From Alloprevotella sp. OH1205_COT-284 (GTDB lineage Bacteria > Bacteroidota > Bacteroidia > Bacteroidales > Bacteroidaceae): a stretch of 48,782 nt of DNA. Below, in pieces: positions 1 through 48,782 of this stretch. The stretch covers positions 1 through 48,782 of the forward strand of contig NZ_RQYI01000017.1 in the NCBI RefSeq assembly GCF_003859795.1, read 5' to 3'. Every line of letters begins with the position of its first letter. Position 1 is the stretch's first letter. The position numbers and the translations under genes were made by a program. The notes beneath the pieces were generated by a model. The model searched no databases, had not been told where the DNA came from, and saw only the letters and a program-made list of their open reading frames with translations.

Positions 1-1869
1 CCACTTGAAGAAGAGATCGGTTTCGGGATTGTCGAGTTTGATTTGGAGATAGTGTCCTCCTTTCCAAGCTCCTTCGCCACCGCGCCATGTGGAGTGGAAA
101 TAGGTGCTGACGTCGCCATCCAAAAGAGTTCCGATGTTTGCACCTTCGTCGGGGTCGGGCATGGGGCATGCCAATTGGTCGGCTCTGGTCACGAGGCCGT
201 CGACTTCGTAAACATCTCCGCTGGTTGCTCTTTCGATTTTCTTTCCGTCATTGTCAACGGCCATGTAGGCCTTTCCGTCTACAAAAACAGTTTCGGCTTT
301 TTCCACAAGCTTTTTCATGGCTTCGTTGCGCTTGGGTTGCTCCATGTTGGCACGGAGGTTGTCCAACTCCTCTTGGGTAATGGTGCGAACGTGCCATGAA
401 GAGCCGCCCGATCGCCAATCCCATGCCACTACGTTTTCATAGTCGCCGGCACAGTGGATTCCGCCGTATTGAGCACCTGCATTTTTGAAGAGCTTGGGAG
501 AGTAGAAGCTGAAGAATCCGGGGTTTTCGGGGTTGGCTACGATGTTGTAAGATGCTTCCGGCTCTTCGGTCATGGGAATGGCCGTGTTTTGCTTGTCAGT
601 ATATCCGATGTATTTTTCGGTTTCAAAGTTTTTGAAGAAGAACAAGCCGGGATTGCTGGGGTCTACAATCACCTGCCAAATGAACTTGGCGGAGTTGTAG
701 TCGAGAGGTGCACTTTTGTCGTAAGTTACTTTTCCGGGACGGCGGTAACGATCGCCTCCGTTCCATGTCCATAACAGGGATTTGTCGGTGGAGATAACCG
801 CAGAACCATCATAAACGGCACCATCGTCGTAGCTGTCGGGGGATGTTTCCGAACGCCAAGAGGTGAGGATGTAGTAGCCTTCTTCCAAACCTTTACCGGA
901 AGTGACAAATGCTTCATAAGCAGGAACGAGTCCTTCTGCCAACTGATCCATTTCCTCGTCGGTGGCTGTTGCTCCATCGTTGAGAATTTGTTGGATACGA
1001 GTCCACATGGCGATCAAAGCATCATATTTCTCTTTGGAATATTCGCCGGCCCCGGTTCCAAGTCGATAGTTTTTGAACTTTTCGACGAGATCCACATCGT
1101 TGGTCAGTTCTTTCACCACGGCTGCCAAACCTTCTTTTGCAGCAAGCTCGGAAGTGGTGTAAACGTACCATGCATTGCGCATGTAGTGGGTGTCGCGAGC
1201 GGCTTTTCCCTGATTGGCTTGTCCATCGGGATAGGTCAGCAGGAAATTATAGTAGCTGTATGGGTTTTCGGCGTCTTTCGGAGTGGCCGAAACGATCACC
1301 ACAGCCTTTTCTTCGTTTGCAACAGGGTTGAAGCTTAATGCTCCGAAATCGTGAAGATTGGGGTCGTTAGCGTCTTTGGCTTCCCAAAGGTAAGCTTCGA
1401 GGCCGGTGTATGTATAGGTGGAATCTTCCGTATTGGCCTTGTTGCGACCGATGTGATCATAGGACTTTTCCCGATCGCCGGCTACGGCAGCTTTCACAAC
1501 GACTTTCCATGCACGCTCCAATTGGTTGGTGTAGAATTGTCCGTTTTCGGGAACAGCGACATAGCCGAACTTACTTTTAAGATAATAAATCTGGTTGTCG
1601 TTCTTGTCTTTTTGTCCTTCCAATGCCTCAAAGGTGTAGACATTGTCGAGGGTCAGATTGGAGGAATGACTAAACGTGCTGCCCGAAAGGAAATGATAAT
1701 CTCCTGCCGTCACAGAGAACCCTGCCTGCAAGGCATAGTTCGTGCCCGGCTGAATCTGATCCGCTGTGATGGGCGTCGTGTAATCATAAGTCCAATGGCG
1801 GGCAAAAGTGCCCACTGCGCCGGAAAAGAACAAAAGTCCGGCCGCAAGCATTTTGTAAACCTTCTTCAT
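1..1869 (-). CDS. Large secreted surface protein with discoidin-like domain (C-terminus beyond window)
   Basis: A single open frame of 623 codons runs from an ATG at 1869 to the window edge, so the C-terminus is missing. It starts with a signal peptide (MKKVYKMLAAGLLFFSGAVG then TFA). A region around residues 270-340 is charged and helical and resembles FIVAR-type linker domains (KFKNYRLGTGAGEYSKEKYD). At the window edge the stretch with LLDGDVSTYFHSTW and HYLQIKL matches the start of an F5/8 type C (discoidin-like) carbohydrate-binding fold, as found in many Bacteroidales surface proteins. No catalytic motif is visible in the part present. A Bacteroidota promoter lies about 40-70 bp upstream. 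The role is probably cell-surface adhesion or glycan binding; the exact function is unknown. Confidence 0.8.
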   Translation of the reverse strand, partial: MKKVYKMLAAGLLFFSGAVGTFARHWTYDYTTPITADQIQPGTNYALQAGFSVTAGDYHFLSGSTFSHSSNLTLDNVYTFEALEGQKDKNDNQIYYLKSKFGYVAVPENGQFYTNQLERAWKVVVKAAVAGDREKSYDHIGRNKANTEDSTYTYTGLEAYLWEAKDANDPNLHDFGALSFNPVANEEKAVVIVSATPKDAENPYSYYNFLLTYPDGQANQGKAARDTHYMRNAWYVYTTSELAAKEGLAAVVKELTNDVDLVEKFKNYRLGTGAGEYSKEKYDALIAMWTRIQQILNDGATATDEEMDQLAEGLVPAYEAFVTSGKGLEEGYYILTSWRSETSPDSYDDGAVYDGSAVISTDKSLLWTWNGGDRYRRPGKVTYDKSAPLDYNSAKFIWQVIVDPSNPGLFFFKNFETEKYIGYTDKQNTAIPMTEEPEASYNIVANPENPGFFSFYSPKLFKNAGAQYGGIHCAGDYENVVAWDWRSGGSSWHVRTITQEELDNLRANMEQPKRNEAMKKLVEKAETVFVDGKAYMAVDNDGKKIERATSGDVYEVDGLVTRADQLACPMPDPDEGANIGTLLDGDVSTYFHSTWRGGEGAWKGGHYLQIKLDNPETDLFFKW

Positions 1870-1910
1870 TGTGATGTGATATATAAAAGTTAAACATAGA
1901 ATGATGGGCA

Positions 1911-1940
1911 CAAAGGTAAAGAAAAATACGATAATACAAT
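1911..1940 (-). promoter_or_regulatory. Bacteroidota promoter of the surface protein gene
   Basis: On the minus strand a -7 box TACCTTTG (1918-1911) fits TAnnTTTG, with ATTG (1940-1937) 18 nt upstream as the -33 box. The surrounding DNA (1900-2000) is strongly AT-rich, in contrast to the genes. The rest of the 1870-2208 gap holds only this promoter and the stem-loop at 2146-2181. Confidence 0.65.
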
Positions 1941-2145
1941 ATTTTTATCTTAATTTATTTTGTTAAAACTGCTTTTTGCTAACTTTGTTCTCCGAAATTG
2001 ACGATTAAAGAGGTAGATTTTTTAAAAATTGAGCCCGATGTTTGGCAACAATGTGACAACGAATAGGATTCCGTCGCTCTTCCTTCGGACGGAGGAGAGC
2101 GTGTCGCTCCGAAGCTGCATTTCGGAAAAGGAGGAAAACATGATG

Positions 2146-2181
2146 CCGGCGAGAGCTTCCGCAGGGGAAAACTCTCGCCGG
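2146..2181 (-). terminator. Stem-loop downstream of the DUF5074 gene
   Basis: A perfect 10-bp inverted repeat (CCGGCGAGAG / CTCTCGCCGG) with a 16-nt loop lies 28 bp beyond the stop of the B12 unit. On the minus strand it is followed by CATCATGTTTTCC, so the T-tract is weak. It may be a terminator or a 3'-end stabilising hairpin. Confidence 0.5.
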
Positions 2182-2208
2182 ATATTTTGCGTATGAGTGT
2201 CGGGGAGA

Positions 2209-3276
2209 TCAGAAAAAGAGGATGGCGTAAGGCTCGATGCCGACGTCGTAGCGACGAACGAAGTTGCCGTCTTTGTCGTATTGCAAAACGTGTCCCGGAT
2301 GGGTGAAGCGGATTTTGGGGTCGAGCGATCCGCGAGAGGTTACAAAGATTTCACCGGTGGAGGGGCGGACGGCCATGGCGACGGGGTCGAGCGGTGTGTG
2401 GCCTTTGCCGAAAAGAGTGGTGACGGCTTTTCCGCTGCGGCTGTCGAATACGGCATAGACATCGCTTTGCGAAGAACCGATGACGTAGAGCCGGTCGGCA
2501 TGTGCTTGTGCGAAAGAGCCGTCAATAAATTCCGAAGCGTGGTTTTGTGCGTCCAATTTCCAGATTTTAGGTTTGACGTCGTTGTAGTCGCCCATGCAGG
2601 TCACAAAAATATTGCCATGAGCATCTTGCGTCATCTTTGAGGGGTTCATGCCCACGCGGATGTCGGCCGTTTTTTTGAAAGTGGCCAGATCGATGCAAGC
2701 CACTTTGAAGCCGTTTACATATTTGTTGAGGTAATTGTAGCCGTCGCTCACGGTGGCATAGAGGCGTCCGTTGCGCACTTCCATGTCTACGGGGTTGGGG
2801 CCGACTTCGATTTTTTCCACAACGGTGTAGGCGAGGGTGTCGATTTTAGACACGAAGCCGTCGTTGTTGGTCACGTAGACGTACCCTCCGTGAGCCGTGA
2901 TGCCTTCGGGAGAGGAGGTGGAAACGGAGGCCGTTTTTTTGCCCGTTTTGCGATCGATGACCCACACGAGGTTACTTCCGTGCATGGCGAGATAGAGTTT
3001 CGAGCCGTGAATCACGCCGTCTTGCACGCCGTGTCCCATTTCGATGCCATTGGTCGTGGAGAAGAAATTGTTTTGCTGCGTGTTGTTTTTGAAATCAAGC
3101 AACGTGCAGCTGCTCGAAATAGCGGCATACTGATTGCCTTGGTTGAGGACGAAGGCTCCGTTTTGTCCGACAGGCTCGACGGCGGTGGCGGGCGAGTAGT
3201 TGTCTTCGTCGTCGGAACAGGTCGCAAAAGCGAGGGCGGCAAAGAGGAGCAAAGATAGATGTTTTAGGTGTTTCAT
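2209..3276 (-). CDS. DUF5074/YncE-like beta-propeller lipoprotein, B12 uptake partner
   Basis: 355 residues. The N-terminus is a lipoprotein signal with a lipobox ending at Cys20 (AALAFATC) followed by acidic residues (SDDED), the usual Bacteroidota lipoprotein export context. The body is a series of beta-propeller strands with YncE-like repeats such as SPEGITAHGGYVYVTN, GPNPVDMEVRNGRLYAT and GMNPSKMTQDAHGNIFVT. It starts 22 bp after the stop of the BtuB-like receptor gene and shares its riboswitch-controlled transcript. In Bacteroidales, DUF5074 proteins next to cobalamin TonB receptors are thought to be surface-exposed partners in corrinoid capture. The link to B12 here is inferred from operon position and the upstream riboswitch. 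Confidence 0.85.
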   Translation of the reverse strand: MKHLKHLSLLLFAALAFATCSDDEDNYSPATAVEPVGQNGAFVLNQGNQYAAISSSCTLLDFKNNTQQNNFFSTTNGIEMGHGVQDGVIHGSKLYLAMHGSNLVWVIDRKTGKKTASVSTSSPEGITAHGGYVYVTNNDGFVSKIDTLAYTVVEKIEVGPNPVDMEVRNGRLYATVSDGYNYLNKYVNGFKVACIDLATFKKTADIRVGMNPSKMTQDAHGNIFVTCMGDYNDVKPKIWKLDAQNHASEFIDGSFAQAHADRLYVIGSSQSDVYAVFDSRSGKAVTTLFGKGHTPLDPVAMAVRPSTGEIFVTSRGSLDPKIRFTHPGHVLQYDKDGNFVRRYDVGIEPYAILFF

Positions 3277-3298
3277 TGCGGTAAATAAAAATTGAGGA

Positions 3299-5308
3299 TT
3301 AGAAATGATAAATCAGAACGTATTGCCAAGCGCGTCCGGGCATGGGGTAACGCCGCAGAATTTCATATTGACGGTCGAAAACGTTGGTGATGTCAAGCCG
3401 AAGGTCTGCCCGACGGCGCAAGAAGCGCAGACTCTTGGATAGGGACAGGTTGGTTTCCCAATAAGGCGGCAGCCGTGTGGAAAAAGCGTGCTGATGAGTT
3501 GCCCAACGCTCGGAAGCTCCAGAAGTCGAAACGACAATCGGCAACCACGGGTTTTCCCAAGCCAAAGAGAGCGAAGCCGTGTGGCGCGGCGTGTAGGCAA
3601 GTTGCAGTCCGTAGGTGGCACCTTCGGGGTGGCTGCGATCGGTCACGTTTTGCAGCGAATAGTGCCCGCGAACGACCAACTGCTGTTGCGCCGAAAATCG
3701 AAACCGGCCGTGGGCGGTGAGGTCAAAGCCCAAAGCGCGAACGCGATCGAGATTGACCGTTTGCCAAACGACGGGGTTGAGAGGAATGGCCGTGATGCGG
3801 TCGGAAACGCGGTTGGAGTAGGCGTCGAGCGTGATGTCGAAATCGGTGAGGAGGGTTTGTTGCGGAAGCAGACGAAAGGTTGTGCCGATGCCCAGTTGGC
3901 GTGTCAGTTCGGGGCGAAGCAGACGGTTTCCGTAGTTGAAATAATAGTTTTCGACAAACGTGGGCATTCTGAATATCTCCTTGTAAAACGTGCGCAAGCG
4001 CAGCAGCGAGTGTTGCCGCCGAATGAGCGAGCAGGCTGCGGACAAGGAGGGGGTGAGCCGTCGGACATCGGGAGCGGGAGGGGCTGATGTCCCCGGGAAA
4101 AAGAGAGGATGGGGCGCGCCTTTTTCAAGCCGATTGCGGTGGAGGTGGAGCAGCAGGCGGCCGGTGATGTCCCACCGCGAGTGGCGATAGCGCGCCGAAA
4201 GACCTTGCTGCCAAGAGTGCCGATGCACCCGTCGATCCACCGAGAGGTCGGAGTTGAGGCCGGCGTGGGTGTAGTCGGTGGCGTAGGCCGCTTGCCATGT
4301 CTTGCCGAAATCGCGTTGCACCCCAAGGGTGAGATAGGTTTCCCGTTGCCAATATTGTTGCCGAAACTCTCCGCCGGGATACTGTCGGTCGCGATTGACG
4401 TAGCGGCTCTCCTGCCAAGCATGTTTGGCGGCGGCCATCCAAGATACGCGCTCGCTTCGGTGGCGATAGGCGCACTGGGCAAACAGCTGTTGTTCGTCCG
4501 AAAATTCCGTTCCGAGTTGTGTGTAGAGGGTGACGGGGCCGGGGAGGTGTCGGTGGTTGGCGCGATAAGCCGCTCTGCCCGACAGTTCGTTGCCGCCGTC
4601 AAGATACCGGCCTGCCAATTCGCCGTTCCACGTCTGCATGCGGCTGTGTGATCGCCGCTCGCGTGTGGCAGTTCTGCCGTTTTTGAGCAAAAAGGGATAG
4701 TCATTGTCGCCGTGCAGAAAGTCTCCCGACGCCGAAATCGTGGTTTTGCCCCATTGCTCCGCCCACGACACAGACGGATTTAACAGTCCGAATGCCCCCA
4801 TACGCCAACCGATTTGACGAGGCGAAGCGGTGGGAAGGAGGCTCACGGTGGCTGCGCCGAGTGTCCTGACGGGCACAAGAAGTTCGGGGTTTTCCCCCAC
4901 GGAGAGAGAGAGCGTTTTGATGCGGGACAAAGTGAAGCGTCCGAAGTCGATTTGGCCGTTTTGGGCATCGCCCACGGGCAGACCGTCGTAGAGCACGACG
5001 GTGTGGGGAGATCCGAGACCGCGGACGCTCACCGTTTTCAAACCGCCCGCACCGCCGTAGTCGCGAAGGTTGATGCCCGGCAGGCGGCGCAGAGCGTCGG
5101 CCGTGGAAACCGCACCGCTTCCGAGCAGTGTGATGCTGTCCAGCTGCCACAGCGGAGCGGCAGCGGTAAGCGTGCGTTTGGGAGCGACGATCTCGACTTC
5201 TCCCGGCGTGCGAAGAACCTCGACGGATTGGGCGGCGGCGGAAACCGACAGAACAGCCGCAACGCCCCACAGCCCGATGCGACGAACCGTAAGACTTGCT
5301 GAAATCAT
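3299..5308 (-). CDS. btuB: TonB-dependent cobalamin receptor (BtuB-like)
   Basis: 669 residues from the ATG at 5308. This start gives a clean signal peptide (MISASLTVRRIGLWGVAAVL, cleavage near SAAAQS). The same frame stays open upstream to 5752, but that part lies inside the cobalamin riboswitch and is not expected to be translated. A TonB plug domain follows: GSGAVSTADALRRLPGINLR, then VSVRGLGSPHTVVLYDGLPV. A long 22-strand-type beta-barrel comes next, ending in an aromatic terminal strand (YVLIYHF). This is an outer-membrane transporter driven by TonB/ExbBD. Corrinoid as substrate is inferred from the riboswitch and the DUF5074 partner. It is first in a two-gene transcript. Confidence 0.9.
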   Translation of the reverse strand: MISASLTVRRIGLWGVAAVLSVSAAAQSVEVLRTPGEVEIVAPKRTLTAAAPLWQLDSITLLGSGAVSTADALRRLPGINLRDYGGAGGLKTVSVRGLGSPHTVVLYDGLPVGDAQNGQIDFGRFTLSRIKTLSLSVGENPELLVPVRTLGAATVSLLPTASPRQIGWRMGAFGLLNPSVSWAEQWGKTTISASGDFLHGDNDYPFLLKNGRTATRERRSHSRMQTWNGELAGRYLDGGNELSGRAAYRANHRHLPGPVTLYTQLGTEFSDEQQLFAQCAYRHRSERVSWMAAAKHAWQESRYVNRDRQYPGGEFRQQYWQRETYLTLGVQRDFGKTWQAAYATDYTHAGLNSDLSVDRRVHRHSWQQGLSARYRHSRWDITGRLLLHLHRNRLEKGAPHPLFFPGTSAPPAPDVRRLTPSLSAACSLIRRQHSLLRLRTFYKEIFRMPTFVENYYFNYGNRLLRPELTRQLGIGTTFRLLPQQTLLTDFDITLDAYSNRVSDRITAIPLNPVVWQTVNLDRVRALGFDLTAHGRFRFSAQQQLVVRGHYSLQNVTDRSHPEGATYGLQLAYTPRHTASLSLAWENPWLPIVVSTSGASERWATHQHAFSTRLPPYWETNLSLSKSLRFLRRRADLRLDITNVFDRQYEILRRYPMPGRAWQYVLIYHF

Positions 5309-5354
5309 GAAAATGGCTTTTCGGGCTCTTTCCTCGAAGAGTGACGAAAACGAC

Positions 5355-5595
5355 GAATGTGGCAGGTCTTCTGACTCGTACCCGATTGCAAACGGCCTTC
5401 CCGTCGCGACGAATGTTGGCGACAGTGGCGGAAATCGGTGATTTAACCGCAGGATTTCGAGCATGTCCGCAATGCCGCTCACGGCATTGGGAACATTGCA
5501 CCGTGGGTTAAAACCGATGGTTTGCAATGCGAAGGGGTACACACAGCAGCGGGACTGTACCCGATTTTCACGGGTTTCCCTTTTCATCGCGACCC
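5355..5595 (-). promoter_or_regulatory. Cobalamin (B12) riboswitch controlling btuB
   Basis: On the minus strand the leader carries the conserved cobalamin riboswitch blocks. The 5' part reads GGGAAACCCGTGAAAATC... (from 5580). The B12-box core GCCACTGTC lies at about 5429-5421. The 3' element GAGTCAGAAGACCTGCC is at 5377-5361, close to the family consensus AGTCAGGAGACCTGCC. It ends about 50 nt before the btuB ATG, so binding of adenosylcobalamin or a related corrinoid would shut off translation or transcription of the uptake genes. The outer boundaries are approximate. Confidence 0.92.
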
Positions 5596-5642
5596 GACGC
5601 CCGAAGAAGACGCCTCGCGACACCGCATTCCGTATTTTCGGG

Positions 5643-5673
5643 CGAAAGTACAAAAAAAAACAAAACCGACAAA
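5643..5673 (-). promoter_or_regulatory. Promoter of the riboswitch-btuB transcript
   Basis: TTTG (5673-5670), 19 nt, then TACTTTCG (5650-5643), one base off TAnnTTTG. A start near 5636 would place the whole cobalamin riboswitch in the 5' leader. Confidence 0.65.
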
Positions 5674-5898
5674 GTCGGTTGAGGGTTTTGCGTTGATCGA
5701 AAAGAAAAGGTTGCCCAAACCCGAACCGTGATGTCTGCTCTGTTTTTTTCATGACCTGTGAGGCTTCTCAAAAATAGCCTCCGTTTGTTCCGTGATGTGC
5801 CCGAATGCACCTTTGGGTGCGTAGCAAACGCGGTTTTATGGGAGGAATCGCTCGTTGATGCGGGCTTTCCCGATGATTATTTTGAAAATCGTCGAAAA

Positions 5899-6190
5899 CC
5901 TACACTTTTCTTTGAAAATCACTGATTTTCAGAAAAATGGAAGTGTATGTAGCGTTTTTTTATCTACACAGCGGAAAGTTAAGTCGATGATATACAGATG
6001 AAAACGAATGTAGACGGTTCTTTTCAAAACCTACACTGCCTACATGGTTGCGGTTTCGGACATCCGCACCCTTTCCCGAAGCAGCGTGTAGGTTGTAGAA
6101 ACGAATGTAGTTAATCGGTCATGTTGTCTACATTCGCATTAGACTGTATTTCTGTGGTTTAATCAAGAAAGTGCAGACAATGTAGATAAA
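5899..6190. repeat. Intergenic array of TGTAG/CTACA half-sites
   Basis: Between btuB and the aminopeptidase operon, about 290 bp contain at least nine copies of the 5-mer core CTACA/TGTAG in both orientations: CCTACACTT (5899), GTATGTAG (5945), TCTACACAG (5963), GAATGTAGAC (6006), CCTACACTGCCTACAT (6030-6045), GTGTAGGTTGTAG (6086-6098), GAATGTAG (6103), GTCTACATTCG (6126) and AATGTAGAT (6180). Several pair as hairpins, for example CGAATGTAG/CTACATTCG with a 17-nt loop (6102-6136). No gene is supported here. The tandem block CCTACA-CTG-CCTACA has the same layout as CCTTCA-CTG-CCTTCG in the elements at 13427 and 38141, so the two arrays may be related in type. Confidence 0.6.
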
Positions 6191-6302
6191 AAGAAGAAAA
6201 ACTCCCGGTAGAGGCTGGAAGTTGTGCGTTTTTACGAAAAATGCCCTCACTTTCTTTTCGATTTCTCCGGATAGACTTTAATGCGTCGGAATGCATCTTA
6301 CC

Positions 6303-6352
6303 TAAGGAGTAGAAAAAACGGAGTAACGAGTAGAAAATTCTATCACGGACCT
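6303..6352. repeat. GGAGTAGAAAA block, also seen near 48246-48300
   Basis: The stretch AAGGAGTAGAAAAAACGGAG, continued by AACGAGTAGAAAATTCTATC and ACGGA, resembles 48246-48304 (AAGGAGATAATTC, then GGAGTAAAAAGTAGAAAAAC, ending TCGTGGA). Shorter forms occur beside the GC-tract ends of two large repeats (13351-13369 and 38121-38131). It may be a degenerate mobile-element end. The rest of 6191-6510 shows nothing recognisable. Confidence 0.3.
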
Positions 6353-6510
6353 AAATTTCACCGGCTCCTGCTCGTTTCTCTTCCCGGTGATTTGAACCTC
6401 CCATAATTGTCCGAAAGGTCTTTTATCGTATATGGGTGCCCTTTGCGGCCAAGAAACGGACGGAGCTTGTGCAGGAGGCCGTTTGTTTCGGTTTCATCGG
6501 GCTTTAAGCC

Positions 6511-6545
6511 AAAAAGAGAACGCCTCAAACGTAAGCGTTCTCTTT
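6511..6545 (-). terminator. Rho-independent terminator of the U32-to-aminopeptidase operon
   Basis: An 11-bp perfect inverted repeat (AAAGAGAACGC / GCGTTCTCTTT, loop 11 nt) is followed on the minus strand by a run of T (TTTTTGGC). It lies about 65 bp after the aminopeptidase stop codon. Confidence 0.8.
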
Positions 6546-6610
6546 CGGAGGGCATCAGGTTTCGATGAAATCGTCTTGACGCGATATTTCGCACGGTTTT
6601 ATCGAAAGGC

Positions 6611-8434
6611 TCAAATCTCTTTTGTGGCTGCGATGAGCCAATTTCTGTCGGTTTCATCGTTGAGGAGCGGAAGCAAGCGTTCCCGAACCCGTTTATGATA
6701 GTCGTTGAGCCAAATTCGCTCGCTTTCTTCGAGCATTTCCCGATGAATGGGGGCAATGTCGATCGGGCAGAGGGTGAGGGTTTCGAAGCGGTGGAAAGTT
6801 CCGAAATCGGTGGTTTCGCTTGCACCGACCAGTAAAACGTTTTCGATGCGTACACCGAACTTTCCGGCCACATAAATGCCCGGTTCGTTCGTAATGGTCA
6901 TGCCGGTTTCAAAAGCAATTCGGGTGGCTTCGCGAAGGTCTTTGCGAATTTGTTGCGGCCCTTCGTGTACGCAGAGATGACTGCCCACGCCGTGTCCGGT
7001 GCCATGTCCGAAATCGTAGCCTTCGTGCCACATGGCCATTCGTGCTGCCGTGTCGAGTTGCAGGCCGGTCGTGCCTTTCGGGAAACGTGCGCGCGAGAGC
7101 GCGATGTGGCCTTTGAGCACGAGCGTATAAACCTTTTTCTCTTCTTCCGTGAGCCGTCCGAGCGGAATGGTGCGTGTGATGTCGGTCGTTCCGCAGAGGT
7201 ATTGCGCACCACTGTCGAGCAACAGCAAACCGTGGCTTTGAAGTCGGGCGGCGTGTTCGGCCGTGGCTTCGTAGTGAACGATTGCGCCATTCGCGCCATA
7301 TCCGGCGATAGTAGCAAAAGAAGAGTCGATGAAATCGTGGTTTTGAGCGCGAAAGTCTTTCAGACGTTGTGCAAGGGAGTGTTCGGTTTCATCGGCGATT
7401 GTTCCGTTTTCGATTTTCTCGTCGAGCCATCGATGAAAGCGCACCAATGCAACGCCGTCTTGAAGCATGGCTTGTCGAAATCCCTCTTTTTCGGCTTCGT
7501 TCTTGATCGACCGCAGGAGCGGCAGGGGATTGTGAAGATAAACGTGCGGGATATGGAGTTTGTCGGCAAGTGTCGAGCAAATCCACTGAGGGGTTTGGGG
7601 CGTGATACCGATTGTGGCGGATTCATCGGTGAGCCTTCCGATGAAATCGATCAAACCGTCGTAAGCAGCCACCTCTGTGTGTTGAGCATAGAGATAGGAT
7701 TTGATTTCTTCGGAAACACGCGAAAGATCGGTGAAAAGGATTGATTTGTTGCGCCCGATCAGCAAATAGGAGATGAAGACGGGGTTGTATTCCACGTCTG
7801 AGGCGCGGAGATTGAGCACCCAGGCTATTTCCGACAAATCACTGACCAAAAAATAGTCTGCACAGGTTGTTTCTCCGGTGAAATCGGACATATTTTCGAG
7901 TTTGCTCCATATCTTCTCGATTTTCTCCGCAACACTCTCGCCCGTGAACCTTTCCGGCTGTCGATAGACGGGGGTGGAGGGTATGGCGGGGCGGTCTTTC
8001 CACAGTTCGGCAAATGGATCGCAACTTTCTGCGAAACGGTAGGAACAGGCCTCATTGTTGAAACTGTCGTAGGCGGATTTGGTGAAAACCTCTTCGTTGC
8101 AGGCCACAAATCCTGTGCCGACTTCTTTTTCGAGCCATTCTTGCGGCGTCGGAGTTTCGGGCAATCCTTCGCGCATGAGCACGAAAGGGGTGTTGTTTAA
8201 TTGCTGTTCGGCCTGCAAGAAGTAGCGTGAGTCCGTCCAAAGCGCGGCGGCGTTGAGCGTCACGACGGCCAAGCCTGCCGACCCGTCGAAGCCGGAAATC
8301 CATTCCCGGCATTTCCAATGTTCGGCGGTGTATTCGCTGTTGTGCGGATCACTGCTCGGAATGATGAAAGCGGCGATTTCGCGTTGTTTCATCCACTCCC
8401 GAAGGGCGCGGACACGTTCCGTAATGTTTTTCAT
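6611..8434 (-). CDS. Xaa-Pro aminopeptidase (M24B, aminopeptidase P family)
   Basis: 607 residues from the ATG at 8434, which overlaps the dusB stop as ATGA. The frame also runs upstream to 8761 inside dusB; that part is discarded. The size matches the three-domain long form of aminopeptidase P. Two creatinase-type N-terminal domains (REWMKQREIAAFIIPSSDPH, GFDGSAGLAVVT) precede the M24 pita-bread domain. Metal-site motifs are present: LLDSGAQYLCGTTDITRT (two Asp), GHGTGHGVGSHLCVHEGP (His), TNEPGIYV (Glu) and GVRIENVLLV (Glu). It removes N-terminal residues preceding proline and is probably cytoplasmic and Mn-dependent. It is the last gene of a six-gene operon and is followed by a strong terminator. 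Confidence 0.93.
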   Translation of the reverse strand: MKNITERVRALREWMKQREIAAFIIPSSDPHNSEYTAEHWKCREWISGFDGSAGLAVVTLNAAALWTDSRYFLQAEQQLNNTPFVLMREGLPETPTPQEWLEKEVGTGFVACNEEVFTKSAYDSFNNEACSYRFAESCDPFAELWKDRPAIPSTPVYRQPERFTGESVAEKIEKIWSKLENMSDFTGETTCADYFLVSDLSEIAWVLNLRASDVEYNPVFISYLLIGRNKSILFTDLSRVSEEIKSYLYAQHTEVAAYDGLIDFIGRLTDESATIGITPQTPQWICSTLADKLHIPHVYLHNPLPLLRSIKNEAEKEGFRQAMLQDGVALVRFHRWLDEKIENGTIADETEHSLAQRLKDFRAQNHDFIDSSFATIAGYGANGAIVHYEATAEHAARLQSHGLLLLDSGAQYLCGTTDITRTIPLGRLTEEEKKVYTLVLKGHIALSRARFPKGTTGLQLDTAARMAMWHEGYDFGHGTGHGVGSHLCVHEGPQQIRKDLREATRIAFETGMTITNEPGIYVAGKFGVRIENVLLVGASETTDFGTFHRFETLTLCPIDIAPIHREMLEESERIWLNDYHKRVRERLLPLLNDETDRNWLIAATKEI

Positions 8435-9471
8435 GACGTTTGATGTTGGGCGTTGGCGTTGATGAGCGGCCGTGTGGTTTCCATGATGGCATACAGCTCT
8501 TCGAGGGTTTCGGCTCGAAGCATGTCGATGCGTGTTTGTCGGAAGTTGGGCAGTCCTTTGAAAATCGGCGTTGCCGCGAGGTGTCGTCGCACGTGCAATA
8601 TGCCGCGATATTCGTCGATGTGTTCCACGCTTTGGCGCACCTGTTCTTTCAAAACGTCGAGCATCCAGTCGGGCGACATGGGGGCGTGTTGCGAAGGAAT
8701 GATCCGATCGACCGAAAAAGGAACGGCATCGAGCACATCGCGTATTTCTTTGAAAATCCACGGACGGCCGAAAGTGGCGCGTCCCACCATAACGGCATCC
8801 ACACCGAAGTGCTCGAAAGCGCGTGCCGCATCTTCTCCCGAAGCGATGTCGCCGTTTCCGATAATCGGAATACGGATGCGCGGATTTCTTTTCACGGCTC
8901 CAATGAGTGACCAGTCGGCCGTGCCGGTGTACATCTGGCAGCGCGTTCGGCCGTGGATGGTGAGTGCTTCCGCTCCTGCGTCTTGAATCCGCTCGGCCAA
9001 ATCGGAGATGATGAGGTTTCGTTCATCCCATCCCAATCTCGTTTTGACCGTGACGGGGGTTGTGTGGCCGACCCGATCTGCCACGGCGCGGACGATGTCG
9101 ATGAGCAGGTCGGGGGTTTGGAGCATGCCCGAACCAGCACCTTTTCCGGCCACTTTTTTCACCGGGCACCCGAAGTTGAGATCCAACACGTCGGGGCGGG
9201 CTTTTTCTACCACGATTTCCGCCGCTTCGGCCACGGCACCCGGATCGCGCCCGTAGATTTGAATGACCACGGGGCGTTCGTCGTCGCAAACGGTGAGCTT
9301 CTGCAAACTTTTATTGACCATGCGCACAAGTGCGTCGGCGGCCACAAATTCGGAGTACACCATTGATGCCCCCAAACGGCGACAGAGCAGTCGAAACCCG
9401 ATGTCGGTCACGTCTTCCATGGGAGCCAGCAGGACGGGGCGTTCTCCCAAATCGATATTTCTGATTTTCAT
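8431..9471 (-). CDS. dusB: tRNA-dihydrouridine synthase (DusB-like)
   Basis: 346 residues from the ATG at 9471, which overlaps the stop of the CPBP gene (ATGA). It is an FMN-dependent TIM-barrel enzyme that reduces uridine to dihydrouridine in tRNA D-loops. Visible motifs are LLAPMEDVTDIGFR at the N-terminus, LDLNFGCPVKKVAGKGAG with the catalytic Cys at residue 102, TVKTRLGW, LTIHGRTRCQMYTG, and the phosphate-binding IPIIGNGDI and VMVGRATFGRPWIF. The length is normal for bacterial Dus proteins. Its stop overlaps the aminopeptidase start, so the two are probably translationally coupled. The subfamily (B versus A or C) cannot be proven by eye. Confidence 0.93.
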   Translation of the reverse strand: MKIRNIDLGERPVLLAPMEDVTDIGFRLLCRRLGASMVYSEFVAADALVRMVNKSLQKLTVCDDERPVVIQIYGRDPGAVAEAAEIVVEKARPDVLDLNFGCPVKKVAGKGAGSGMLQTPDLLIDIVRAVADRVGHTTPVTVKTRLGWDERNLIISDLAERIQDAGAEALTIHGRTRCQMYTGTADWSLIGAVKRNPRIRIPIIGNGDIASGEDAARAFEHFGVDAVMVGRATFGRPWIFKEIRDVLDAVPFSVDRIIPSQHAPMSPDWMLDVLKEQVRQSVEHIDEYRGILHVRRHLAATPIFKGLPNFRQTRIDMLRAETLEELYAIMETTRPLINANAQHQTS

Positions 9472-10238
9472 TTTTGAATACTGCGATAAAATGCCGCGCC
9501 GCCTCCCAACAGAAAAAGAAGCCCGACGGTGAGGCTGAACCACAAGGAGAAACCCGACATCGTTTCTTGCATTTCGGGGAGATGGAAAAGCAACATTCCC
9601 AAAGAATTGTTGATGATGTGAGCCGGCAGGCAGAGGCGGAGGTCGCCTGTTTTATGGTAGAGCAATCCGAGGAGAATGCCGAGCAAAAAGGCCGGAACGG
9701 CTTGCGCGGCATTCATGTGGACAATGGCGAAAACGGCCGAGCTCGTCGGGATGGCCAACCATGGCGAAAGACCGGAGCGCATGAGGTGTCTTTGGATGCC
9801 GTCGCGGAAAATCACTTCTTCCAAGAAAGGGCCGATGACACACACCGCACTCACCGCAATGATGTTGCCTTGCATCTTTTCAAACAATCGCATCATTTGT
9901 CCGTCTTCCAAATGGAGCGGTTCGAGCAGGAAGGAAAGCCCGAAACCGATGAAGATAAAGCTAATGACAGCCATGCCGCCGCCCGTGGGAATGCCTTTGG
10001 CGAATTTGCCCAACAGATGCTTGCTCGTCAAACGCAGTCGCCAAAGCACGAAAAATATAAAAAGGTTGGCGATCCAAAGCCCCAAACCGATACCGGTGGG
10101 AGTGAACGAGGAGAGAGACAGCGAGCCGAGCGAGCCGCCTTGAAAAAGAAAGTCGGAGTTGTCCCACAGCAGAGTGATGACGGAACTGAGCACTTGCGCG
10201 CAGAGGAAAAGAAGAAAAATAACAATAGCTTTCAGCAT
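9468..10238 (-). CDS. CPBP family intramembrane metalloprotease
   Basis: 256 residues with several hydrophobic helices. It carries the three signatures of the CAAX protease/bacteriocin-processing (ABI) family: EEVIFRDGIQRHLM (Glu-Glu plus Arg), HMNAAQAVPAFLLGILLGLLY (first His motif) and HIINNSLGM (second His motif). Members are intramembrane proteases of the inner membrane; substrates in Bacteroidota are mostly unknown. It lies between ribF (29-bp gap) and dusB (4-bp overlap), inside a housekeeping operon. Confidence 0.88.
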   Translation of the reverse strand: MLKAIVIFLLFLCAQVLSSVITLLWDNSDFLFQGGSLGSLSLSSFTPTGIGLGLWIANLFIFFVLWRLRLTSKHLLGKFAKGIPTGGGMAVISFIFIGFGLSFLLEPLHLEDGQMMRLFEKMQGNIIAVSAVCVIGPFLEEVIFRDGIQRHLMRSGLSPWLAIPTSSAVFAIVHMNAAQAVPAFLLGILLGLLYHKTGDLRLCLPAHIINNSLGMLLFHLPEMQETMSGFSLWFSLTVGLLFLLGGGAAFYRSIQK

Positions 10239-10267
10239 GAGAAGGGGGATGGGTGATTTTCGAGGGT

Positions 10268-11215
10268 TTATTGGGGCGAACGGCCGCCAAGCAGACGACG
10301 TGCTTCCGCTTCGTCCTGTCGCAGTTGGTTTTGCAGTGCTTCGATCGACGGAAAGCGCATTTCCGATCGCAACCGTTCCACAAATTGCAACTCCAAGGTC
10401 TGTCCGTAGAGGTTTTGGTTGAAATCAAACAAGTGTGTTTCAATCGTAATGTCCGTTCCGTTGTCAAGGGTCGGTCTTTCTCCGATGTTGGTCATGGCGG
10501 CATAGCTTTGGTTGCCGATGCCCACGCGTGTGGCATAAACCCCTTTTGAGGGAACGAGCTTCTCGGTTGCCAAAGGGCGAATGTTGGCCGTCGGAAATCC
10601 CAACTTTCTGCCGTTTTTTCGGCCTTCGACAACGATGCCCGACAATCCATAAGGGTGCGTGAGCAACCGCGCTGCCGCTGCCACGTTGCCCTTTTCGAGC
10701 AACTCGCGCACGGCCGAAGAAGACAACCGCTCCTCCATGGGATACCGATCGGCATTGAGCACATCGATCCCCAGCGCACGGCCGTATTCGGCATATTGCG
10801 CAAAACCCTCGTTCGGATCGGGGCGGCCGAAACGATGATCGTAGCCGATGAGCAGGGTGCGAATGTGCAAACGCTCATATAGGCAGGACTCCATGAATTG
10901 GCGCGCGGTGAGGGCGGCCGTTTCGCAAGAAAATCGGAGCATCACGCAAGCATCTATACCACATTCGGCCAGAAGCGCGAGTTTTTCCTCGTTGGTATTG
11001 AGCAGCTTCGGCGCATGGTCGTGGCCGAGCACGTGTCGCGGATGTCGCTCGAAAGTCACGACCATGGTGTTTTGTTCCCGTTTCGCGGCCTCTTGTTTGA
11101 GCAGGGACAAAACGTGGCGATGTCCGAGGTGGACACCGTCGAAAAAGCCGATGGTGGCAGCAAAGGGCTTGTGCTGCGCATGAGGTTGGAGGGAGATGAG
11201 GGTAAAGTCAGTCAT
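10268..11215 (-). CDS. ribF: Bifunctional riboflavin kinase/FAD synthetase
   Basis: 315 residues, the usual RibF size. The N-terminal FMN adenylyltransferase domain shows the nucleotidyltransferase motif GFFDGVHLGHRHVL and the later YDHRFGR and SSSAVRELLEKG. The C-terminal riboflavin kinase domain has GRKLGFPTANI, KGVYATRV, and NIGERPT with ETHLFDFNQNLYG. It makes FMN and then FAD from riboflavin in the cytoplasm; DusB in the same operon and NadB elsewhere in the window need these cofactors. Its start overlaps the end of the HAD gene by 8 bp. No FMN riboswitch is seen. Confidence 0.95.
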   Translation of the reverse strand: MTDFTLISLQPHAQHKPFAATIGFFDGVHLGHRHVLSLLKQEAAKREQNTMVVTFERHPRHVLGHDHAPKLLNTNEEKLALLAECGIDACVMLRFSCETAALTARQFMESCLYERLHIRTLLIGYDHRFGRPDPNEGFAQYAEYGRALGIDVLNADRYPMEERLSSSAVRELLEKGNVAAAARLLTHPYGLSGIVVEGRKNGRKLGFPTANIRPLATEKLVPSKGVYATRVGIGNQSYAAMTNIGERPTLDNGTDITIETHLFDFNQNLYGQTLELQFVERLRSEMRFPSIEALQNQLRQDEAEARRLLGGRSPQ

Positions 11216-11831
11216 TGGTCAGTCGTCCGTCGGCGTCAAAGAATTTCGTCCAACTGCCGCCTGCCGGAGCGAGTCGGGCTTGCAAACCGCATTGGCGCGC
11301 AGCTTCGCAATTGGCTTCGGAATCGTCGAAAAACAAGATTTCCTCCGCCGCACAGTCCATGCCTCCGACCACGGCTTTGAAGATGTCAGGGTCGGGCTTT
11401 TGCAAGTGCATTTCAAAGGAAAGGAAACATCCGTCGAAAAAGTCTTCGAGGCGATGTCCCTGCCAAGAGAAAAAGTCGCGTTTGCCTTGCTCCCAGTGTA
11501 CGACGTTTGTGTTCGACAGTACATAGGTGGGATAATGCCGCCGGATGTTGAGCAGCAGTTGCAGCCGTTCTGCGGGGATGCCGACGAGAAAGGCCTCCCA
11601 AGCTGCGATGATTTCGGCGTTTTCGAGTTCCGGCCGTCCGGCCAACTTGCGCACCTCGTGGCAGAAACGATCGAGCGAGATGTCGCCGTTTTCGAGTGCC
11701 GAAAAAATGCCGCTTTGTCGGAACGTGCCCAAAAAGGGGCGAATGTCCAACCCCAAATTTTCAAAAGCGGCAATGGCGGCATCTTTTCGGAGGTCGACGA
11801 TGACGCCGCCGAAGTCAAAGAGTAGTTTCAT
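11208..11831 (-). CDS. HAD superfamily hydrolase (YihX-like)
   Basis: 207 residues. HAD motif I is LLFDFGGVIVDL with the nucleophile Asp6. Motif II is probably VLSNTN, motif III the Lys in LQKPDPDIF, and motif IV FFDDSEANCEAA. An alpha-helical cap sits between motifs I and II, as in HAD-IA proteins such as YihX. A small phosphatase of the sugar-phosphate or nucleotide type is likely, but the substrate cannot be told from sequence. It overlaps the U32 gene by 17 bp and ribF by 8 bp, inside the operon that starts at the promoter near 13172. Placement before ribF could point to a flavin-related phosphatase; this is only a guess. Confidence 0.85.
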   Translation of the reverse strand: MKLLFDFGGVIVDLRKDAAIAAFENLGLDIRPFLGTFRQSGIFSALENGDISLDRFCHEVRKLAGRPELENAEIIAAWEAFLVGIPAERLQLLLNIRRHYPTYVLSNTNVVHWEQGKRDFFSWQGHRLEDFFDGCFLSFEMHLQKPDPDIFKAVVGGMDCAAEEILFFDDSEANCEAARQCGLQARLAPAGGSWTKFFDADGRLTND

Positions 11832-13056
11832 TGCTCACGAGTTTGTAGAGTTTGTCGCTCGGACGCACTTTGTCGGTCACGGGAATGGATACGTACATGC
11901 CTTTTTCGGCCGTTTCGATGGCTCCGTTGTTGCCGTGGATGCTGTCGGCTCGGAGATACATGGCACCCGTCGTGGGGCCGATGACCACCAGTTTGTCGCC
12001 CACGGAGATTGTGCCGGCTTCGATGAGAAATTCCGCCACGCCGAGTTTTGAAAAATACTTCATGCCCTTGCCCACATAGACTTTTTTCTCCGTGGCCGAC
12101 GATCCGTATTTTTTGCTCCACTCACCCAGTTTTTGCCCTTGATAGTAGCCGTCCCAGAAACCTCGGTTGAAGACCGTGGCCAATCGTTTGTTCCAATTTT
12201 CAACCATTTCATCGCAAAAAGTGCCGTTTTCCACGGCGCGTATGGCCTCTTTGTAGCACTGCACGACGGTATAGACGTATTCGGCCGAACGAGCGCGTCC
12301 TTCGATTTTGAACACTGTGACGCCGGCCTTGATCATTTTGTCGATGAAACCGATGGTTTTCAAATCCTTCGGGCTCATGATATATTGGTTGTCGATGTCC
12401 AGTTCGACGCCCGTTTCCTTGTCTTTCACGGTGTAGCTTCTGCGACATTGCTGCATGCACTCGCCGCGGTTGGCCGATCGGCCTTGGTTGTCGAGCGAGA
12501 GATAGCATTTTCCGCTGACGGCCATGCAGAGTGCGCCGTGGCAGAACATTTCAATGCGCACCTTCTCGCTCGAAGGGCCGTAAATGTTGTTTTTGTCGAT
12601 GAAATCGGCAATTCGGCGCACCTGTTGCAGGTTGAGTTCGCGCGCCAAAACCACCACGTCGGCAAATCGGGCGTAGAAGCGCAGGGCTTCTTCGTTGGAA
12701 ATATTGAGTTGCGTGGAGAGATGCACCTCCTGCCCGATCGTGCTGCAATAGCTCAACACGGCGACATCGGCGGCGATGACGGCAGAAATTCCGGCGGCTT
12801 TGGCGGCGTCGCAAATGGTGCGCATCATGTCGAGATCTTCGTCGTAGATGATCGTATTGACCGTGAGATAGCTTTTCACGCCGTGTTCGTCACACAGACG
12901 AGCGATTTCGTGCAGGTCGTTGATTGTGAAACGGCTCGCCGAGTGTGCCCTCATGTTGAGTGCCTCGATACCGAAATAGATAGAGTCGGCTCCGGCTTTG
13001 AGGGCAGCGGCGAGGGATTCGCGCGAGCCCGCGGGAGCCATGACCTCGTATGGCAT
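11815..13056 (-). CDS. Peptidase U32 family protein (collagenase-like / tRNA or rRNA hydroxylation type)
   Basis: 413 residues from the ATG at 13056 (MPYEVMAPAGSRESLAAALK), which is where U32 homology begins. In-frame starts further upstream (near 13104) add a Ser/Asn-rich leader without homology. Family signatures are AGADSIYFG, a TIM-barrel-like region, EMFCHGALCMAVSGKCYLS and the cysteine-rich GECMQQCRRSY; such cysteines may bind an Fe-S cluster in relatives. A C-terminal beta-barrel part follows (EFLIEAGTISVGDKLVVIGPT). Related enzymes include the E. coli RNA-hydroxylation proteins RlhA and TrhP, and proteins called collagenases; no peptidase activity can be read here. It is the first gene of the six-gene operon. 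Confidence 0.88.
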   Translation of the reverse strand: MPYEVMAPAGSRESLAAALKAGADSIYFGIEALNMRAHSASRFTINDLHEIARLCDEHGVKSYLTVNTIIYDEDLDMMRTICDAAKAAGISAVIAADVAVLSYCSTIGQEVHLSTQLNISNEEALRFYARFADVVVLARELNLQQVRRIADFIDKNNIYGPSSEKVRIEMFCHGALCMAVSGKCYLSLDNQGRSANRGECMQQCRRSYTVKDKETGVELDIDNQYIMSPKDLKTIGFIDKMIKAGVTVFKIEGRARSAEYVYTVVQCYKEAIRAVENGTFCDEMVENWNKRLATVFNRGFWDGYYQGQKLGEWSKKYGSSATEKKVYVGKGMKYFSKLGVAEFLIEAGTISVGDKLVVIGPTTGAMYLRADSIHGNNGAIETAEKGMYVSIPVTDKVRPSDKLYKLVSNETTL

Positions 13057-13171
13057 GGATGGGTTATGTCGGGAGGAGTTGTCGAAAGAAAAAGAAGATG
13101 TTGTCATAAGCAAAAAACAAGAATCCAAAGCCGCCGGCCACAGGCGTGGGCTTGCCAAGTCTATATCTCTG

Positions 13172-13202
13172 CAAATATAGTGAATATTCTCCGAACAAAC
13201 AA
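13172..13202 (-). promoter_or_regulatory. Promoter of the U32-HAD-ribF-CPBP-dusB-aminopeptidase operon
   Basis: On the minus strand TTG (13202-13200), 20 nt, then TATATTTG (13179-13172), a perfect TAnnTTTG -7 box. It lies about 115 bp before the chosen U32 start, and no other start-proximal promoter is seen inside the operon. Confidence 0.75.
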
Positions 13203-13426
13203 TCGGGAGCGATCAAAAGTAAAACCGTCGAATTCTTTTTGCGATTTCGGCCGGAGCTCCGGGGTTGGGGAGAGAACCTCTCCCTCGGCGGACGCTGGGA
13301 AAATATCGGGCGGAGCAATGCAGTCTTGCAGGGGCGCACTACATTGGAGGTAGAAAAAACGGAGTCTTAGGCAGACGCGACGGGCTCAGAGGTAGTGAGC
13401 GGCAGGAAGTAGGCAAAGCCGATTCT

Positions 13427-13812
13427 CGCGTACGCGCGCGCGCTTCCCTTATGGTTTGTTTTGCTTTCACTCCTTCCGCTTTTTTGTTTATCTATTTGAT
13501 ATTCCGACACTTATTTGCGAAGGCAAGTGAAGGCAAAAGATGAAACAGATTTTCAAGACACTGATATTCATCGGTTTATGGCGCATTTTTGCCTTCACCT
13601 GCCGGATTTTATGAGGCGTGGTGCAGAAAATAGCGGAAGTGAGTGAAAGCAAGTGAAAGGAGAAAGAAATTTTGCCTCCGCTAATGGAGTTCTGATTTTC
13701 AGTGCTTTGGATTTTTGAAAAAGGCTTTGCCTTCACTTGCCTTCGCACGGAAACACCAAATAATCAGACGCATAGGCGTTTTTGCGAAGGCAAAACGGCA
13801 AAAACAAAAAAA
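13427..13812 (+). repeat. GAAGGC palindromic element, copy 1
   Basis: 386 bp between the U32 promoter and the end of the helix-hairpin-helix gene. Order: an alternating GC tract (13427-13443, CGCGTACGCGCGCGCGC); arm GCTTTCACTCCTTCCGC (13463-13479); a 37-nt spacer (13480-13516); GCGAAGGCAAGTGAAGGCAA (13517-13536); central half-sites TTTTTGCCTTCACC (13587-) and GTGAAAGCAAGTGAAAGG (13643-13660); arm GCCTTCACTTGCCTTCGC (13729-13746); a 37-nt spacer (13747-13783); and a tail GCGAAGGCAAAACGGCAAAA then ACAAAAA (13784-13810). The same plan recurs at 24417-24790 and 38141-38515. No coding gene is supported in 13203-13932. Confidence 0.9.
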
Positions 13813-13932
13813 ACGGGGGCGGAGAGCACAAAAACAGCCGATTTCATCGACTTCGGGCGATAAGCGTTTTCGAGAGAAGAGGCGGAGGGAAGCAATCGGT
13901 GTGAAACGATGCGGAGAAAGGACGAAACGCGA

Positions 13933-16011
13933 TCAGAAAATGTGGCGAAGCTGAAAGGAGAGATCGTTTTGCGAAGAAGCGTCTATGCGTTGCATGCCGG
14001 TGCCGATGTGAGGCCGGTCGAACAAGCGGACGAAACTCCACTTTCCGCCCATTTCCCAACGTCGCCCGAAGGAGGCGAATGTTGTGAGAACGGTGGCAAC
14101 TCCCGTGTGGGCGAAAGCCGAAAAAGCGGTGACGCCTTTGAGTTGCGGCGTGTAGGCATAGAGGCGCGTGTCGTGATCGTGAGAGGAGAAGAGCGAGGCG
14201 AAGGCCGAGAGGTGTATGCGTGGCGAGAGCCGGCAGCGCAGACGGGAGGAGAGCATCGCACCCCACACGGGCGTCGGGCGGGTTTGACGGTGGTGGGCTG
14301 CGGCGTCGAGTGCCCATTGCCACATCAGACGGCCGAGCGTATGGAGCTGTTGATAGCGCAGGCGATGAGTGGAGATATATTCCAAGTGGCCGCGATGCCC
14401 GGTGATGTTGCGCTGACGGGTGCGAAACGAATAGAGAAAACGGCGTGTGACGAGAGGATGCCCCGACCATTCGTATTCGAGGCGTCCGTTCATGCCCGAC
14501 GAGGGAAGGTCGGCTCGAAAAGTAGGCGAAGGATGATGAAAAACATCGATGAAACCGCTTATTTCGCTCTTTTCGGAAAGACGATGACTGGCTGCGACGG
14601 AAAGGCCGTTTTCGTTTTGAACGGTGCTGCCGGCTTGCTCTGTTTGAGCGGAGGGGGCGACGAAACGAGGAGAGAAACTGCGCCCTTGCAACAGCAGTGT
14701 CCAGCGAGAATGGGGAGAGAAGCGGAGGCGTTGGGAAATGGCGTGGCGGCCGTGGTCGTCGATGGCGACTTCCCCCTGCCATGCCGTGCCGTTTCGGTAA
14801 AATCCGTGGTCGAAGCTCACGCCCGACGCGTAATGTCCGCGAAGGCCGTATCGGTTGTGGAGGCGCGGCGCGGGGCAGATCGGACGGCCGTAGCGCAGGT
14901 GCAGGAGGTTGAAGGCGAGATGAAGGCGTCGCGTGCGCCATTCGCCGTGTGCGCCCACGGAGGTGAGCGTCACGTTGCGGCGTCGCTCGATTTCCGTGAG
15001 CGATCGGTGCAGACCGCTCGTCTGAAAGGAACGCACGGTGTCGGCTTCGAGTCGCGCGTCGAGCCGGCGGTGAGAAACGAAGGTTTGCCAATGCCATTGC
15101 CTCCATTTGCCCGAATAGGCTGCGCCGCGCAGAAATTTCACTTCGTCGGCTGAGGTATGGGGGCGGAGGCGGGTGGGCAGGACGGGAAGGTTTTGAAGAC
15201 CTTGGAAAGGATGAAAAAAACGGGTACTGCCTTGCAGCAGTCCCAAACCGAAATGGGCGCGAAAATCGCCGAACAGGAGGTGGGCGGAGTTGTCGGGGCG
15301 ACGATGCGAAAAATAAATCGAGGTGTGGTCGTAGGGGCGATTGCCGTAAGCGGCGAAAGGTTCGCCAATATCGTTTTGCAGCGTGAAACCGTAGCGAATG
15401 GTGTTACGCCAAGAATATCGGTGGCGCAAGGTGTTGCCCATGGGAGCACCGAGGTAGTGGCGGCGAGGATTTTTCTTGAATTCATCGACGTTTTTTACGA
15501 TGAAACCCGCCCTTTTATAGAGCGGGAGGTCGATACGGCCGTCGAGGGTGTGGCGTCCGCCAAGAAAACGCTGCCGCCACGAAGAAGAGGGACGGAGGGT
15601 GTCGCCCACGACGACAAAAAGCGAGAGCCAACGGCGGTGTTTGTGGTGAAGGCCGTGGACGAGCATAAGGTCGCCCAAAGAGGAAAAAGCACGAAGTTTT
15701 TGCCGATAAGAGAGAATGGAGTCGATTTGGGCGGTCGTTAGGAAATCGAGCGTGAGGAGGTCCTCGCGAGTGGCGGTATTGAGGTTGAAGGGGGAGAGGT
15801 ATCGCTCTTCGAGGGTTTCGAGGAGTTGGGAGGCAGGGCGGTGCAAAGGCGTTTCGATGTGGTCTTCTTCTTCAAAATCGTCGGCAAGGTATTCGGCCGC
15901 GAAGTCTTCCCATGAAATGAAAGTTTCCCGCCATGGCGGCCGTTGGGCGTTGGCGGAAGCGGAGAGAAACGCGAAGCCGCAGACGAAAACGAGCAAAAAG
16001 GAAAACTTCAT
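13933..16011 (-). CDS. Helix-hairpin-helix domain protein, exported, beta-rich
   Basis: 692 residues from the ATG at 16011, giving a signal peptide (MKFSFLLVFVCGFAFLSASA, cleavage after NA). Residues about 65-125 form helix-hairpin-helix repeats of the ComEA type (PFNLNTATREDLLTLDFLTT and LRAFSSLGDLMLVHGL). The remaining 550 residues are Arg/His/aromatic-rich alternating strands typical of an outer-membrane beta-barrel and end in FQLRHIF. Similar Bacteroidota proteins carry an exported HhH segment before a barrel-like region; their role is unknown. It follows the thioredoxin-like lipoprotein gene by 56 bp on the same strand. Repeat copy 1 lies just beyond its stop. Confidence 0.8.
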   Translation of the reverse strand: MKFSFLLVFVCGFAFLSASANAQRPPWRETFISWEDFAAEYLADDFEEEDHIETPLHRPASQLLETLEERYLSPFNLNTATREDLLTLDFLTTAQIDSILSYRQKLRAFSSLGDLMLVHGLHHKHRRWLSLFVVVGDTLRPSSSWRQRFLGGRHTLDGRIDLPLYKRAGFIVKNVDEFKKNPRRHYLGAPMGNTLRHRYSWRNTIRYGFTLQNDIGEPFAAYGNRPYDHTSIYFSHRRPDNSAHLLFGDFRAHFGLGLLQGSTRFFHPFQGLQNLPVLPTRLRPHTSADEVKFLRGAAYSGKWRQWHWQTFVSHRRLDARLEADTVRSFQTSGLHRSLTEIERRRNVTLTSVGAHGEWRTRRLHLAFNLLHLRYGRPICPAPRLHNRYGLRGHYASGVSFDHGFYRNGTAWQGEVAIDDHGRHAISQRLRFSPHSRWTLLLQGRSFSPRFVAPSAQTEQAGSTVQNENGLSVAASHRLSEKSEISGFIDVFHHPSPTFRADLPSSGMNGRLEYEWSGHPLVTRRFLYSFRTRQRNITGHRGHLEYISTHRLRYQQLHTLGRLMWQWALDAAAHHRQTRPTPVWGAMLSSRLRCRLSPRIHLSAFASLFSSHDHDTRLYAYTPQLKGVTAFSAFAHTGVATVLTTFASFGRRWEMGGKWSFVRLFDRPHIGTGMQRIDASSQNDLSFQLRHIF

Positions 16012-16067
16012 TGTACGGTTGGGGGAGAAGCTACGATGTGCTTTTTGGGAAAAGGATGAGGAAGACG

Positions 16068-17078
16068 CTATTTCGCGTGCTTTTTCAGCTCGTCGATCCA
16101 TTGATCGAAAGGAATGTCGCGCGCCACGATCTTTCCTTTGGCATCGACGAAAATGCAACCGGGCACAAAGCGCACTCCGAAAGTGCGGACGAGCGGTGAG
16201 TCGAAGCCCTTGCCTTGGCAAATGACGTTGCGAAGGGTATCTCTCTCGGCGGCCTCTTTGATGTGGTCGGGCTTGTGGTCGATCGAAACCAATATCGTTT
16301 CCGCTTTTTTGCCGAAGGTGGAGCGGATTTTCCGGAGCTGTTGAAAGAGGACGTAGTTGTTGCCGTCCCAAGAGGCGGAAAAGGCGATGACGGCCGGGCG
16401 GCCTTTGAAAGTGGCGTTGTCAATACGTTTGCCGTCAATGTTTTTTGCCGAAAAACGGGGGAGCGGCGAGCCGACCGAGGCTTTCAGCTGCGGACGAAGC
16501 CGTCGGTCGAGTTGTTTGAGATAATGATTTTGAGGTTGCGATCGGCGCAAGAGGTCGAGCAAAGCGAGGGCGGGTTGCTGCTTGGGCGTTTTCTGACCGT
16601 CGAAATAGTCGTGGAAAACGGCCACGGCGGCCGGCGACGCGGGGTGGGTGCGCACGAATGTGGCGGCTTCCATTTCAGCATCGTTGGGAGATTTTTGGAT
16701 CAGACGAAGTCGAAATTCGGTGAGCAGTTCGTTGGTGGGCGTTCCGTCTATTTCTATCTCTTTCAGTCGGTTGGCATCTCCGCTGAGGTGAATTGTGGCG
16801 CCGGGTTCGGCCACAAGTGTGGTGGTGGAGAAGTTGGGATAGACAAGGGTGAGGAGGGTGGGTTCTTCGAGATGTCGCTCATAGGAGAATTTTCCCCTTT
16901 CTATCGTGATGCTGTCGATCCCTCCGCCGTTTCGGGGAGAAGCGTCGTCGGTGTAGGCCATGATGACGGCTTGATTGACACCGTCGATTTTTCCTTCGAT
17001 GCGTACGGTCTGTCGGTCAGGACGACAGGACGAGAGCAGTAAAGCTATCAGTGGAAAGAGTAAAAACAAAGGTTTCAT
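16068..17078 (-). CDS. Thioredoxin-like lipoprotein with DUF4369-type N-terminus and degenerate active site
   Basis: 336 residues from the ATG at 17078, giving a lipoprotein signal (MKPLFLLFPLIALLLSSC, Cys18). The first half (VRIEGKIDGVNQAVIMAY, LVAEPGATIHLSGDAN) matches the DUF4369-type domain that precedes thioredoxin folds in Bacteroidota envelope proteins. The C-terminal half is TlpA/AhpC-like (GSPLPRFSAKNIDGKRIDNA, VRTFGVRFVPGCIFVDAKGK). Where active members read WCxxC, this one has W237-Asp-Gly-Asn-Asn, so both catalytic cysteines are absent. It should therefore not act as a classical disulfide reductase; a binding or structural role is likely. It is preceded by a terminator and followed by the HhH gene. 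Confidence 0.85.
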   Translation of the reverse strand: MKPLFLLFPLIALLLSSCRPDRQTVRIEGKIDGVNQAVIMAYTDDASPRNGGGIDSITIERGKFSYERHLEEPTLLTLVYPNFSTTTLVAEPGATIHLSGDANRLKEIEIDGTPTNELLTEFRLRLIQKSPNDAEMEAATFVRTHPASPAAVAVFHDYFDGQKTPKQQPALALLDLLRRSQPQNHYLKQLDRRLRPQLKASVGSPLPRFSAKNIDGKRIDNATFKGRPAVIAFSASWDGNNYVLFQQLRKIRSTFGKKAETILVSIDHKPDHIKEAAERDTLRNVICQGKGFDSPLVRTFGVRFVPGCIFVDAKGKIVARDIPFDQWIDELKKHAK

Positions 17079-17177
17079 GCGGAAACGAAACAAATGGAAG
17101 AGTGGACAGATGGAAAGATGAGGAAAGAAACCGATGTGAGGGAATGCATACGCCGGTTCGGTCGATGTCTTTGTGAG

Positions 17178-17216
17178 AAAAAGAGGAACGCAAAGAGCTG
17201 TTGCTTTGCGTTCCTC
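17178..17216 (-). terminator. Rho-independent terminator after the TPR lipoprotein gene
   Basis: A 13-bp perfect stem (GAGGAACGCAAAG / CTTTGCGTTCCTC) with an 8-nt loop, followed on the minus strand by TTTTTCTC. It separates the TPR lipoprotein gene from the thioredoxin-like gene. Confidence 0.85.
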
Positions 17217-17235
17217 GTATGTTCACATGAGGGGG

Positions 17236-18927
17236 TTATTTGACAAGATTGCGGAACGCGGCATTGCCGGAGAGCTTGACAAATTCAAGATCTCGGGCGG
17301 CTTTGGCTGCCAGCGTGCCGTCGAGCGAAATGGCTTTTCGGAGAGCCGCCACTGCCTCTTCGGCTTGATTGGAGCGAGCGGCGACAATGGCCGAAAGATA
17401 GGCCGTGAGGGCATCTGCATGGGCAACGGAGGCCAATGTCTGACGAGCGGCATTGTAGTCCTTGTTGAGAATTTGCGCGAGGGCGGCACTGTTGCTCTTC
17501 ACGTCCGAAAGGCTTTGGGCGGCTTGTGCATAGTTGCCGCGAGCGATTTGGATGTTGCCCAACACTTCGTTGTAGTTGGCGGCGGTGAGGGCTTTTCCGA
17601 TGAGGCTTTCGGCTTGGTCGAGATGACCTTCTTTCAGTGCGAGGAGGGCGGCATTGGCGTTGGCTTCCGTGAGATTGCCGGCTTGCGGCAAAATGGTTTT
17701 GGCCGCCGCATAATCGCCCTTGGCATAAGCCACCTGTGCAAGGCCGTTGTAAGCGCGCTTGTCGGTGGGATAGATTTGAGTGGTGGTCTCGAAAATGGAT
17801 TTGCGTTCGTCGAGATCGGAGGTGAGCGTGGCGGCATAGAGAAGCTCTTCCACACTTAGTTTACCCGGTTCGTCTTTGTATTGTTGGCGAATTTCGTCGT
17901 CGGTGCGTCCGATCAGGCGGTAGTTGATCGTGAGGCGTGCGCGGCGGAGTTCGGGCAACACTTCGTCAGCCAATTCGCGGAAAGCGAGCGAGAGGTTTTT
18001 GATTTGCTGTTCGCGCTCTTCGGGATCTTTATACATGGAAAGAACACGAATGATCACGTCTTTGTCTTGGATGTTGCTTTGTGCGACCAATTCTTGAAAA
18101 CCCTCCCAGTCTTCGGCTGTGTATTTGGCATCAATGTGGGTGTTGAGTTTGGTGCGTTTGAGCTGTTCCTCCACATATTTGGCGGCGGTGTTTTGGCGAT
18201 TTTCGGCCAAAGTGGTGTTGAAGTTCAGTGCACCGTCGGGAGAGGCATAAGCCGACACCTGAATGTTGTCGAGGGCATAGCCTTTCTGATCGGCTTTGAT
18301 TTCTCGAAGCACCTTGACGAAATCTTGTACGGAAGTGGCGTTCAGTTCGCTGGTGCGGATTTTCGCTTGGTTGATGAAGTATTTGATTTGTGCATCTTGC
18401 TGTTGTACGATCTGACGTTGGTAGGCGTCGGCGGCCACGGCGGTGTTGGCACTTTCCACCGTGCGGTAAACGAGCTGCGAGGTGGAAACGACACCGTCGG
18501 CCACTTTCACGGCCGGAATTTGTACGGATTTCTTGCCAATTTTGGCATCGAAGGTGAGATAGAGTTCGCTTTGCGACATTTCGGGCGTGTAGGCGAAGTT
18601 TGACTTCATCACGTAGTTGCCGCCCATTTTATAGGAAATGGTCTGTTCGTTGCCAACGACTTTCTCGCCTTGGAAAGTAGCGGGTTGTCCCACGGCTTTT
18701 CCGCCGGCATAGCGAAGTTCGGGAGTGACGGTGACAACGGCTTTTTTCTTCATGTATTTTTCGGGAAAGCGTCCGTTGATGGTGGTTGGCACTTCCTTAC
18801 CGACGGCTTCGAGGGGAGAGGGGGTAATGGTGAAGTTGTCGGCCGTAAGGGGATTCAGCTTACTGCTGCAAGAGCTCAAAGCTGTGATGCCTATCACGGC
18901 CAGAGCGGCGTAAAGGTTTGTTCTCAT
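17236..18927 (-). CDS. TPR- and OmpA-like-domain lipoprotein
   Basis: 563 residues from the ATG at 18927; lipobox Cys19 in the segment ITALSSCSS. Residues about 30-180 are beta-rich (VTVTPELRYAGGKAVG). Around residues 230-290 lies an OmpA-like peptidoglycan-associated region (IQVSAYASPDGALNFNTTLA followed by ENR). The C-terminal 200 residues are helical tetratricopeptide-type repeats rich in Ala (YNGLAQVAYAKGDYAAAK, NYNEVLGNIQIARGNYAQAA). It is probably an outer-membrane lipoprotein facing the periplasm and helping to link the membrane to the wall, similar to conserved Bacteroidales proteins of unknown function. It lies downstream of lgt, the enzyme needed to lipidate it, and has its own terminator. 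Confidence 0.85.
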   Translation of the reverse strand: MRTNLYAALAVIGITALSSCSSKLNPLTADNFTITPSPLEAVGKEVPTTINGRFPEKYMKKKAVVTVTPELRYAGGKAVGQPATFQGEKVVGNEQTISYKMGGNYVMKSNFAYTPEMSQSELYLTFDAKIGKKSVQIPAVKVADGVVSTSQLVYRTVESANTAVAADAYQRQIVQQQDAQIKYFINQAKIRTSELNATSVQDFVKVLREIKADQKGYALDNIQVSAYASPDGALNFNTTLAENRQNTAAKYVEEQLKRTKLNTHIDAKYTAEDWEGFQELVAQSNIQDKDVIIRVLSMYKDPEEREQQIKNLSLAFRELADEVLPELRRARLTINYRLIGRTDDEIRQQYKDEPGKLSVEELLYAATLTSDLDERKSIFETTTQIYPTDKRAYNGLAQVAYAKGDYAAAKTILPQAGNLTEANANAALLALKEGHLDQAESLIGKALTAANYNEVLGNIQIARGNYAQAAQSLSDVKSNSAALAQILNKDYNAARQTLASVAHADALTAYLSAIVAARSNQAEEAVAALRKAISLDGTLAAKAARDLEFVKLSGNAAFRNLVK

Positions 18928-18995
18928 GTATGTTTGTATTGAGTTTGATTTGCGAAAATGTCCGATGTGAGGAACTTTGGTCGTGTGCAACGCCA

Positions 18996-19844
18996 TCAGG
19001 CGGTGTAGCCGTTGTCGCCCCACTTCTTGCCGAGCTTACCGCCCAACAGAAAGTATAGTCCGATGAGGATAAAGGGGATAGAGAGCAGTTGCCCCTGATT
19101 GAGACCGATGGCACTTTGCATACCGATTTCCCATGCTTCCTGCACTTCTTTGAAAAACTCGACAAAGAAACGGAATGTGAAAATCGAGGTGAGACAGAAA
19201 CCGAAATAAAAGCCCGTGCCCACTTTTCGAGGCCATATTTTATAAAAAACCATTCCCACCACGAAAAATACGAAATAAGCAACAGCCTCGTAAAGCTGCC
19301 CCGGATGCCGGGGAAGTGTCTCTCCGAGTTTTGCAAAGACCATACCGTATTCGTTTCCGGTGTATTTGCCGACAATTTCGGAGTTCATCAGATTGCCCAA
19401 TCGAATGCAGCAGGCGGTAATAGGAGTGGCGATGGCGATGTTGTCGAGCACACGCATGAGGCTGATGTGCGTTTTGCGCATATAGATCCAGAGGGCAATC
19501 ATCAAGCCGAGCGTTCCTCCGTGAGAGGCGAGGCCGGAGTAGCCTGAGAAGTGCCAATTTCCGCCACCGTCCTGACGGATCGGGAGCAGCATCTCAATGG
19601 GATGTGCCAAGAAATAGCCCGGATCATAGAGCAGGCAGTGACCGAGACGCGCGCCTATAAGAATGCCAAGGAAGCAATAGAAAAAGAGCGGGTCGAATTT
19701 CTCTTGCGGAATGCGTTGCTGTTTGTAGAGACGATAGACGATGACGTAAGCAGCTCCCAATCCGATTGTCCAAAACAGAGAGTACCATCGTATGGCCAAA
19801 GGGCCGAAATGAAGTGCCACTTCGTCGGGATTCCAAATCACCAT
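18996..19844 (-). CDS. lgt: Prolipoprotein diacylglyceryl transferase
   Basis: 282 residues, the normal Lgt length, with about seven membrane helices. Signatures are RWYSLFWTIG, GARLGHCLLYDP, the Lgt motif GLASHGGTLG, RLGNLMNSEIVG with the conserved Arg-Gly-Asn, and HPGQLYEA. It moves a diacylglyceryl group from phosphatidylglycerol to the lipobox cysteine of prolipoproteins in the inner membrane. It lies between ychF (134-bp gap upstream) and a lipoprotein gene on the same strand. Confidence 0.96.
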   Translation of the reverse strand: MVIWNPDEVALHFGPLAIRWYSLFWTIGLGAAYVIVYRLYKQQRIPQEKFDPLFFYCFLGILIGARLGHCLLYDPGYFLAHPIEMLLPIRQDGGGNWHFSGYSGLASHGGTLGLMIALWIYMRKTHISLMRVLDNIAIATPITACCIRLGNLMNSEIVGKYTGNEYGMVFAKLGETLPRHPGQLYEAVAYFVFFVVGMVFYKIWPRKVGTGFYFGFCLTSIFTFRFFVEFFKEVQEAWEIGMQSAIGLNQGQLLSIPFILIGLYFLLGGKLGKKWGDNGYTA

Positions 19845-19978
19845 GTTGATATTGTTTTTATGAGGTTGTCGGATGCGGTAGCGAAACGTGTGAAACGTGT
19901 GCGAGGTATCCGTAAGGTGAAATATGGGTTGTCGTTACGACTGCGCGTTGATGAAATCAGCGTGCGCGATGGGTAGGT

Positions 19979-21082
19979 TTATACGTTGAAAAGGAAGTGC
20001 ATGATGTCACCGTCTTGCACTACGTAGTCCTTGCCTTCGATGTGGAGCAATCCCGCTTCGCGCACGGCGGCTTCACTACCATATTTGATAAAGTCGTCGT
20101 ATTTGATGACCTGTGCGCGAATGAAACCCTTTTCAAAATCGGTGTGAATGACGCCTGCGCATTGCGGTGCTTTCCAACCGCGCTTATATGTCCAAGCGCG
20201 CACTTCCACTTGCCCGGCCGTGATGTAGGTTTCGAGGTCAAGCATTTTGTAGGCCGCTTTGATGAGACGGTTCACACCACTCTCTTCCAAACCCACGTCT
20301 TTCAAGAACTCCTGTCTTTCCTCATAGGTTTCGAGTTCGGCGATGTCGGCTTCGGTTTGCCCGGCCACCACGAGGATTTCGGCGTCTTCGTCTTTCACCG
20401 CTTCGCGCACCCGTTCCACGTATTCGTTGCCCGTGGCGGCACTACCCTCGTCCACGTTGCACACGTAGAGCACCGGCTTTGAGGTGAGCAAAAACAGATT
20501 TTTGGCCGCAATTTGTTCGTCTTTTGTGTCAAACTCCACACTGCGGGCATTTTTTCCTTCGAGCAATGCCGCTCGGATGGCCGTCAGCACCTCATATTCC
20601 ACTTTCGCGTTTTTGTCGTTTCCCACTTGGGCGATTTTCTCCACGCGTTTGATACGGTTTTCTACCGTTTCCAAATCTTTGAGTTGCAATTCGGTGTCGA
20701 TGATCTCTTTGTCGCGCACAGGATCCACGCTTCCGTCCACGTGCACCACATTTCCGTCGTCGAAGCATCGCAAGACGTGGATAATGGCATCGGTTTCGCG
20801 AATGTTGCCCAAAAACTGGTTGCCCAGTCCTTCGCCTTTCGACGCCCCTTTGACCAATCCGGCAATGTCTACGATTTCCACCGTGGTGGGAATGATTTTC
20901 GTCGTTTTCACCAATTCGGCCAATTTGGGAAGCCGTTCATCGGGCACGGTGATCACCCCCACGTTGGGTTCGATGGTGCAAAAAGGGAAGTTGGCACTTT
21001 GTGCTTTGGCGTTGCTCAGGCAGTTGAAAAGAGTCGATTTGCCCACGTTGGGCAGACCGACGATACCACATTGTAAACTCAT
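19979..21082 (-). CDS. ychF: Redox-regulated, ribosome-binding ATPase YchF
   Basis: 367 residues, typical of the Obg-related YchF family. The G1 motif is GLPNVGKST and switch/G3 is DIAGLVKGASKGEGLGNQFL. A coiled-coil region and a C-terminal TGS domain (QVEVRAWTYKRGWKAPQCAG) follow, with the final VQDGDIMHFLFNV. YchF binds ribosomes and hydrolyses ATP rather than GTP. It diverges from dapB across a 161-bp region with a promoter for each side. Confidence 0.97.
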   Translation of the reverse strand: MSLQCGIVGLPNVGKSTLFNCLSNAKAQSANFPFCTIEPNVGVITVPDERLPKLAELVKTTKIIPTTVEIVDIAGLVKGASKGEGLGNQFLGNIRETDAIIHVLRCFDDGNVVHVDGSVDPVRDKEIIDTELQLKDLETVENRIKRVEKIAQVGNDKNAKVEYEVLTAIRAALLEGKNARSVEFDTKDEQIAAKNLFLLTSKPVLYVCNVDEGSAATGNEYVERVREAVKDEDAEILVVAGQTEADIAELETYEERQEFLKDVGLEESGVNRLIKAAYKMLDLETYITAGQVEVRAWTYKRGWKAPQCAGVIHTDFEKGFIRAQVIKYDDFIKYGSEAAVREAGLLHIEGKDYVVQDGDIMHFLFNV

Positions 21083-21112
21083 TTAATTTGAAAAATCTTT
21101 TTATATATGCGG

Positions 21113-21144
21113 CAAAGTTACCATAAAAGCGTTGATTTGCCAAA
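21113..21144 (-). promoter_or_regulatory. ychF promoter
   Basis: On the minus strand TTTG (21144-21141), 20 nt, then TAACTTTG (21120-21113), matching TTTG-N19-21-TAnnTTTG. It lies about 30 bp before the ychF start. Confidence 0.8.
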
Positions 21145-21192
21145 TTTCGGCTTTATAAAACCCTCCGCCGTCGCACAAAAATGATTAAAGGC

Positions 21193-21223
21193 TTGCAAAT
21201 CTGCCGTTAAACGTGTAATTTTG
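21193..21223 (+). promoter_or_regulatory. dapB promoter
   Basis: TTG (21193-21195), 20 nt, then TAATTTTG (21216-21223), a TAnnTTTG -7 box placed 20 bp before the dapB ATG. It is divergent from the ychF promoter about 50 bp away. Confidence 0.75.
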
Positions 21224-21243
21224 CTCACAAAATTTATGTAAAT

Positions 21244-21999
21244 ATGAAGTTAGCACTAATCGGATATGGCAAGATGGGGCGCATGATCGAGCAGATCGCT
21301 CTCAGTCGCGGCCATGAGATTGTTTCGATCATTGACGTGGACAATCCGCAAGATTTCGAGAGCGAAGCCTTTCGCTCGGCCGAAGTGGCGATCGAGTTCA
21401 CCAACCCCACGGCGGCCTATGGCAATTATCTTCGTGCTTGGGCGCAGGGTGTGAAGGTGGTGAGCGGTTCCACCGGCTGGCTTGATGATCATGAGGGCGA
21501 TGTTCGGCGTGCTTGTCTTGAAGAGGGGAAGACCCTTTTTTGGGCATCCAACTTCTCGCTCGGCGTAGCCATATTTTCTGCGGTCAATAAGTTTCTCGCC
21601 CGCATCATGAACAGTTATCCCGACTACGATGTTTCGATGACCGAAACCCACCACGTCCACAAGCTCGATGCTCCTTCCGGCACGGCCATCACCCTTGCCG
21701 AGCAAATCGTAGCCCGACTTGATCGTAAAACCGCTTGGACGAAAGGCGAGGTACACGAGGCTGACGGAAGCATCGGCGGAACTAAGGAGAATGCCCCCTC
21801 CGCACTGCGCATCGATGCCGTTCGTCGCGACGAAGTGCCCGGCATTCATACCGTTGTCTACGATTCTCCGGCCGACAGCATCACCCTCACCCACGACGCC
21901 CACTCTCGCAGCGGTTTTGCTTTGGGCGCGGTGTTGGCGGCCGAGTTTACCGCCACTCGCAGCGGTCTTCTTTCCACCGACGATTTGTTTAATTTCTAA
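21244..21999 (+). CDS. dapB: 4-hydroxy-tetrahydrodipicolinate reductase
   Basis: 251 residues. The N-terminal Rossmann motif is ALIGYGKMGRMI, followed by VAIEFTNPTAA. The catalytic signature ETHHVHKLDAPSGTA holds the active-site His pair and Lys. The length fits the short DapB form of Bacteroidota. The enzyme reduces the dihydrodipicolinate precursor with NAD(P)H in the lysine and meso-diaminopimelate pathway and so feeds peptidoglycan. It is followed by lepB after about 100 bp on the same strand. Confidence 0.96.
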   Translation: MKLALIGYGKMGRMIEQIALSRGHEIVSIIDVDNPQDFESEAFRSAEVAIEFTNPTAAYGNYLRAWAQGVKVVSGSTGWLDDHEGDVRRACLEEGKTLFWASNFSLGVAIFSAVNKFLARIMNSYPDYDVSMTETHHVHKLDAPSGTAITLAEQIVARLDRKTAWTKGEVHEADGSIGGTKENAPSALRIDAVRRDEVPGIHTVVYDSPADSITLTHDAHSRSGFALGAVLAAEFTATRSGLLSTDDLFNF

Positions 22000-22098
22000 A
22001 TATTGCGGTTTCATCGATATTTTTGCAACATTCCTTTCTGCTTTCACCGATTGTCGGATGTTGCTTTTGCTTCGATGAAATCGTTCGTTTTATCTCTC

Positions 22099-23529
22099 AT
22101 GAAGCCCGAACGTAAATCTCAATCCCCCCAATGGGTGGCCTTCTCCGTCGTCACCGTTCTCTACCTGCTCTTTCTTTTTTGGGTCGGTTCGTGGTGGGGA
22201 CTGCTTGTTTTGCCCTTTATCTTTGACCTCTACATCACCCATAAGATCAACTGGGGTTGGTGGCGCACCTCTCCCAATTCGCTCGTTCGTTTTGCAATGA
22301 GTTGGGTCGATGCCATCGTGTTTGCCCTTGTGGCCATTTATTTCATCAATCAGTTTTTCTTTCAAAACTTTGTCATTCCCTCCTCTTCGCTCGAAAAAAC
22401 ATTGCTCACGGGCGACTACCTTCTCGTTTCCAAGGTGAGCTATGGTCCCCGCATTCCCAACACCCCGCTCACCATGCCCTTGACGCAACACAATCTCCCT
22501 GCCATTTTGGGCGGTGGAAAGAGCTATATCGAGTGGCCGAAGTGGGACTATCGTCGTGTCAAGGGATTGGGGCAAGTCGAAGTGGGCGACATCGTCGTCT
22601 TCAATTACCCTTCGGGCGACACCGTCGCCACCAATTTCCCCAATCAGGATTTCTACAACATGGTCTACACCACGGGAGCCCAGGTGCTCGGAGTCGATGA
22701 GCCTTCCGCCTCCCTTTCTCCCGAACGTCAGCGCGAAACCTATTCGCTCATCTATGCCGCCGGTCGTTCCGTGTTGGGCAAGGAGTCTGCCGTGGGCGAA
22801 ATCATCAGCCGCCCAGTGGATCGTCGTGAAAACTACGTCAAGCGTTGTGTCGGCAAGGCCGGTCAGACCCTTCAAATCAAGAACAATCGCATTTATCTCG
22901 ACGGCAAACCGCAAGCCGATCCCGAAAACGTGCAATATGTTCACTCCGTGCGTTTCAAGCAGCCCCCCACGGTCGATTTTCTCAAAGAAAACCGCATCAC
23001 GGTCGAAGACCTCTCTCGCAACAGCGAAGGTTTGTTCAGCATGCCCCTCACCCAATCCGTGAAAAACAAACTCAAATCGCTTCCCGAGTTGGGCGAGGTG
23101 GTCGCCAAAGAACCCTCTTACGGACAATGGCTCTTTCCGCTCAACATGGCCAAGAACTGGACGGTGTCGGACTACGGCCCCGTTTGGATACCCAAAAAGG
23201 GAGCCAAGATTGCTCTCAATCTGTCTAATCTCCCGATCTACGAGCGTTGCATCGCCGTCTACGAAAACAATCGTCTTGAAGTGCGCGACGCACAAATCTA
23301 CATCAACGGCAAACTCGCTTACGAGTACACCTTCAAAATGGACTACTTTTGGATGATGGGCGACAATCGCGACTGTTCCTCCGACTCTCGGTTTTGGGGA
23401 TTTGTTCCCGAAGACCACATCGTCGGAAAGCCTCTTTTTGTTTGGCTGTCGCTCGACCCCGACTATGGCCTTTTTGACGGAAAAATTCGATGGAACCGCA
23501 CATTTAAGTGGGTAGCCGATATTAAATGA
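22099..23529 (+). CDS. lepB: Signal peptidase I
   Basis: 476 residues from the ATG at 22099 (MKPERKSQSPQW); an in-frame ATG at 22075 is an alternative. Two N-terminal membrane helices (VAFSVVTVLYLLFLFWVGSW, then a second near residue 75) precede the catalytic part. Box B, NFVIPSSSLEKTLLTGDYLL, carries the Ser nucleophile (about Ser97). Box D, RRENYVKRCVGKAGQTLQI, carries the general-base Lys (Lys248). Box E is MMGDNRDCSSDSRFWGFV. An insertion of about 100 residues between boxes makes it longer than E. coli LepB, as is common in Bacteroidota. It cleaves signal peptides at the inner-membrane outer face. A terminator follows at once. Confidence 0.95.
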   Translation: MKPERKSQSPQWVAFSVVTVLYLLFLFWVGSWWGLLVLPFIFDLYITHKINWGWWRTSPNSLVRFAMSWVDAIVFALVAIYFINQFFFQNFVIPSSSLEKTLLTGDYLLVSKVSYGPRIPNTPLTMPLTQHNLPAILGGGKSYIEWPKWDYRRVKGLGQVEVGDIVVFNYPSGDTVATNFPNQDFYNMVYTTGAQVLGVDEPSASLSPERQRETYSLIYAAGRSVLGKESAVGEIISRPVDRRENYVKRCVGKAGQTLQIKNNRIYLDGKPQADPENVQYVHSVRFKQPPTVDFLKENRITVEDLSRNSEGLFSMPLTQSVKNKLKSLPELGEVVAKEPSYGQWLFPLNMAKNWTVSDYGPVWIPKKGAKIALNLSNLPIYERCIAVYENNRLEVRDAQIYINGKLAYEYTFKMDYFWMMGDNRDCSSDSRFWGFVPEDHIVGKPLFVWLSLDPDYGLFDGKIRWNRTFKWVADIK

Positions 23530-23537
23530 ATGAAATG

Positions 23538-23573
23538 AGTTGGAGGAGGACAAGCCCCTCCAACTTTCTTTTT
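23538..23573 (+). terminator. lepB terminator
   Basis: A 9-bp stem (AGTTGGAGG / CCTCCAACT) with a 10-nt loop, then TTCTTTTT. It lies 8 bp after the lepB stop and upstream of the ATG chosen for the WbqC-like gene, which supports that later start. Confidence 0.8.
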
Positions 23574-23609
23574 ACCCTGCCTGTCGTTTGTTTTCGTTCT
23601 TTTTTGACC

Positions 23610-24299
23610 ATGTATCTCCTCTCTTCCGCCTATCTCGCCCCCATTCACTATTACACGAAACTCATCGGCGACCGGCCCGTTGTCGAAGAGCGTTGCGAGC
23701 ACTATGTCAAGCAAACCTATCGCAACCGCTGTTTGATCGCCACACCCGACGGCATTTTGCCGCTCACCATTCCCGTTGAAGGACGCCCGAAATCGGAGGG
23801 CGGAACTTCCAAAACCCCGATGCGCGACATTCGTATTTCGCAACACGGCCGTTGGCGCGACCTTCATTGGAACGCCCTTGTTTCCGCCTACGAGAACAGT
23901 CCGTTTTTTCAATATTACGCCGACGATTTTTGGGAAATCTATCGTCGCCCCCATGCGTTTTTGGTCGATTTCAACGAAGCCTTGCAGCATCTCGTCTTGG
24001 ATTTGCTCAACTATCGCCCCTCTCTGAGCGTCAATCTCGACGGCTACATCGACGCCCGCGCTCTCGGCGACTCCGTGGCAGATTTTCGCGAAACGATTCA
24101 TCCCAAACGCTCTTTCGCCTTTGATCCTTCTTTTCGCATCATCCCCTATTATCAAGTGTTTGCCGCTCGCACGGGATTTTTGCCCAATCTCTCCGTTGTC
24201 GATCTCCTTTTCAACATGGGCTCCGAAAGTCGCATCGTGCTTCGTCAAAGCCTCGTTGCTTCCGTTTCCTCCTCCGCCCCTGCCGTTGTCGAGAGGTAG
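23610..24299 (+). CDS. WbqC-like family protein
   Basis: 229 residues from the ATG at 23610 (MYLLSSAYLAPIHYYTKL). The frame is open further upstream, but that part covers the lepB terminator. WbqC-like features are the N-terminal Tyr/Pro-rich strand (AYLAPIHYY), YVKQTYRNRCLI, LTIPVEGRP, WRDLHWNALVSAYENSPFF, and a C-terminal SVVDLLFNMG. The family occurs in O-antigen and glycan-modification gene sets and is broad in Bacteroidota; the reaction is not established. It stands alone on its transcript. Repeat copy 2 begins 118 bp after its stop. Confidence 0.85.
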   Translation: MYLLSSAYLAPIHYYTKLIGDRPVVEERCEHYVKQTYRNRCLIATPDGILPLTIPVEGRPKSEGGTSKTPMRDIRISQHGRWRDLHWNALVSAYENSPFFQYYADDFWEIYRRPHAFLVDFNEALQHLVLDLLNYRPSLSVNLDGYIDARALGDSVADFRETIHPKRSFAFDPSFRIIPYYQVFAARTGFLPNLSVVDLLFNMGSESRIVLRQSLVASVSSSAPAVVER

Positions 24300-24416
24300 C
24301 ATCGGGGGGTAAATCTCCGGATCGGCTGCCGGCGCAACCGTGCTTCCGTGCAATCTTCGGGTGTCGTGTCGATTTTCGGCGCGGATCTTCGTCTTTCGAG
24401 TGCCTCCCACACCCTG

Positions 24417-24790
24417 TTTTTTTGTTTTTTGCGTTTTGCCTTCGCTAAAACACCTATATATTTGATATACAGCGAGTCTTGTGCGAAGGCAAGTGAAGGC
24501 AACGCGTTTTTCGAAATGATAACCAATTGAATGTCAGCATGTTTTCGTGAAGGCAAAAATCGTTTTTGCTTTCACCTGCTTCCGCCGTTTGAGAGGGAAA
24601 AGGGCGCATTTCGGAGGGTGTGAAAGCAAAATTTGATTTTAAGAGGCTGTTTTTCAGACATTTTGCGGATCTTGCCTTCACTCTCCTTTCACTTGCCTTC
24701 GCACAAGACTCGCTGTATATCAAATATATAGGTATTTTAGCGGAGGCAGTGAAGGCAAAAATATGAACATAGGTAACGCGCGTGCGCGCG
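24417..24790 (-). repeat. GAAGGC palindromic element, copy 2 (inverted orientation)
   Basis: 374 bp with the same parts as copy 1 read on the minus strand. The GC tract is at 24776-24790. An outer arm GTGAAGGC...GCGGAGGC encloses a 37-nt spacer at 24703-24739. Central half-sites lie at 24545-24630, including GTGAAAGC and GTGAAGGCAAAAA. The second outer palindrome has a 37-nt spacer at 24446-24482, followed by GTTTTGCCTTCGC and a T-rich tail to 24417. It lies between the WbqC-like gene and the secreted protease gene. No coding gene is supported within it. Confidence 0.9.
24438..24747. repeat. 59-nt near-perfect inverted repeat inside copy 2
   Basis: Positions 24438-24496 and 24689-24747 are reverse complements with two mismatches (TTC/TCC in the palindrome and ACACC/ATACC in the spacer). 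The 37-nt spacers of the two outer palindromes are therefore the same sequence in opposite orientation, 36 of 37 identical. In copies 1 and 3 the two spacers differ from each other. A 192-bp segment lies between the arms. Confidence 0.9.
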
Positions 24791-25416
24791 AGAAAGCCGT
24801 TGCGCAAAGATGGAGGAACAGTGGTGAACGAGTGTCGTTTGCGGAAAAAGGTAGGAGGTGGATTTTTTTAGATCAGAGGTAAACGAAACCGGATAAGACC
24901 TAAAAACGAAACGAACGCCGATGAGGTTTTCCGTGAAAAGAAAGGCGGAACAAACGGGATCGTTTTTTGCACAGCGAAAAGGCCGTGAAAACAATGCCCG
25001 ATGAAGGAAATCTTGACAAAGATGAGGAACGGAAAGAGTGATCTTGTCGGTCATGTCTGTGTATCCTTCGCGGAAATGCAAGGCTTTTTGCCGAAGAAAA
25101 ATTGCCATGATGTTAAAATGCGGGAGCCGAAACAGTAAAAAACAAGTTTTTTTCTTTCTCTATTGTTATATTTGCTGTAAATTTGCTCCCAACATGCTGA
25201 TTGCTCGAAGAAACCAGACATTGGTGTCGCGGTGAGAGCGAAGTCTTGCCATATCCCGAACTATTCCGAAGAGTTTTTTTTCTATTGAAAACTTTCGTGT
25301 TCAACCTTTTGTTGCTTAATCATTCTAACACATCAAAACAATACTTTCTATTTGCTTCGATGACGAGACGGCTTGTTGCCCCTCCGTCGGACATTGAATT
25401 CAATCATTCCTTTTTT
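24791..25416. other. Non-coding stretch before the protease gene
   Basis: Apart from the promoter-like site near 25167 nothing is recognised here. Short open frames on the minus strand (24737-25108, 25113-25304) have no recognisable domains and no start context. Confidence 0.5.
25167..25185 (+). promoter_or_regulatory. Candidate promoter boxes of the secreted protease gene
   Basis: Two overlapping -7-like boxes, TATATTTG (25167-25174) and TAAATTTG (25178-25185), both fit TAnnTTTG. The -33 match is weak. A start here would give a leader of about 225 nt before the protease ATG. Confidence 0.45.
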
Positions 25417-28400
25417 ATGAAAGACATTTTCAAACTTGCACTATTGGCCTGCATCGCAGTTCCCTCAGCGATGCAGGCACAAATGGTTGTCGATCGAAAG
25501 ATGTATCCGGATTATAGCACAGTGATCCGCCCTGATTCCTCGTTGCTCCGCTATACTCCCAAACGTTCTTCGAGAGGTGTAGTTGCGTCCCCCATCAGTG
25601 AACGTCCCATGATGGTGAATAATGCGAATACGAAGCATTTTCCACCTATCTTCAACCAAGATGGCGGATCGTGCGGATCGGCTTCTCGTATCGGTTATAT
25701 GTTTACTCACGAAATAAACTCTTACCGAGACGCCGATGCTTCTTCTATGCTTAATCGATACCCCACGCACTTCGTTTGGCTGCATACAAGTGGCAACTCG
25801 GGCAAGGATCAATTCGTGCAGTTCATCGGTGTCCCCTCGGCACAGACTTATGGCAGCCAAACCTATTCTCCTCTGTTCGGTTATCAAGAGGAAACAAATA
25901 ACAATTTTGGCTGGATGACCGGTTATGAAAAGTGGTTTGAAGCTATGCACAACCGCATGCTGCAACCCTTTAATCTTCCCATGTCGGTAGAAACGGAAGA
26001 AGGTCGTGAGATACTCAAAAATTGGCTTTGGAATCATAACGGTGATCCTGATTTTCATTCCGGAGGTATTGTGGGGATCGGAGTGGCTTCCGGTGGTAAT
26101 TGGAAAAAAATTCCTGCAACTGATGCCAACAACGCTGCCCATGTAAGTGGAATGTGGTATGTGAAAGAGTGGGGTAAGTCCGTGGATCATGCTCTCACGA
26201 TTGTGGGCTACGATGATCGCATTGAGTTTGACCTTGACGACAATGGAATAGCCGGTGAAGTCGACAAAGACGAAGTCGGCGCATGGATTGTGGCCAACTC
26301 GTGGGGTAACGGTTGGTGTAACCGCGGATTTATCTATTGCCCATATGCTCGGGCAACTCCTGTTCAGACAGAAAATGGAAAAGTGCGCGGCTGGTATCAA
26401 CCGGAAATCTATCGTGTGCGCAAAAACTATCGTCCGCTTCGCACCATTAAGGTGAAAATGGATTACAGTCACCGATCGGAAATTATGCTCACAGTGGGAG
26501 TTGCTTCCGATCTCAATGCCAAAGTACCGGAACGTACTCTTGAATTGGAATATTTTCGTTTTGCCGGCGATGGTAAAAACGGCGATGACATTCCTGCACC
26601 GGCGATTCCGATGCTCGGTCGATGGGCTGACGGCAAGTTGCATGACGAACCGATGGAATTCGGTTATGATTTGACCGATCTGACTACCGGATTTGATAAG
26701 TCCAAACCTTTGAAGTATTTCTTCAATGTTCATGCCACCACTCGTAGAGATCGAAATAAAACGTCTTCTAATTTGGCAAAAGGTTCGGGACACATCCATT
26801 ATGCCGCAATTTTGGATTACGAACACGATCATCAAGGTGTGGAAACTCCTTTTTTCCCGGGAGAAAACAAAGTGGTGGAAGTACCCGGTGGCAAAATCAC
26901 CACCATCACCGCTATTGTATATGGTGAACAATACTATGCACCTCGAAATCTCACTCTCGTTGATGGAAAACTGAATTGGCAAAAGCCAATAAAAAGCAGT
27001 CATGCCATAAAGCATTATAATATTTATAAAGATGGCGTTAAAATTGGTACTTCCGAACAGAATACTTATGATTTCTCCGGAGCCGGTTTGTATGCCGTTT
27101 CTGCCATATATGAAAACAATGTAGAGAGTTCTAAAATCGTATTCATGGCTCCCGTTCAACCTCAAATAACCAATGTGGCTGCCGATTTGAAAACGAATGG
27201 ATTTGTTATACCTGATATTTTCAGTAAACATTTCGATCAAGTAACCATAGAATATTGGATAAAACCTCGCAAACTCGTCGATTGGAATAACTCGGCAGGA
27301 CCGGGATGGGGAAATTTTCTTTGTCATGCAGATCGGTCGGGTGGTTTCTCTGCCGGCTGGAACACCAATGGAGATCGTGTAAGAACGGCCGATGGAACCT
27401 TGCGTAAGAATGTTTGGACGCATGTTGCTATGGTCGTGGCACGCAGCACTTTCCGTGTTCACATCAATGGTGGAACTGCCACTTATATCACAAGCCGAAA
27501 ATACTCGGGTTTGGGAGGATTCGGAAATCTCGTTTTCCATGCCGGAGGCAATTCTGCCAACGACGCTGTTTATGATGAAATCCGCATTTGGAGCACTGCT
27601 CGCTCCGGCTACCACATCCGTGATGCCTACAAGAGTGAATTTAGCGGAGAGGTTATGCCTACTGGACTTTTGGCTTATTATAAAGGTGATATCATCGACA
27701 TCAACGGTGTGCCTCACTTGCGTGATTGTGTAGGCGGACATCATGCTCCCATTAGCAATGAGATGGCTTCGAATTATGAGCAAGTAAACAATGAAAACGT
27801 CTTCAAGAAGGGTGTAGATGCGAGTGTCAACCAGAGCAACACCAAAATTGTTACGGCCAATAAAATTATAGCCGGACAGCCTACCGAAATTTCTGCCACA
27901 TATTCCGATGCTGTCAGCTCTCTTGTGTGGACGATAGAAGCCGCAGGTTTGCACAATGTCAAGACTGCTGCACCTATGGTTGTCTTTCCGAAATCCGGTA
28001 ATTATACCGTTACACTCACTGCATCCAGTTTCGATGGTAAACAAAAAGTGATTGTGAACAAAGAAGTAAAAGTTGAGGAGGCTCCTGCACCAGATGCTAC
28101 ATTTGTGGCCTCAATGTCGCAAGTCGCAGCCGGGCAACGCATCAGTTTTATTCCCAACAAATCAATCGACGGTTATTTTTATCAATGGGATATGCCCGGG
28201 GCAGAACTTACATCGTCAAATGCCATAACAGCTGCAACTCAGTATAATCTATTTGGTGAATACACTGTTACTTTGACCGTAACATCTCCCTCCGGAGAAA
28301 CTGCCACTTCTTCTCAAAAAGTGAAAGTACTAAAAGTTGCTCCTGAGGCCGATTTTCGCATAAAAGATCCAGTTGTACTCAAAGAACAAAAAACCGGCTT

Positions 28401-29943
28401 TATCGATGCTTCCAAGTTTAATCCCTCCTCTTGGACGTGGTTGATCAAGAGTAACGGCATGAGCTATGCCGCAAATGGGCAAAACCCCAATTTCTCAATC
28501 GATGCTCCCGGCGTCTATGATGTAACCCTGATGGTCAAGAATGAGGCAGGTGTCAGCACTAAAACAATGGAAAGAGCTTTGACCGTAGTAAACGCTCTGT
28601 CTAAAAATGGTTTGAGTTTTGGGCAGAATGCTCGAATCAAAATGGAGCAAGTGCCCATCGCCAAAGATTCCGAAAATATCACCGTGGAATGGTGGATGAA
28701 TCCCGGAAAACTGGTCGACGACTGCTGTGGTATAGGTGACCAAGAAAGCACTTTCTTTATCAAAGTCGATGCCATCGGAAAACTCATTGTGTATCGCAAC
28801 GGACGCAGTGTGATGTCCTATACCGATGTGGTGATTCCCGGTCAGTGGCATCATTATGCTGTGACCTTTGAAAAGAATATTGTACGCATCTATCGTGATG
28901 GCGTTCAAATGCGCCAAGGCGTCATTGTGGGCAAATTCCCCGATATGACTCAATTCAACATCAGCAGCGATGCCGCCCCGATGAATGGACAAATCGATGA
29001 GTTCCGCATTTGGGGGACTGCACTTAGTGTGGAGAAGATTAGAACCTATGCCAATGAACCTATCATCGACACGAAAGCCGCAGAAGAAGGAAAAGACAAA
29101 CTCTTGCTTTACTATGATTTTAATCAGAACGGAGGTGCTGTAGAAGATCGTACCTCGACCGGCAACAAGGGAATTCGCACCGGATTCGGCCCTGATGGAG
29201 ATGCATGGGGACTTTCGAACGGAGTATTTAGTTTGAATTACGAGGCCACCGTGGAAGACGTTACCTCCAAGTATCTGGTTAATTATAGAAAATCGTTTGC
29301 CCACACAACCAAGCAAATCAACAATACACAAAGCGGTCGCTGGTATGAGTTGAAAGATTGGAAATTGGAGAACACCGCCACAACGGAAGACGGAAAGATC
29401 ATTTCGGGTGTGCATATGGACAAACAAAAGAACAATTGCTTCACCTTTACTACCGGATGGGATAACTTCCCTAATTTGGCCAATCACAAAGCCTATCAGG
29501 TGGTGACTCTTCCTGCCGGAACTTATACATTCGTTTCGATTTACGATGGTCAATATGGCGGTTCGGCCATGGCTTCCTATTTGGTTGCGGCCATAGGAGG
29601 AACATTGCCTGACACCGACATGCTTGACAGTAAGGCTCTTGCCTACGGTGAAATGACGAGTGCGGGATCGAATGCCGTAAATTCCGTAACGTTTACCTTG
29701 CCGGAAGAAACGGAAGTGGCTCTCGGGCTTGTGATCAACATGAGCGGCAATAGTATTGCTTCCATACAGCAATTCAAACTCATGTACACACCGCTCGGCC
29801 AGCTGAATGCCATCGGAGAAGTAGAGGCAGATATTTTGAAGAACGGTCGTGGCGAATTGTATGATTTGAGTGGTCGCCGCATTGCTCAACCACAAAAGGG
29901 ACATATCTATATTCAAAACGGACAACGCATCTTCGTGAAATGA
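25417..29943 (+). CDS. Secreted papain-like (C1) cysteine protease with LamG and PKD domains
   Basis: 1508 residues from the ATG at 25417, which gives a signal peptide (MKDIFKLALLACIAVPSAMQ, cleavage near AQ); the upstream in-frame part is not signal-like. The protease domain (about 70-330) has Gln81 and Cys86 in NQDGGSCGSAS, His258 in SVDHALTIVGYDD, and Asn294 in WIVANSWGNGW, a complete papain triad. A LamG-like domain follows at about 608-740 (VTIEYWIKPRKL). Three PKD-like repeats span about 810-1058 (YTVTLTASSFDGK, YTVTLTVTSPSGE). A second LamG lies at about 1080-1205 (ITVEWWMNPGKL). The last residues (GELYDLSGRRIAQPQKGHIY) resemble short C-terminal sorting or anchor tails of Bacteroidales exported proteins. 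It is probably a surface or secreted protease acting on host or matrix proteins. A terminator follows. Confidence 0.9.
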   Translation: MKDIFKLALLACIAVPSAMQAQMVVDRKMYPDYSTVIRPDSSLLRYTPKRSSRGVVASPISERPMMVNNANTKHFPPIFNQDGGSCGSASRIGYMFTHEINSYRDADASSMLNRYPTHFVWLHTSGNSGKDQFVQFIGVPSAQTYGSQTYSPLFGYQEETNNNFGWMTGYEKWFEAMHNRMLQPFNLPMSVETEEGREILKNWLWNHNGDPDFHSGGIVGIGVASGGNWKKIPATDANNAAHVSGMWYVKEWGKSVDHALTIVGYDDRIEFDLDDNGIAGEVDKDEVGAWIVANSWGNGWCNRGFIYCPYARATPVQTENGKVRGWYQPEIYRVRKNYRPLRTIKVKMDYSHRSEIMLTVGVASDLNAKVPERTLELEYFRFAGDGKNGDDIPAPAIPMLGRWADGKLHDEPMEFGYDLTDLTTGFDKSKPLKYFFNVHATTRRDRNKTSSNLAKGSGHIHYAAILDYEHDHQGVETPFFPGENKVVEVPGGKITTITAIVYGEQYYAPRNLTLVDGKLNWQKPIKSSHAIKHYNIYKDGVKIGTSEQNTYDFSGAGLYAVSAIYENNVESSKIVFMAPVQPQITNVAADLKTNGFVIPDIFSKHFDQVTIEYWIKPRKLVDWNNSAGPGWGNFLCHADRSGGFSAGWNTNGDRVRTADGTLRKNVWTHVAMVVARSTFRVHINGGTATYITSRKYSGLGGFGNLVFHAGGNSANDAVYDEIRIWSTARSGYHIRDAYKSEFSGEVMPTGLLAYYKGDIIDINGVPHLRDCVGGHHAPISNEMASNYEQVNNENVFKKGVDASVNQSNTKIVTANKIIAGQPTEISATYSDAVSSLVWTIEAAGLHNVKTAAPMVVFPKSGNYTVTLTASSFDGKQKVIVNKEVKVEEAPAPDATFVASMSQVAAGQRISFIPNKSIDGYFYQWDMPGAELTSSNAITAATQYNLFGEYTVTLTVTSPSGETATSSQKVKVLKVAPEADFRIKDPVVLKEQKTGFIDASKFNPSSWTWLIKSNGMSYAANGQNPNFSIDAPGVYDVTLMVKNEAGVSTKTMERALTVVNALSKNGLSFGQNARIKMEQVPIAKDSENITVEWWMNPGKLVDDCCGIGDQESTFFIKVDAIGKLIVYRNGRSVMSYTDVVIPGQWHHYAVTFEKNIVRIYRDGVQMRQGVIVGKFPDMTQFNISSDAAPMNGQIDEFRIWGTALSVEKIRTYANEPIIDTKAAEEGKDKLLLYYDFNQNGGAVEDRTSTGNKGIRTGFGPDGDAWGLSNGVFSLNYEATVEDVTSKYLVNYRKSFAHTTKQINNTQSGRWYELKDWKLENTATTEDGKIISGVHMDKQKNNCFTFTTGWDNFPNLANHKAYQVVTLPAGTYTFVSIYDGQYGGSAMASYLVAAIGGTLPDTDMLDSKALAYGEMTSAGSNAVNSVTFTLPEETEVALGLVINMSGNSIASIQQFKLMYTPLGQLNAIGEVEADILKNGRGELYDLSGRRIAQPQKGHIYIQNGQRIFVK

Positions 29944-29990
29944 TCCCTGACAAACTGCAACTTGGGTTGTAGTTGATAAGAAACTTTCGC

Positions 29991-30036
29991 AGAGGCTGTG
30001 TCGCAATCCATTGACGATTCGACACAGCCTCTTTTC
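29991..30036 (+). terminator. Terminator of the protease gene
   Basis: A 13-bp perfect stem (AGAGGCTGTGTCG / CGACACAGCCTCT) with a 16-nt loop, followed by TTTTCTTG. It starts 48 bp after the stop. Confidence 0.85.
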
Positions 30037-30271
30037 TTGTCCGTTTGAGACAAAGAACACGATGCCGTAGCACTCCTTTTTGTTGTATTAATTTCATTCT
30101 TGCATTTATTCATAAATCCCGTATATCCATTTTGCTACTTTTAGAGTTTGCAAAATGAGGAGATACGGAGAGTCGCCGAACGAAAATTGCTCAAAATAGC
30201 TCAATTTGCGCAGTCCACTGCTCACAAAGGCAATTAAAATATCGGAAAGTGCTCTTTTTAGGCTTTTTCCC

Positions 30272-30301
30272 TTGGCAATTATATTGTAAAAAGTACTTTT
30301 G
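30272..30301 (+). promoter_or_regulatory. pflB promoter
   Basis: TTG (30272-30274), 19 nt, then TACTTTTG (30294-30301), a TAnnTTTG box. The transcript would have a leader of about 75 nt. The remaining gap from 30037 to 30271 holds only a small inverted repeat (CATTTTGC / GCAAAATG, 30129-30157) and no gene. Confidence 0.75.
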
Positions 30302-30384
30302 CAATACAATTGGAAAAACATAAACCGCTTTCTTTATTATATTCTACGCGATTTAATACACATTTACCACATAAAATTACAATT

Positions 30385-32622
30385 ATGAAATTATCCAATA
30401 CCGTTGATAACTTCGAAGGTTTCACTTGGAAGCGCGAAATCAATGTACGCGACTTCATCCAGCACAACTATACGCCTTACGAAGGTGACGAGTCTTTTCT
30501 TGCAGGTCCCACCGCCAACACCACCGCTCTTTGGGATAAGCTCAGCGAGATGTTCAAAGTGGAAAGAGAAAAGGGACTCTATGACGTGGAAACCCGTCTT
30601 CCCCAAAGCGTGACGACCTACGGTGCCGGATATATCGACAAAGATAAGGAAGTGGTGGTAGGTTTGCAAACCGACGCTCCTCTCAAACGCGGTATCTTCC
30701 CCAAAGGCGGTGTGCGCATGGTGGAAAACGCCCTCAAAGCCTATGGCTATGAGTTGGATGCTTGGACGAAGGAAATCTACACCAAATACCGCAAGACGCA
30801 CAACGAAGGTGTGTTCTCGGCTTACACTGCCGACGTGCGTGCCGCACGCAGCAGCCACATCATCACCGGACTGCCCGACGCTTACGGCCGCGGCCGCATC
30901 ATCGGCGACTATCGTCGTGTTCCCCTCTATGGTGTGAACAACCTTATCGAAGAAAGACAACGCTTCATGGAGCGTCTTGACATCCAAGAGATGACCGACG
31001 ACTGCATCCGTCAGCGCGAAGAGGTGACAGAGCAAATCAATGCGCTCAAAGAACTCATCAAGCTCGGCGAAATCTATGGCTTCGACCTCACCCGTCCTGC
31101 ACAAAACGCTCGCGAAGCCGTGCAATATCTCTATTTGGCTTATCTCGCTGCCATTAAGGATCAGGATGGAGCTGCCATGTCTGTCGGTCGAGTGTCTACG
31201 TTCCTCGACATCTACATCGAACGCGATCTTCAAGCCGGAACGCTCACCGAAGAAGAAGCGCAAGAACTCATCGACCAATTCGTGATGAAGTTGCGCATCG
31301 TTCGCTTCCTCCGCACTCCCGAATACAATGCCCTCTTCTCCGGCGACCCCGTTTGGGTGACCGAGTCGATCGGCGGTATGGGTATCGACGGACGCACCAT
31401 GGTGACCAAAACTAGCTTCCGCATTCTGCATACCCTCACCAACCTCGGCCCCGCTCCCGAACCGAACCTCACCGTGTTGTGGAGCACCCGTCTTCCCCAA
31501 ACGTGGAAGGATTACTGCGCGAAGATGTCTATCGCCACTTCGGCCATTCAATACGAAAACGACGACCTTATGCGCCCCGACTTCGGCGACGACTACGGTA
31601 TCGCCTGCTGCGTGTCTCCCATGAAGATCGGTAAGCAAATGCAGTTCTTCGGTGCTCGCGCCAACTTGGCCAAGTGCTTGCTCTATGCCATCAACGGTGG
31701 TCGCGACGAAATCAGCGGAAAGCAAGTTTCACCCATCTTCACGCCCATCACGAGCGAATACCTCGAATACGATGAGGTGATGGAGAAATTCGAGCAGATG
31801 ATGCGTTGGCTCTCCAAAGTGTATTGCAACGCCCTTCGCATCATTCACTACATGCACGACAAGTACAGCTACGAAGCGCTTGAAATGGCTCTTCACGATG
31901 GCGACGTCATTCGTACCCGTGCCAGCGGTATCGCCGGTCTTTCCATTGTCACCGACTCTTTGGCCGCCATTAAGTTCGGTAAGGTCAAGGTGGTACGTGA
32001 CGAACGCGGCTTGGCTGTCGACTTCATTCAAGAAGGAAGCTACGTGCCCTTCGGCAACAACGACGACAACACCGATGCCATTGCCCTCATGGTGACTGAG
32101 AAATTTATGGAATACATGCGTCAGCACGACACCTATCGCAACTCCATTCCCACGCAGTCGCTCCTCACCATTACTTCCAACGTGGTGTACGGAAAGCACA
32201 CCGGCAACACGCCTTGCGGCCGTCGTTCGGGAACACCTTTCGCACCCGGTGCCAACCCCATGAACGGACGCGACACCAAGGGAGCCGTTGCTTCGCTTGC
32301 TTCTGTGGCCAAACTTCCCTTCCACCACTCACACGACGGTATCTCCTATACTTGGGCCATCTCTCCCGCCACACTCGGTAAGGACAAGGGACAACAAGTG
32401 GAAAACCTCGTCAATCTCATGGACGGCTACTTCACTCCCGACGGTGGTCAGCACCTCAATGTGAACGTCTTCGACCGCGACTTGCTCTACGATGCAATGG
32501 AACACCCCGAGAAATATCCTCAGCTCACCATTCGCGTATCGGGCTACGCCGTGAACTTCATCAAGCTCACTCGCGAACAACAGCTTGATGTTATCTCCCG
32601 CACCATCAGCAGCTGCTGCTAA
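30385..32622 (+). CDS. pflB: Formate C-acetyltransferase (pyruvate formate-lyase)
   Basis: 745 residues from the ATG at 30385, the start that aligns with PflB ([20 protein letters not shown]). It converts pyruvate and CoA to acetyl-CoA and formate by a glycyl radical in the cytoplasm. The active-site cysteine pair is at residues 408-409 ([10 protein letters not shown]). The C-terminal glycyl radical loop is RVSGYAVNF with Gly720. Other family blocks are present, for example [20 protein letters not shown]. The activating enzyme gene follows 190 bp downstream on the same strand. It is oxygen-sensitive, which indicates anaerobic life. Confidence 0.98.
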
Positions 32623-32650
32623 TCCGCGCTGCTCATCTCTGATAAAGCCG

Positions 32651-32679
32651 ACACCCAAGCGCAAATCGTGCTTGGGTGT
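32651..32679 (+). terminator. Intercistronic hairpin between pflB and pflA
   Basis: A perfect 10-bp stem (ACACCCAAGC / GCTTGGGTGT) with a 9-nt loop, followed by the weak tail TGTCTTGC. It may terminate a part of the transcripts or protect the pflB message, giving more PflB than PflA. Confidence 0.6.
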
Positions 32680-32812
32680 TGTCTTGCTCGCTTTTTGGCT
32701 TTTCCTTTGCGTTTCTGTTTTTCGTTTCTCTTTTCTCCTGCTCCTTTTCTCTTTCGATCCTCTTTTTGTAGTCGAAAAGTTATACACACCTCTCTATTCT
32801 GCATAGCATAAC

Positions 32813-33562
32813 ATGTCTGACCAACCCATTATCGGCCGCATACACTCTTTTGAATCCATGGGCACCGTTGACGGCCCCGGACTTCGTTTCGTCACTTTCC
32901 TGCAAGGTTGCCCCATGCGTTGCCAGTTCTGCCACAATCCCGATACTTGGGAAATAGGCGGAGAAGCCAAACATCTGTTCACCCCCGAACAGCTGATGAA
33001 GGAAGTTCGCAAATACAAAAACTTCATCAAGTCCGGCGGCGTCACCTGCACCGGCGGCGAACCCTTGGTGCAAGCCGAATTTGTGGAGGCTTTCTTCAAA
33101 CTCTGTCATGCCGAAGGGCTTCACACTGCCCTCGACACTGCCGGAGCGGTGTGGAACGAAGCGGCACGTCGCGCTGCCGCCGAAGCCGATCTCATTCTGT
33201 TCGACGTTAAAACCGTTGATGATACGCTCCACAAATCCTACATCGGTGTTTCTCGAAAGAACAACGCCGCCTTTCTCGATTATCTTCTCGACATTCGCAA
33301 GCCCGTTTGGATACGCCACGTCGTCGTACCCGGCATCACCGATCGCGACGATCGCCTGCATGCCGTCGGTGCGTATTTGGAGAAATACGCCTCCATTATC
33401 GAGCGCATCGAAGTGCTGCCTTATCACATTATGGGAAGCTACAAATATGAAAGTATGGGCATGAAGTATCCGCTCGAAGGTGTCGAACCGCTTTCTCGTG
33501 AACGTGCCGACAATGCCGTGCGTATCTTCCGTGAGCATCTCGATGTGAAAGTAGTGGGTTGA
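32813..33562 (+). CDS. pflA: Pyruvate formate-lyase activating enzyme
   Basis: 249 residues. It is a radical SAM protein with the [4Fe-4S]-binding motif CPMRCQFC (Cys33, Cys37, Cys40), the N-terminal GRIHSFESMGTVDGPGLRFV typical of PflA, and the SAM-binding GGVTCTGGEPL. It creates the glycyl radical on Gly720 of PflB. It lies directly downstream of pflB and is probably transcribed mainly from the same promoter, through the intergenic hairpin. Confidence 0.97.
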   Translation: MSDQPIIGRIHSFESMGTVDGPGLRFVTFLQGCPMRCQFCHNPDTWEIGGEAKHLFTPEQLMKEVRKYKNFIKSGGVTCTGGEPLVQAEFVEAFFKLCHAEGLHTALDTAGAVWNEAARRAAAEADLILFDVKTVDDTLHKSYIGVSRKNNAAFLDYLLDIRKPVWIRHVVVPGITDRDDRLHAVGAYLEKYASIIERIEVLPYHIMGSYKYESMGMKYPLEGVEPLSRERADNAVRIFREHLDVKVVG

Positions 33563-33685
33563 TTGTGCGGATGTCGGTTCGTTTCATGTGGTTCACATGG
33601 GGTTGAGGCGTTTCCGAATGTGAAAAGAACTTGTCTTTCGGACAGCTTATCGGTCTTAATGTATAAGAATAAGCAGTTTTATCCC

Positions 33686-33693
33686 TAAATTTG
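33686..33693 (+). promoter_or_regulatory. Candidate nadB promoter -7 box
   Basis: TAAATTTG fits TAnnTTTG and lies 26 bp before the nadB start. The -33 element is not clear. Confidence 0.5.
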
Positions 33694-33719
33694 CAGCTGA
33701 AACTCATTCTTCTCTCTTC

Positions 33720-35306
33720 ATGATTCATCAATATGATTTTCTTGTCGTCGGTTCGGGTGTTGCCGGCATGAGTTATGCCTTGCAAGTGGCCGAAGAGCGT
33801 CCCGATTGCCGAGTCGCATTGATCTGCAAAACAAACATCGAAACCTCCAACACCTCCAAAGCCCAAGGCGGTGTTTCGGCAGTGACGAATTTCGAGGTCG
33901 ATAATTTTGAAAAGCATATCCAAGACACCCTTGTTGCCGGTGATCATCTGAATGATCCCGACGCGGTGAGGTTGGTGGTGGAGAGAGGTCCCTCCGGCAT
34001 CGGTCGTCTTGTGTGTTGGGGCGTCAATTTCGACCGCAAGAAAGACGGAACTTATGATCTGCACAGAGAGGGCGGCCATTCCGAATTTCGCATTCTGCAC
34101 CATGCCGACGACACGGGGTTTGAAATACAGCGCGGACTCATCGAAGCCGTTCGTCGGCAAGCGAACATATCGGTGCTTGAACGTCATTTCGCCGTAGAAA
34201 TCATCACGCAACACCATTTGGGCATTGAGGTGACGCGTCGCACTCCCGACATCGAATGTTACGGTGCTTATATTCTCAACGAAAGCACCGGCAAGATCGA
34301 CACCTTCCTTTCGCGTGTCACCGTTTTGGCCACCGGAGGTTGCGGTGCGGTCTATGCCAATACCAGCAATCCGACGATAGCCACCGGCGACGGCGTGGCC
34401 ATGGCTTATCGTGCAAAAGCAACCGTGCAAGACATGGAGTTTGTGCAATTTCATCCCACCGTACTCTATAATCCTGCCGAAACTCACCCGGCCTATCTCA
34501 TCACCGAAGCCATGAGAGGCTATGGCGGTATTCTCCGGCTGCCCACAGGCGAGGAGTTCATGCAGAAATATGACGAACGCCTTTCGCTTGCTCCGCGCGA
34601 CATTGTGGCGCGTGCCATTGATGCCGAGATGAAGCGTTGCGGTCTTGACCACGTTTGTCTCGACGTCACCCACAAAGATCCGGAAGAAACAAAACGTCAT
34701 TTCCCCAATATCTACGCCAAGTGTATGAGTCTTGGCATCGACATCACGCAGCAATACATTCCCGTTGCGCCTGCCGCCCACTATCTTTGCGGCGGCATCA
34801 AGGTCGATCTTTCCGCCCGTTCGAGCATCAAGCGGCTGTATGCCGTCGGCGAGTGTGCCTGCACAGGCCTTCACGGTGGAAATCGTTTGGCCTCCAATTC
34901 GCTCATCGAAGCCGTGGTCTATGCCGAAACCGCCGCCGCACATTCATTAGAACATCTTGACGAATATCGGTTTCATGAGCACATTCCGGAGTGGAATGAC
35001 GAGGGAACGCTCTCCAATGATGAGCGCGTGCTGATCACCCAAGCCGCTCGTGAAGTCGGCCAGATCATGTCGGCCTATGTGGGCATTGTGCGTTCCGATC
35101 TCCGTTTGCGTCGGGCGTGGGTGCGACTCGATCTGCTCTACGAAGAAACGGAGGAGCTGTTCAAGCGCGTCACCGCCACCCCCGAACTTTGCGAACTGCG
35201 CAACATGATCAACGTGGGCTATCTCATTGCCCGGCAAGCCATGGAGCGCAAGGAAAGCAGAGGTTTACACTACACCATAGACTACCTCAAACCCCAACGT
35301 CCGTAA
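33720..35306 (+). CDS. nadB: L-aspartate oxidase
   Basis: 528 residues. The FAD-binding motif is at the N-terminus (FLVVGSGVAGMSYAL). The family blocks SKAQGGVSAV, REGGHSEFRILHHADDTG, VLATGGCGAVYANTSNP, QFHPTVLYN, HYLCGGIKVD and GLHGGNRLASNSLIEAVVYA distinguish NadB and related succinate dehydrogenase flavoproteins. The HREGGHS block and the lack of a covalent-FAD succinate dehydrogenase context favour NadB. It oxidises L-aspartate to iminoaspartate for quinolinate and NAD synthesis; under anaerobic conditions fumarate is the likely acceptor. nadA and nadC are not in this window. Confidence 0.93.
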   Translation: MIHQYDFLVVGSGVAGMSYALQVAEERPDCRVALICKTNIETSNTSKAQGGVSAVTNFEVDNFEKHIQDTLVAGDHLNDPDAVRLVVERGPSGIGRLVCWGVNFDRKKDGTYDLHREGGHSEFRILHHADDTGFEIQRGLIEAVRRQANISVLERHFAVEIITQHHLGIEVTRRTPDIECYGAYILNESTGKIDTFLSRVTVLATGGCGAVYANTSNPTIATGDGVAMAYRAKATVQDMEFVQFHPTVLYNPAETHPAYLITEAMRGYGGILRLPTGEEFMQKYDERLSLAPRDIVARAIDAEMKRCGLDHVCLDVTHKDPEETKRHFPNIYAKCMSLGIDITQQYIPVAPAAHYLCGGIKVDLSARSSIKRLYAVGECACTGLHGGNRLASNSLIEAVVYAETAAAHSLEHLDEYRFHEHIPEWNDEGTLSNDERVLITQAAREVGQIMSAYVGIVRSDLRLRRAWVRLDLLYEETEELFKRVTATPELCELRNMINVGYLIARQAMERKESRGLHYTIDYLKPQRP

Positions 35307-35404
35307 GTCCCCTTTCCCCGCCCCGAAAGAACAATGTCCGCCCTCCCCCGATGCGTTGCAAATGCACCGTCGTTTGTGCGCCGTTTCTTTTCGGATAGTT
35401 GTTT

Positions 35405-35436
35405 TTTGTCCACGTCAAAAGAAATCTGTATTTTTG
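35405..35436 (+). promoter_or_regulatory. Promoter of the biotin-dependent decarboxylase cluster
   Basis: TTTG (35405-35408), 20 nt, then TATTTTTG (35429-35436). A second TATTTTTG lies at 35462-35469 without a well-placed -33 box. Confidence 0.75.
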
Positions 35437-35500
35437 CTCCGCTGAAATTGCACACAAATACTATTTTTGCGCCAAAAGAATAATCAACACATCAATCGAT

Positions 35501-37054
35501 ATGAGTGAACAATTAAAGAAAATCAAGCAGCTCGTCGAGCTTCGTGAGAAAGCCCGTCTTGGTGGCGGCGAAGTGGCTATCGACAAGCAGCATGCCAAAG
35601 GCAAAGCCACGGCACGCGAACGCATCGCCCTCCTCGTGGACGAAGGAAGTTTTGAAGAAATGGATATGTTCAAGCTTCACCGTTGTCATGATTTCGGCAT
35701 GGAGAAGAAGCAATATTTCGGCGACGGCGTGGTGTGCGGCAGTGCCACGATCAATGGCCGTTTGGTTTATGTTTATGCCCAAGACTTCACCGTAAACGGC
35801 GGTTCTCTTTCCGAGACGATGGCCGAAAAGATATGTAAGGTGATGGATCAGTCGATGAAAATGGGTGCTCCCTGCATCGGCTTGAACGACTCCGGCGGCG
35901 CACGCATTCAAGAAGGTGTGAATGCCCTTGCCGGTTTTGCCGAAATTTTCCAACGCAATATCGAAGCATCGGGCGTTGTTCCTCAGATTTCGGGCATTTG
36001 CGGTCCTTGTGCCGGCGGTGCGGTTTATTCGCCTGCCTTGACTGACTTCATCGTCATGCTCGAAGGCATCTCCTATATGTTCCTCACCGGCCCCAAGGTG
36101 GTGAAGACCGTGACGGGCGAAGATGTTACCCAAGAAGATCTTGGAGGTGCCGGTGTGCACGCTAAGAAGAGCGGTGTGGCACATTTCACCGCCAAAAACG
36201 AAGAAGAGTTTGCCGCTCTCATTCGCAAATTGCTTTCGTTCATCCCTCAAAACAATCATGAACGTGCGCCTCGCTTGGAGTGCAACGACCCCATTGACCG
36301 AAAGGAAGACCGTCTGAACAGCATCATCCCCGACAACCCCAACCAGGCCTATGACATGTATGAAGTCATCGGTGCCGTGGTAGACAACGGAGAGTTTCTC
36401 GAAGTGCAACGCGATTTCGCACAAAACATCATCATCGGTTTCGCCCGTTTCAATGGCGAGAGCGTCGGTGTCGTGGCCAATCAGCCCAAGGTCTACGCCG
36501 GTGTGCTCGATGTCAATGCCAGCCGTAAGGCCGCTCGTTTCGTGCGTTTCTGCGATGCGTTCAACATTCCCATCGTCAGCCTTGTGGATGTGCCCGGTTT
36601 CCTCCCCGGAACCGGACAGGAGTACAACGCTGTCATTTCTCACGGTGCCAAACTTCTTTATGCCTACGGCGAAGCCACTGTCCCCAAGGTGACCGTCACC
36701 CTTCGTAAGAGCTATGGCGGCAGCCACATCGTGATGGGCAGCAAGCAGCTCAAAACCGACCTCAACTACGCATGGCCTTCGGCCGAAATCGCAGTGATGG
36801 GAGCCGGCGGTGCCGTGGCCATTCTCAGTGCCAAAGCCGCCAAAGAGCAAGAAGACCCCAAAGCCTATCTGGCTCAAAAGGAGAAAGAATACAACGACCT
36901 CTTCACCAATCCTTACAAAGCGGCCGAATACGGATACATCGACGATGTCATCGAACCGCGCAACACCCGTTTCCGCATCTGCCGCGCCCTTGCGCAACTC
37001 GCCACCAAGAGCGAGAGCCGTCCGGCCAAGAAGCATGGCAATGTTCCTCTTTAA
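35501..37054 (+). CDS. mmdA: Acyl-CoA carboxyltransferase subunit (methylmalonyl-CoA decarboxylase alpha / propionyl-CoA carboxylase beta)
   Basis: 517 residues from the ATG at 35501 ([20 protein letters not shown]). Both crotonase-like halves of the family are present: [13 protein letters not shown] with [20 protein letters not shown], then [20 protein letters not shown] with GKLLYAY-like and [12 protein letters not shown] segments. It transfers CO2 between (S)-methylmalonyl-CoA and biotin on the carrier protein encoded two genes downstream. In Bacteroidales the usual role is decarboxylation to propionyl-CoA at the end of the succinate-to-propionate route. The spacing to the next gene is 12 bp. 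The direction of the reaction and use of a sodium pump cannot be read from this protein. Confidence 0.93.
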
Positions 37055-37066
37055 TCCGTTGTCGCA

Positions 37067-37345
37067 ATGAAAACTTTTGAATACAATTTCGGAGGCAAAA
37101 CGGTGCGCATCACTTTCAATGAGCGTCGCGGCATCGTCACGGCAGTCGAAGAAGACGGCCGGCCTTTCACTCCCTGTGAGGATCGCATGCCTATCTATGC
37201 CGGTTTGATCTGTCTTGCCCTCGCCCAATATGAGATAGAGGAAGTACACGACGATGAAACCGAAATCATCACCCTCGACCACAAACGAACGCCTTGGAAC
37301 AATCCCACGCGTCAGTTCAATAACGATTCCTACTTTAACCGATAA
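37067..37345 (+). CDS. Small conserved protein of the decarboxylase cluster, OadG-C-terminus-like
   Basis: 92 residues, between the carboxyltransferase and the biotin carrier genes (12 and 6 bp gaps), so certainly co-transcribed. There is no signal peptide or clear membrane helix. The second half (IYAGLICLALAQYEIEEVHD, then DETEIITLDHKRTPWNNP) recalls the C-terminal part of gamma (OadG-like) subunits in Bacteroidota, where a helix is followed by an HDxE...T...W pattern. If so, it is a gamma-type adaptor without the N-terminal membrane anchor. This likeness is judged by eye and is uncertain. Otherwise the function is unknown. Confidence 0.75.
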   Translation: MKTFEYNFGGKTVRITFNERRGIVTAVEEDGRPFTPCEDRMPIYAGLICLALAQYEIEEVHDDETEIITLDHKRTPWNNPTRQFNNDSYFNR

Positions 37346-37351
37346 GAAACC

Positions 37352-37810
37352 ATGAGAACATATAGCTATAACGTAAACGGCGCACGCTACGATGTGACCA
37401 TCGAGTCCATTCGCGATCAAGTGGCCAAGTTCAACGTCAACGGCGTGGCTTTCGATGTGGAAATTCTCGGTGCTCCGCTCACCGAAGGCGATTTGCCCGA
37501 AGTGAGTGCCGCCGCTCCTGCCGCCTCAGTTTCGGCTCCCGTCCCTGCTGCCGCTTCGACTCCCGCCGCTCCTGCGGCCAAAGGTGCCGCCGGCGCCGGC
37601 ACACCCGTCAAAGCTCCGCTTCCCGGCGTAGTGACCAAGGTGCTTGTAGCCGCAGGTCAAGCCGTCAAAAAGGGAGAAACCGTCGTTGTCTTGGAAGCCA
37701 TGAAAATGGAAAACAATATCACCGCCGAATGCGACGGTACCGTGACCGGCATTTGTGTTGCCGCCGGCGACAGCGTGATGGAAGGCACGACGCTCGTCAC
37801 CATTGAATAA
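37352..37810 (+). CDS. Biotin carboxyl carrier protein of the decarboxylase cluster
   Basis: 152 residues. An N-terminal beta-rich part (MRTYSYNVNGARYDVTIESI) is followed by an Ala/Pro/Val-rich linker (about residues 50-85) and a C-terminal biotinyl domain (KAPLPGVVTKVLVAAGQAVK). The biotin attachment motif EAMKM has Lys118. It carries carboxybiotin between the carboxyltransferase and a partner, either a biotin carboxylase or a membrane beta subunit. Neither is encoded in the rest of the window. It is the last gene of the unit and is followed by a strong terminator. Confidence 0.95.
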   Translation: MRTYSYNVNGARYDVTIESIRDQVAKFNVNGVAFDVEILGAPLTEGDLPEVSAAAPAASVSAPVPAAASTPAAPAAKGAAGAGTPVKAPLPGVVTKVLVAAGQAVKKGETVVVLEAMKMENNITAECDGTVTGICVAAGDSVMEGTTLVTIE

Positions 37811-37885
37811 ACAAACGGCTCTGTCGCTTTCGAGCCTGCGGACTACCGCTTGTTCTCGTGGAGCAATTCTGCCGACAGCATTCGC

Positions 37886-37925
37886 AATCGTGTCGAAATC
37901 GAAAGGTTTCGACACGATTTTTTTT
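37886..37925 (+). terminator. Terminator of the decarboxylase cluster
   Basis: A 13-bp perfect stem (AATCGTGTCGAAA / TTTCGACACGATT) with an 8-nt loop, followed by eight T in total. It is a strong rho-independent signal that confirms the operon ends after the biotin carrier gene. Confidence 0.92.
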
Positions 37926-38140
37926 AATTTGCATCGGACTCTGTGTCGACGATGCCTTCTTTCGCTTAGCTTGATTTTCCGACATGGAGAGGCCGCAGCA
38001 ATATCTCTCAAAGCAACCCCAAGCAAGACATCAATGGGCGAACGACCTCCAATCCGGCGAACACCACCTTTGAGGTAGAATTTTCTGCCTCTGAGCTAAG
38101 AACAGCTACCTCCCGGAAAAGTAGAAAAACAACTCCCCCT

Positions 38141-38515
38141 CGCGCGCACGCGCGCGTTCCCATAGCATCACTTTTTGCCTTCACTGCCTTCGCAAAACAA
38201 CGCAATCCCATGAGTATCAGCTTGTTTTTAGCGAAGGCAAAGTGAAGGCAAAACAAAAAACATTTTCACAAACGTCTGTCCTTCAATCCATTGGCTCGTT
38301 TTTTTGCTTTCACCGCCCCGAAATTGAGTGTTTTTTCTCCTCAACAGTGAAAGCAGGTGAAAGCAAAAGGGTGATTTTGCCTTCACCGTACATACTCTGA
38401 TTTTCAACTATTTGAAAAATCCTCCAAACTTTTGCCTTCACTTGCCTTCGCAAGAAACGCACTAAAAATCAAAATGATAATCGTTTTTGCGAAGGCAAAA
38501 CGGCAAAAACAAAAA
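38141..38515 (+). repeat. GAAGGC palindromic element, copy 3
   Basis: 375 bp in the same orientation as copy 1. Order: GC tract CGCGCGCACGCGCGCG (38141-38156); GCCTTCACTGCCTTCGC (38177-38193); a 37-nt spacer (38194-38230); GCGAAGGCAAAGTGAAGGCA (38231-38250); central TTTTTGCTTTCACC (38301-38314) and GTGAAAGCAGGTGAAAGCAA (38347-38366) and TTTTGCCTTCACC (38375-38387); GCCTTCACTTGCCTTCGC (38434-38451); a 37-nt spacer (38452-38488); then GCGAAGGCAAAACGGCAAAA (38489-38508) and ACAAAAA. It lies between the decarboxylase terminator and IS remnants. No gene is supported in 37926-38640. Confidence 0.9.
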
Positions 38516-38657
38516 TATAAGGGAAGAATACAGCCAAAAAGGGCGGTTTCATCGGAAAGGCAACAATGCCGGAAACGGTATCCGGAAGTCGGAACGGGTA
38601 ACGAGAACTTATTGTTGGGAAAAGAGGCAGCATTGGGGAAGCACAGCACGGCTTATT

Positions 38658-38678
38658 GGGGGATTTTGCAGAGGCCTC
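38658..38678 (-). mobile_element. IS5-family terminal inverted repeat remnant
   Basis: GGATTTTGCAGAGGCCTC is, in reverse complement, close to the element end at 48337-48356 (GAGACCTCTGCAAAATCCC). The tip faces right. No transposase of this family is seen to its left, so it is a solo end or decayed copy. Confidence 0.55.
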
Positions 38679-38679
38679 A

Positions 38680-38802
38680 TAGATAAAAGAATTGCTCAAA
38701 TACAGAAGAAGATAAACAGAAGGCCAAGACAAAAACTCGATTTTGAAACACCCAAAGCTGAGTTCTACAAAAGAATATCATAATTTTGCACTTGCTGGTT
38801 GA
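38680..38802 (+). pseudogene. IS30-family transposase, C-terminal remnant
   Basis: The frame reads IAQIQKKINRRPRQKLDFET then PKAEFYKRIS before a stop at about 38783. This matches the end of IS30-type transposases, in which the NxRPRxxLxFxTPxexF motif is near the C-terminus. A shifted frame continues HNFALAG to a stop at 38802, so there is probably a frameshift as well. Everything upstream of the C-terminus is missing; the fragment abuts the IS5-type end at 38658-38678. Confidence 0.6.
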
Positions 38803-38852
38803 CTCGACGAAGACAGTACACTCTCCCACTCTTTCAACATTCTCTTCCTTTC

Positions 38853-38884
38853 TTCGTATCTTTTCGTATCTTTTCGTATCTTTG
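38853..38884 (+). promoter_or_regulatory. Tandem 10-mer (3 copies) containing the glyS -7 box
   Basis: TTCGTATCTT is repeated three times head to tail (38853-38882). The last unit runs into TATCTTTG (38877-38884), a TAnnTTTG -7 box 35 bp before the glycyl-tRNA synthetase start. The earlier units offer TATCTTTT, one base off the box, 10 and 20 bp upstream. No good -33 box is seen. Confidence 0.6.
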
Positions 38885-38919
38885 CAGCAATCATATACAA
38901 AAACAACACATACTTAATA

Positions 38920-40461
38920 ATGGCACAAGAAGACGTTTTCAAAAAAATCGTATCCCACTGCAAGGAATACGGTTTTGTATTCCCTTCCAGTGAAATCTAC
39001 GACGGTCTCGGCGCGGTGTACGACTACGGACAACTCGGCGTCGAGTTGAAAAACAATATCAAACAATATTGGTGGCAATCCATGACCCTGCTCAACGAAA
39101 ACATCGTGGGCATCGATTCCGCCATCTTTATGCACCCCACGATCTGGAAAGCCTCCGGACACGTCGATGCTTTCAACGACCCCCTCATTGACAACCGCGA
39201 TTCCAAAAAGCGTTATCGCGCCGATGTGCTCATCGAAGATCAAATCGCCAAATACGACGAGAAAGTCGAAAAGGAAGTGGCCAAAGGTCGTAAACGTTTC
39301 AAAGAAAGTTTCGACGAAGCACAGTTTCGCGCCACCAACGGCCGCGTGCTCGAAATCATCGCCAAGCGCGACGCCCTCCATGCTCGTTTTGCAGAAGCCA
39401 TGAACGCTTCTGACCTCGACGGACTCAAACAAATCATCGTCGATGAAGAAATTGTCTGCCCCATCAGCGGCACTCGTAACTGGACGGACGTGCGGCAGTT
39501 CAACCTCATGTTCAAAACCGAAATGGGCTCCACCAACGAGGGGGCAAGCACCATTTATCTCCGTCCCGAAACCGCACAGGGCATCTTCGTAAACTACCTC
39601 AACGTGCAGAAAACGGGACGCATGAAGATACCTTTCGGCATCGCCCAAATCGGAAAGGCTTTCCGCAACGAAATCGTGGCACGGCAGTTCATCTTCCGCA
39701 TGCGCGAATTTGAACAGATGGAAATGCAATTCTTCGTCAAACCCGGCACCGAGCTCCAATGGTTCGAACATTGGAAAAACAGCCGCATGGCTTGGCATCA
39801 GGCACTCGGTTTCGGAGCGGAAAACTATCGTTTTCACGACCACGAAAAACTGGCTCACTACGCCAATGCGGCCAGCGACGTGGAATTTCGCATGCCTTTC
39901 GGTTTCAAAGAGGTTGAAGGCATCCACTCGCGCACTAATTTCGACCTCTCCCAACATGCCAAGTTCTGCGGAAAGAAAATCGAATATTTCGATCCCGAAA
40001 CCAACGAGAGCTACACGCCCTATGTGGTCGAAACCTCTATCGGCGTCGATCGCATGTTCCTCAGCGTGATGTGTCACAGTTACGAGGAAGAAGCACTCGA
40101 AAACGGCGAAACCCGCACCCTCCTCCGTTTGCCGGCAGCACTTGCTCCTGTCAAACTCGCTATTTTCCCCCTCGTCAAAAAAGACGGACTGCCCGAAAAA
40201 GCACGCGAAATCATGCACGATCTGCAATTCCACTTCAAGTGTGCCTACGAGGAAAAAGACTCTATCGGTAAACGCTATCGCCGACACGACGCAATCGGCA
40301 CTCCTTTCTGCATCACCATTGATCACGACACGCTCAAAGACAACTGCGTCACCATTCGCGAACGCGACACCATGCGCCAGGAGCGCGTCAAAATCGAAGA
40401 TCTGCGCGGCATCATCGAAGAGAAAGTGTCGATCACGACCCTGCTCAAAAAGTTGAAATAA
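38920..40461 (+). CDS. glyS: Glycyl-tRNA synthetase (single-chain, class II)
   Basis: 513 residues, the alpha2-type glycyl-tRNA synthetase of Bacteroidota and eukaryotes rather than the alpha/beta tetramer. N-terminal motif: KIVSHCKEYGFVFPSSEIYD. Class II motif 1 region: WWQSMTLLNENIVGIDSAIF. Motif 2: IPFGIAQIGKAFRNEI. Motif 3: VVETSIGVDRMFLSV. A C-terminal anticodon-binding domain follows (VKLAIFPLVKKDGLPEKARE). It charges tRNA-Gly with glycine. Together with the FKBP lipoprotein gene 33 bp downstream it probably forms a two-gene transcript ending at 41245. Confidence 0.96.
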   Translation: MAQEDVFKKIVSHCKEYGFVFPSSEIYDGLGAVYDYGQLGVELKNNIKQYWWQSMTLLNENIVGIDSAIFMHPTIWKASGHVDAFNDPLIDNRDSKKRYRADVLIEDQIAKYDEKVEKEVAKGRKRFKESFDEAQFRATNGRVLEIIAKRDALHARFAEAMNASDLDGLKQIIVDEEIVCPISGTRNWTDVRQFNLMFKTEMGSTNEGASTIYLRPETAQGIFVNYLNVQKTGRMKIPFGIAQIGKAFRNEIVARQFIFRMREFEQMEMQFFVKPGTELQWFEHWKNSRMAWHQALGFGAENYRFHDHEKLAHYANAASDVEFRMPFGFKEVEGIHSRTNFDLSQHAKFCGKKIEYFDPETNESYTPYVVETSIGVDRMFLSVMCHSYEEEALENGETRTLLRLPAALAPVKLAIFPLVKKDGLPEKAREIMHDLQFHFKCAYEEKDSIGKRYRRHDAIGTPFCITIDHDTLKDNCVTIRERDTMRQERVKIEDLRGIIEEKVSITTLLKKLK

Positions 40462-40494
40462 AAACCGCGCCTCTCCTGCCCAACCTCATCGGTC

Positions 40495-41142
40495 ATGAAA
40501 AAAATCTTTCTTTTTCTTCTCCCTGCTCTCCTGCTGCTGACGGCATGCTCCGAAAGCGACAACAGTTCCACCGAATACGACAACTGGAAGGCTCGCAACG
40601 AAGCCGCTTTCATCGACACCCTCCGCATGGCCACACAAACCATTGCCGCGGCCAAAGCCCAATGGGGGGAAAATTGGGAGCAACACTGCGATTGGCGCAC
40701 TCTGCGCAGCTACACCCTCGGCACGGGAGCACAAGCCACATGGAAAGACTCCGTGGCCGTCCGCGTGATCCGCACCGGAACGGGCAGCGGCACACCGCTC
40801 TACACCGACACGGTGAGCGTGGTCTATGTCGGTCGCCTTATGTCCACCCCTCAAACGCCTTCCGGTTTGCTCTTCGACCACTCGCCTCACGTAAACAGCC
40901 TGACCTCGGGCTATCGCCCCGAACTGGCCTCTCCCGTCCGCTTTGCCGTCGGCAATCTGGTGGAAGGTTTCAGCACTGCACTTCAACACATGCACATCGG
41001 CGACCGTTGGCGTGTGTTCATGCCTGCCGACATGGCCTATGGTTCGCGCAGTGTGGGCAAGGTAATTCCTCATTCGATGCTCGTTTTCGACCTCGAATTG
41101 CGTGCCTATTGGCGTGCCGGCACCCGTCCCGACCTGCCGTGA
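40495..41142 (+). CDS. FKBP-type peptidyl-prolyl cis-trans isomerase lipoprotein
   Basis: 215 residues. Lipoprotein signal MKKIFLFLLPALLLLTAC with Cys18, then Ser/Asp residues. A helical linker (KARNEAAFIDTLRMATQTIA) is followed by an FKBP fold: YTDTVSVVYVGRLMSTPQTP, FDHS, FAVGNLVEGFSTALQHMHIG, DRWRVFMPADMAYGS, and IPHSMLVFDLEL. This combination is common in Bacteroidota, where these proteins help fold exported proteins in the periplasm or at the outer membrane. It follows glyS by 33 bp and ends in a strong terminator. Confidence 0.93.
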   Translation: MKKIFLFLLPALLLLTACSESDNSSTEYDNWKARNEAAFIDTLRMATQTIAAAKAQWGENWEQHCDWRTLRSYTLGTGAQATWKDSVAVRVIRTGTGSGTPLYTDTVSVVYVGRLMSTPQTPSGLLFDHSPHVNSLTSGYRPELASPVRFAVGNLVEGFSTALQHMHIGDRWRVFMPADMAYGSRSVGKVIPHSMLVFDLELRAYWRAGTRPDLP

Positions 41143-41191
41143 CCTCCTCTTTCGCGACGGTCATTGGCGAGAAGTCACTATGATACTGTCT

Positions 41192-41245
41192 ACACACTTC
41201 ATCTGTTTCGCTTTCATAATAAACAGATGAAGTGTGTTGTTTTTT
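41192..41245 (+). terminator. Terminator of the glyS-FKBP unit
   Basis: A 17-bp perfect stem (ACACACTTCATCTGTTT / AAACAGATGAAGTGTGT) with a 12-nt loop and the tail TGTTTTTTG. The rest of the gap up to 41460 shows no further feature. Confidence 0.92.
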
Positions 41246-41460
41246 GCTCGAAATCCTCTTGAAGTCAAGCCGACTCTACCCTGCCTGACTTATCGCCGCT
41301 CTTTTCAACAGGCCTGTTCTCGTTGTCGGGAGCGACACTTGTCTTTTCGACGAATAAGGTTTATCCAATCCTTTTTTCCATATATCCTTCTTCCTTTCTT
41401 GCAAAAATGAATTTAACGATGTACCTTTTTCGTAGACTTATCATCTTTATTTTATACTTT

Positions 41461-41793
41461 ATGAACTATCCTAAAAAAATGGTCGGCAAGTTTCTCGCCG
41501 CAGCAATCGTTGTAACCTCTCTCACTTCTTGTTATTCTACGACAACTTGCGTGGGTACGCTTCCCGCCGACGCTCCCATGGTGAAAGTTAATTCAACCAA
41601 GAATCATTTCTTGATTTATGGCCTTGTGCCCATATCCAACACGAAGATAGAAGACAGTAAGTACGTTGGCAAAAGCAAGAACTATCAAGTAAAGAAAAGT
41701 CTAACCTTCATTGACGGTCTGATCAATGTGCTCACTTGGGGAATTTACACCCCCAGCACCACGTATTATTACCTGCCTTATGAAGGACGCTAA
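41461..41793 (+). CDS. Small Bor-like lipoprotein
   Basis: 110 residues from the ATG at 41461; the same frame has earlier ATGs (41407), but this start gives the best lipoprotein signal, with Cys24 in AAIVVTSLTSCYS. The mature part (TTTCVGTLPADAPMVKVNST, NHFLIYGLVPISN, INVLTWGIYTPSTTYYYLPY) resembles phage lambda Bor and related small surface lipoproteins, which share the pattern of a short hydrophobic Gly/Trp stretch near the end. The function in Bacteroidota is unknown. It stands alone between two terminators. Confidence 0.75.
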   Translation: MNYPKKMVGKFLAAAIVVTSLTSCYSTTTCVGTLPADAPMVKVNSTKNHFLIYGLVPISNTKIEDSKYVGKSKNYQVKKSLTFIDGLINVLTWGIYTPSTTYYYLPYEGR

Positions 41794-41894
41794 TCCGCAG
41801 AATTAAAACCCAAAGAAGAGGATGCCTCAAAACTAAAACAAGTGAAATCCAATCTTTCATATTATTAGTTTTCACTCCTCACATCAACAAAAAG

Positions 41895-41941
41895 ACAACC
41901 GCAAACATCGAGTTCCACTCTTTGATTGCGGTTGTTTTTTT
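41895..41941 (+). terminator. Terminator of the small lipoprotein gene
   Basis: A 10-bp stem (ACAACCGCAA / TTGCGGTTGT) with a 21-nt loop and a tail of seven T. It faces the pnp terminator about 115 bp away, so the two transcripts converge here; nothing else is seen in 41794-42107. Confidence 0.85.
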
Positions 41942-42055
41942 ACAAAGATAAGTTTGGTTTTATTGCTGTCCGGTAAACGTCAAAGCCGAAGCAGATGGGA
42001 CGGCAAATAAAATGAAAGGAAACAAAACAACAAAAAACAGAAAGGCGGAAAACAA

Positions 42056-42093
42056 AACGTGTCCGATTCGGTTACGACCCAATCGGACACGTT
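42056..42093 (-). terminator. pnp terminator
   Basis: A 13-bp perfect stem (AACGTGTCCGATT / AATCGGACACGTT) with a 12-nt loop. On the minus strand the tail is TTTTGTTTTCC. It lies 15 bp after the pnp stop. Confidence 0.85.
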
Positions 42094-42107
42094 GTCATTT
42101 TGTTTGC

Positions 42108-44318
42108 TTATTCTTCGCGGCGGCGAGGACGACGCTCACCCTCCCCTTCACGACGGGGGCGACGAGCAGGACGCTCCTCCCAGCCTTCGGGTTTCTCGGT
42201 GAGCACCTTGTGAGAAAGGCGGAACTTACCGGTCTTTTCATCGATTTCGAGAAGTTTCACCTTAATGGTGTCGCCTTCGCTGATACCGGCGTCTTCCACC
42301 GTTTCAAGGCGATTCCAAGAAATCTCCGAGATGTGGAGCAGGCCTTCTTTCGAGGGCATAAATTCCACGAAACAGCCATAAGGCATGATGCTCACCACTT
42401 TGGCATCATACACTTCTCCCACTTCGGGAATGGCCACGATGGCACGAATTTTTGCCACGGCGGCATCGATGCTGTCTTTGCAGGGTGCGGAAACTTGAAT
42501 TTTGCCTACACCGTCCACTTCGTCGATAGTGATCGTAGCTCCCGTTTCCTCTTGCATGCCTTGAATGATCTTTCCGCCGGGGCCGATGACGGCACCGATA
42601 AATTCTTTCGGAATTTCAAAAGCCTCGATGCGGGGCACGTGGGGTTTGTAGTCTTCGCGGGGCGCATCCATAGTCTTCATCATTTCGCCGAGGATGTGTT
42701 CGCGTCCGGCCTTGGCTTGTGCAAGTGCACGTTCGAGGATTTCGTAAGAAAGTCCGTCACACTTGATGTCCATTTGCGTTGCGGTGAGTCCTTTCAGCGT
42801 ACCGGTCGTTTTGAAGTCCATGTCTCCGAGGTGGTCTTCGTCGCCCAATATATCGGAAAGCACGGCATATTTTTCTTCACCGGGATTTTTGATCAATCCC
42901 ATGGCAATGCCCGAAACAGGTGCCGTGATGGGCACACCGGCATCCATAAGGGAAAGCGTTCCGGCACACACCGTGGCCATTGATGACGAGCCGTTGGATT
43001 CGAGAATGTCGCTCACCACACGCACGGTGTAGGGGAAGTCGGCGGGAATTTGTCCCTTCAAACCGCGCCAAGCCAAGTTTCCGTGGCCGATTTCGCGACG
43101 ACCGATGCCGCGCGATGCGCGAGCCTCTCCGGTAGAGAAGGGAGGGAAGTTGTAGTGCAACAAGAAACGCTGATAGCTCTTGTCGAGCACGTCGTCCACC
43201 ATTTTCTCGTCAAGTTTCGTTCCGAGCGTGGTGGTGGTCAGGCTTTGGGTTTCTCCGCGGGTGAAAATAGCCGATCCGTGGGGGCCGGGGAGCGGATTGA
43301 CTTCACACCAAATGGGGCGGATGTCGGTGGTTTTGCGTCCGTCAAGACGAATGCCTTCATCGAGAATGCAACGGCGCATCGCATCTTTCTCCACATCGTG
43401 ATAGTAGCGGTCGATGAGTGCGTTCTTTTCTGCCAACTCGTCCGCAGTCAGTTCGGTGGCCGTTTCGGCATAAGCCACTTTGAATTCTTCGCGCACCGCT
43501 TCAAAGGCTTCCGCGCGAGCGTGTTTTTCGAGTGCTTGTTTCGTGATGTCGTAGCATTTCTGATAGCAAGTCGTTTTCACTTGTTCGCGCAGAGCTTCGT
43601 CATTCACTTCGTGGCAGTATTCGCGCTTCACATCCTTGCCGAGTTCTTTCGACAATTCGATTTGGAGGCGGCACATGGGCTTAATGGCTTCGTGTGCCAC
43701 TTTGAGAGCTTCGAGCAATGCGCTTTCGGGCACTTCTTTCATTTCGCCTTCCACCATCATGATGTTTTCTTCGGTGGCGGCCACGATGAGTTCCATGTCC
43801 GCACCTTCGAGCTGTTGGAAGGTGGGGTTGATGATGTATTCACCGTTGATGCGTGCCACGCGAACTTCCGAAATCGGAGCTTCAAACGGAATATCGGTGC
43901 AAGCCAAAGCAGCCGAAGCGGCAAATCCGGCCAGAGCGTCGGGCATATCCACGCCGTCGGCACTGTAAAGGGTGATATTTACATATACTTCGGCATGGTA
44001 GTCGGAGGGGAAGAGCGGACGAAGCGCACGGTCTACAAGTCGAGAGGTGAGAATCTCGTAATCGCCGGCACGGCCTTCGCGCTTCGTAAATCCTCCGGGG
44101 AAACGACCCACGGCCGAATACTTTTCTTTATAATCGCATTGGAGAGGCATGAAATCGGTGCCGGGGGCAGCTTCTTTGGCACCGCATACGGTAGCAAGAA
44201 GCATCGTGTTGTTCATGCGCAGCATCACTGCGCCATCCGCCTGCTTCGCGAGCTTACCGGTCTCGATACTGATGGTGCGCCCATCGGGCAAAGAGACTGT
44301 TTTTGTGATAACGTTCAT
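42108..44318 (-). CDS. pnp: Polyribonucleotide nucleotidyltransferase (PNPase)
   Basis: 736 residues. Two RNase PH domains are present (LSDGRT-like start, [20 protein letters not shown], and a second core with [25 protein letters not shown] and [20 protein letters not shown]). A KH domain follows ([20 protein letters not shown]), then an S1 domain ([20 protein letters not shown]), and an Arg/Glu-rich tail of about 25 residues. It degrades RNA 3' to 5' with phosphate in the cytoplasm. It is somewhat longer than E. coli PNPase because of the basic tail. It is monocistronic or last after the Nudix gene. Confidence 0.98.
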
Positions 44319-44433
44319 CTAAATGTATAAATTAAATATGTAAAGGTAGCTGAGTTGTATCGAAAAGACAGACTTTCTCTCGGAGAAAAGCAAGAAAAAA
44401 CAGCTCTTTTCGGTTTCGACAGGTAAATCTCCG

Positions 44434-44441
44434 CAAAAATA
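44434..44441 (-). promoter_or_regulatory. Candidate pnp promoter -7 box
   Basis: On the minus strand TATTTTTG (44441-44434) fits TAnnTTTG within an AT-rich stretch (44428-44470). The -33 match is weak. The leader to the pnp ATG would be about 110 nt. Confidence 0.5.
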
Positions 44442-44476
44442 CTAATTATATTTGAAAATCAGAGGCTTTACGAGTA

Positions 44477-44995
44477 TTATTTTTTGAAGATACGTTCCAA
44501 TCCTTTCCGAATGGATTTCATTGCAATTTGCGCAGGATCGATGAAATCGGGATCTGCCCAAAACAGCATTTCCACGTCATCTCCTGCAAAAAGGTCGGTT
44601 TCATCGTCGATTTCGACTTCAAAAAACGAATCCACCGTGTGCACGTCAAAACCTCCGTAAGGATAGACATTGGGCAGGGAGAAAAGATGGCGCACGATAC
44701 GCCCCTCCGCTCCTGTTTCTTCTTTCACTTCGCGCAAACATCCCTCTTCCAAACTCTCGTTCAAATCCACGAAACCACCGGGCAGATCGAGCAATCCCTT
44801 TCCCGGCTGTCGGTCGCGACGTGCAAAGAGCACTTCGCCTTTTGCATTGCGAATTACCGCCACCGTGGCCGCAGAAGCATTGCAATAGAAATTGAAGCCG
44901 CAATCCGTGCAGCGTTTCGACCGATCGTCGTGACACACGAATCGATCACTGCCGCAAACGGGACAAAAACGAAAATCTCGAAGAGGGTGTTTCAT
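44477..44995 (-). CDS. Nudix hydrolase with zinc-ribbon N-terminus
   Basis: 172 residues from the ATG at 44995 (MKHPLRDFRFCPVCGSDRFV); the frame is open further upstream, but the zinc ribbon marks the domain start. Four cysteines (CPVCG and CTDCG) form a zinc ribbon as in NudC-type proteins. The Nudix box is GGFVDLNESLEEGCLREVKE followed by ETG, with the metal-binding REVKEE intact. It cleaves a nucleoside diphosphate linked to another group; NAD or NADH pyrophosphatase is possible because of the ribbon, but the substrate is not proven. It lies 145 bp after the M16 gene on the same strand. Confidence 0.88.
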   Translation of the reverse strand: MKHPLRDFRFCPVCGSDRFVCHDDRSKRCTDCGFNFYCNASAATVAVIRNAKGEVLFARRDRQPGKGLLDLPGGFVDLNESLEEGCLREVKEETGAEGRIVRHLFSLPNVYPYGGFDVHTVDSFFEVEIDDETDLFAGDDVEMLFWADPDFIDPAQIAMKSIRKGLERIFKK

Positions 44996-45140
44996 GAGAA
45001 GGTGTTTCAAAAGAAGAAAGGAAATAAAAGACCGAACATCGGCGGATATTGGAAAGAACGACACTTCTTCGCAGGCAGTTGCTTTCTCTTTTGAGCTCAT
45101 CCGTTCATGCCCAACGCCTGCTTATCTCCGATGAAACCGA

Positions 45141-46385
45141 CTATTTATAGATCAAAACGGAAATATTCTCGCGGGCATACACTTCCGCGGCCAATGCCTG
45201 CAATTCTTCGGCCGTCACGGCTTCGATACCTTTCATCACGGCCGCCACATCACGATATTTTCCAAAATGCGCATACGTCTTGGCCAAAGCTACCGAATGC
45301 CCTTCCCGATTATCGCAAGAAATGCCGATTTGACCGCATATTTGTGCTTTTGCCGCTTTGAGTCCGGCGGTGCCAAGCGGTTTGCCGATCAAGCGTTCCA
45401 TTTCGCGCATCACCAGTTTTCGGCATCGCTCCACATCGGCGGCGTCGCAACCGAAGTAAATCGTCCAATATCCCGTGTCGGGATAAGAATTGAGATAAGC
45501 GTCGATGCTGTACACCAAACCATGCTTTTCCCTCACCGCCATGTTGAGGCGCGAAGTCATGCCCGGGCCGCCCAAGATGTTGTTTAAGAGCAAAAGCGCG
45601 AAACGCCTCCGATCTCCGCTTCCGAAAGTCGGTGCTCCCATTACCACATGCGCCTGATGCGTTCCTTTTTCCACGACGCGAAAGAAAGGTTTGACCGGAT
45701 GGGCAAAAGGGTGTGTCTTCTCGATGAAATCATTGTATTCCGTCTTCTCGTCCGTTTTCATGCGGCGAGGAGAACGGTGGGCTTTTTCGAGCGCACGAAC
45801 GATTTTCCCGAAATCGCAACGTCCATACAGGTAAAACACACAGTTGTCGGGACGATAATGCGCATCGACAAATCGCCGGGCATCGGCCGTGGTATATTGC
45901 CGAAGCCGATCGGGCGTGCCTAAAATATCTCTTCCCAGCGAGCTTCCTTCAAAGAGCATTTGCTCGAATTCATCGAAGATCAGTTCCGAGGGAGAATCTC
46001 GATAACTATCGATTTCATCGACAATCACCTCCACTTCCTTGTTGATTTCGTTTTGCGGATAGATGCTGTGAAACACCATGTCGGTGAGCAAATCGACCGC
46101 TTTCAAGGCATCTTTTCGCAAAACGGTGGCGCAATACACCGTTTCTTGCTTGTTGGTAAAGGCGTTGAGATCGCCTCCCACCCGTTCGAGATAACGGTTC
46201 ACTTGCGACGCACGGCGGCGGTGAGTGCCTTTGAAAGAAACATGCTCGATGAAATGCGCCATTCCATGGTCGGCCTCATCTTCGTGACGTGTGCCGGCAC
46301 ACACCAGATAGCCGCAATAGACCACTTCCGAGTCTGAGGGTTCAAAGATGATGCGAAGGCCGTTTTCAAGCGTTGCGGTAGACAT
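45141..46385 (-). CDS. M16 family zinc metallopeptidase (processing peptidase-like)
   Basis: 414 residues, the two-domain size of bacterial mitochondrial-processing-peptidase-like proteins. The inverted zinc motif HxxEH is HFIEH at residues 44-48, and the third ligand Glu lies in NKEVEVIVDEID. Further family blocks are VGGDLNAFTNKQETVYCATV, LRQYTTADARRFVDAHYRPD and the C-terminal GGPGMTSRLNMAVREKHGLV. No signal peptide is seen, so it is probably cytoplasmic. It follows the flippase gene by 31 bp and is likely co-transcribed. Substrates are unknown. Confidence 0.93.
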   Translation of the reverse strand: MSTATLENGLRIIFEPSDSEVVYCGYLVCAGTRHEDEADHGMAHFIEHVSFKGTHRRRASQVNRYLERVGGDLNAFTNKQETVYCATVLRKDALKAVDLLTDMVFHSIYPQNEINKEVEVIVDEIDSYRDSPSELIFDEFEQMLFEGSSLGRDILGTPDRLRQYTTADARRFVDAHYRPDNCVFYLYGRCDFGKIVRALEKAHRSPRRMKTDEKTEYNDFIEKTHPFAHPVKPFFRVVEKGTHQAHVVMGAPTFGSGDRRRFALLLLNNILGGPGMTSRLNMAVREKHGLVYSIDAYLNSYPDTGYWTIYFGCDAADVERCRKLVMREMERLIGKPLGTAGLKAAKAQICGQIGISCDNREGHSVALAKTYAHFGKYRDVAAVMKGIEAVTAEELQALAAEVYARENISVLIYK

Positions 46386-46416
46386 TAGTTTTATGATGAA
46401 ATCGAAGTTTTTGAAA

Positions 46417-47895
46417 TCAGTGACGAAAGTATTTCCCGACGACGGGGAGCGATGAAATCGGCAAATCCCGCTTCACCACATAAACGGCGAAAGCAATCAA
46501 GCAAACACTGTTGAGCGCGATTTCAAGCCATTTTTCGCCGATAAATTCACCGAAAAAGAGCATAAGCGAGAACAAGATTGCCGCCAAGGCAAGATAGCCG
46601 AAGATAGCGCGCAACGGGTAGGGAATGGGAAAATATCGCTGTCCCACGAAATAGCTCAACAACATCGCCGTGCCGTATCCGGCCACCCCTGCCCAAGCAC
46701 ATGCCATATAGCCGTAGAGAGGAATGAAAAAAAAGTTGCTCGCCAACAGCACCGCGCAGCCTGCGCCCGAAAACCATGCGCCCCAAATCGTGCGATCGGT
46801 GAGTTTATACCAAAACGAGAGGTTGAAATACACGCCCATCAGTATTTCGGCCGCCATGACGACAGGCACGACTTTAAGCCCCTCCCAATAGTCGGAACCC
46901 ATGAGATATTTCAGCACATCGAGATAGGCCATGACGGCAAGAAAGGCAAACAGCGCAAAAATGATGAAATACTTCATCGTCAGTGCATACAACCTCTTAT
47001 TGTCGGTGGAATCGCCATTTTTAGACGCGGCAAACACAAATGGCTCGTAAGCATAGCGAAAGGCTTGCATGATAATGGCCATGATCATGGCAATCTTGAC
47101 GGCCGCACCGTAGATGCCGAGTTGCACCTTGCCCTCATGTTCGGGCACCAAACGGGGGAATATCATTTTGTCGGCCGTTTGATTAAGAATGCCGGCCAAG
47201 CCCAACACGAGTATCGGCCACGAATAGCCCAACATGCGCTTCAACAACGAGAAGTCGATGCGCCAACGCACTCCCGCCAACTCTCGACGAAAACCGAAAG
47301 TCACCAACGACGTGCAAACGAGATTGATGGCAAAAACATGCCCCACCTCCACCTGCCAACCATCAACGACAGCCGGGAGGAGCAAAAACACAATGAGGTT
47401 GAGCACGACGTTCATCCCGATGAAACCGAGTTTCAAAGCCGCAAACTTGATCGGGCGACGCAAATAGCGCAAATAACAGAAGGGTATGGCCTGAAAGGCG
47501 TCGATTGCCACAACGGCGGCCATCATGCCGATATATTCGGGGTGGGCGGCAAAACCCAAAGCGGCGGCCACATCACGGAGATTGAGCAACACCATGCCGA
47601 CAAACGTCAGCGACACCGCTCCCACGGCAATGAGCGCAGTGGTATAGACACGCTCGGGATCGGGCTCATCGCTGCGATTGAGAAACCGAAACAAGGTCGT
47701 TTCCATTCCGAAAGTGAGCATCACCAACAAAAAGGCCGTGTAGGCATACACCTCGGTGATCACCCCGTTGCCGCCGCTGGCTGCCGCAATGACATGGGTG
47801 TAGAGCGGAAAAAGCAAATAGTTCAAAAAACGCCCGACAATGGAGCTAAGGCCGTAGATAGCCGTGTCTTTGGCCAACGATTGAAGAGAAGCCAC
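46417..47895 (-). CDS. Polysaccharide/oligosaccharide flippase (MATE/MOP superfamily)
   Basis: 492 residues with about 12-14 hydrophobic helices. The N-terminus (LAKDTAIYGLSSIVGRFLNY, then LLFPLYTHV) and the Asn/Asp/Arg pattern NQTADKMIFPRLVPEHEGKV match Wzx-like exporters of the MOP superfamily. It would move lipid-linked glycans across the inner membrane for lipopolysaccharide, capsule or glycoprotein assembly. There are no glycosyltransferase genes next to it; instead it heads a unit with the M16 peptidase. An alternative would be a lipid II type flippase (MurJ), but the helix pattern and length fit Wzx-like proteins better. Confidence 0.88.
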   Translation of the reverse strand: MASLQSLAKDTAIYGLSSIVGRFLNYLLFPLYTHVIAAASGGNGVITEVYAYTAFLLVMLTFGMETTLFRFLNRSDEPDPERVYTTALIAVGAVSLTFVGMVLLNLRDVAAALGFAAHPEYIGMMAAVVAIDAFQAIPFCYLRYLRRPIKFAALKLGFIGMNVVLNLIVFLLLPAVVDGWQVEVGHVFAINLVCTSLVTFGFRRELAGVRWRIDFSLLKRMLGYSWPILVLGLAGILNQTADKMIFPRLVPEHEGKVQLGIYGAAVKIAMIMAIIMQAFRYAYEPFVFAASKNGDSTDNKRLYALTMKYFIIFALFAFLAVMAYLDVLKYLMGSDYWEGLKVVPVVMAAEILMGVYFNLSFWYKLTDRTIWGAWFSGAGCAVLLASNFFFIPLYGYMACAWAGVAGYGTAMLLSYFVGQRYFPIPYPLRAIFGYLALAAILFSLMLFFGEFIGEKWLEIALNSVCLIAFAVYVVKRDLPISSLPVVGKYFRH

Positions 47896-47905
47896 GCGAA
47901 TAGTG

Positions 47906-47913
47906 CAAATTTA
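47906..47913 (-). promoter_or_regulatory. Candidate flippase promoter -7 box
   Basis: On the minus strand TAAATTTG (47913-47906) fits TAnnTTTG, 10 bp before the flippase ATG. The transcript would be almost leaderless, and the -33 box is poor. Confidence 0.45.
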
Positions 47914-48006
47914 GGAAATAAGAACGAGCCCCCGAAACCGGTTGCCAAACAAAAGAAAATGCGCTAATCGCCGGCGTCGAGGACGCAGCCAATCAGCGCA
48001 TTGAAG

Positions 48007-48077
48007 TTGGGTCACCGGGATTCGAACCCAGAATGACAGAACCAAAACCTGTAGTGTTACCATTACACCATGACCCA
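48007..48077 (-). tRNA. tRNA-Gln (anticodon TTG)
   Basis: On the minus strand a 71-nt cloverleaf can be folded. The acceptor stem is TGGGTCA / TGACCCA with discriminator A. The D stem is GTGT/ACAC. The anticodon stem ACAGG/TCTGT has loop TTTTGGT and anticodon TTG at 48045-48043. The T arm contains GGGTTCGAATCCC. The 3' CCA is not encoded, which is usual in this phylum. Confidence 0.95.
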
Positions 48078-48087
48078 ATTGCGAGTG

Positions 48088-48119
48088 CAAAAGTACGACA
48101 TTCTTCGCAATCTTCCAAA
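48088..48119 (-). promoter_or_regulatory. tRNA-Gln promoter
   Basis: On the minus strand TTTG (48119-48116), 20 nt, then TACTTTTG (48095-48088), ending 10 bp before the tRNA 5' end. Confidence 0.8.
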
Positions 48120-48207
48120 TTTTATTTCTTCTTTTTTTACGCCCAAGGCCAAAATTCGTGGTCTGGCTGGGGAAACCGTCAAGTGCGACACCATTTTTCT
48201 TGATTAA

Positions 48208-48226
48208 GGCCTCTGTGAAATCCTCC
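48208..48226 (+). mobile_element. Degenerate IS5-type end beside the IS fragment
   Basis: GGCCTCTGTGAAATCCTCC resembles the element end at 48337-48356 with several mismatches and the same orientation. It may be an old target-site copy or a nested decayed end. The 110 bp between the two ends contain the GGAGTA/GTAGAAAAA block also seen at 6303-6352. Confidence 0.35.
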
Positions 48227-48336
48227 TAATATATTTGAACACATTTCACCAAGGAGATAATTCAAAAGGAGTAAAAAGTAGAAAAACTATTACTAAGATC
48301 GTGGACTATACGGAATACCTACTAATGTTCGCTAAC

Positions 48337-48782
48337 AGAGACCTCTGCAAAATCCCAATGTTGTCCTAAACGTTTTTCGAGAAAAACCCAAAAAGGAAGT
48401 AAAGCTAAGGCAGAATGAACTACCTTAGCAAAGAGCACCACCTCTTTTACTTCCTATGGCAAATATAACACTTTTCGCACAAGCAATCGGTAGACTCCCG
48501 AAATTGCGGAAACGGCATATCGTGGTGCTGTCGGGAACGCTGTCCTCCAAAGATAATCCCAAAACCGCATGAAAGAAAGGCGGTCTTTGATTTGCTCCTC
48601 CACTTCCGGATCGCTCAAACCATACCAAGTGCGCAGAAATTCTATCTTGAAGAGAAGGATACCCTCATAAGAGGGACGTCCCGTTGAGGAACTTCCTTTC
48701 GTATAGACTTGCTCGATCAATCGGGCAAGAGGTTTCCAATCGATGAGTTGATTGATTTGAGAAAAGAATACATCTTTTACTT
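48337..48782 (-). mobile_element. Internally deleted IS5-family insertion sequence, right end
   Basis: The outer end AGAGACCTCTGCAAAATCCC (48337-48356) is an IS5-type inverted repeat. About 100 bp inside it a transposase N-terminus begins reading outward from the window edge. The central and C-terminal transposase sequence is absent between 48500 and 48356, so this copy has lost most of its coding region. The other end lies beyond the window. Confidence 0.75.
48425..48782 (-). pseudogene. IS5-family transposase fragment, frameshifted
   Basis: The frame is open to the window edge and reads VKDVFFSQINQLIDWKPLAR, then SSTGRPSYEGILLFKIEFLR and WYGLSDPEVEEQIKDRLSFM, the N-terminal DUF772-type region of IS5-family transposases. 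At 48558-48564 a T run is one base short. The true continuation, LGLSLEDSVPDSTTICRFRN, then lies in another frame. Past that point the protein homology stops and unrelated sequence runs to a stop near 48425. The DDE catalytic domain is gone, so the protein is inactive. Confidence 0.85.

What the first reader, a model, noticed from the sequence alone, without database searches (positions are those of the whole stretch)
13427..38515. A three-copy family of about 380-bp palindromic intergenic elements with six fixed 37-nt spacers
Seen directly: elements at 13427-13812, 24417-24790 (inverted) and 38141-38515 share the same order of parts. These are an alternating GC tract at one end only, an outer palindrome GCCTTC(G/C)GC-37 nt-GCGAAGGC, a central set of TTTTGCYTTCAC / GTGAARGCAA half-sites, a second outer palindrome with another 37-nt spacer, and a tail GCGAAGGCAAAACGGCAAAA. 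All six spacers are exactly 37 nt although their sequences differ, and the distance between the two spacers is 220-230 nt in every copy. Fixed lengths with diverged sequence point to a structural or protein-binding constraint. The family matches no CRISPR, integron, REP or riboswitch type that I know. It could be a miniature mobile element mobilised in trans, a recombinase or nucleoid-protein site, or a structured RNA.
Basis: seen in the sequence. Interest (0 to 1): 0.85.

Follow-up and report, generated by a model that had tools for sequence, protein, structure and literature searches.

The report
Spaced non-coding chromosome landmarks in Alloprevotella
About sixty copies of a non-coding DNA element sit at well-separated places along the chromosome of an Alloprevotella bacterium, with their short repeated words kept almost unchanged while much of the DNA between the words has scrambled, so they look like landing sites for a protein that works on the chromosome rather than like ordinary junk repeats.

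Summary
The window's three elements belong to a family with 57 full-length and 6 interrupted or contig-end copies in this 2.3 Mb genome. Three sister Alloprevotella species carry roughly 40-67 each, same layout, other half-sites. 55 of 57 cores are 367-371 bp although the variable spacer columns differ like unrelated sequence. In 7 pairs at the same locus in two sister species (about 87% identical DNA), end blocks agree at 307/307 aligned positions and interiors at 77% (ends were found by exact match, a bias). No complementary covariation, no target-site duplication, no Y1 (IS200/REP-type) transposase match in three of the four species. Copies keep apart: minimum 9.2 kb here, 0 of 39 gaps under 9 kb against 15 expected. 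In the one near-complete chromosome 42 of 43 fill one zone, origin-proximal by GC skew, thinned near the inferred terminus. Best reading: a DNA-level, multi-site protein platform with a chromosome-scale role, partly like Noc/SlmA sites. Main rival: a mobile element kept apart by target immunity. The binding protein is unknown.

The parts
13427..13812 (+). Element copy 1 (profile core 13433-13809)
   Evidence: outer left half-sites degenerate, so it was not matched on the left; its left spacer counted by hand is 37 nt
24417..24790 (-). Element copy 2 (profile core 24420-24786, minus strand); its two 37-nt spacers are almost perfect reverse complements of each other
   Evidence: (inverted pair I2, 97% over 61 nt)
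38141..38515 (+). Element copy 3 (profile core 38145-38514); about 90% identical to a copy on another contig (L098)
13347..13395 (+). Two left array words GAGGTAG of copy 1
38072..38112 (+). Left array words GAGGTAG (38072) and CTACCTC (38106) of copy 3, part of the composite element
38541..38554 (+). Right-hand conserved word GGGCGGTTTCATCG of copy 3
24777..24790 (-). Alternating CG tract of copy 2 (Z-DNA-type sequence)
38141..38154 (+). Alternating CG tract of copy 3

Best explanation
Each element is a non-coding, DNA-level landing platform: a fixed array of about a dozen GCCTTC/GAAGGC-type half-sites in direct (9-10 bp) and inverted pairs, next to a CG tract and a 21-nt palindromic array, bound by one or more sequence-specific proteins whose recognition words differ between species. 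Copies are kept largely in place by selection on the half-sites and, in this species, on their spacing. They are set 9 kb or more apart, and in one species over an origin-side zone of the chromosome. The most likely job is a chromosome-scale one (nucleoid layout, segregation, or keeping division off the nucleoid), in the manner of Noc or SlmA sites. New copies arise now and then by copying to other places, often on the same contig, and recombination between copies shuffles the chromosome. Shown: copy number, constancy of half-sites, near-saturation of the variable spacer columns, no covariation, shared loci between two sister species, spacing, a zone in one species. Inferred: the protein, its spreading, the origin side (from sparse skew), the cellular role.
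For: The 109 most variable of 337 core columns have mean pairwise identity 33.8% against 35.0% expected for independent columns, while 150 conserved columns are at 94.8% (both sets were chosen by their conservation, so the contrast itself is partly by construction). On 88 half-site columns fixed by motif, 33 of 57 copies whose nearest relative is below 0.55 identity in the variable columns depart from the consensus at only about 6-7% of positions. In 7 pairs at the same locus in G033 and G043 the ends agree at 307/307 aligned positions (one gap) and the interiors at 1159/1508. No Watson-Crick covariation. No clear gene-orientation preference. Spacing: minimum 9,160 bp, 0 of 39 gaps under 9 kb against 15.3 expected in G000; minimum 5,919 bp, 7 of 50 against 18.1 in G057 (null is uniform placement on the contigs that hold elements); minimum 11,463 bp in G033. 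Zone in G033: 42 of 43 between 437 and 2,055 kb, Rayleigh p about 4e-7; 34-37 of 43 in the origin-proximal half for origins between 1.42 and 1.75 Mb; 1 of 43 within 200 kb and 5 of 43 within 400 kb of the skew terminus at 0.32 Mb, 6.2 and 12.5 expected; none in 19 sampled 20-kb stretches of the empty zone. Published comparison: SlmA and Noc sites fill the origin-proximal two thirds and are absent from the terminus, 24-52 SlmA sites per nucleoid (PMC3573117, passages); S. aureus Noc covers 8-10 kb around its sites (PMC5540599, passages).
Against: Only 4 of 58 genus genomes have copies that I recognised, odd for a core cell-cycle function. Between G000 and G057 no locus is shared on both flanks; 22 locus pairs share a gene on one flank, among 67 G057 loci (no chance level was computed). 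Two G043 elements have a flank that aligns to a G033 place without an element. Half-site departure rises from 2.2% in young copies to 7.4% in the most isolated, and 35 of 57 copies still have a nearest neighbour above the 99th percentile of the independent-column null, so the spacers are not fully randomised. Recent duplicates exist (up to 90%). The G033 zone is lopsided: 25 elements on one arm of 1.13 Mb and 18 on the other of 1.63 Mb, the empty stretch lies mostly on one side of the inferred terminus, and the terminus side is thinned, not free. The origin rests on 40 stretches of 20 kb; dnaA is at 1.08 Mb. Noc and SlmA sites are short single sites; these are about 190-600 bp. The ends compared were mostly found by exact match; at least two further shared loci have one end with 2 mismatches (L183, L232). 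No binding protein was identified or searched for.
Confidence: 0.43

Rival explanations
1. A non-autonomous mobile element family (MITE-like) moved in trans by a transposase that recognises the half-sites; target immunity by the bound transposase keeps copies about 10 kb or more apart, and only copies with good half-sites propagate.
For: Inverted ends with CG tracts on both sides in G057 and in the G033/G043 loci read; loci not shared on both flanks between G000 and G057; duplicates up to 90% identical sharing a unit of 390-613 bp; same-contig copies more alike (0.696 against 0.671, 0 of 5000 shuffles); species-specific half-sites; spacing exclusion; older copies somewhat more decayed; two G043 elements without a G033 counterpart.
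Against: No target-site duplication (one of 11 comparisons at P=0.017, not significant for 11 tests). Paired ends in the lists are either under about 0.7 kb or 5.9 kb or more apart, so none of the listed pairs encloses a transposase-sized gene. No Y1 transposase match in G000, G033 or G043; other transposase families were not searched. More than half of the copies have no close parent yet nearly intact half-sites. 15 G033 elements sit beside a flank that also has an element in G043, 8 of them with both flanks aligned (my count). Empty zone of about 1.1 Mb in G033.
Confidence: 0.36
2. A topological element: the alternating CG tract (Z-DNA prone) and the palindromes (cruciform prone) absorb supercoils or bind gyrase, marking supercoil domains of about 10 kb.
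For: The CG word is nearly confined to the elements in this genome (the 34 of 38 G000 hits that one search lists all fall at elements, by eye); palindromic throughout (the profile matches on both strands); spacing of 9 kb and more.
Against: Strict sequence constancy of half-sites and species-specific words are not needed for Z-DNA or cruciforms; the inverted arms are not kept complementary by paired changes.
Confidence: 0.12
3. A structured RNA or transcription terminator / attenuator.
For: One copy folds far better than shuffles as RNA (-121.8 against a mean of -76.9 kcal/mol, z -9.7, 100 shuffles).
Against: That fold follows from the inverted half-sites alone; the strongest covarying column pairs are mostly not complementary; no Rfam match at the elements; flanking gene orientations show no clear preference (16 --, 14 +-, 12 ++, 8 -+, 7 of 57 unresolved).
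Confidence: 0.04

Closest known systems
Noc (NBS) and SlmA (SBS) nucleoid-occlusion sites
   Same: Tens of sequence-specific sites, enriched origin-proximally; S. aureus Noc covers 8-10 kb per site (PMC3573117, PMC5540599, passages read)
   Different: Those are short single sites of known proteins, absent at the terminus; these are multi-site composites of about 190-600 bp, keep apart from each other, change words between sister species, are lopsided and only thinned near the inferred terminus in the one chromosome examined; no protein known
REP/BIME elements and RAYT transposases
   Same: Intergenic palindromic units in inverted pairs, species-specific words (PMC2817692, abstract and passages)
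   Different: No Y1/RAYT match in three of four species; copies kept apart rather than clustered. Whether the GAGGTAG array words behave like GT(A/G)G-headed REPs was not tested
BrickBuilt and other Porphyromonas gingivalis MITEs
   Same: Intergenic non-coding repeats of Bacteroidales with inverted ends and an internal or adjacent array
   Different: TIR GAGACCTTTGCA and 23-nt repeat AGAYCATARTATCCTCTCRTRTG, 19 copies (PMC4596501, passages); 0 of our 57 copies has either word within 2 mismatches
parS / ParB
   Same: Half-site TTTCAC resembles half of parS (recalled consensus, from no call)
   Different: parS half-sites abut (recalled); here inverted half-sites are tens of bp apart

Membership tests
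MITE | Inverted ends, no coding capacity, multi-copy | tested here: met
   in G000 the outermost CG tract is on one end only; coding capacity judged from size, not by a gene search in every copy
MITE | Target-site duplications | tested here: not met
   G057 (63), G033/G043 (22), G000 (54), 11 comparisons; old duplications could have decayed
MITE | Ends shared with an autonomous transposon in the genome or its relatives | tested here: inconclusive
   no transposase-sized insert between paired ends in the partly capped lists; only the Y1 family was searched
REP/BIME with RAYT | RAYT (Y1) transposase in the genome flanked by the repeats | tested here: not met
   no match in G000, G033, G043 (95.6, 96, 96% complete); 1 in G057, whose flanks were not read
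BrickBuilt MITE | TIR GAGACCTTTGCA and 23-nt repeat | tested here: not met
   0 of 57 copies within 2 mismatches; words from PMC4596501
Noc/SlmA-type sites | Origin-proximal enrichment, absence at terminus | tested here: inconclusive
   enriched on the origin side and thinned, not absent, near the terminus in G033, if the skew-based origin is right; one genome only
Noc/SlmA-type sites | Bound by Noc or SlmA | not tested
   no search for these proteins was made
Structured RNA family | Compensatory base changes | tested here: not met
CRISPR array | Direct repeats with unique spacers in one array | tested here: not met
   dispersed single elements; cas genes were not searched

The most novel reading that the evidence does not exclude
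A previously undescribed chromosome-landmark system of Bacteroidota: a set of composite centromere-like or nucleoid-occlusion-like sites whose recognition code turns over between sister species together with its binding protein, and whose copies exclude each other over about 10 kb because the bound protein spreads.
Probability: 0.28. Interest if true: 0.88.

Novelty: new variant of a known kind. Interest (0 to 1): 0.72.

Why it matters
How Bacteroidota lay out and divide over their nucleoid is poorly known (from general knowledge). A set of some 40-67 constrained, spaced sites in each of four related species, three of them named, gives a direct handle: one DNA pull-down could identify the protein. 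If it is instead a mobile family, it would be a clear natural case of target immunity shaping a whole chromosome. Either way, species with different half-sites in the same layout make a natural series for how a DNA recognition code changes at sixty places at once.

Tried and rejected
Rejected: structured RNA (no Rfam hit at the elements). Rejected: conserved positions between G000 and G057. An early script seemed to show both flanks conserved, but those were sense and antisense readings of one gene; some searches showed one flank only, in 22 locus pairs. Rejected: RAYT mobilisation. Not found in the two mobile collections tried: exact word in viral contigs, 0; one copy against plasmids, no match; the phage collection was not searched. 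Rejected: Porphyromonas BrickBuilt. Not conclusive: tying the element zone to dnaA, because the GC-skew origin lies elsewhere. Not conclusive: a conserved gene content of the empty zone; some loci beside elements in G000 and G057 map into the G033 empty zone. Weak BLAST hits in five other genus genomes (G005, G047, G034, G017, G028) were read and are not elements, though G017 has a CG tract before a gene. 24 of 58 genomes have the CG word; I read such loci only in G043, G033 and G017 besides G000 and G057, so other species may hold the layout with other words. Literature: searches and 69 of the open PMC library showed no description of this family in the titles and abstract openings listed; the ten papers listed hold no mention of Alloprevotella. 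Papers not in that library were not searched.
Full report
What is there. The three elements are real and belong to a much larger family. BLAST of copy 3 against the window's own genome (G000, 2,305,284 bases, 93 contigs) gave 40 scored places of nearly full length among 87 candidates, and a 19-base word gave 106 hits against 0 for its reversed control, 100 of them listed. I fetched 60 stretches around hits. With the window, an iterated profile found 57 full-length copies and 6 interrupted or contig-end loci. Core lengths are 367-371 bp in 55 of 57 copies (16 of 368, 14 of 369, 12 of 370, 12 of 367, 1 of 371; the others are 374 and 377).

Anatomy. From left to right: a palindromic array of GAGGTAG/CTACCTC words with a 21-nt period (48 of 57 left flanks have 2 or more words, right flanks 7 of 57, controls 8 of 54; commonest spacings 21, 42 and 63); an alternating CG tract; TTTTGCYTTCAC-TGCCTTCGC; a 37-nt spacer with a CTGA-n-TCAG centre; GCGAAGGCAA-GTGAAGGCAA; a central set of further half-sites; TTTGCCTTCAC-TTGCCTTCGC; a second 37-nt spacer; GCGAAGGCAAAACGGCAAAA; an A-rich stretch; and GGGCGGTTTCATCG. 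Nearly every full copy matches the profile on both strands.

Relatives. The named relatives place the genome in Alloprevotella. Three of 57 other genus members carry the same layout with different words: G057 (Alloprevotella sp. Lung230), TTTTGCCTTCACTGCCTTCA, 78 word hits, 67 loci of which 65 near full-length, lengths mostly 183-276 and not fixed; G043 (Alloprevotella sp. oral taxon 473) and G033 (Prevotellaceae bacterium Marseille-P2826), TTTTTGCTTTCACAACCTTCAC, 87 and 83 hits. The names rest on matching contig lengths between the fetched stretches. A polynucleotide phosphorylase of the window (Pfam) scores best against exactly these three (93, 93 and 92%; next G005 at 91%, with G022 also at 91% but lower score), so the family looks clade-bound, on one gene. 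A gapped pattern found copies only in G000 and G057 among 399 family genomes; that pattern also missed G033 and G043, which do have elements, so it is a weak test outside the genus. BLAST gave single weak hits in five more genus genomes, which on reading are not elements.

Constraint. In G000, 150 conserved columns have mean pairwise identity 94.8%; 109 variable columns have 33.8%, against 35.0% expected if columns were independent. The two sets were picked by conservation from 337 core columns, so only the comparison with the independent expectation carries weight. 33 of 57 copies have a nearest neighbour below 0.55 identity in variable columns, yet at 88 half-site columns differ from the consensus at about 6-7% of positions; the figure is 3.5% in 14 copies with nearer relatives and 2.2% in the 10 with close ones. 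35 of 57 copies still have a neighbour above the 99th percentile of the independent null. So half-sites decay, but far more slowly than the spacers. G033 and G043 share loci: by my count 15 G033 elements lie beside a flank that has an element in G043 too, 8 of them with both flanks aligned; two G043 elements have a flank that aligns to a G033 place without one. In seven pairs (five with both flanks aligned, two with one), 307 of 307 aligned end positions agree, with one gap, against 1159 of 1508 interior positions. The ends entered by exact match, which biases this comparison; two other shared loci have one end with two mismatches.

DNA rather than RNA. RNAalifold and mutual information over 57 copies show no complementary covariation beyond the invariant half-sites. 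One copy folds very stably, as any set of inverted half-sites would. Gene orientation around copies shows no clear preference (using my own simple gene finder; 7 of 57 copies had a neighbour unresolved, and in one a predicted gene overlaps the core by 62 nt).

Spacing and zone. In G000 the 39 same-contig gaps have a minimum of 9,160 bp; 0 are under 9 kb against 15.3 expected under uniform placement, and 0 of 20,000 simulations reach such a minimum. In G057, 50 gaps have a minimum of 5,919 bp and 7 are under 9 kb against 18.1 expected. Placement was simulated over whole contigs, not over intergenic sites only. G043 gaps read from the capped list by eye go down to about 9.7 kb. G033 has a 2.76-Mb contig: 42 of 43 elements lie between 437 and 2,055 kb, one two-mismatch end at 2,550 kb; minimum gap 11,463 bp. 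All 41 forward hits were listed but only 27 of 42 reverse hits. A profile of the ends found nothing in the 19 sampled 20-kb stretches of the empty zone and one extra single end at 1,402.7 kb. GC skew from 40 stretches, corrected for coding strand, places the origin near 1.42-1.48 Mb by best fit (up to about 1.75 Mb by eye) and the terminus near 0.30-0.34 Mb; the fit removes about half of the variance. With any of these origins 34-37 of 43 elements lie in the origin-proximal half. Counted from the skew terminus, 1 of 43 lies within 200 kb (6.2 expected) and 5 of 43 within 400 kb (12.5 expected); the two arms hold 25 in 1.13 Mb and 18 in 1.63 Mb for an origin at 1.45 Mb. So the terminus side is thinned, not free, and the zone is lopsided. 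dnaA lies inside the zone in G033 and within about 4 kb of an element in G043 and 1 kb in G057, but about 20 kb away in G000; I make no more of that.

Turnover. Ten close pairs share 390-613 bp including, in most, the left array and part of the right flank, so the copied unit is larger than the core. Copies on one contig are more alike than others. One inversion between G033 and G043 has its ends at two G033 elements 11.5 kb apart (L278 against L198). Between G000 and G057 no locus is shared on both flanks. No target-site duplication was found. A Y1 transposase match is absent from G000, G033 and G043 and present once in G057.

Reading. Half-sites that stay nearly constant while spacers scramble, in copies without close relatives and at loci shared by sister species, point to function in place. 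Mutual exclusion, the lack of gene-orientation preference and the origin-side zone point to a chromosome-scale role. The nearest known distribution is that of Noc and SlmA sites: origin-proximal two thirds, absent at the terminus, tens of sites (PMC3573117, passages), with S. aureus Noc covering 8-10 kb per site (PMC5540599, passages). That is a partial likeness in distribution, not membership; the protein was not searched for. The main rival, a mobile family with target immunity, explains the exclusion and turnover equally well but lacks target-site duplications, a gene-bearing copy and a RAYT, and does not by itself explain nearly intact half-sites in old copies. I put the first at 0.43 and the second at 0.36.

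Noticed in passing
window 5344-5642 (-): Cobalamin riboswitch (Rfam RF00174, 75 bits) beside the minus-strand genes at 2209-5752.
   Followed up: no
window 25501-29943 (+): Predicted 1480-aa surface-type protein with Peptidase_C1, PKD, Laminin_G_3 and DUF5013 domains, next to element copy 2.
   Followed up: no
L202 about 11950-14700 (G033 1.692-1.695 Mb): A run of near-identical short repeats inside what looks like a BspA-type surface protein (family name recalled), at a rearrangement point between G033 and G043.
   Followed up: no
L198 and L278: An inversion between G033 and G043 has its ends at two elements 11.5 kb apart, suggesting the elements recombine.
   Followed up: partly
L325 about 1500-7720 (G033 1.601-1.608 Mb): Tandem copies of a unit of about 925 bp in G033, each holding a stretch of about 720 bp that matches a single stretch in G043.
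   Followed up: no
L127 (G028), about 1840-1930: Another genus member has an intergenic run of palindromic CTCGGCGGGAAATATA-type words, perhaps an analogous array with other letters.
   Followed up: no
L126 (G017), about 1661: A CG tract like that of the elements stands alone just upstream of a predicted gene in a genus member without recognised elements.
   Followed up: no
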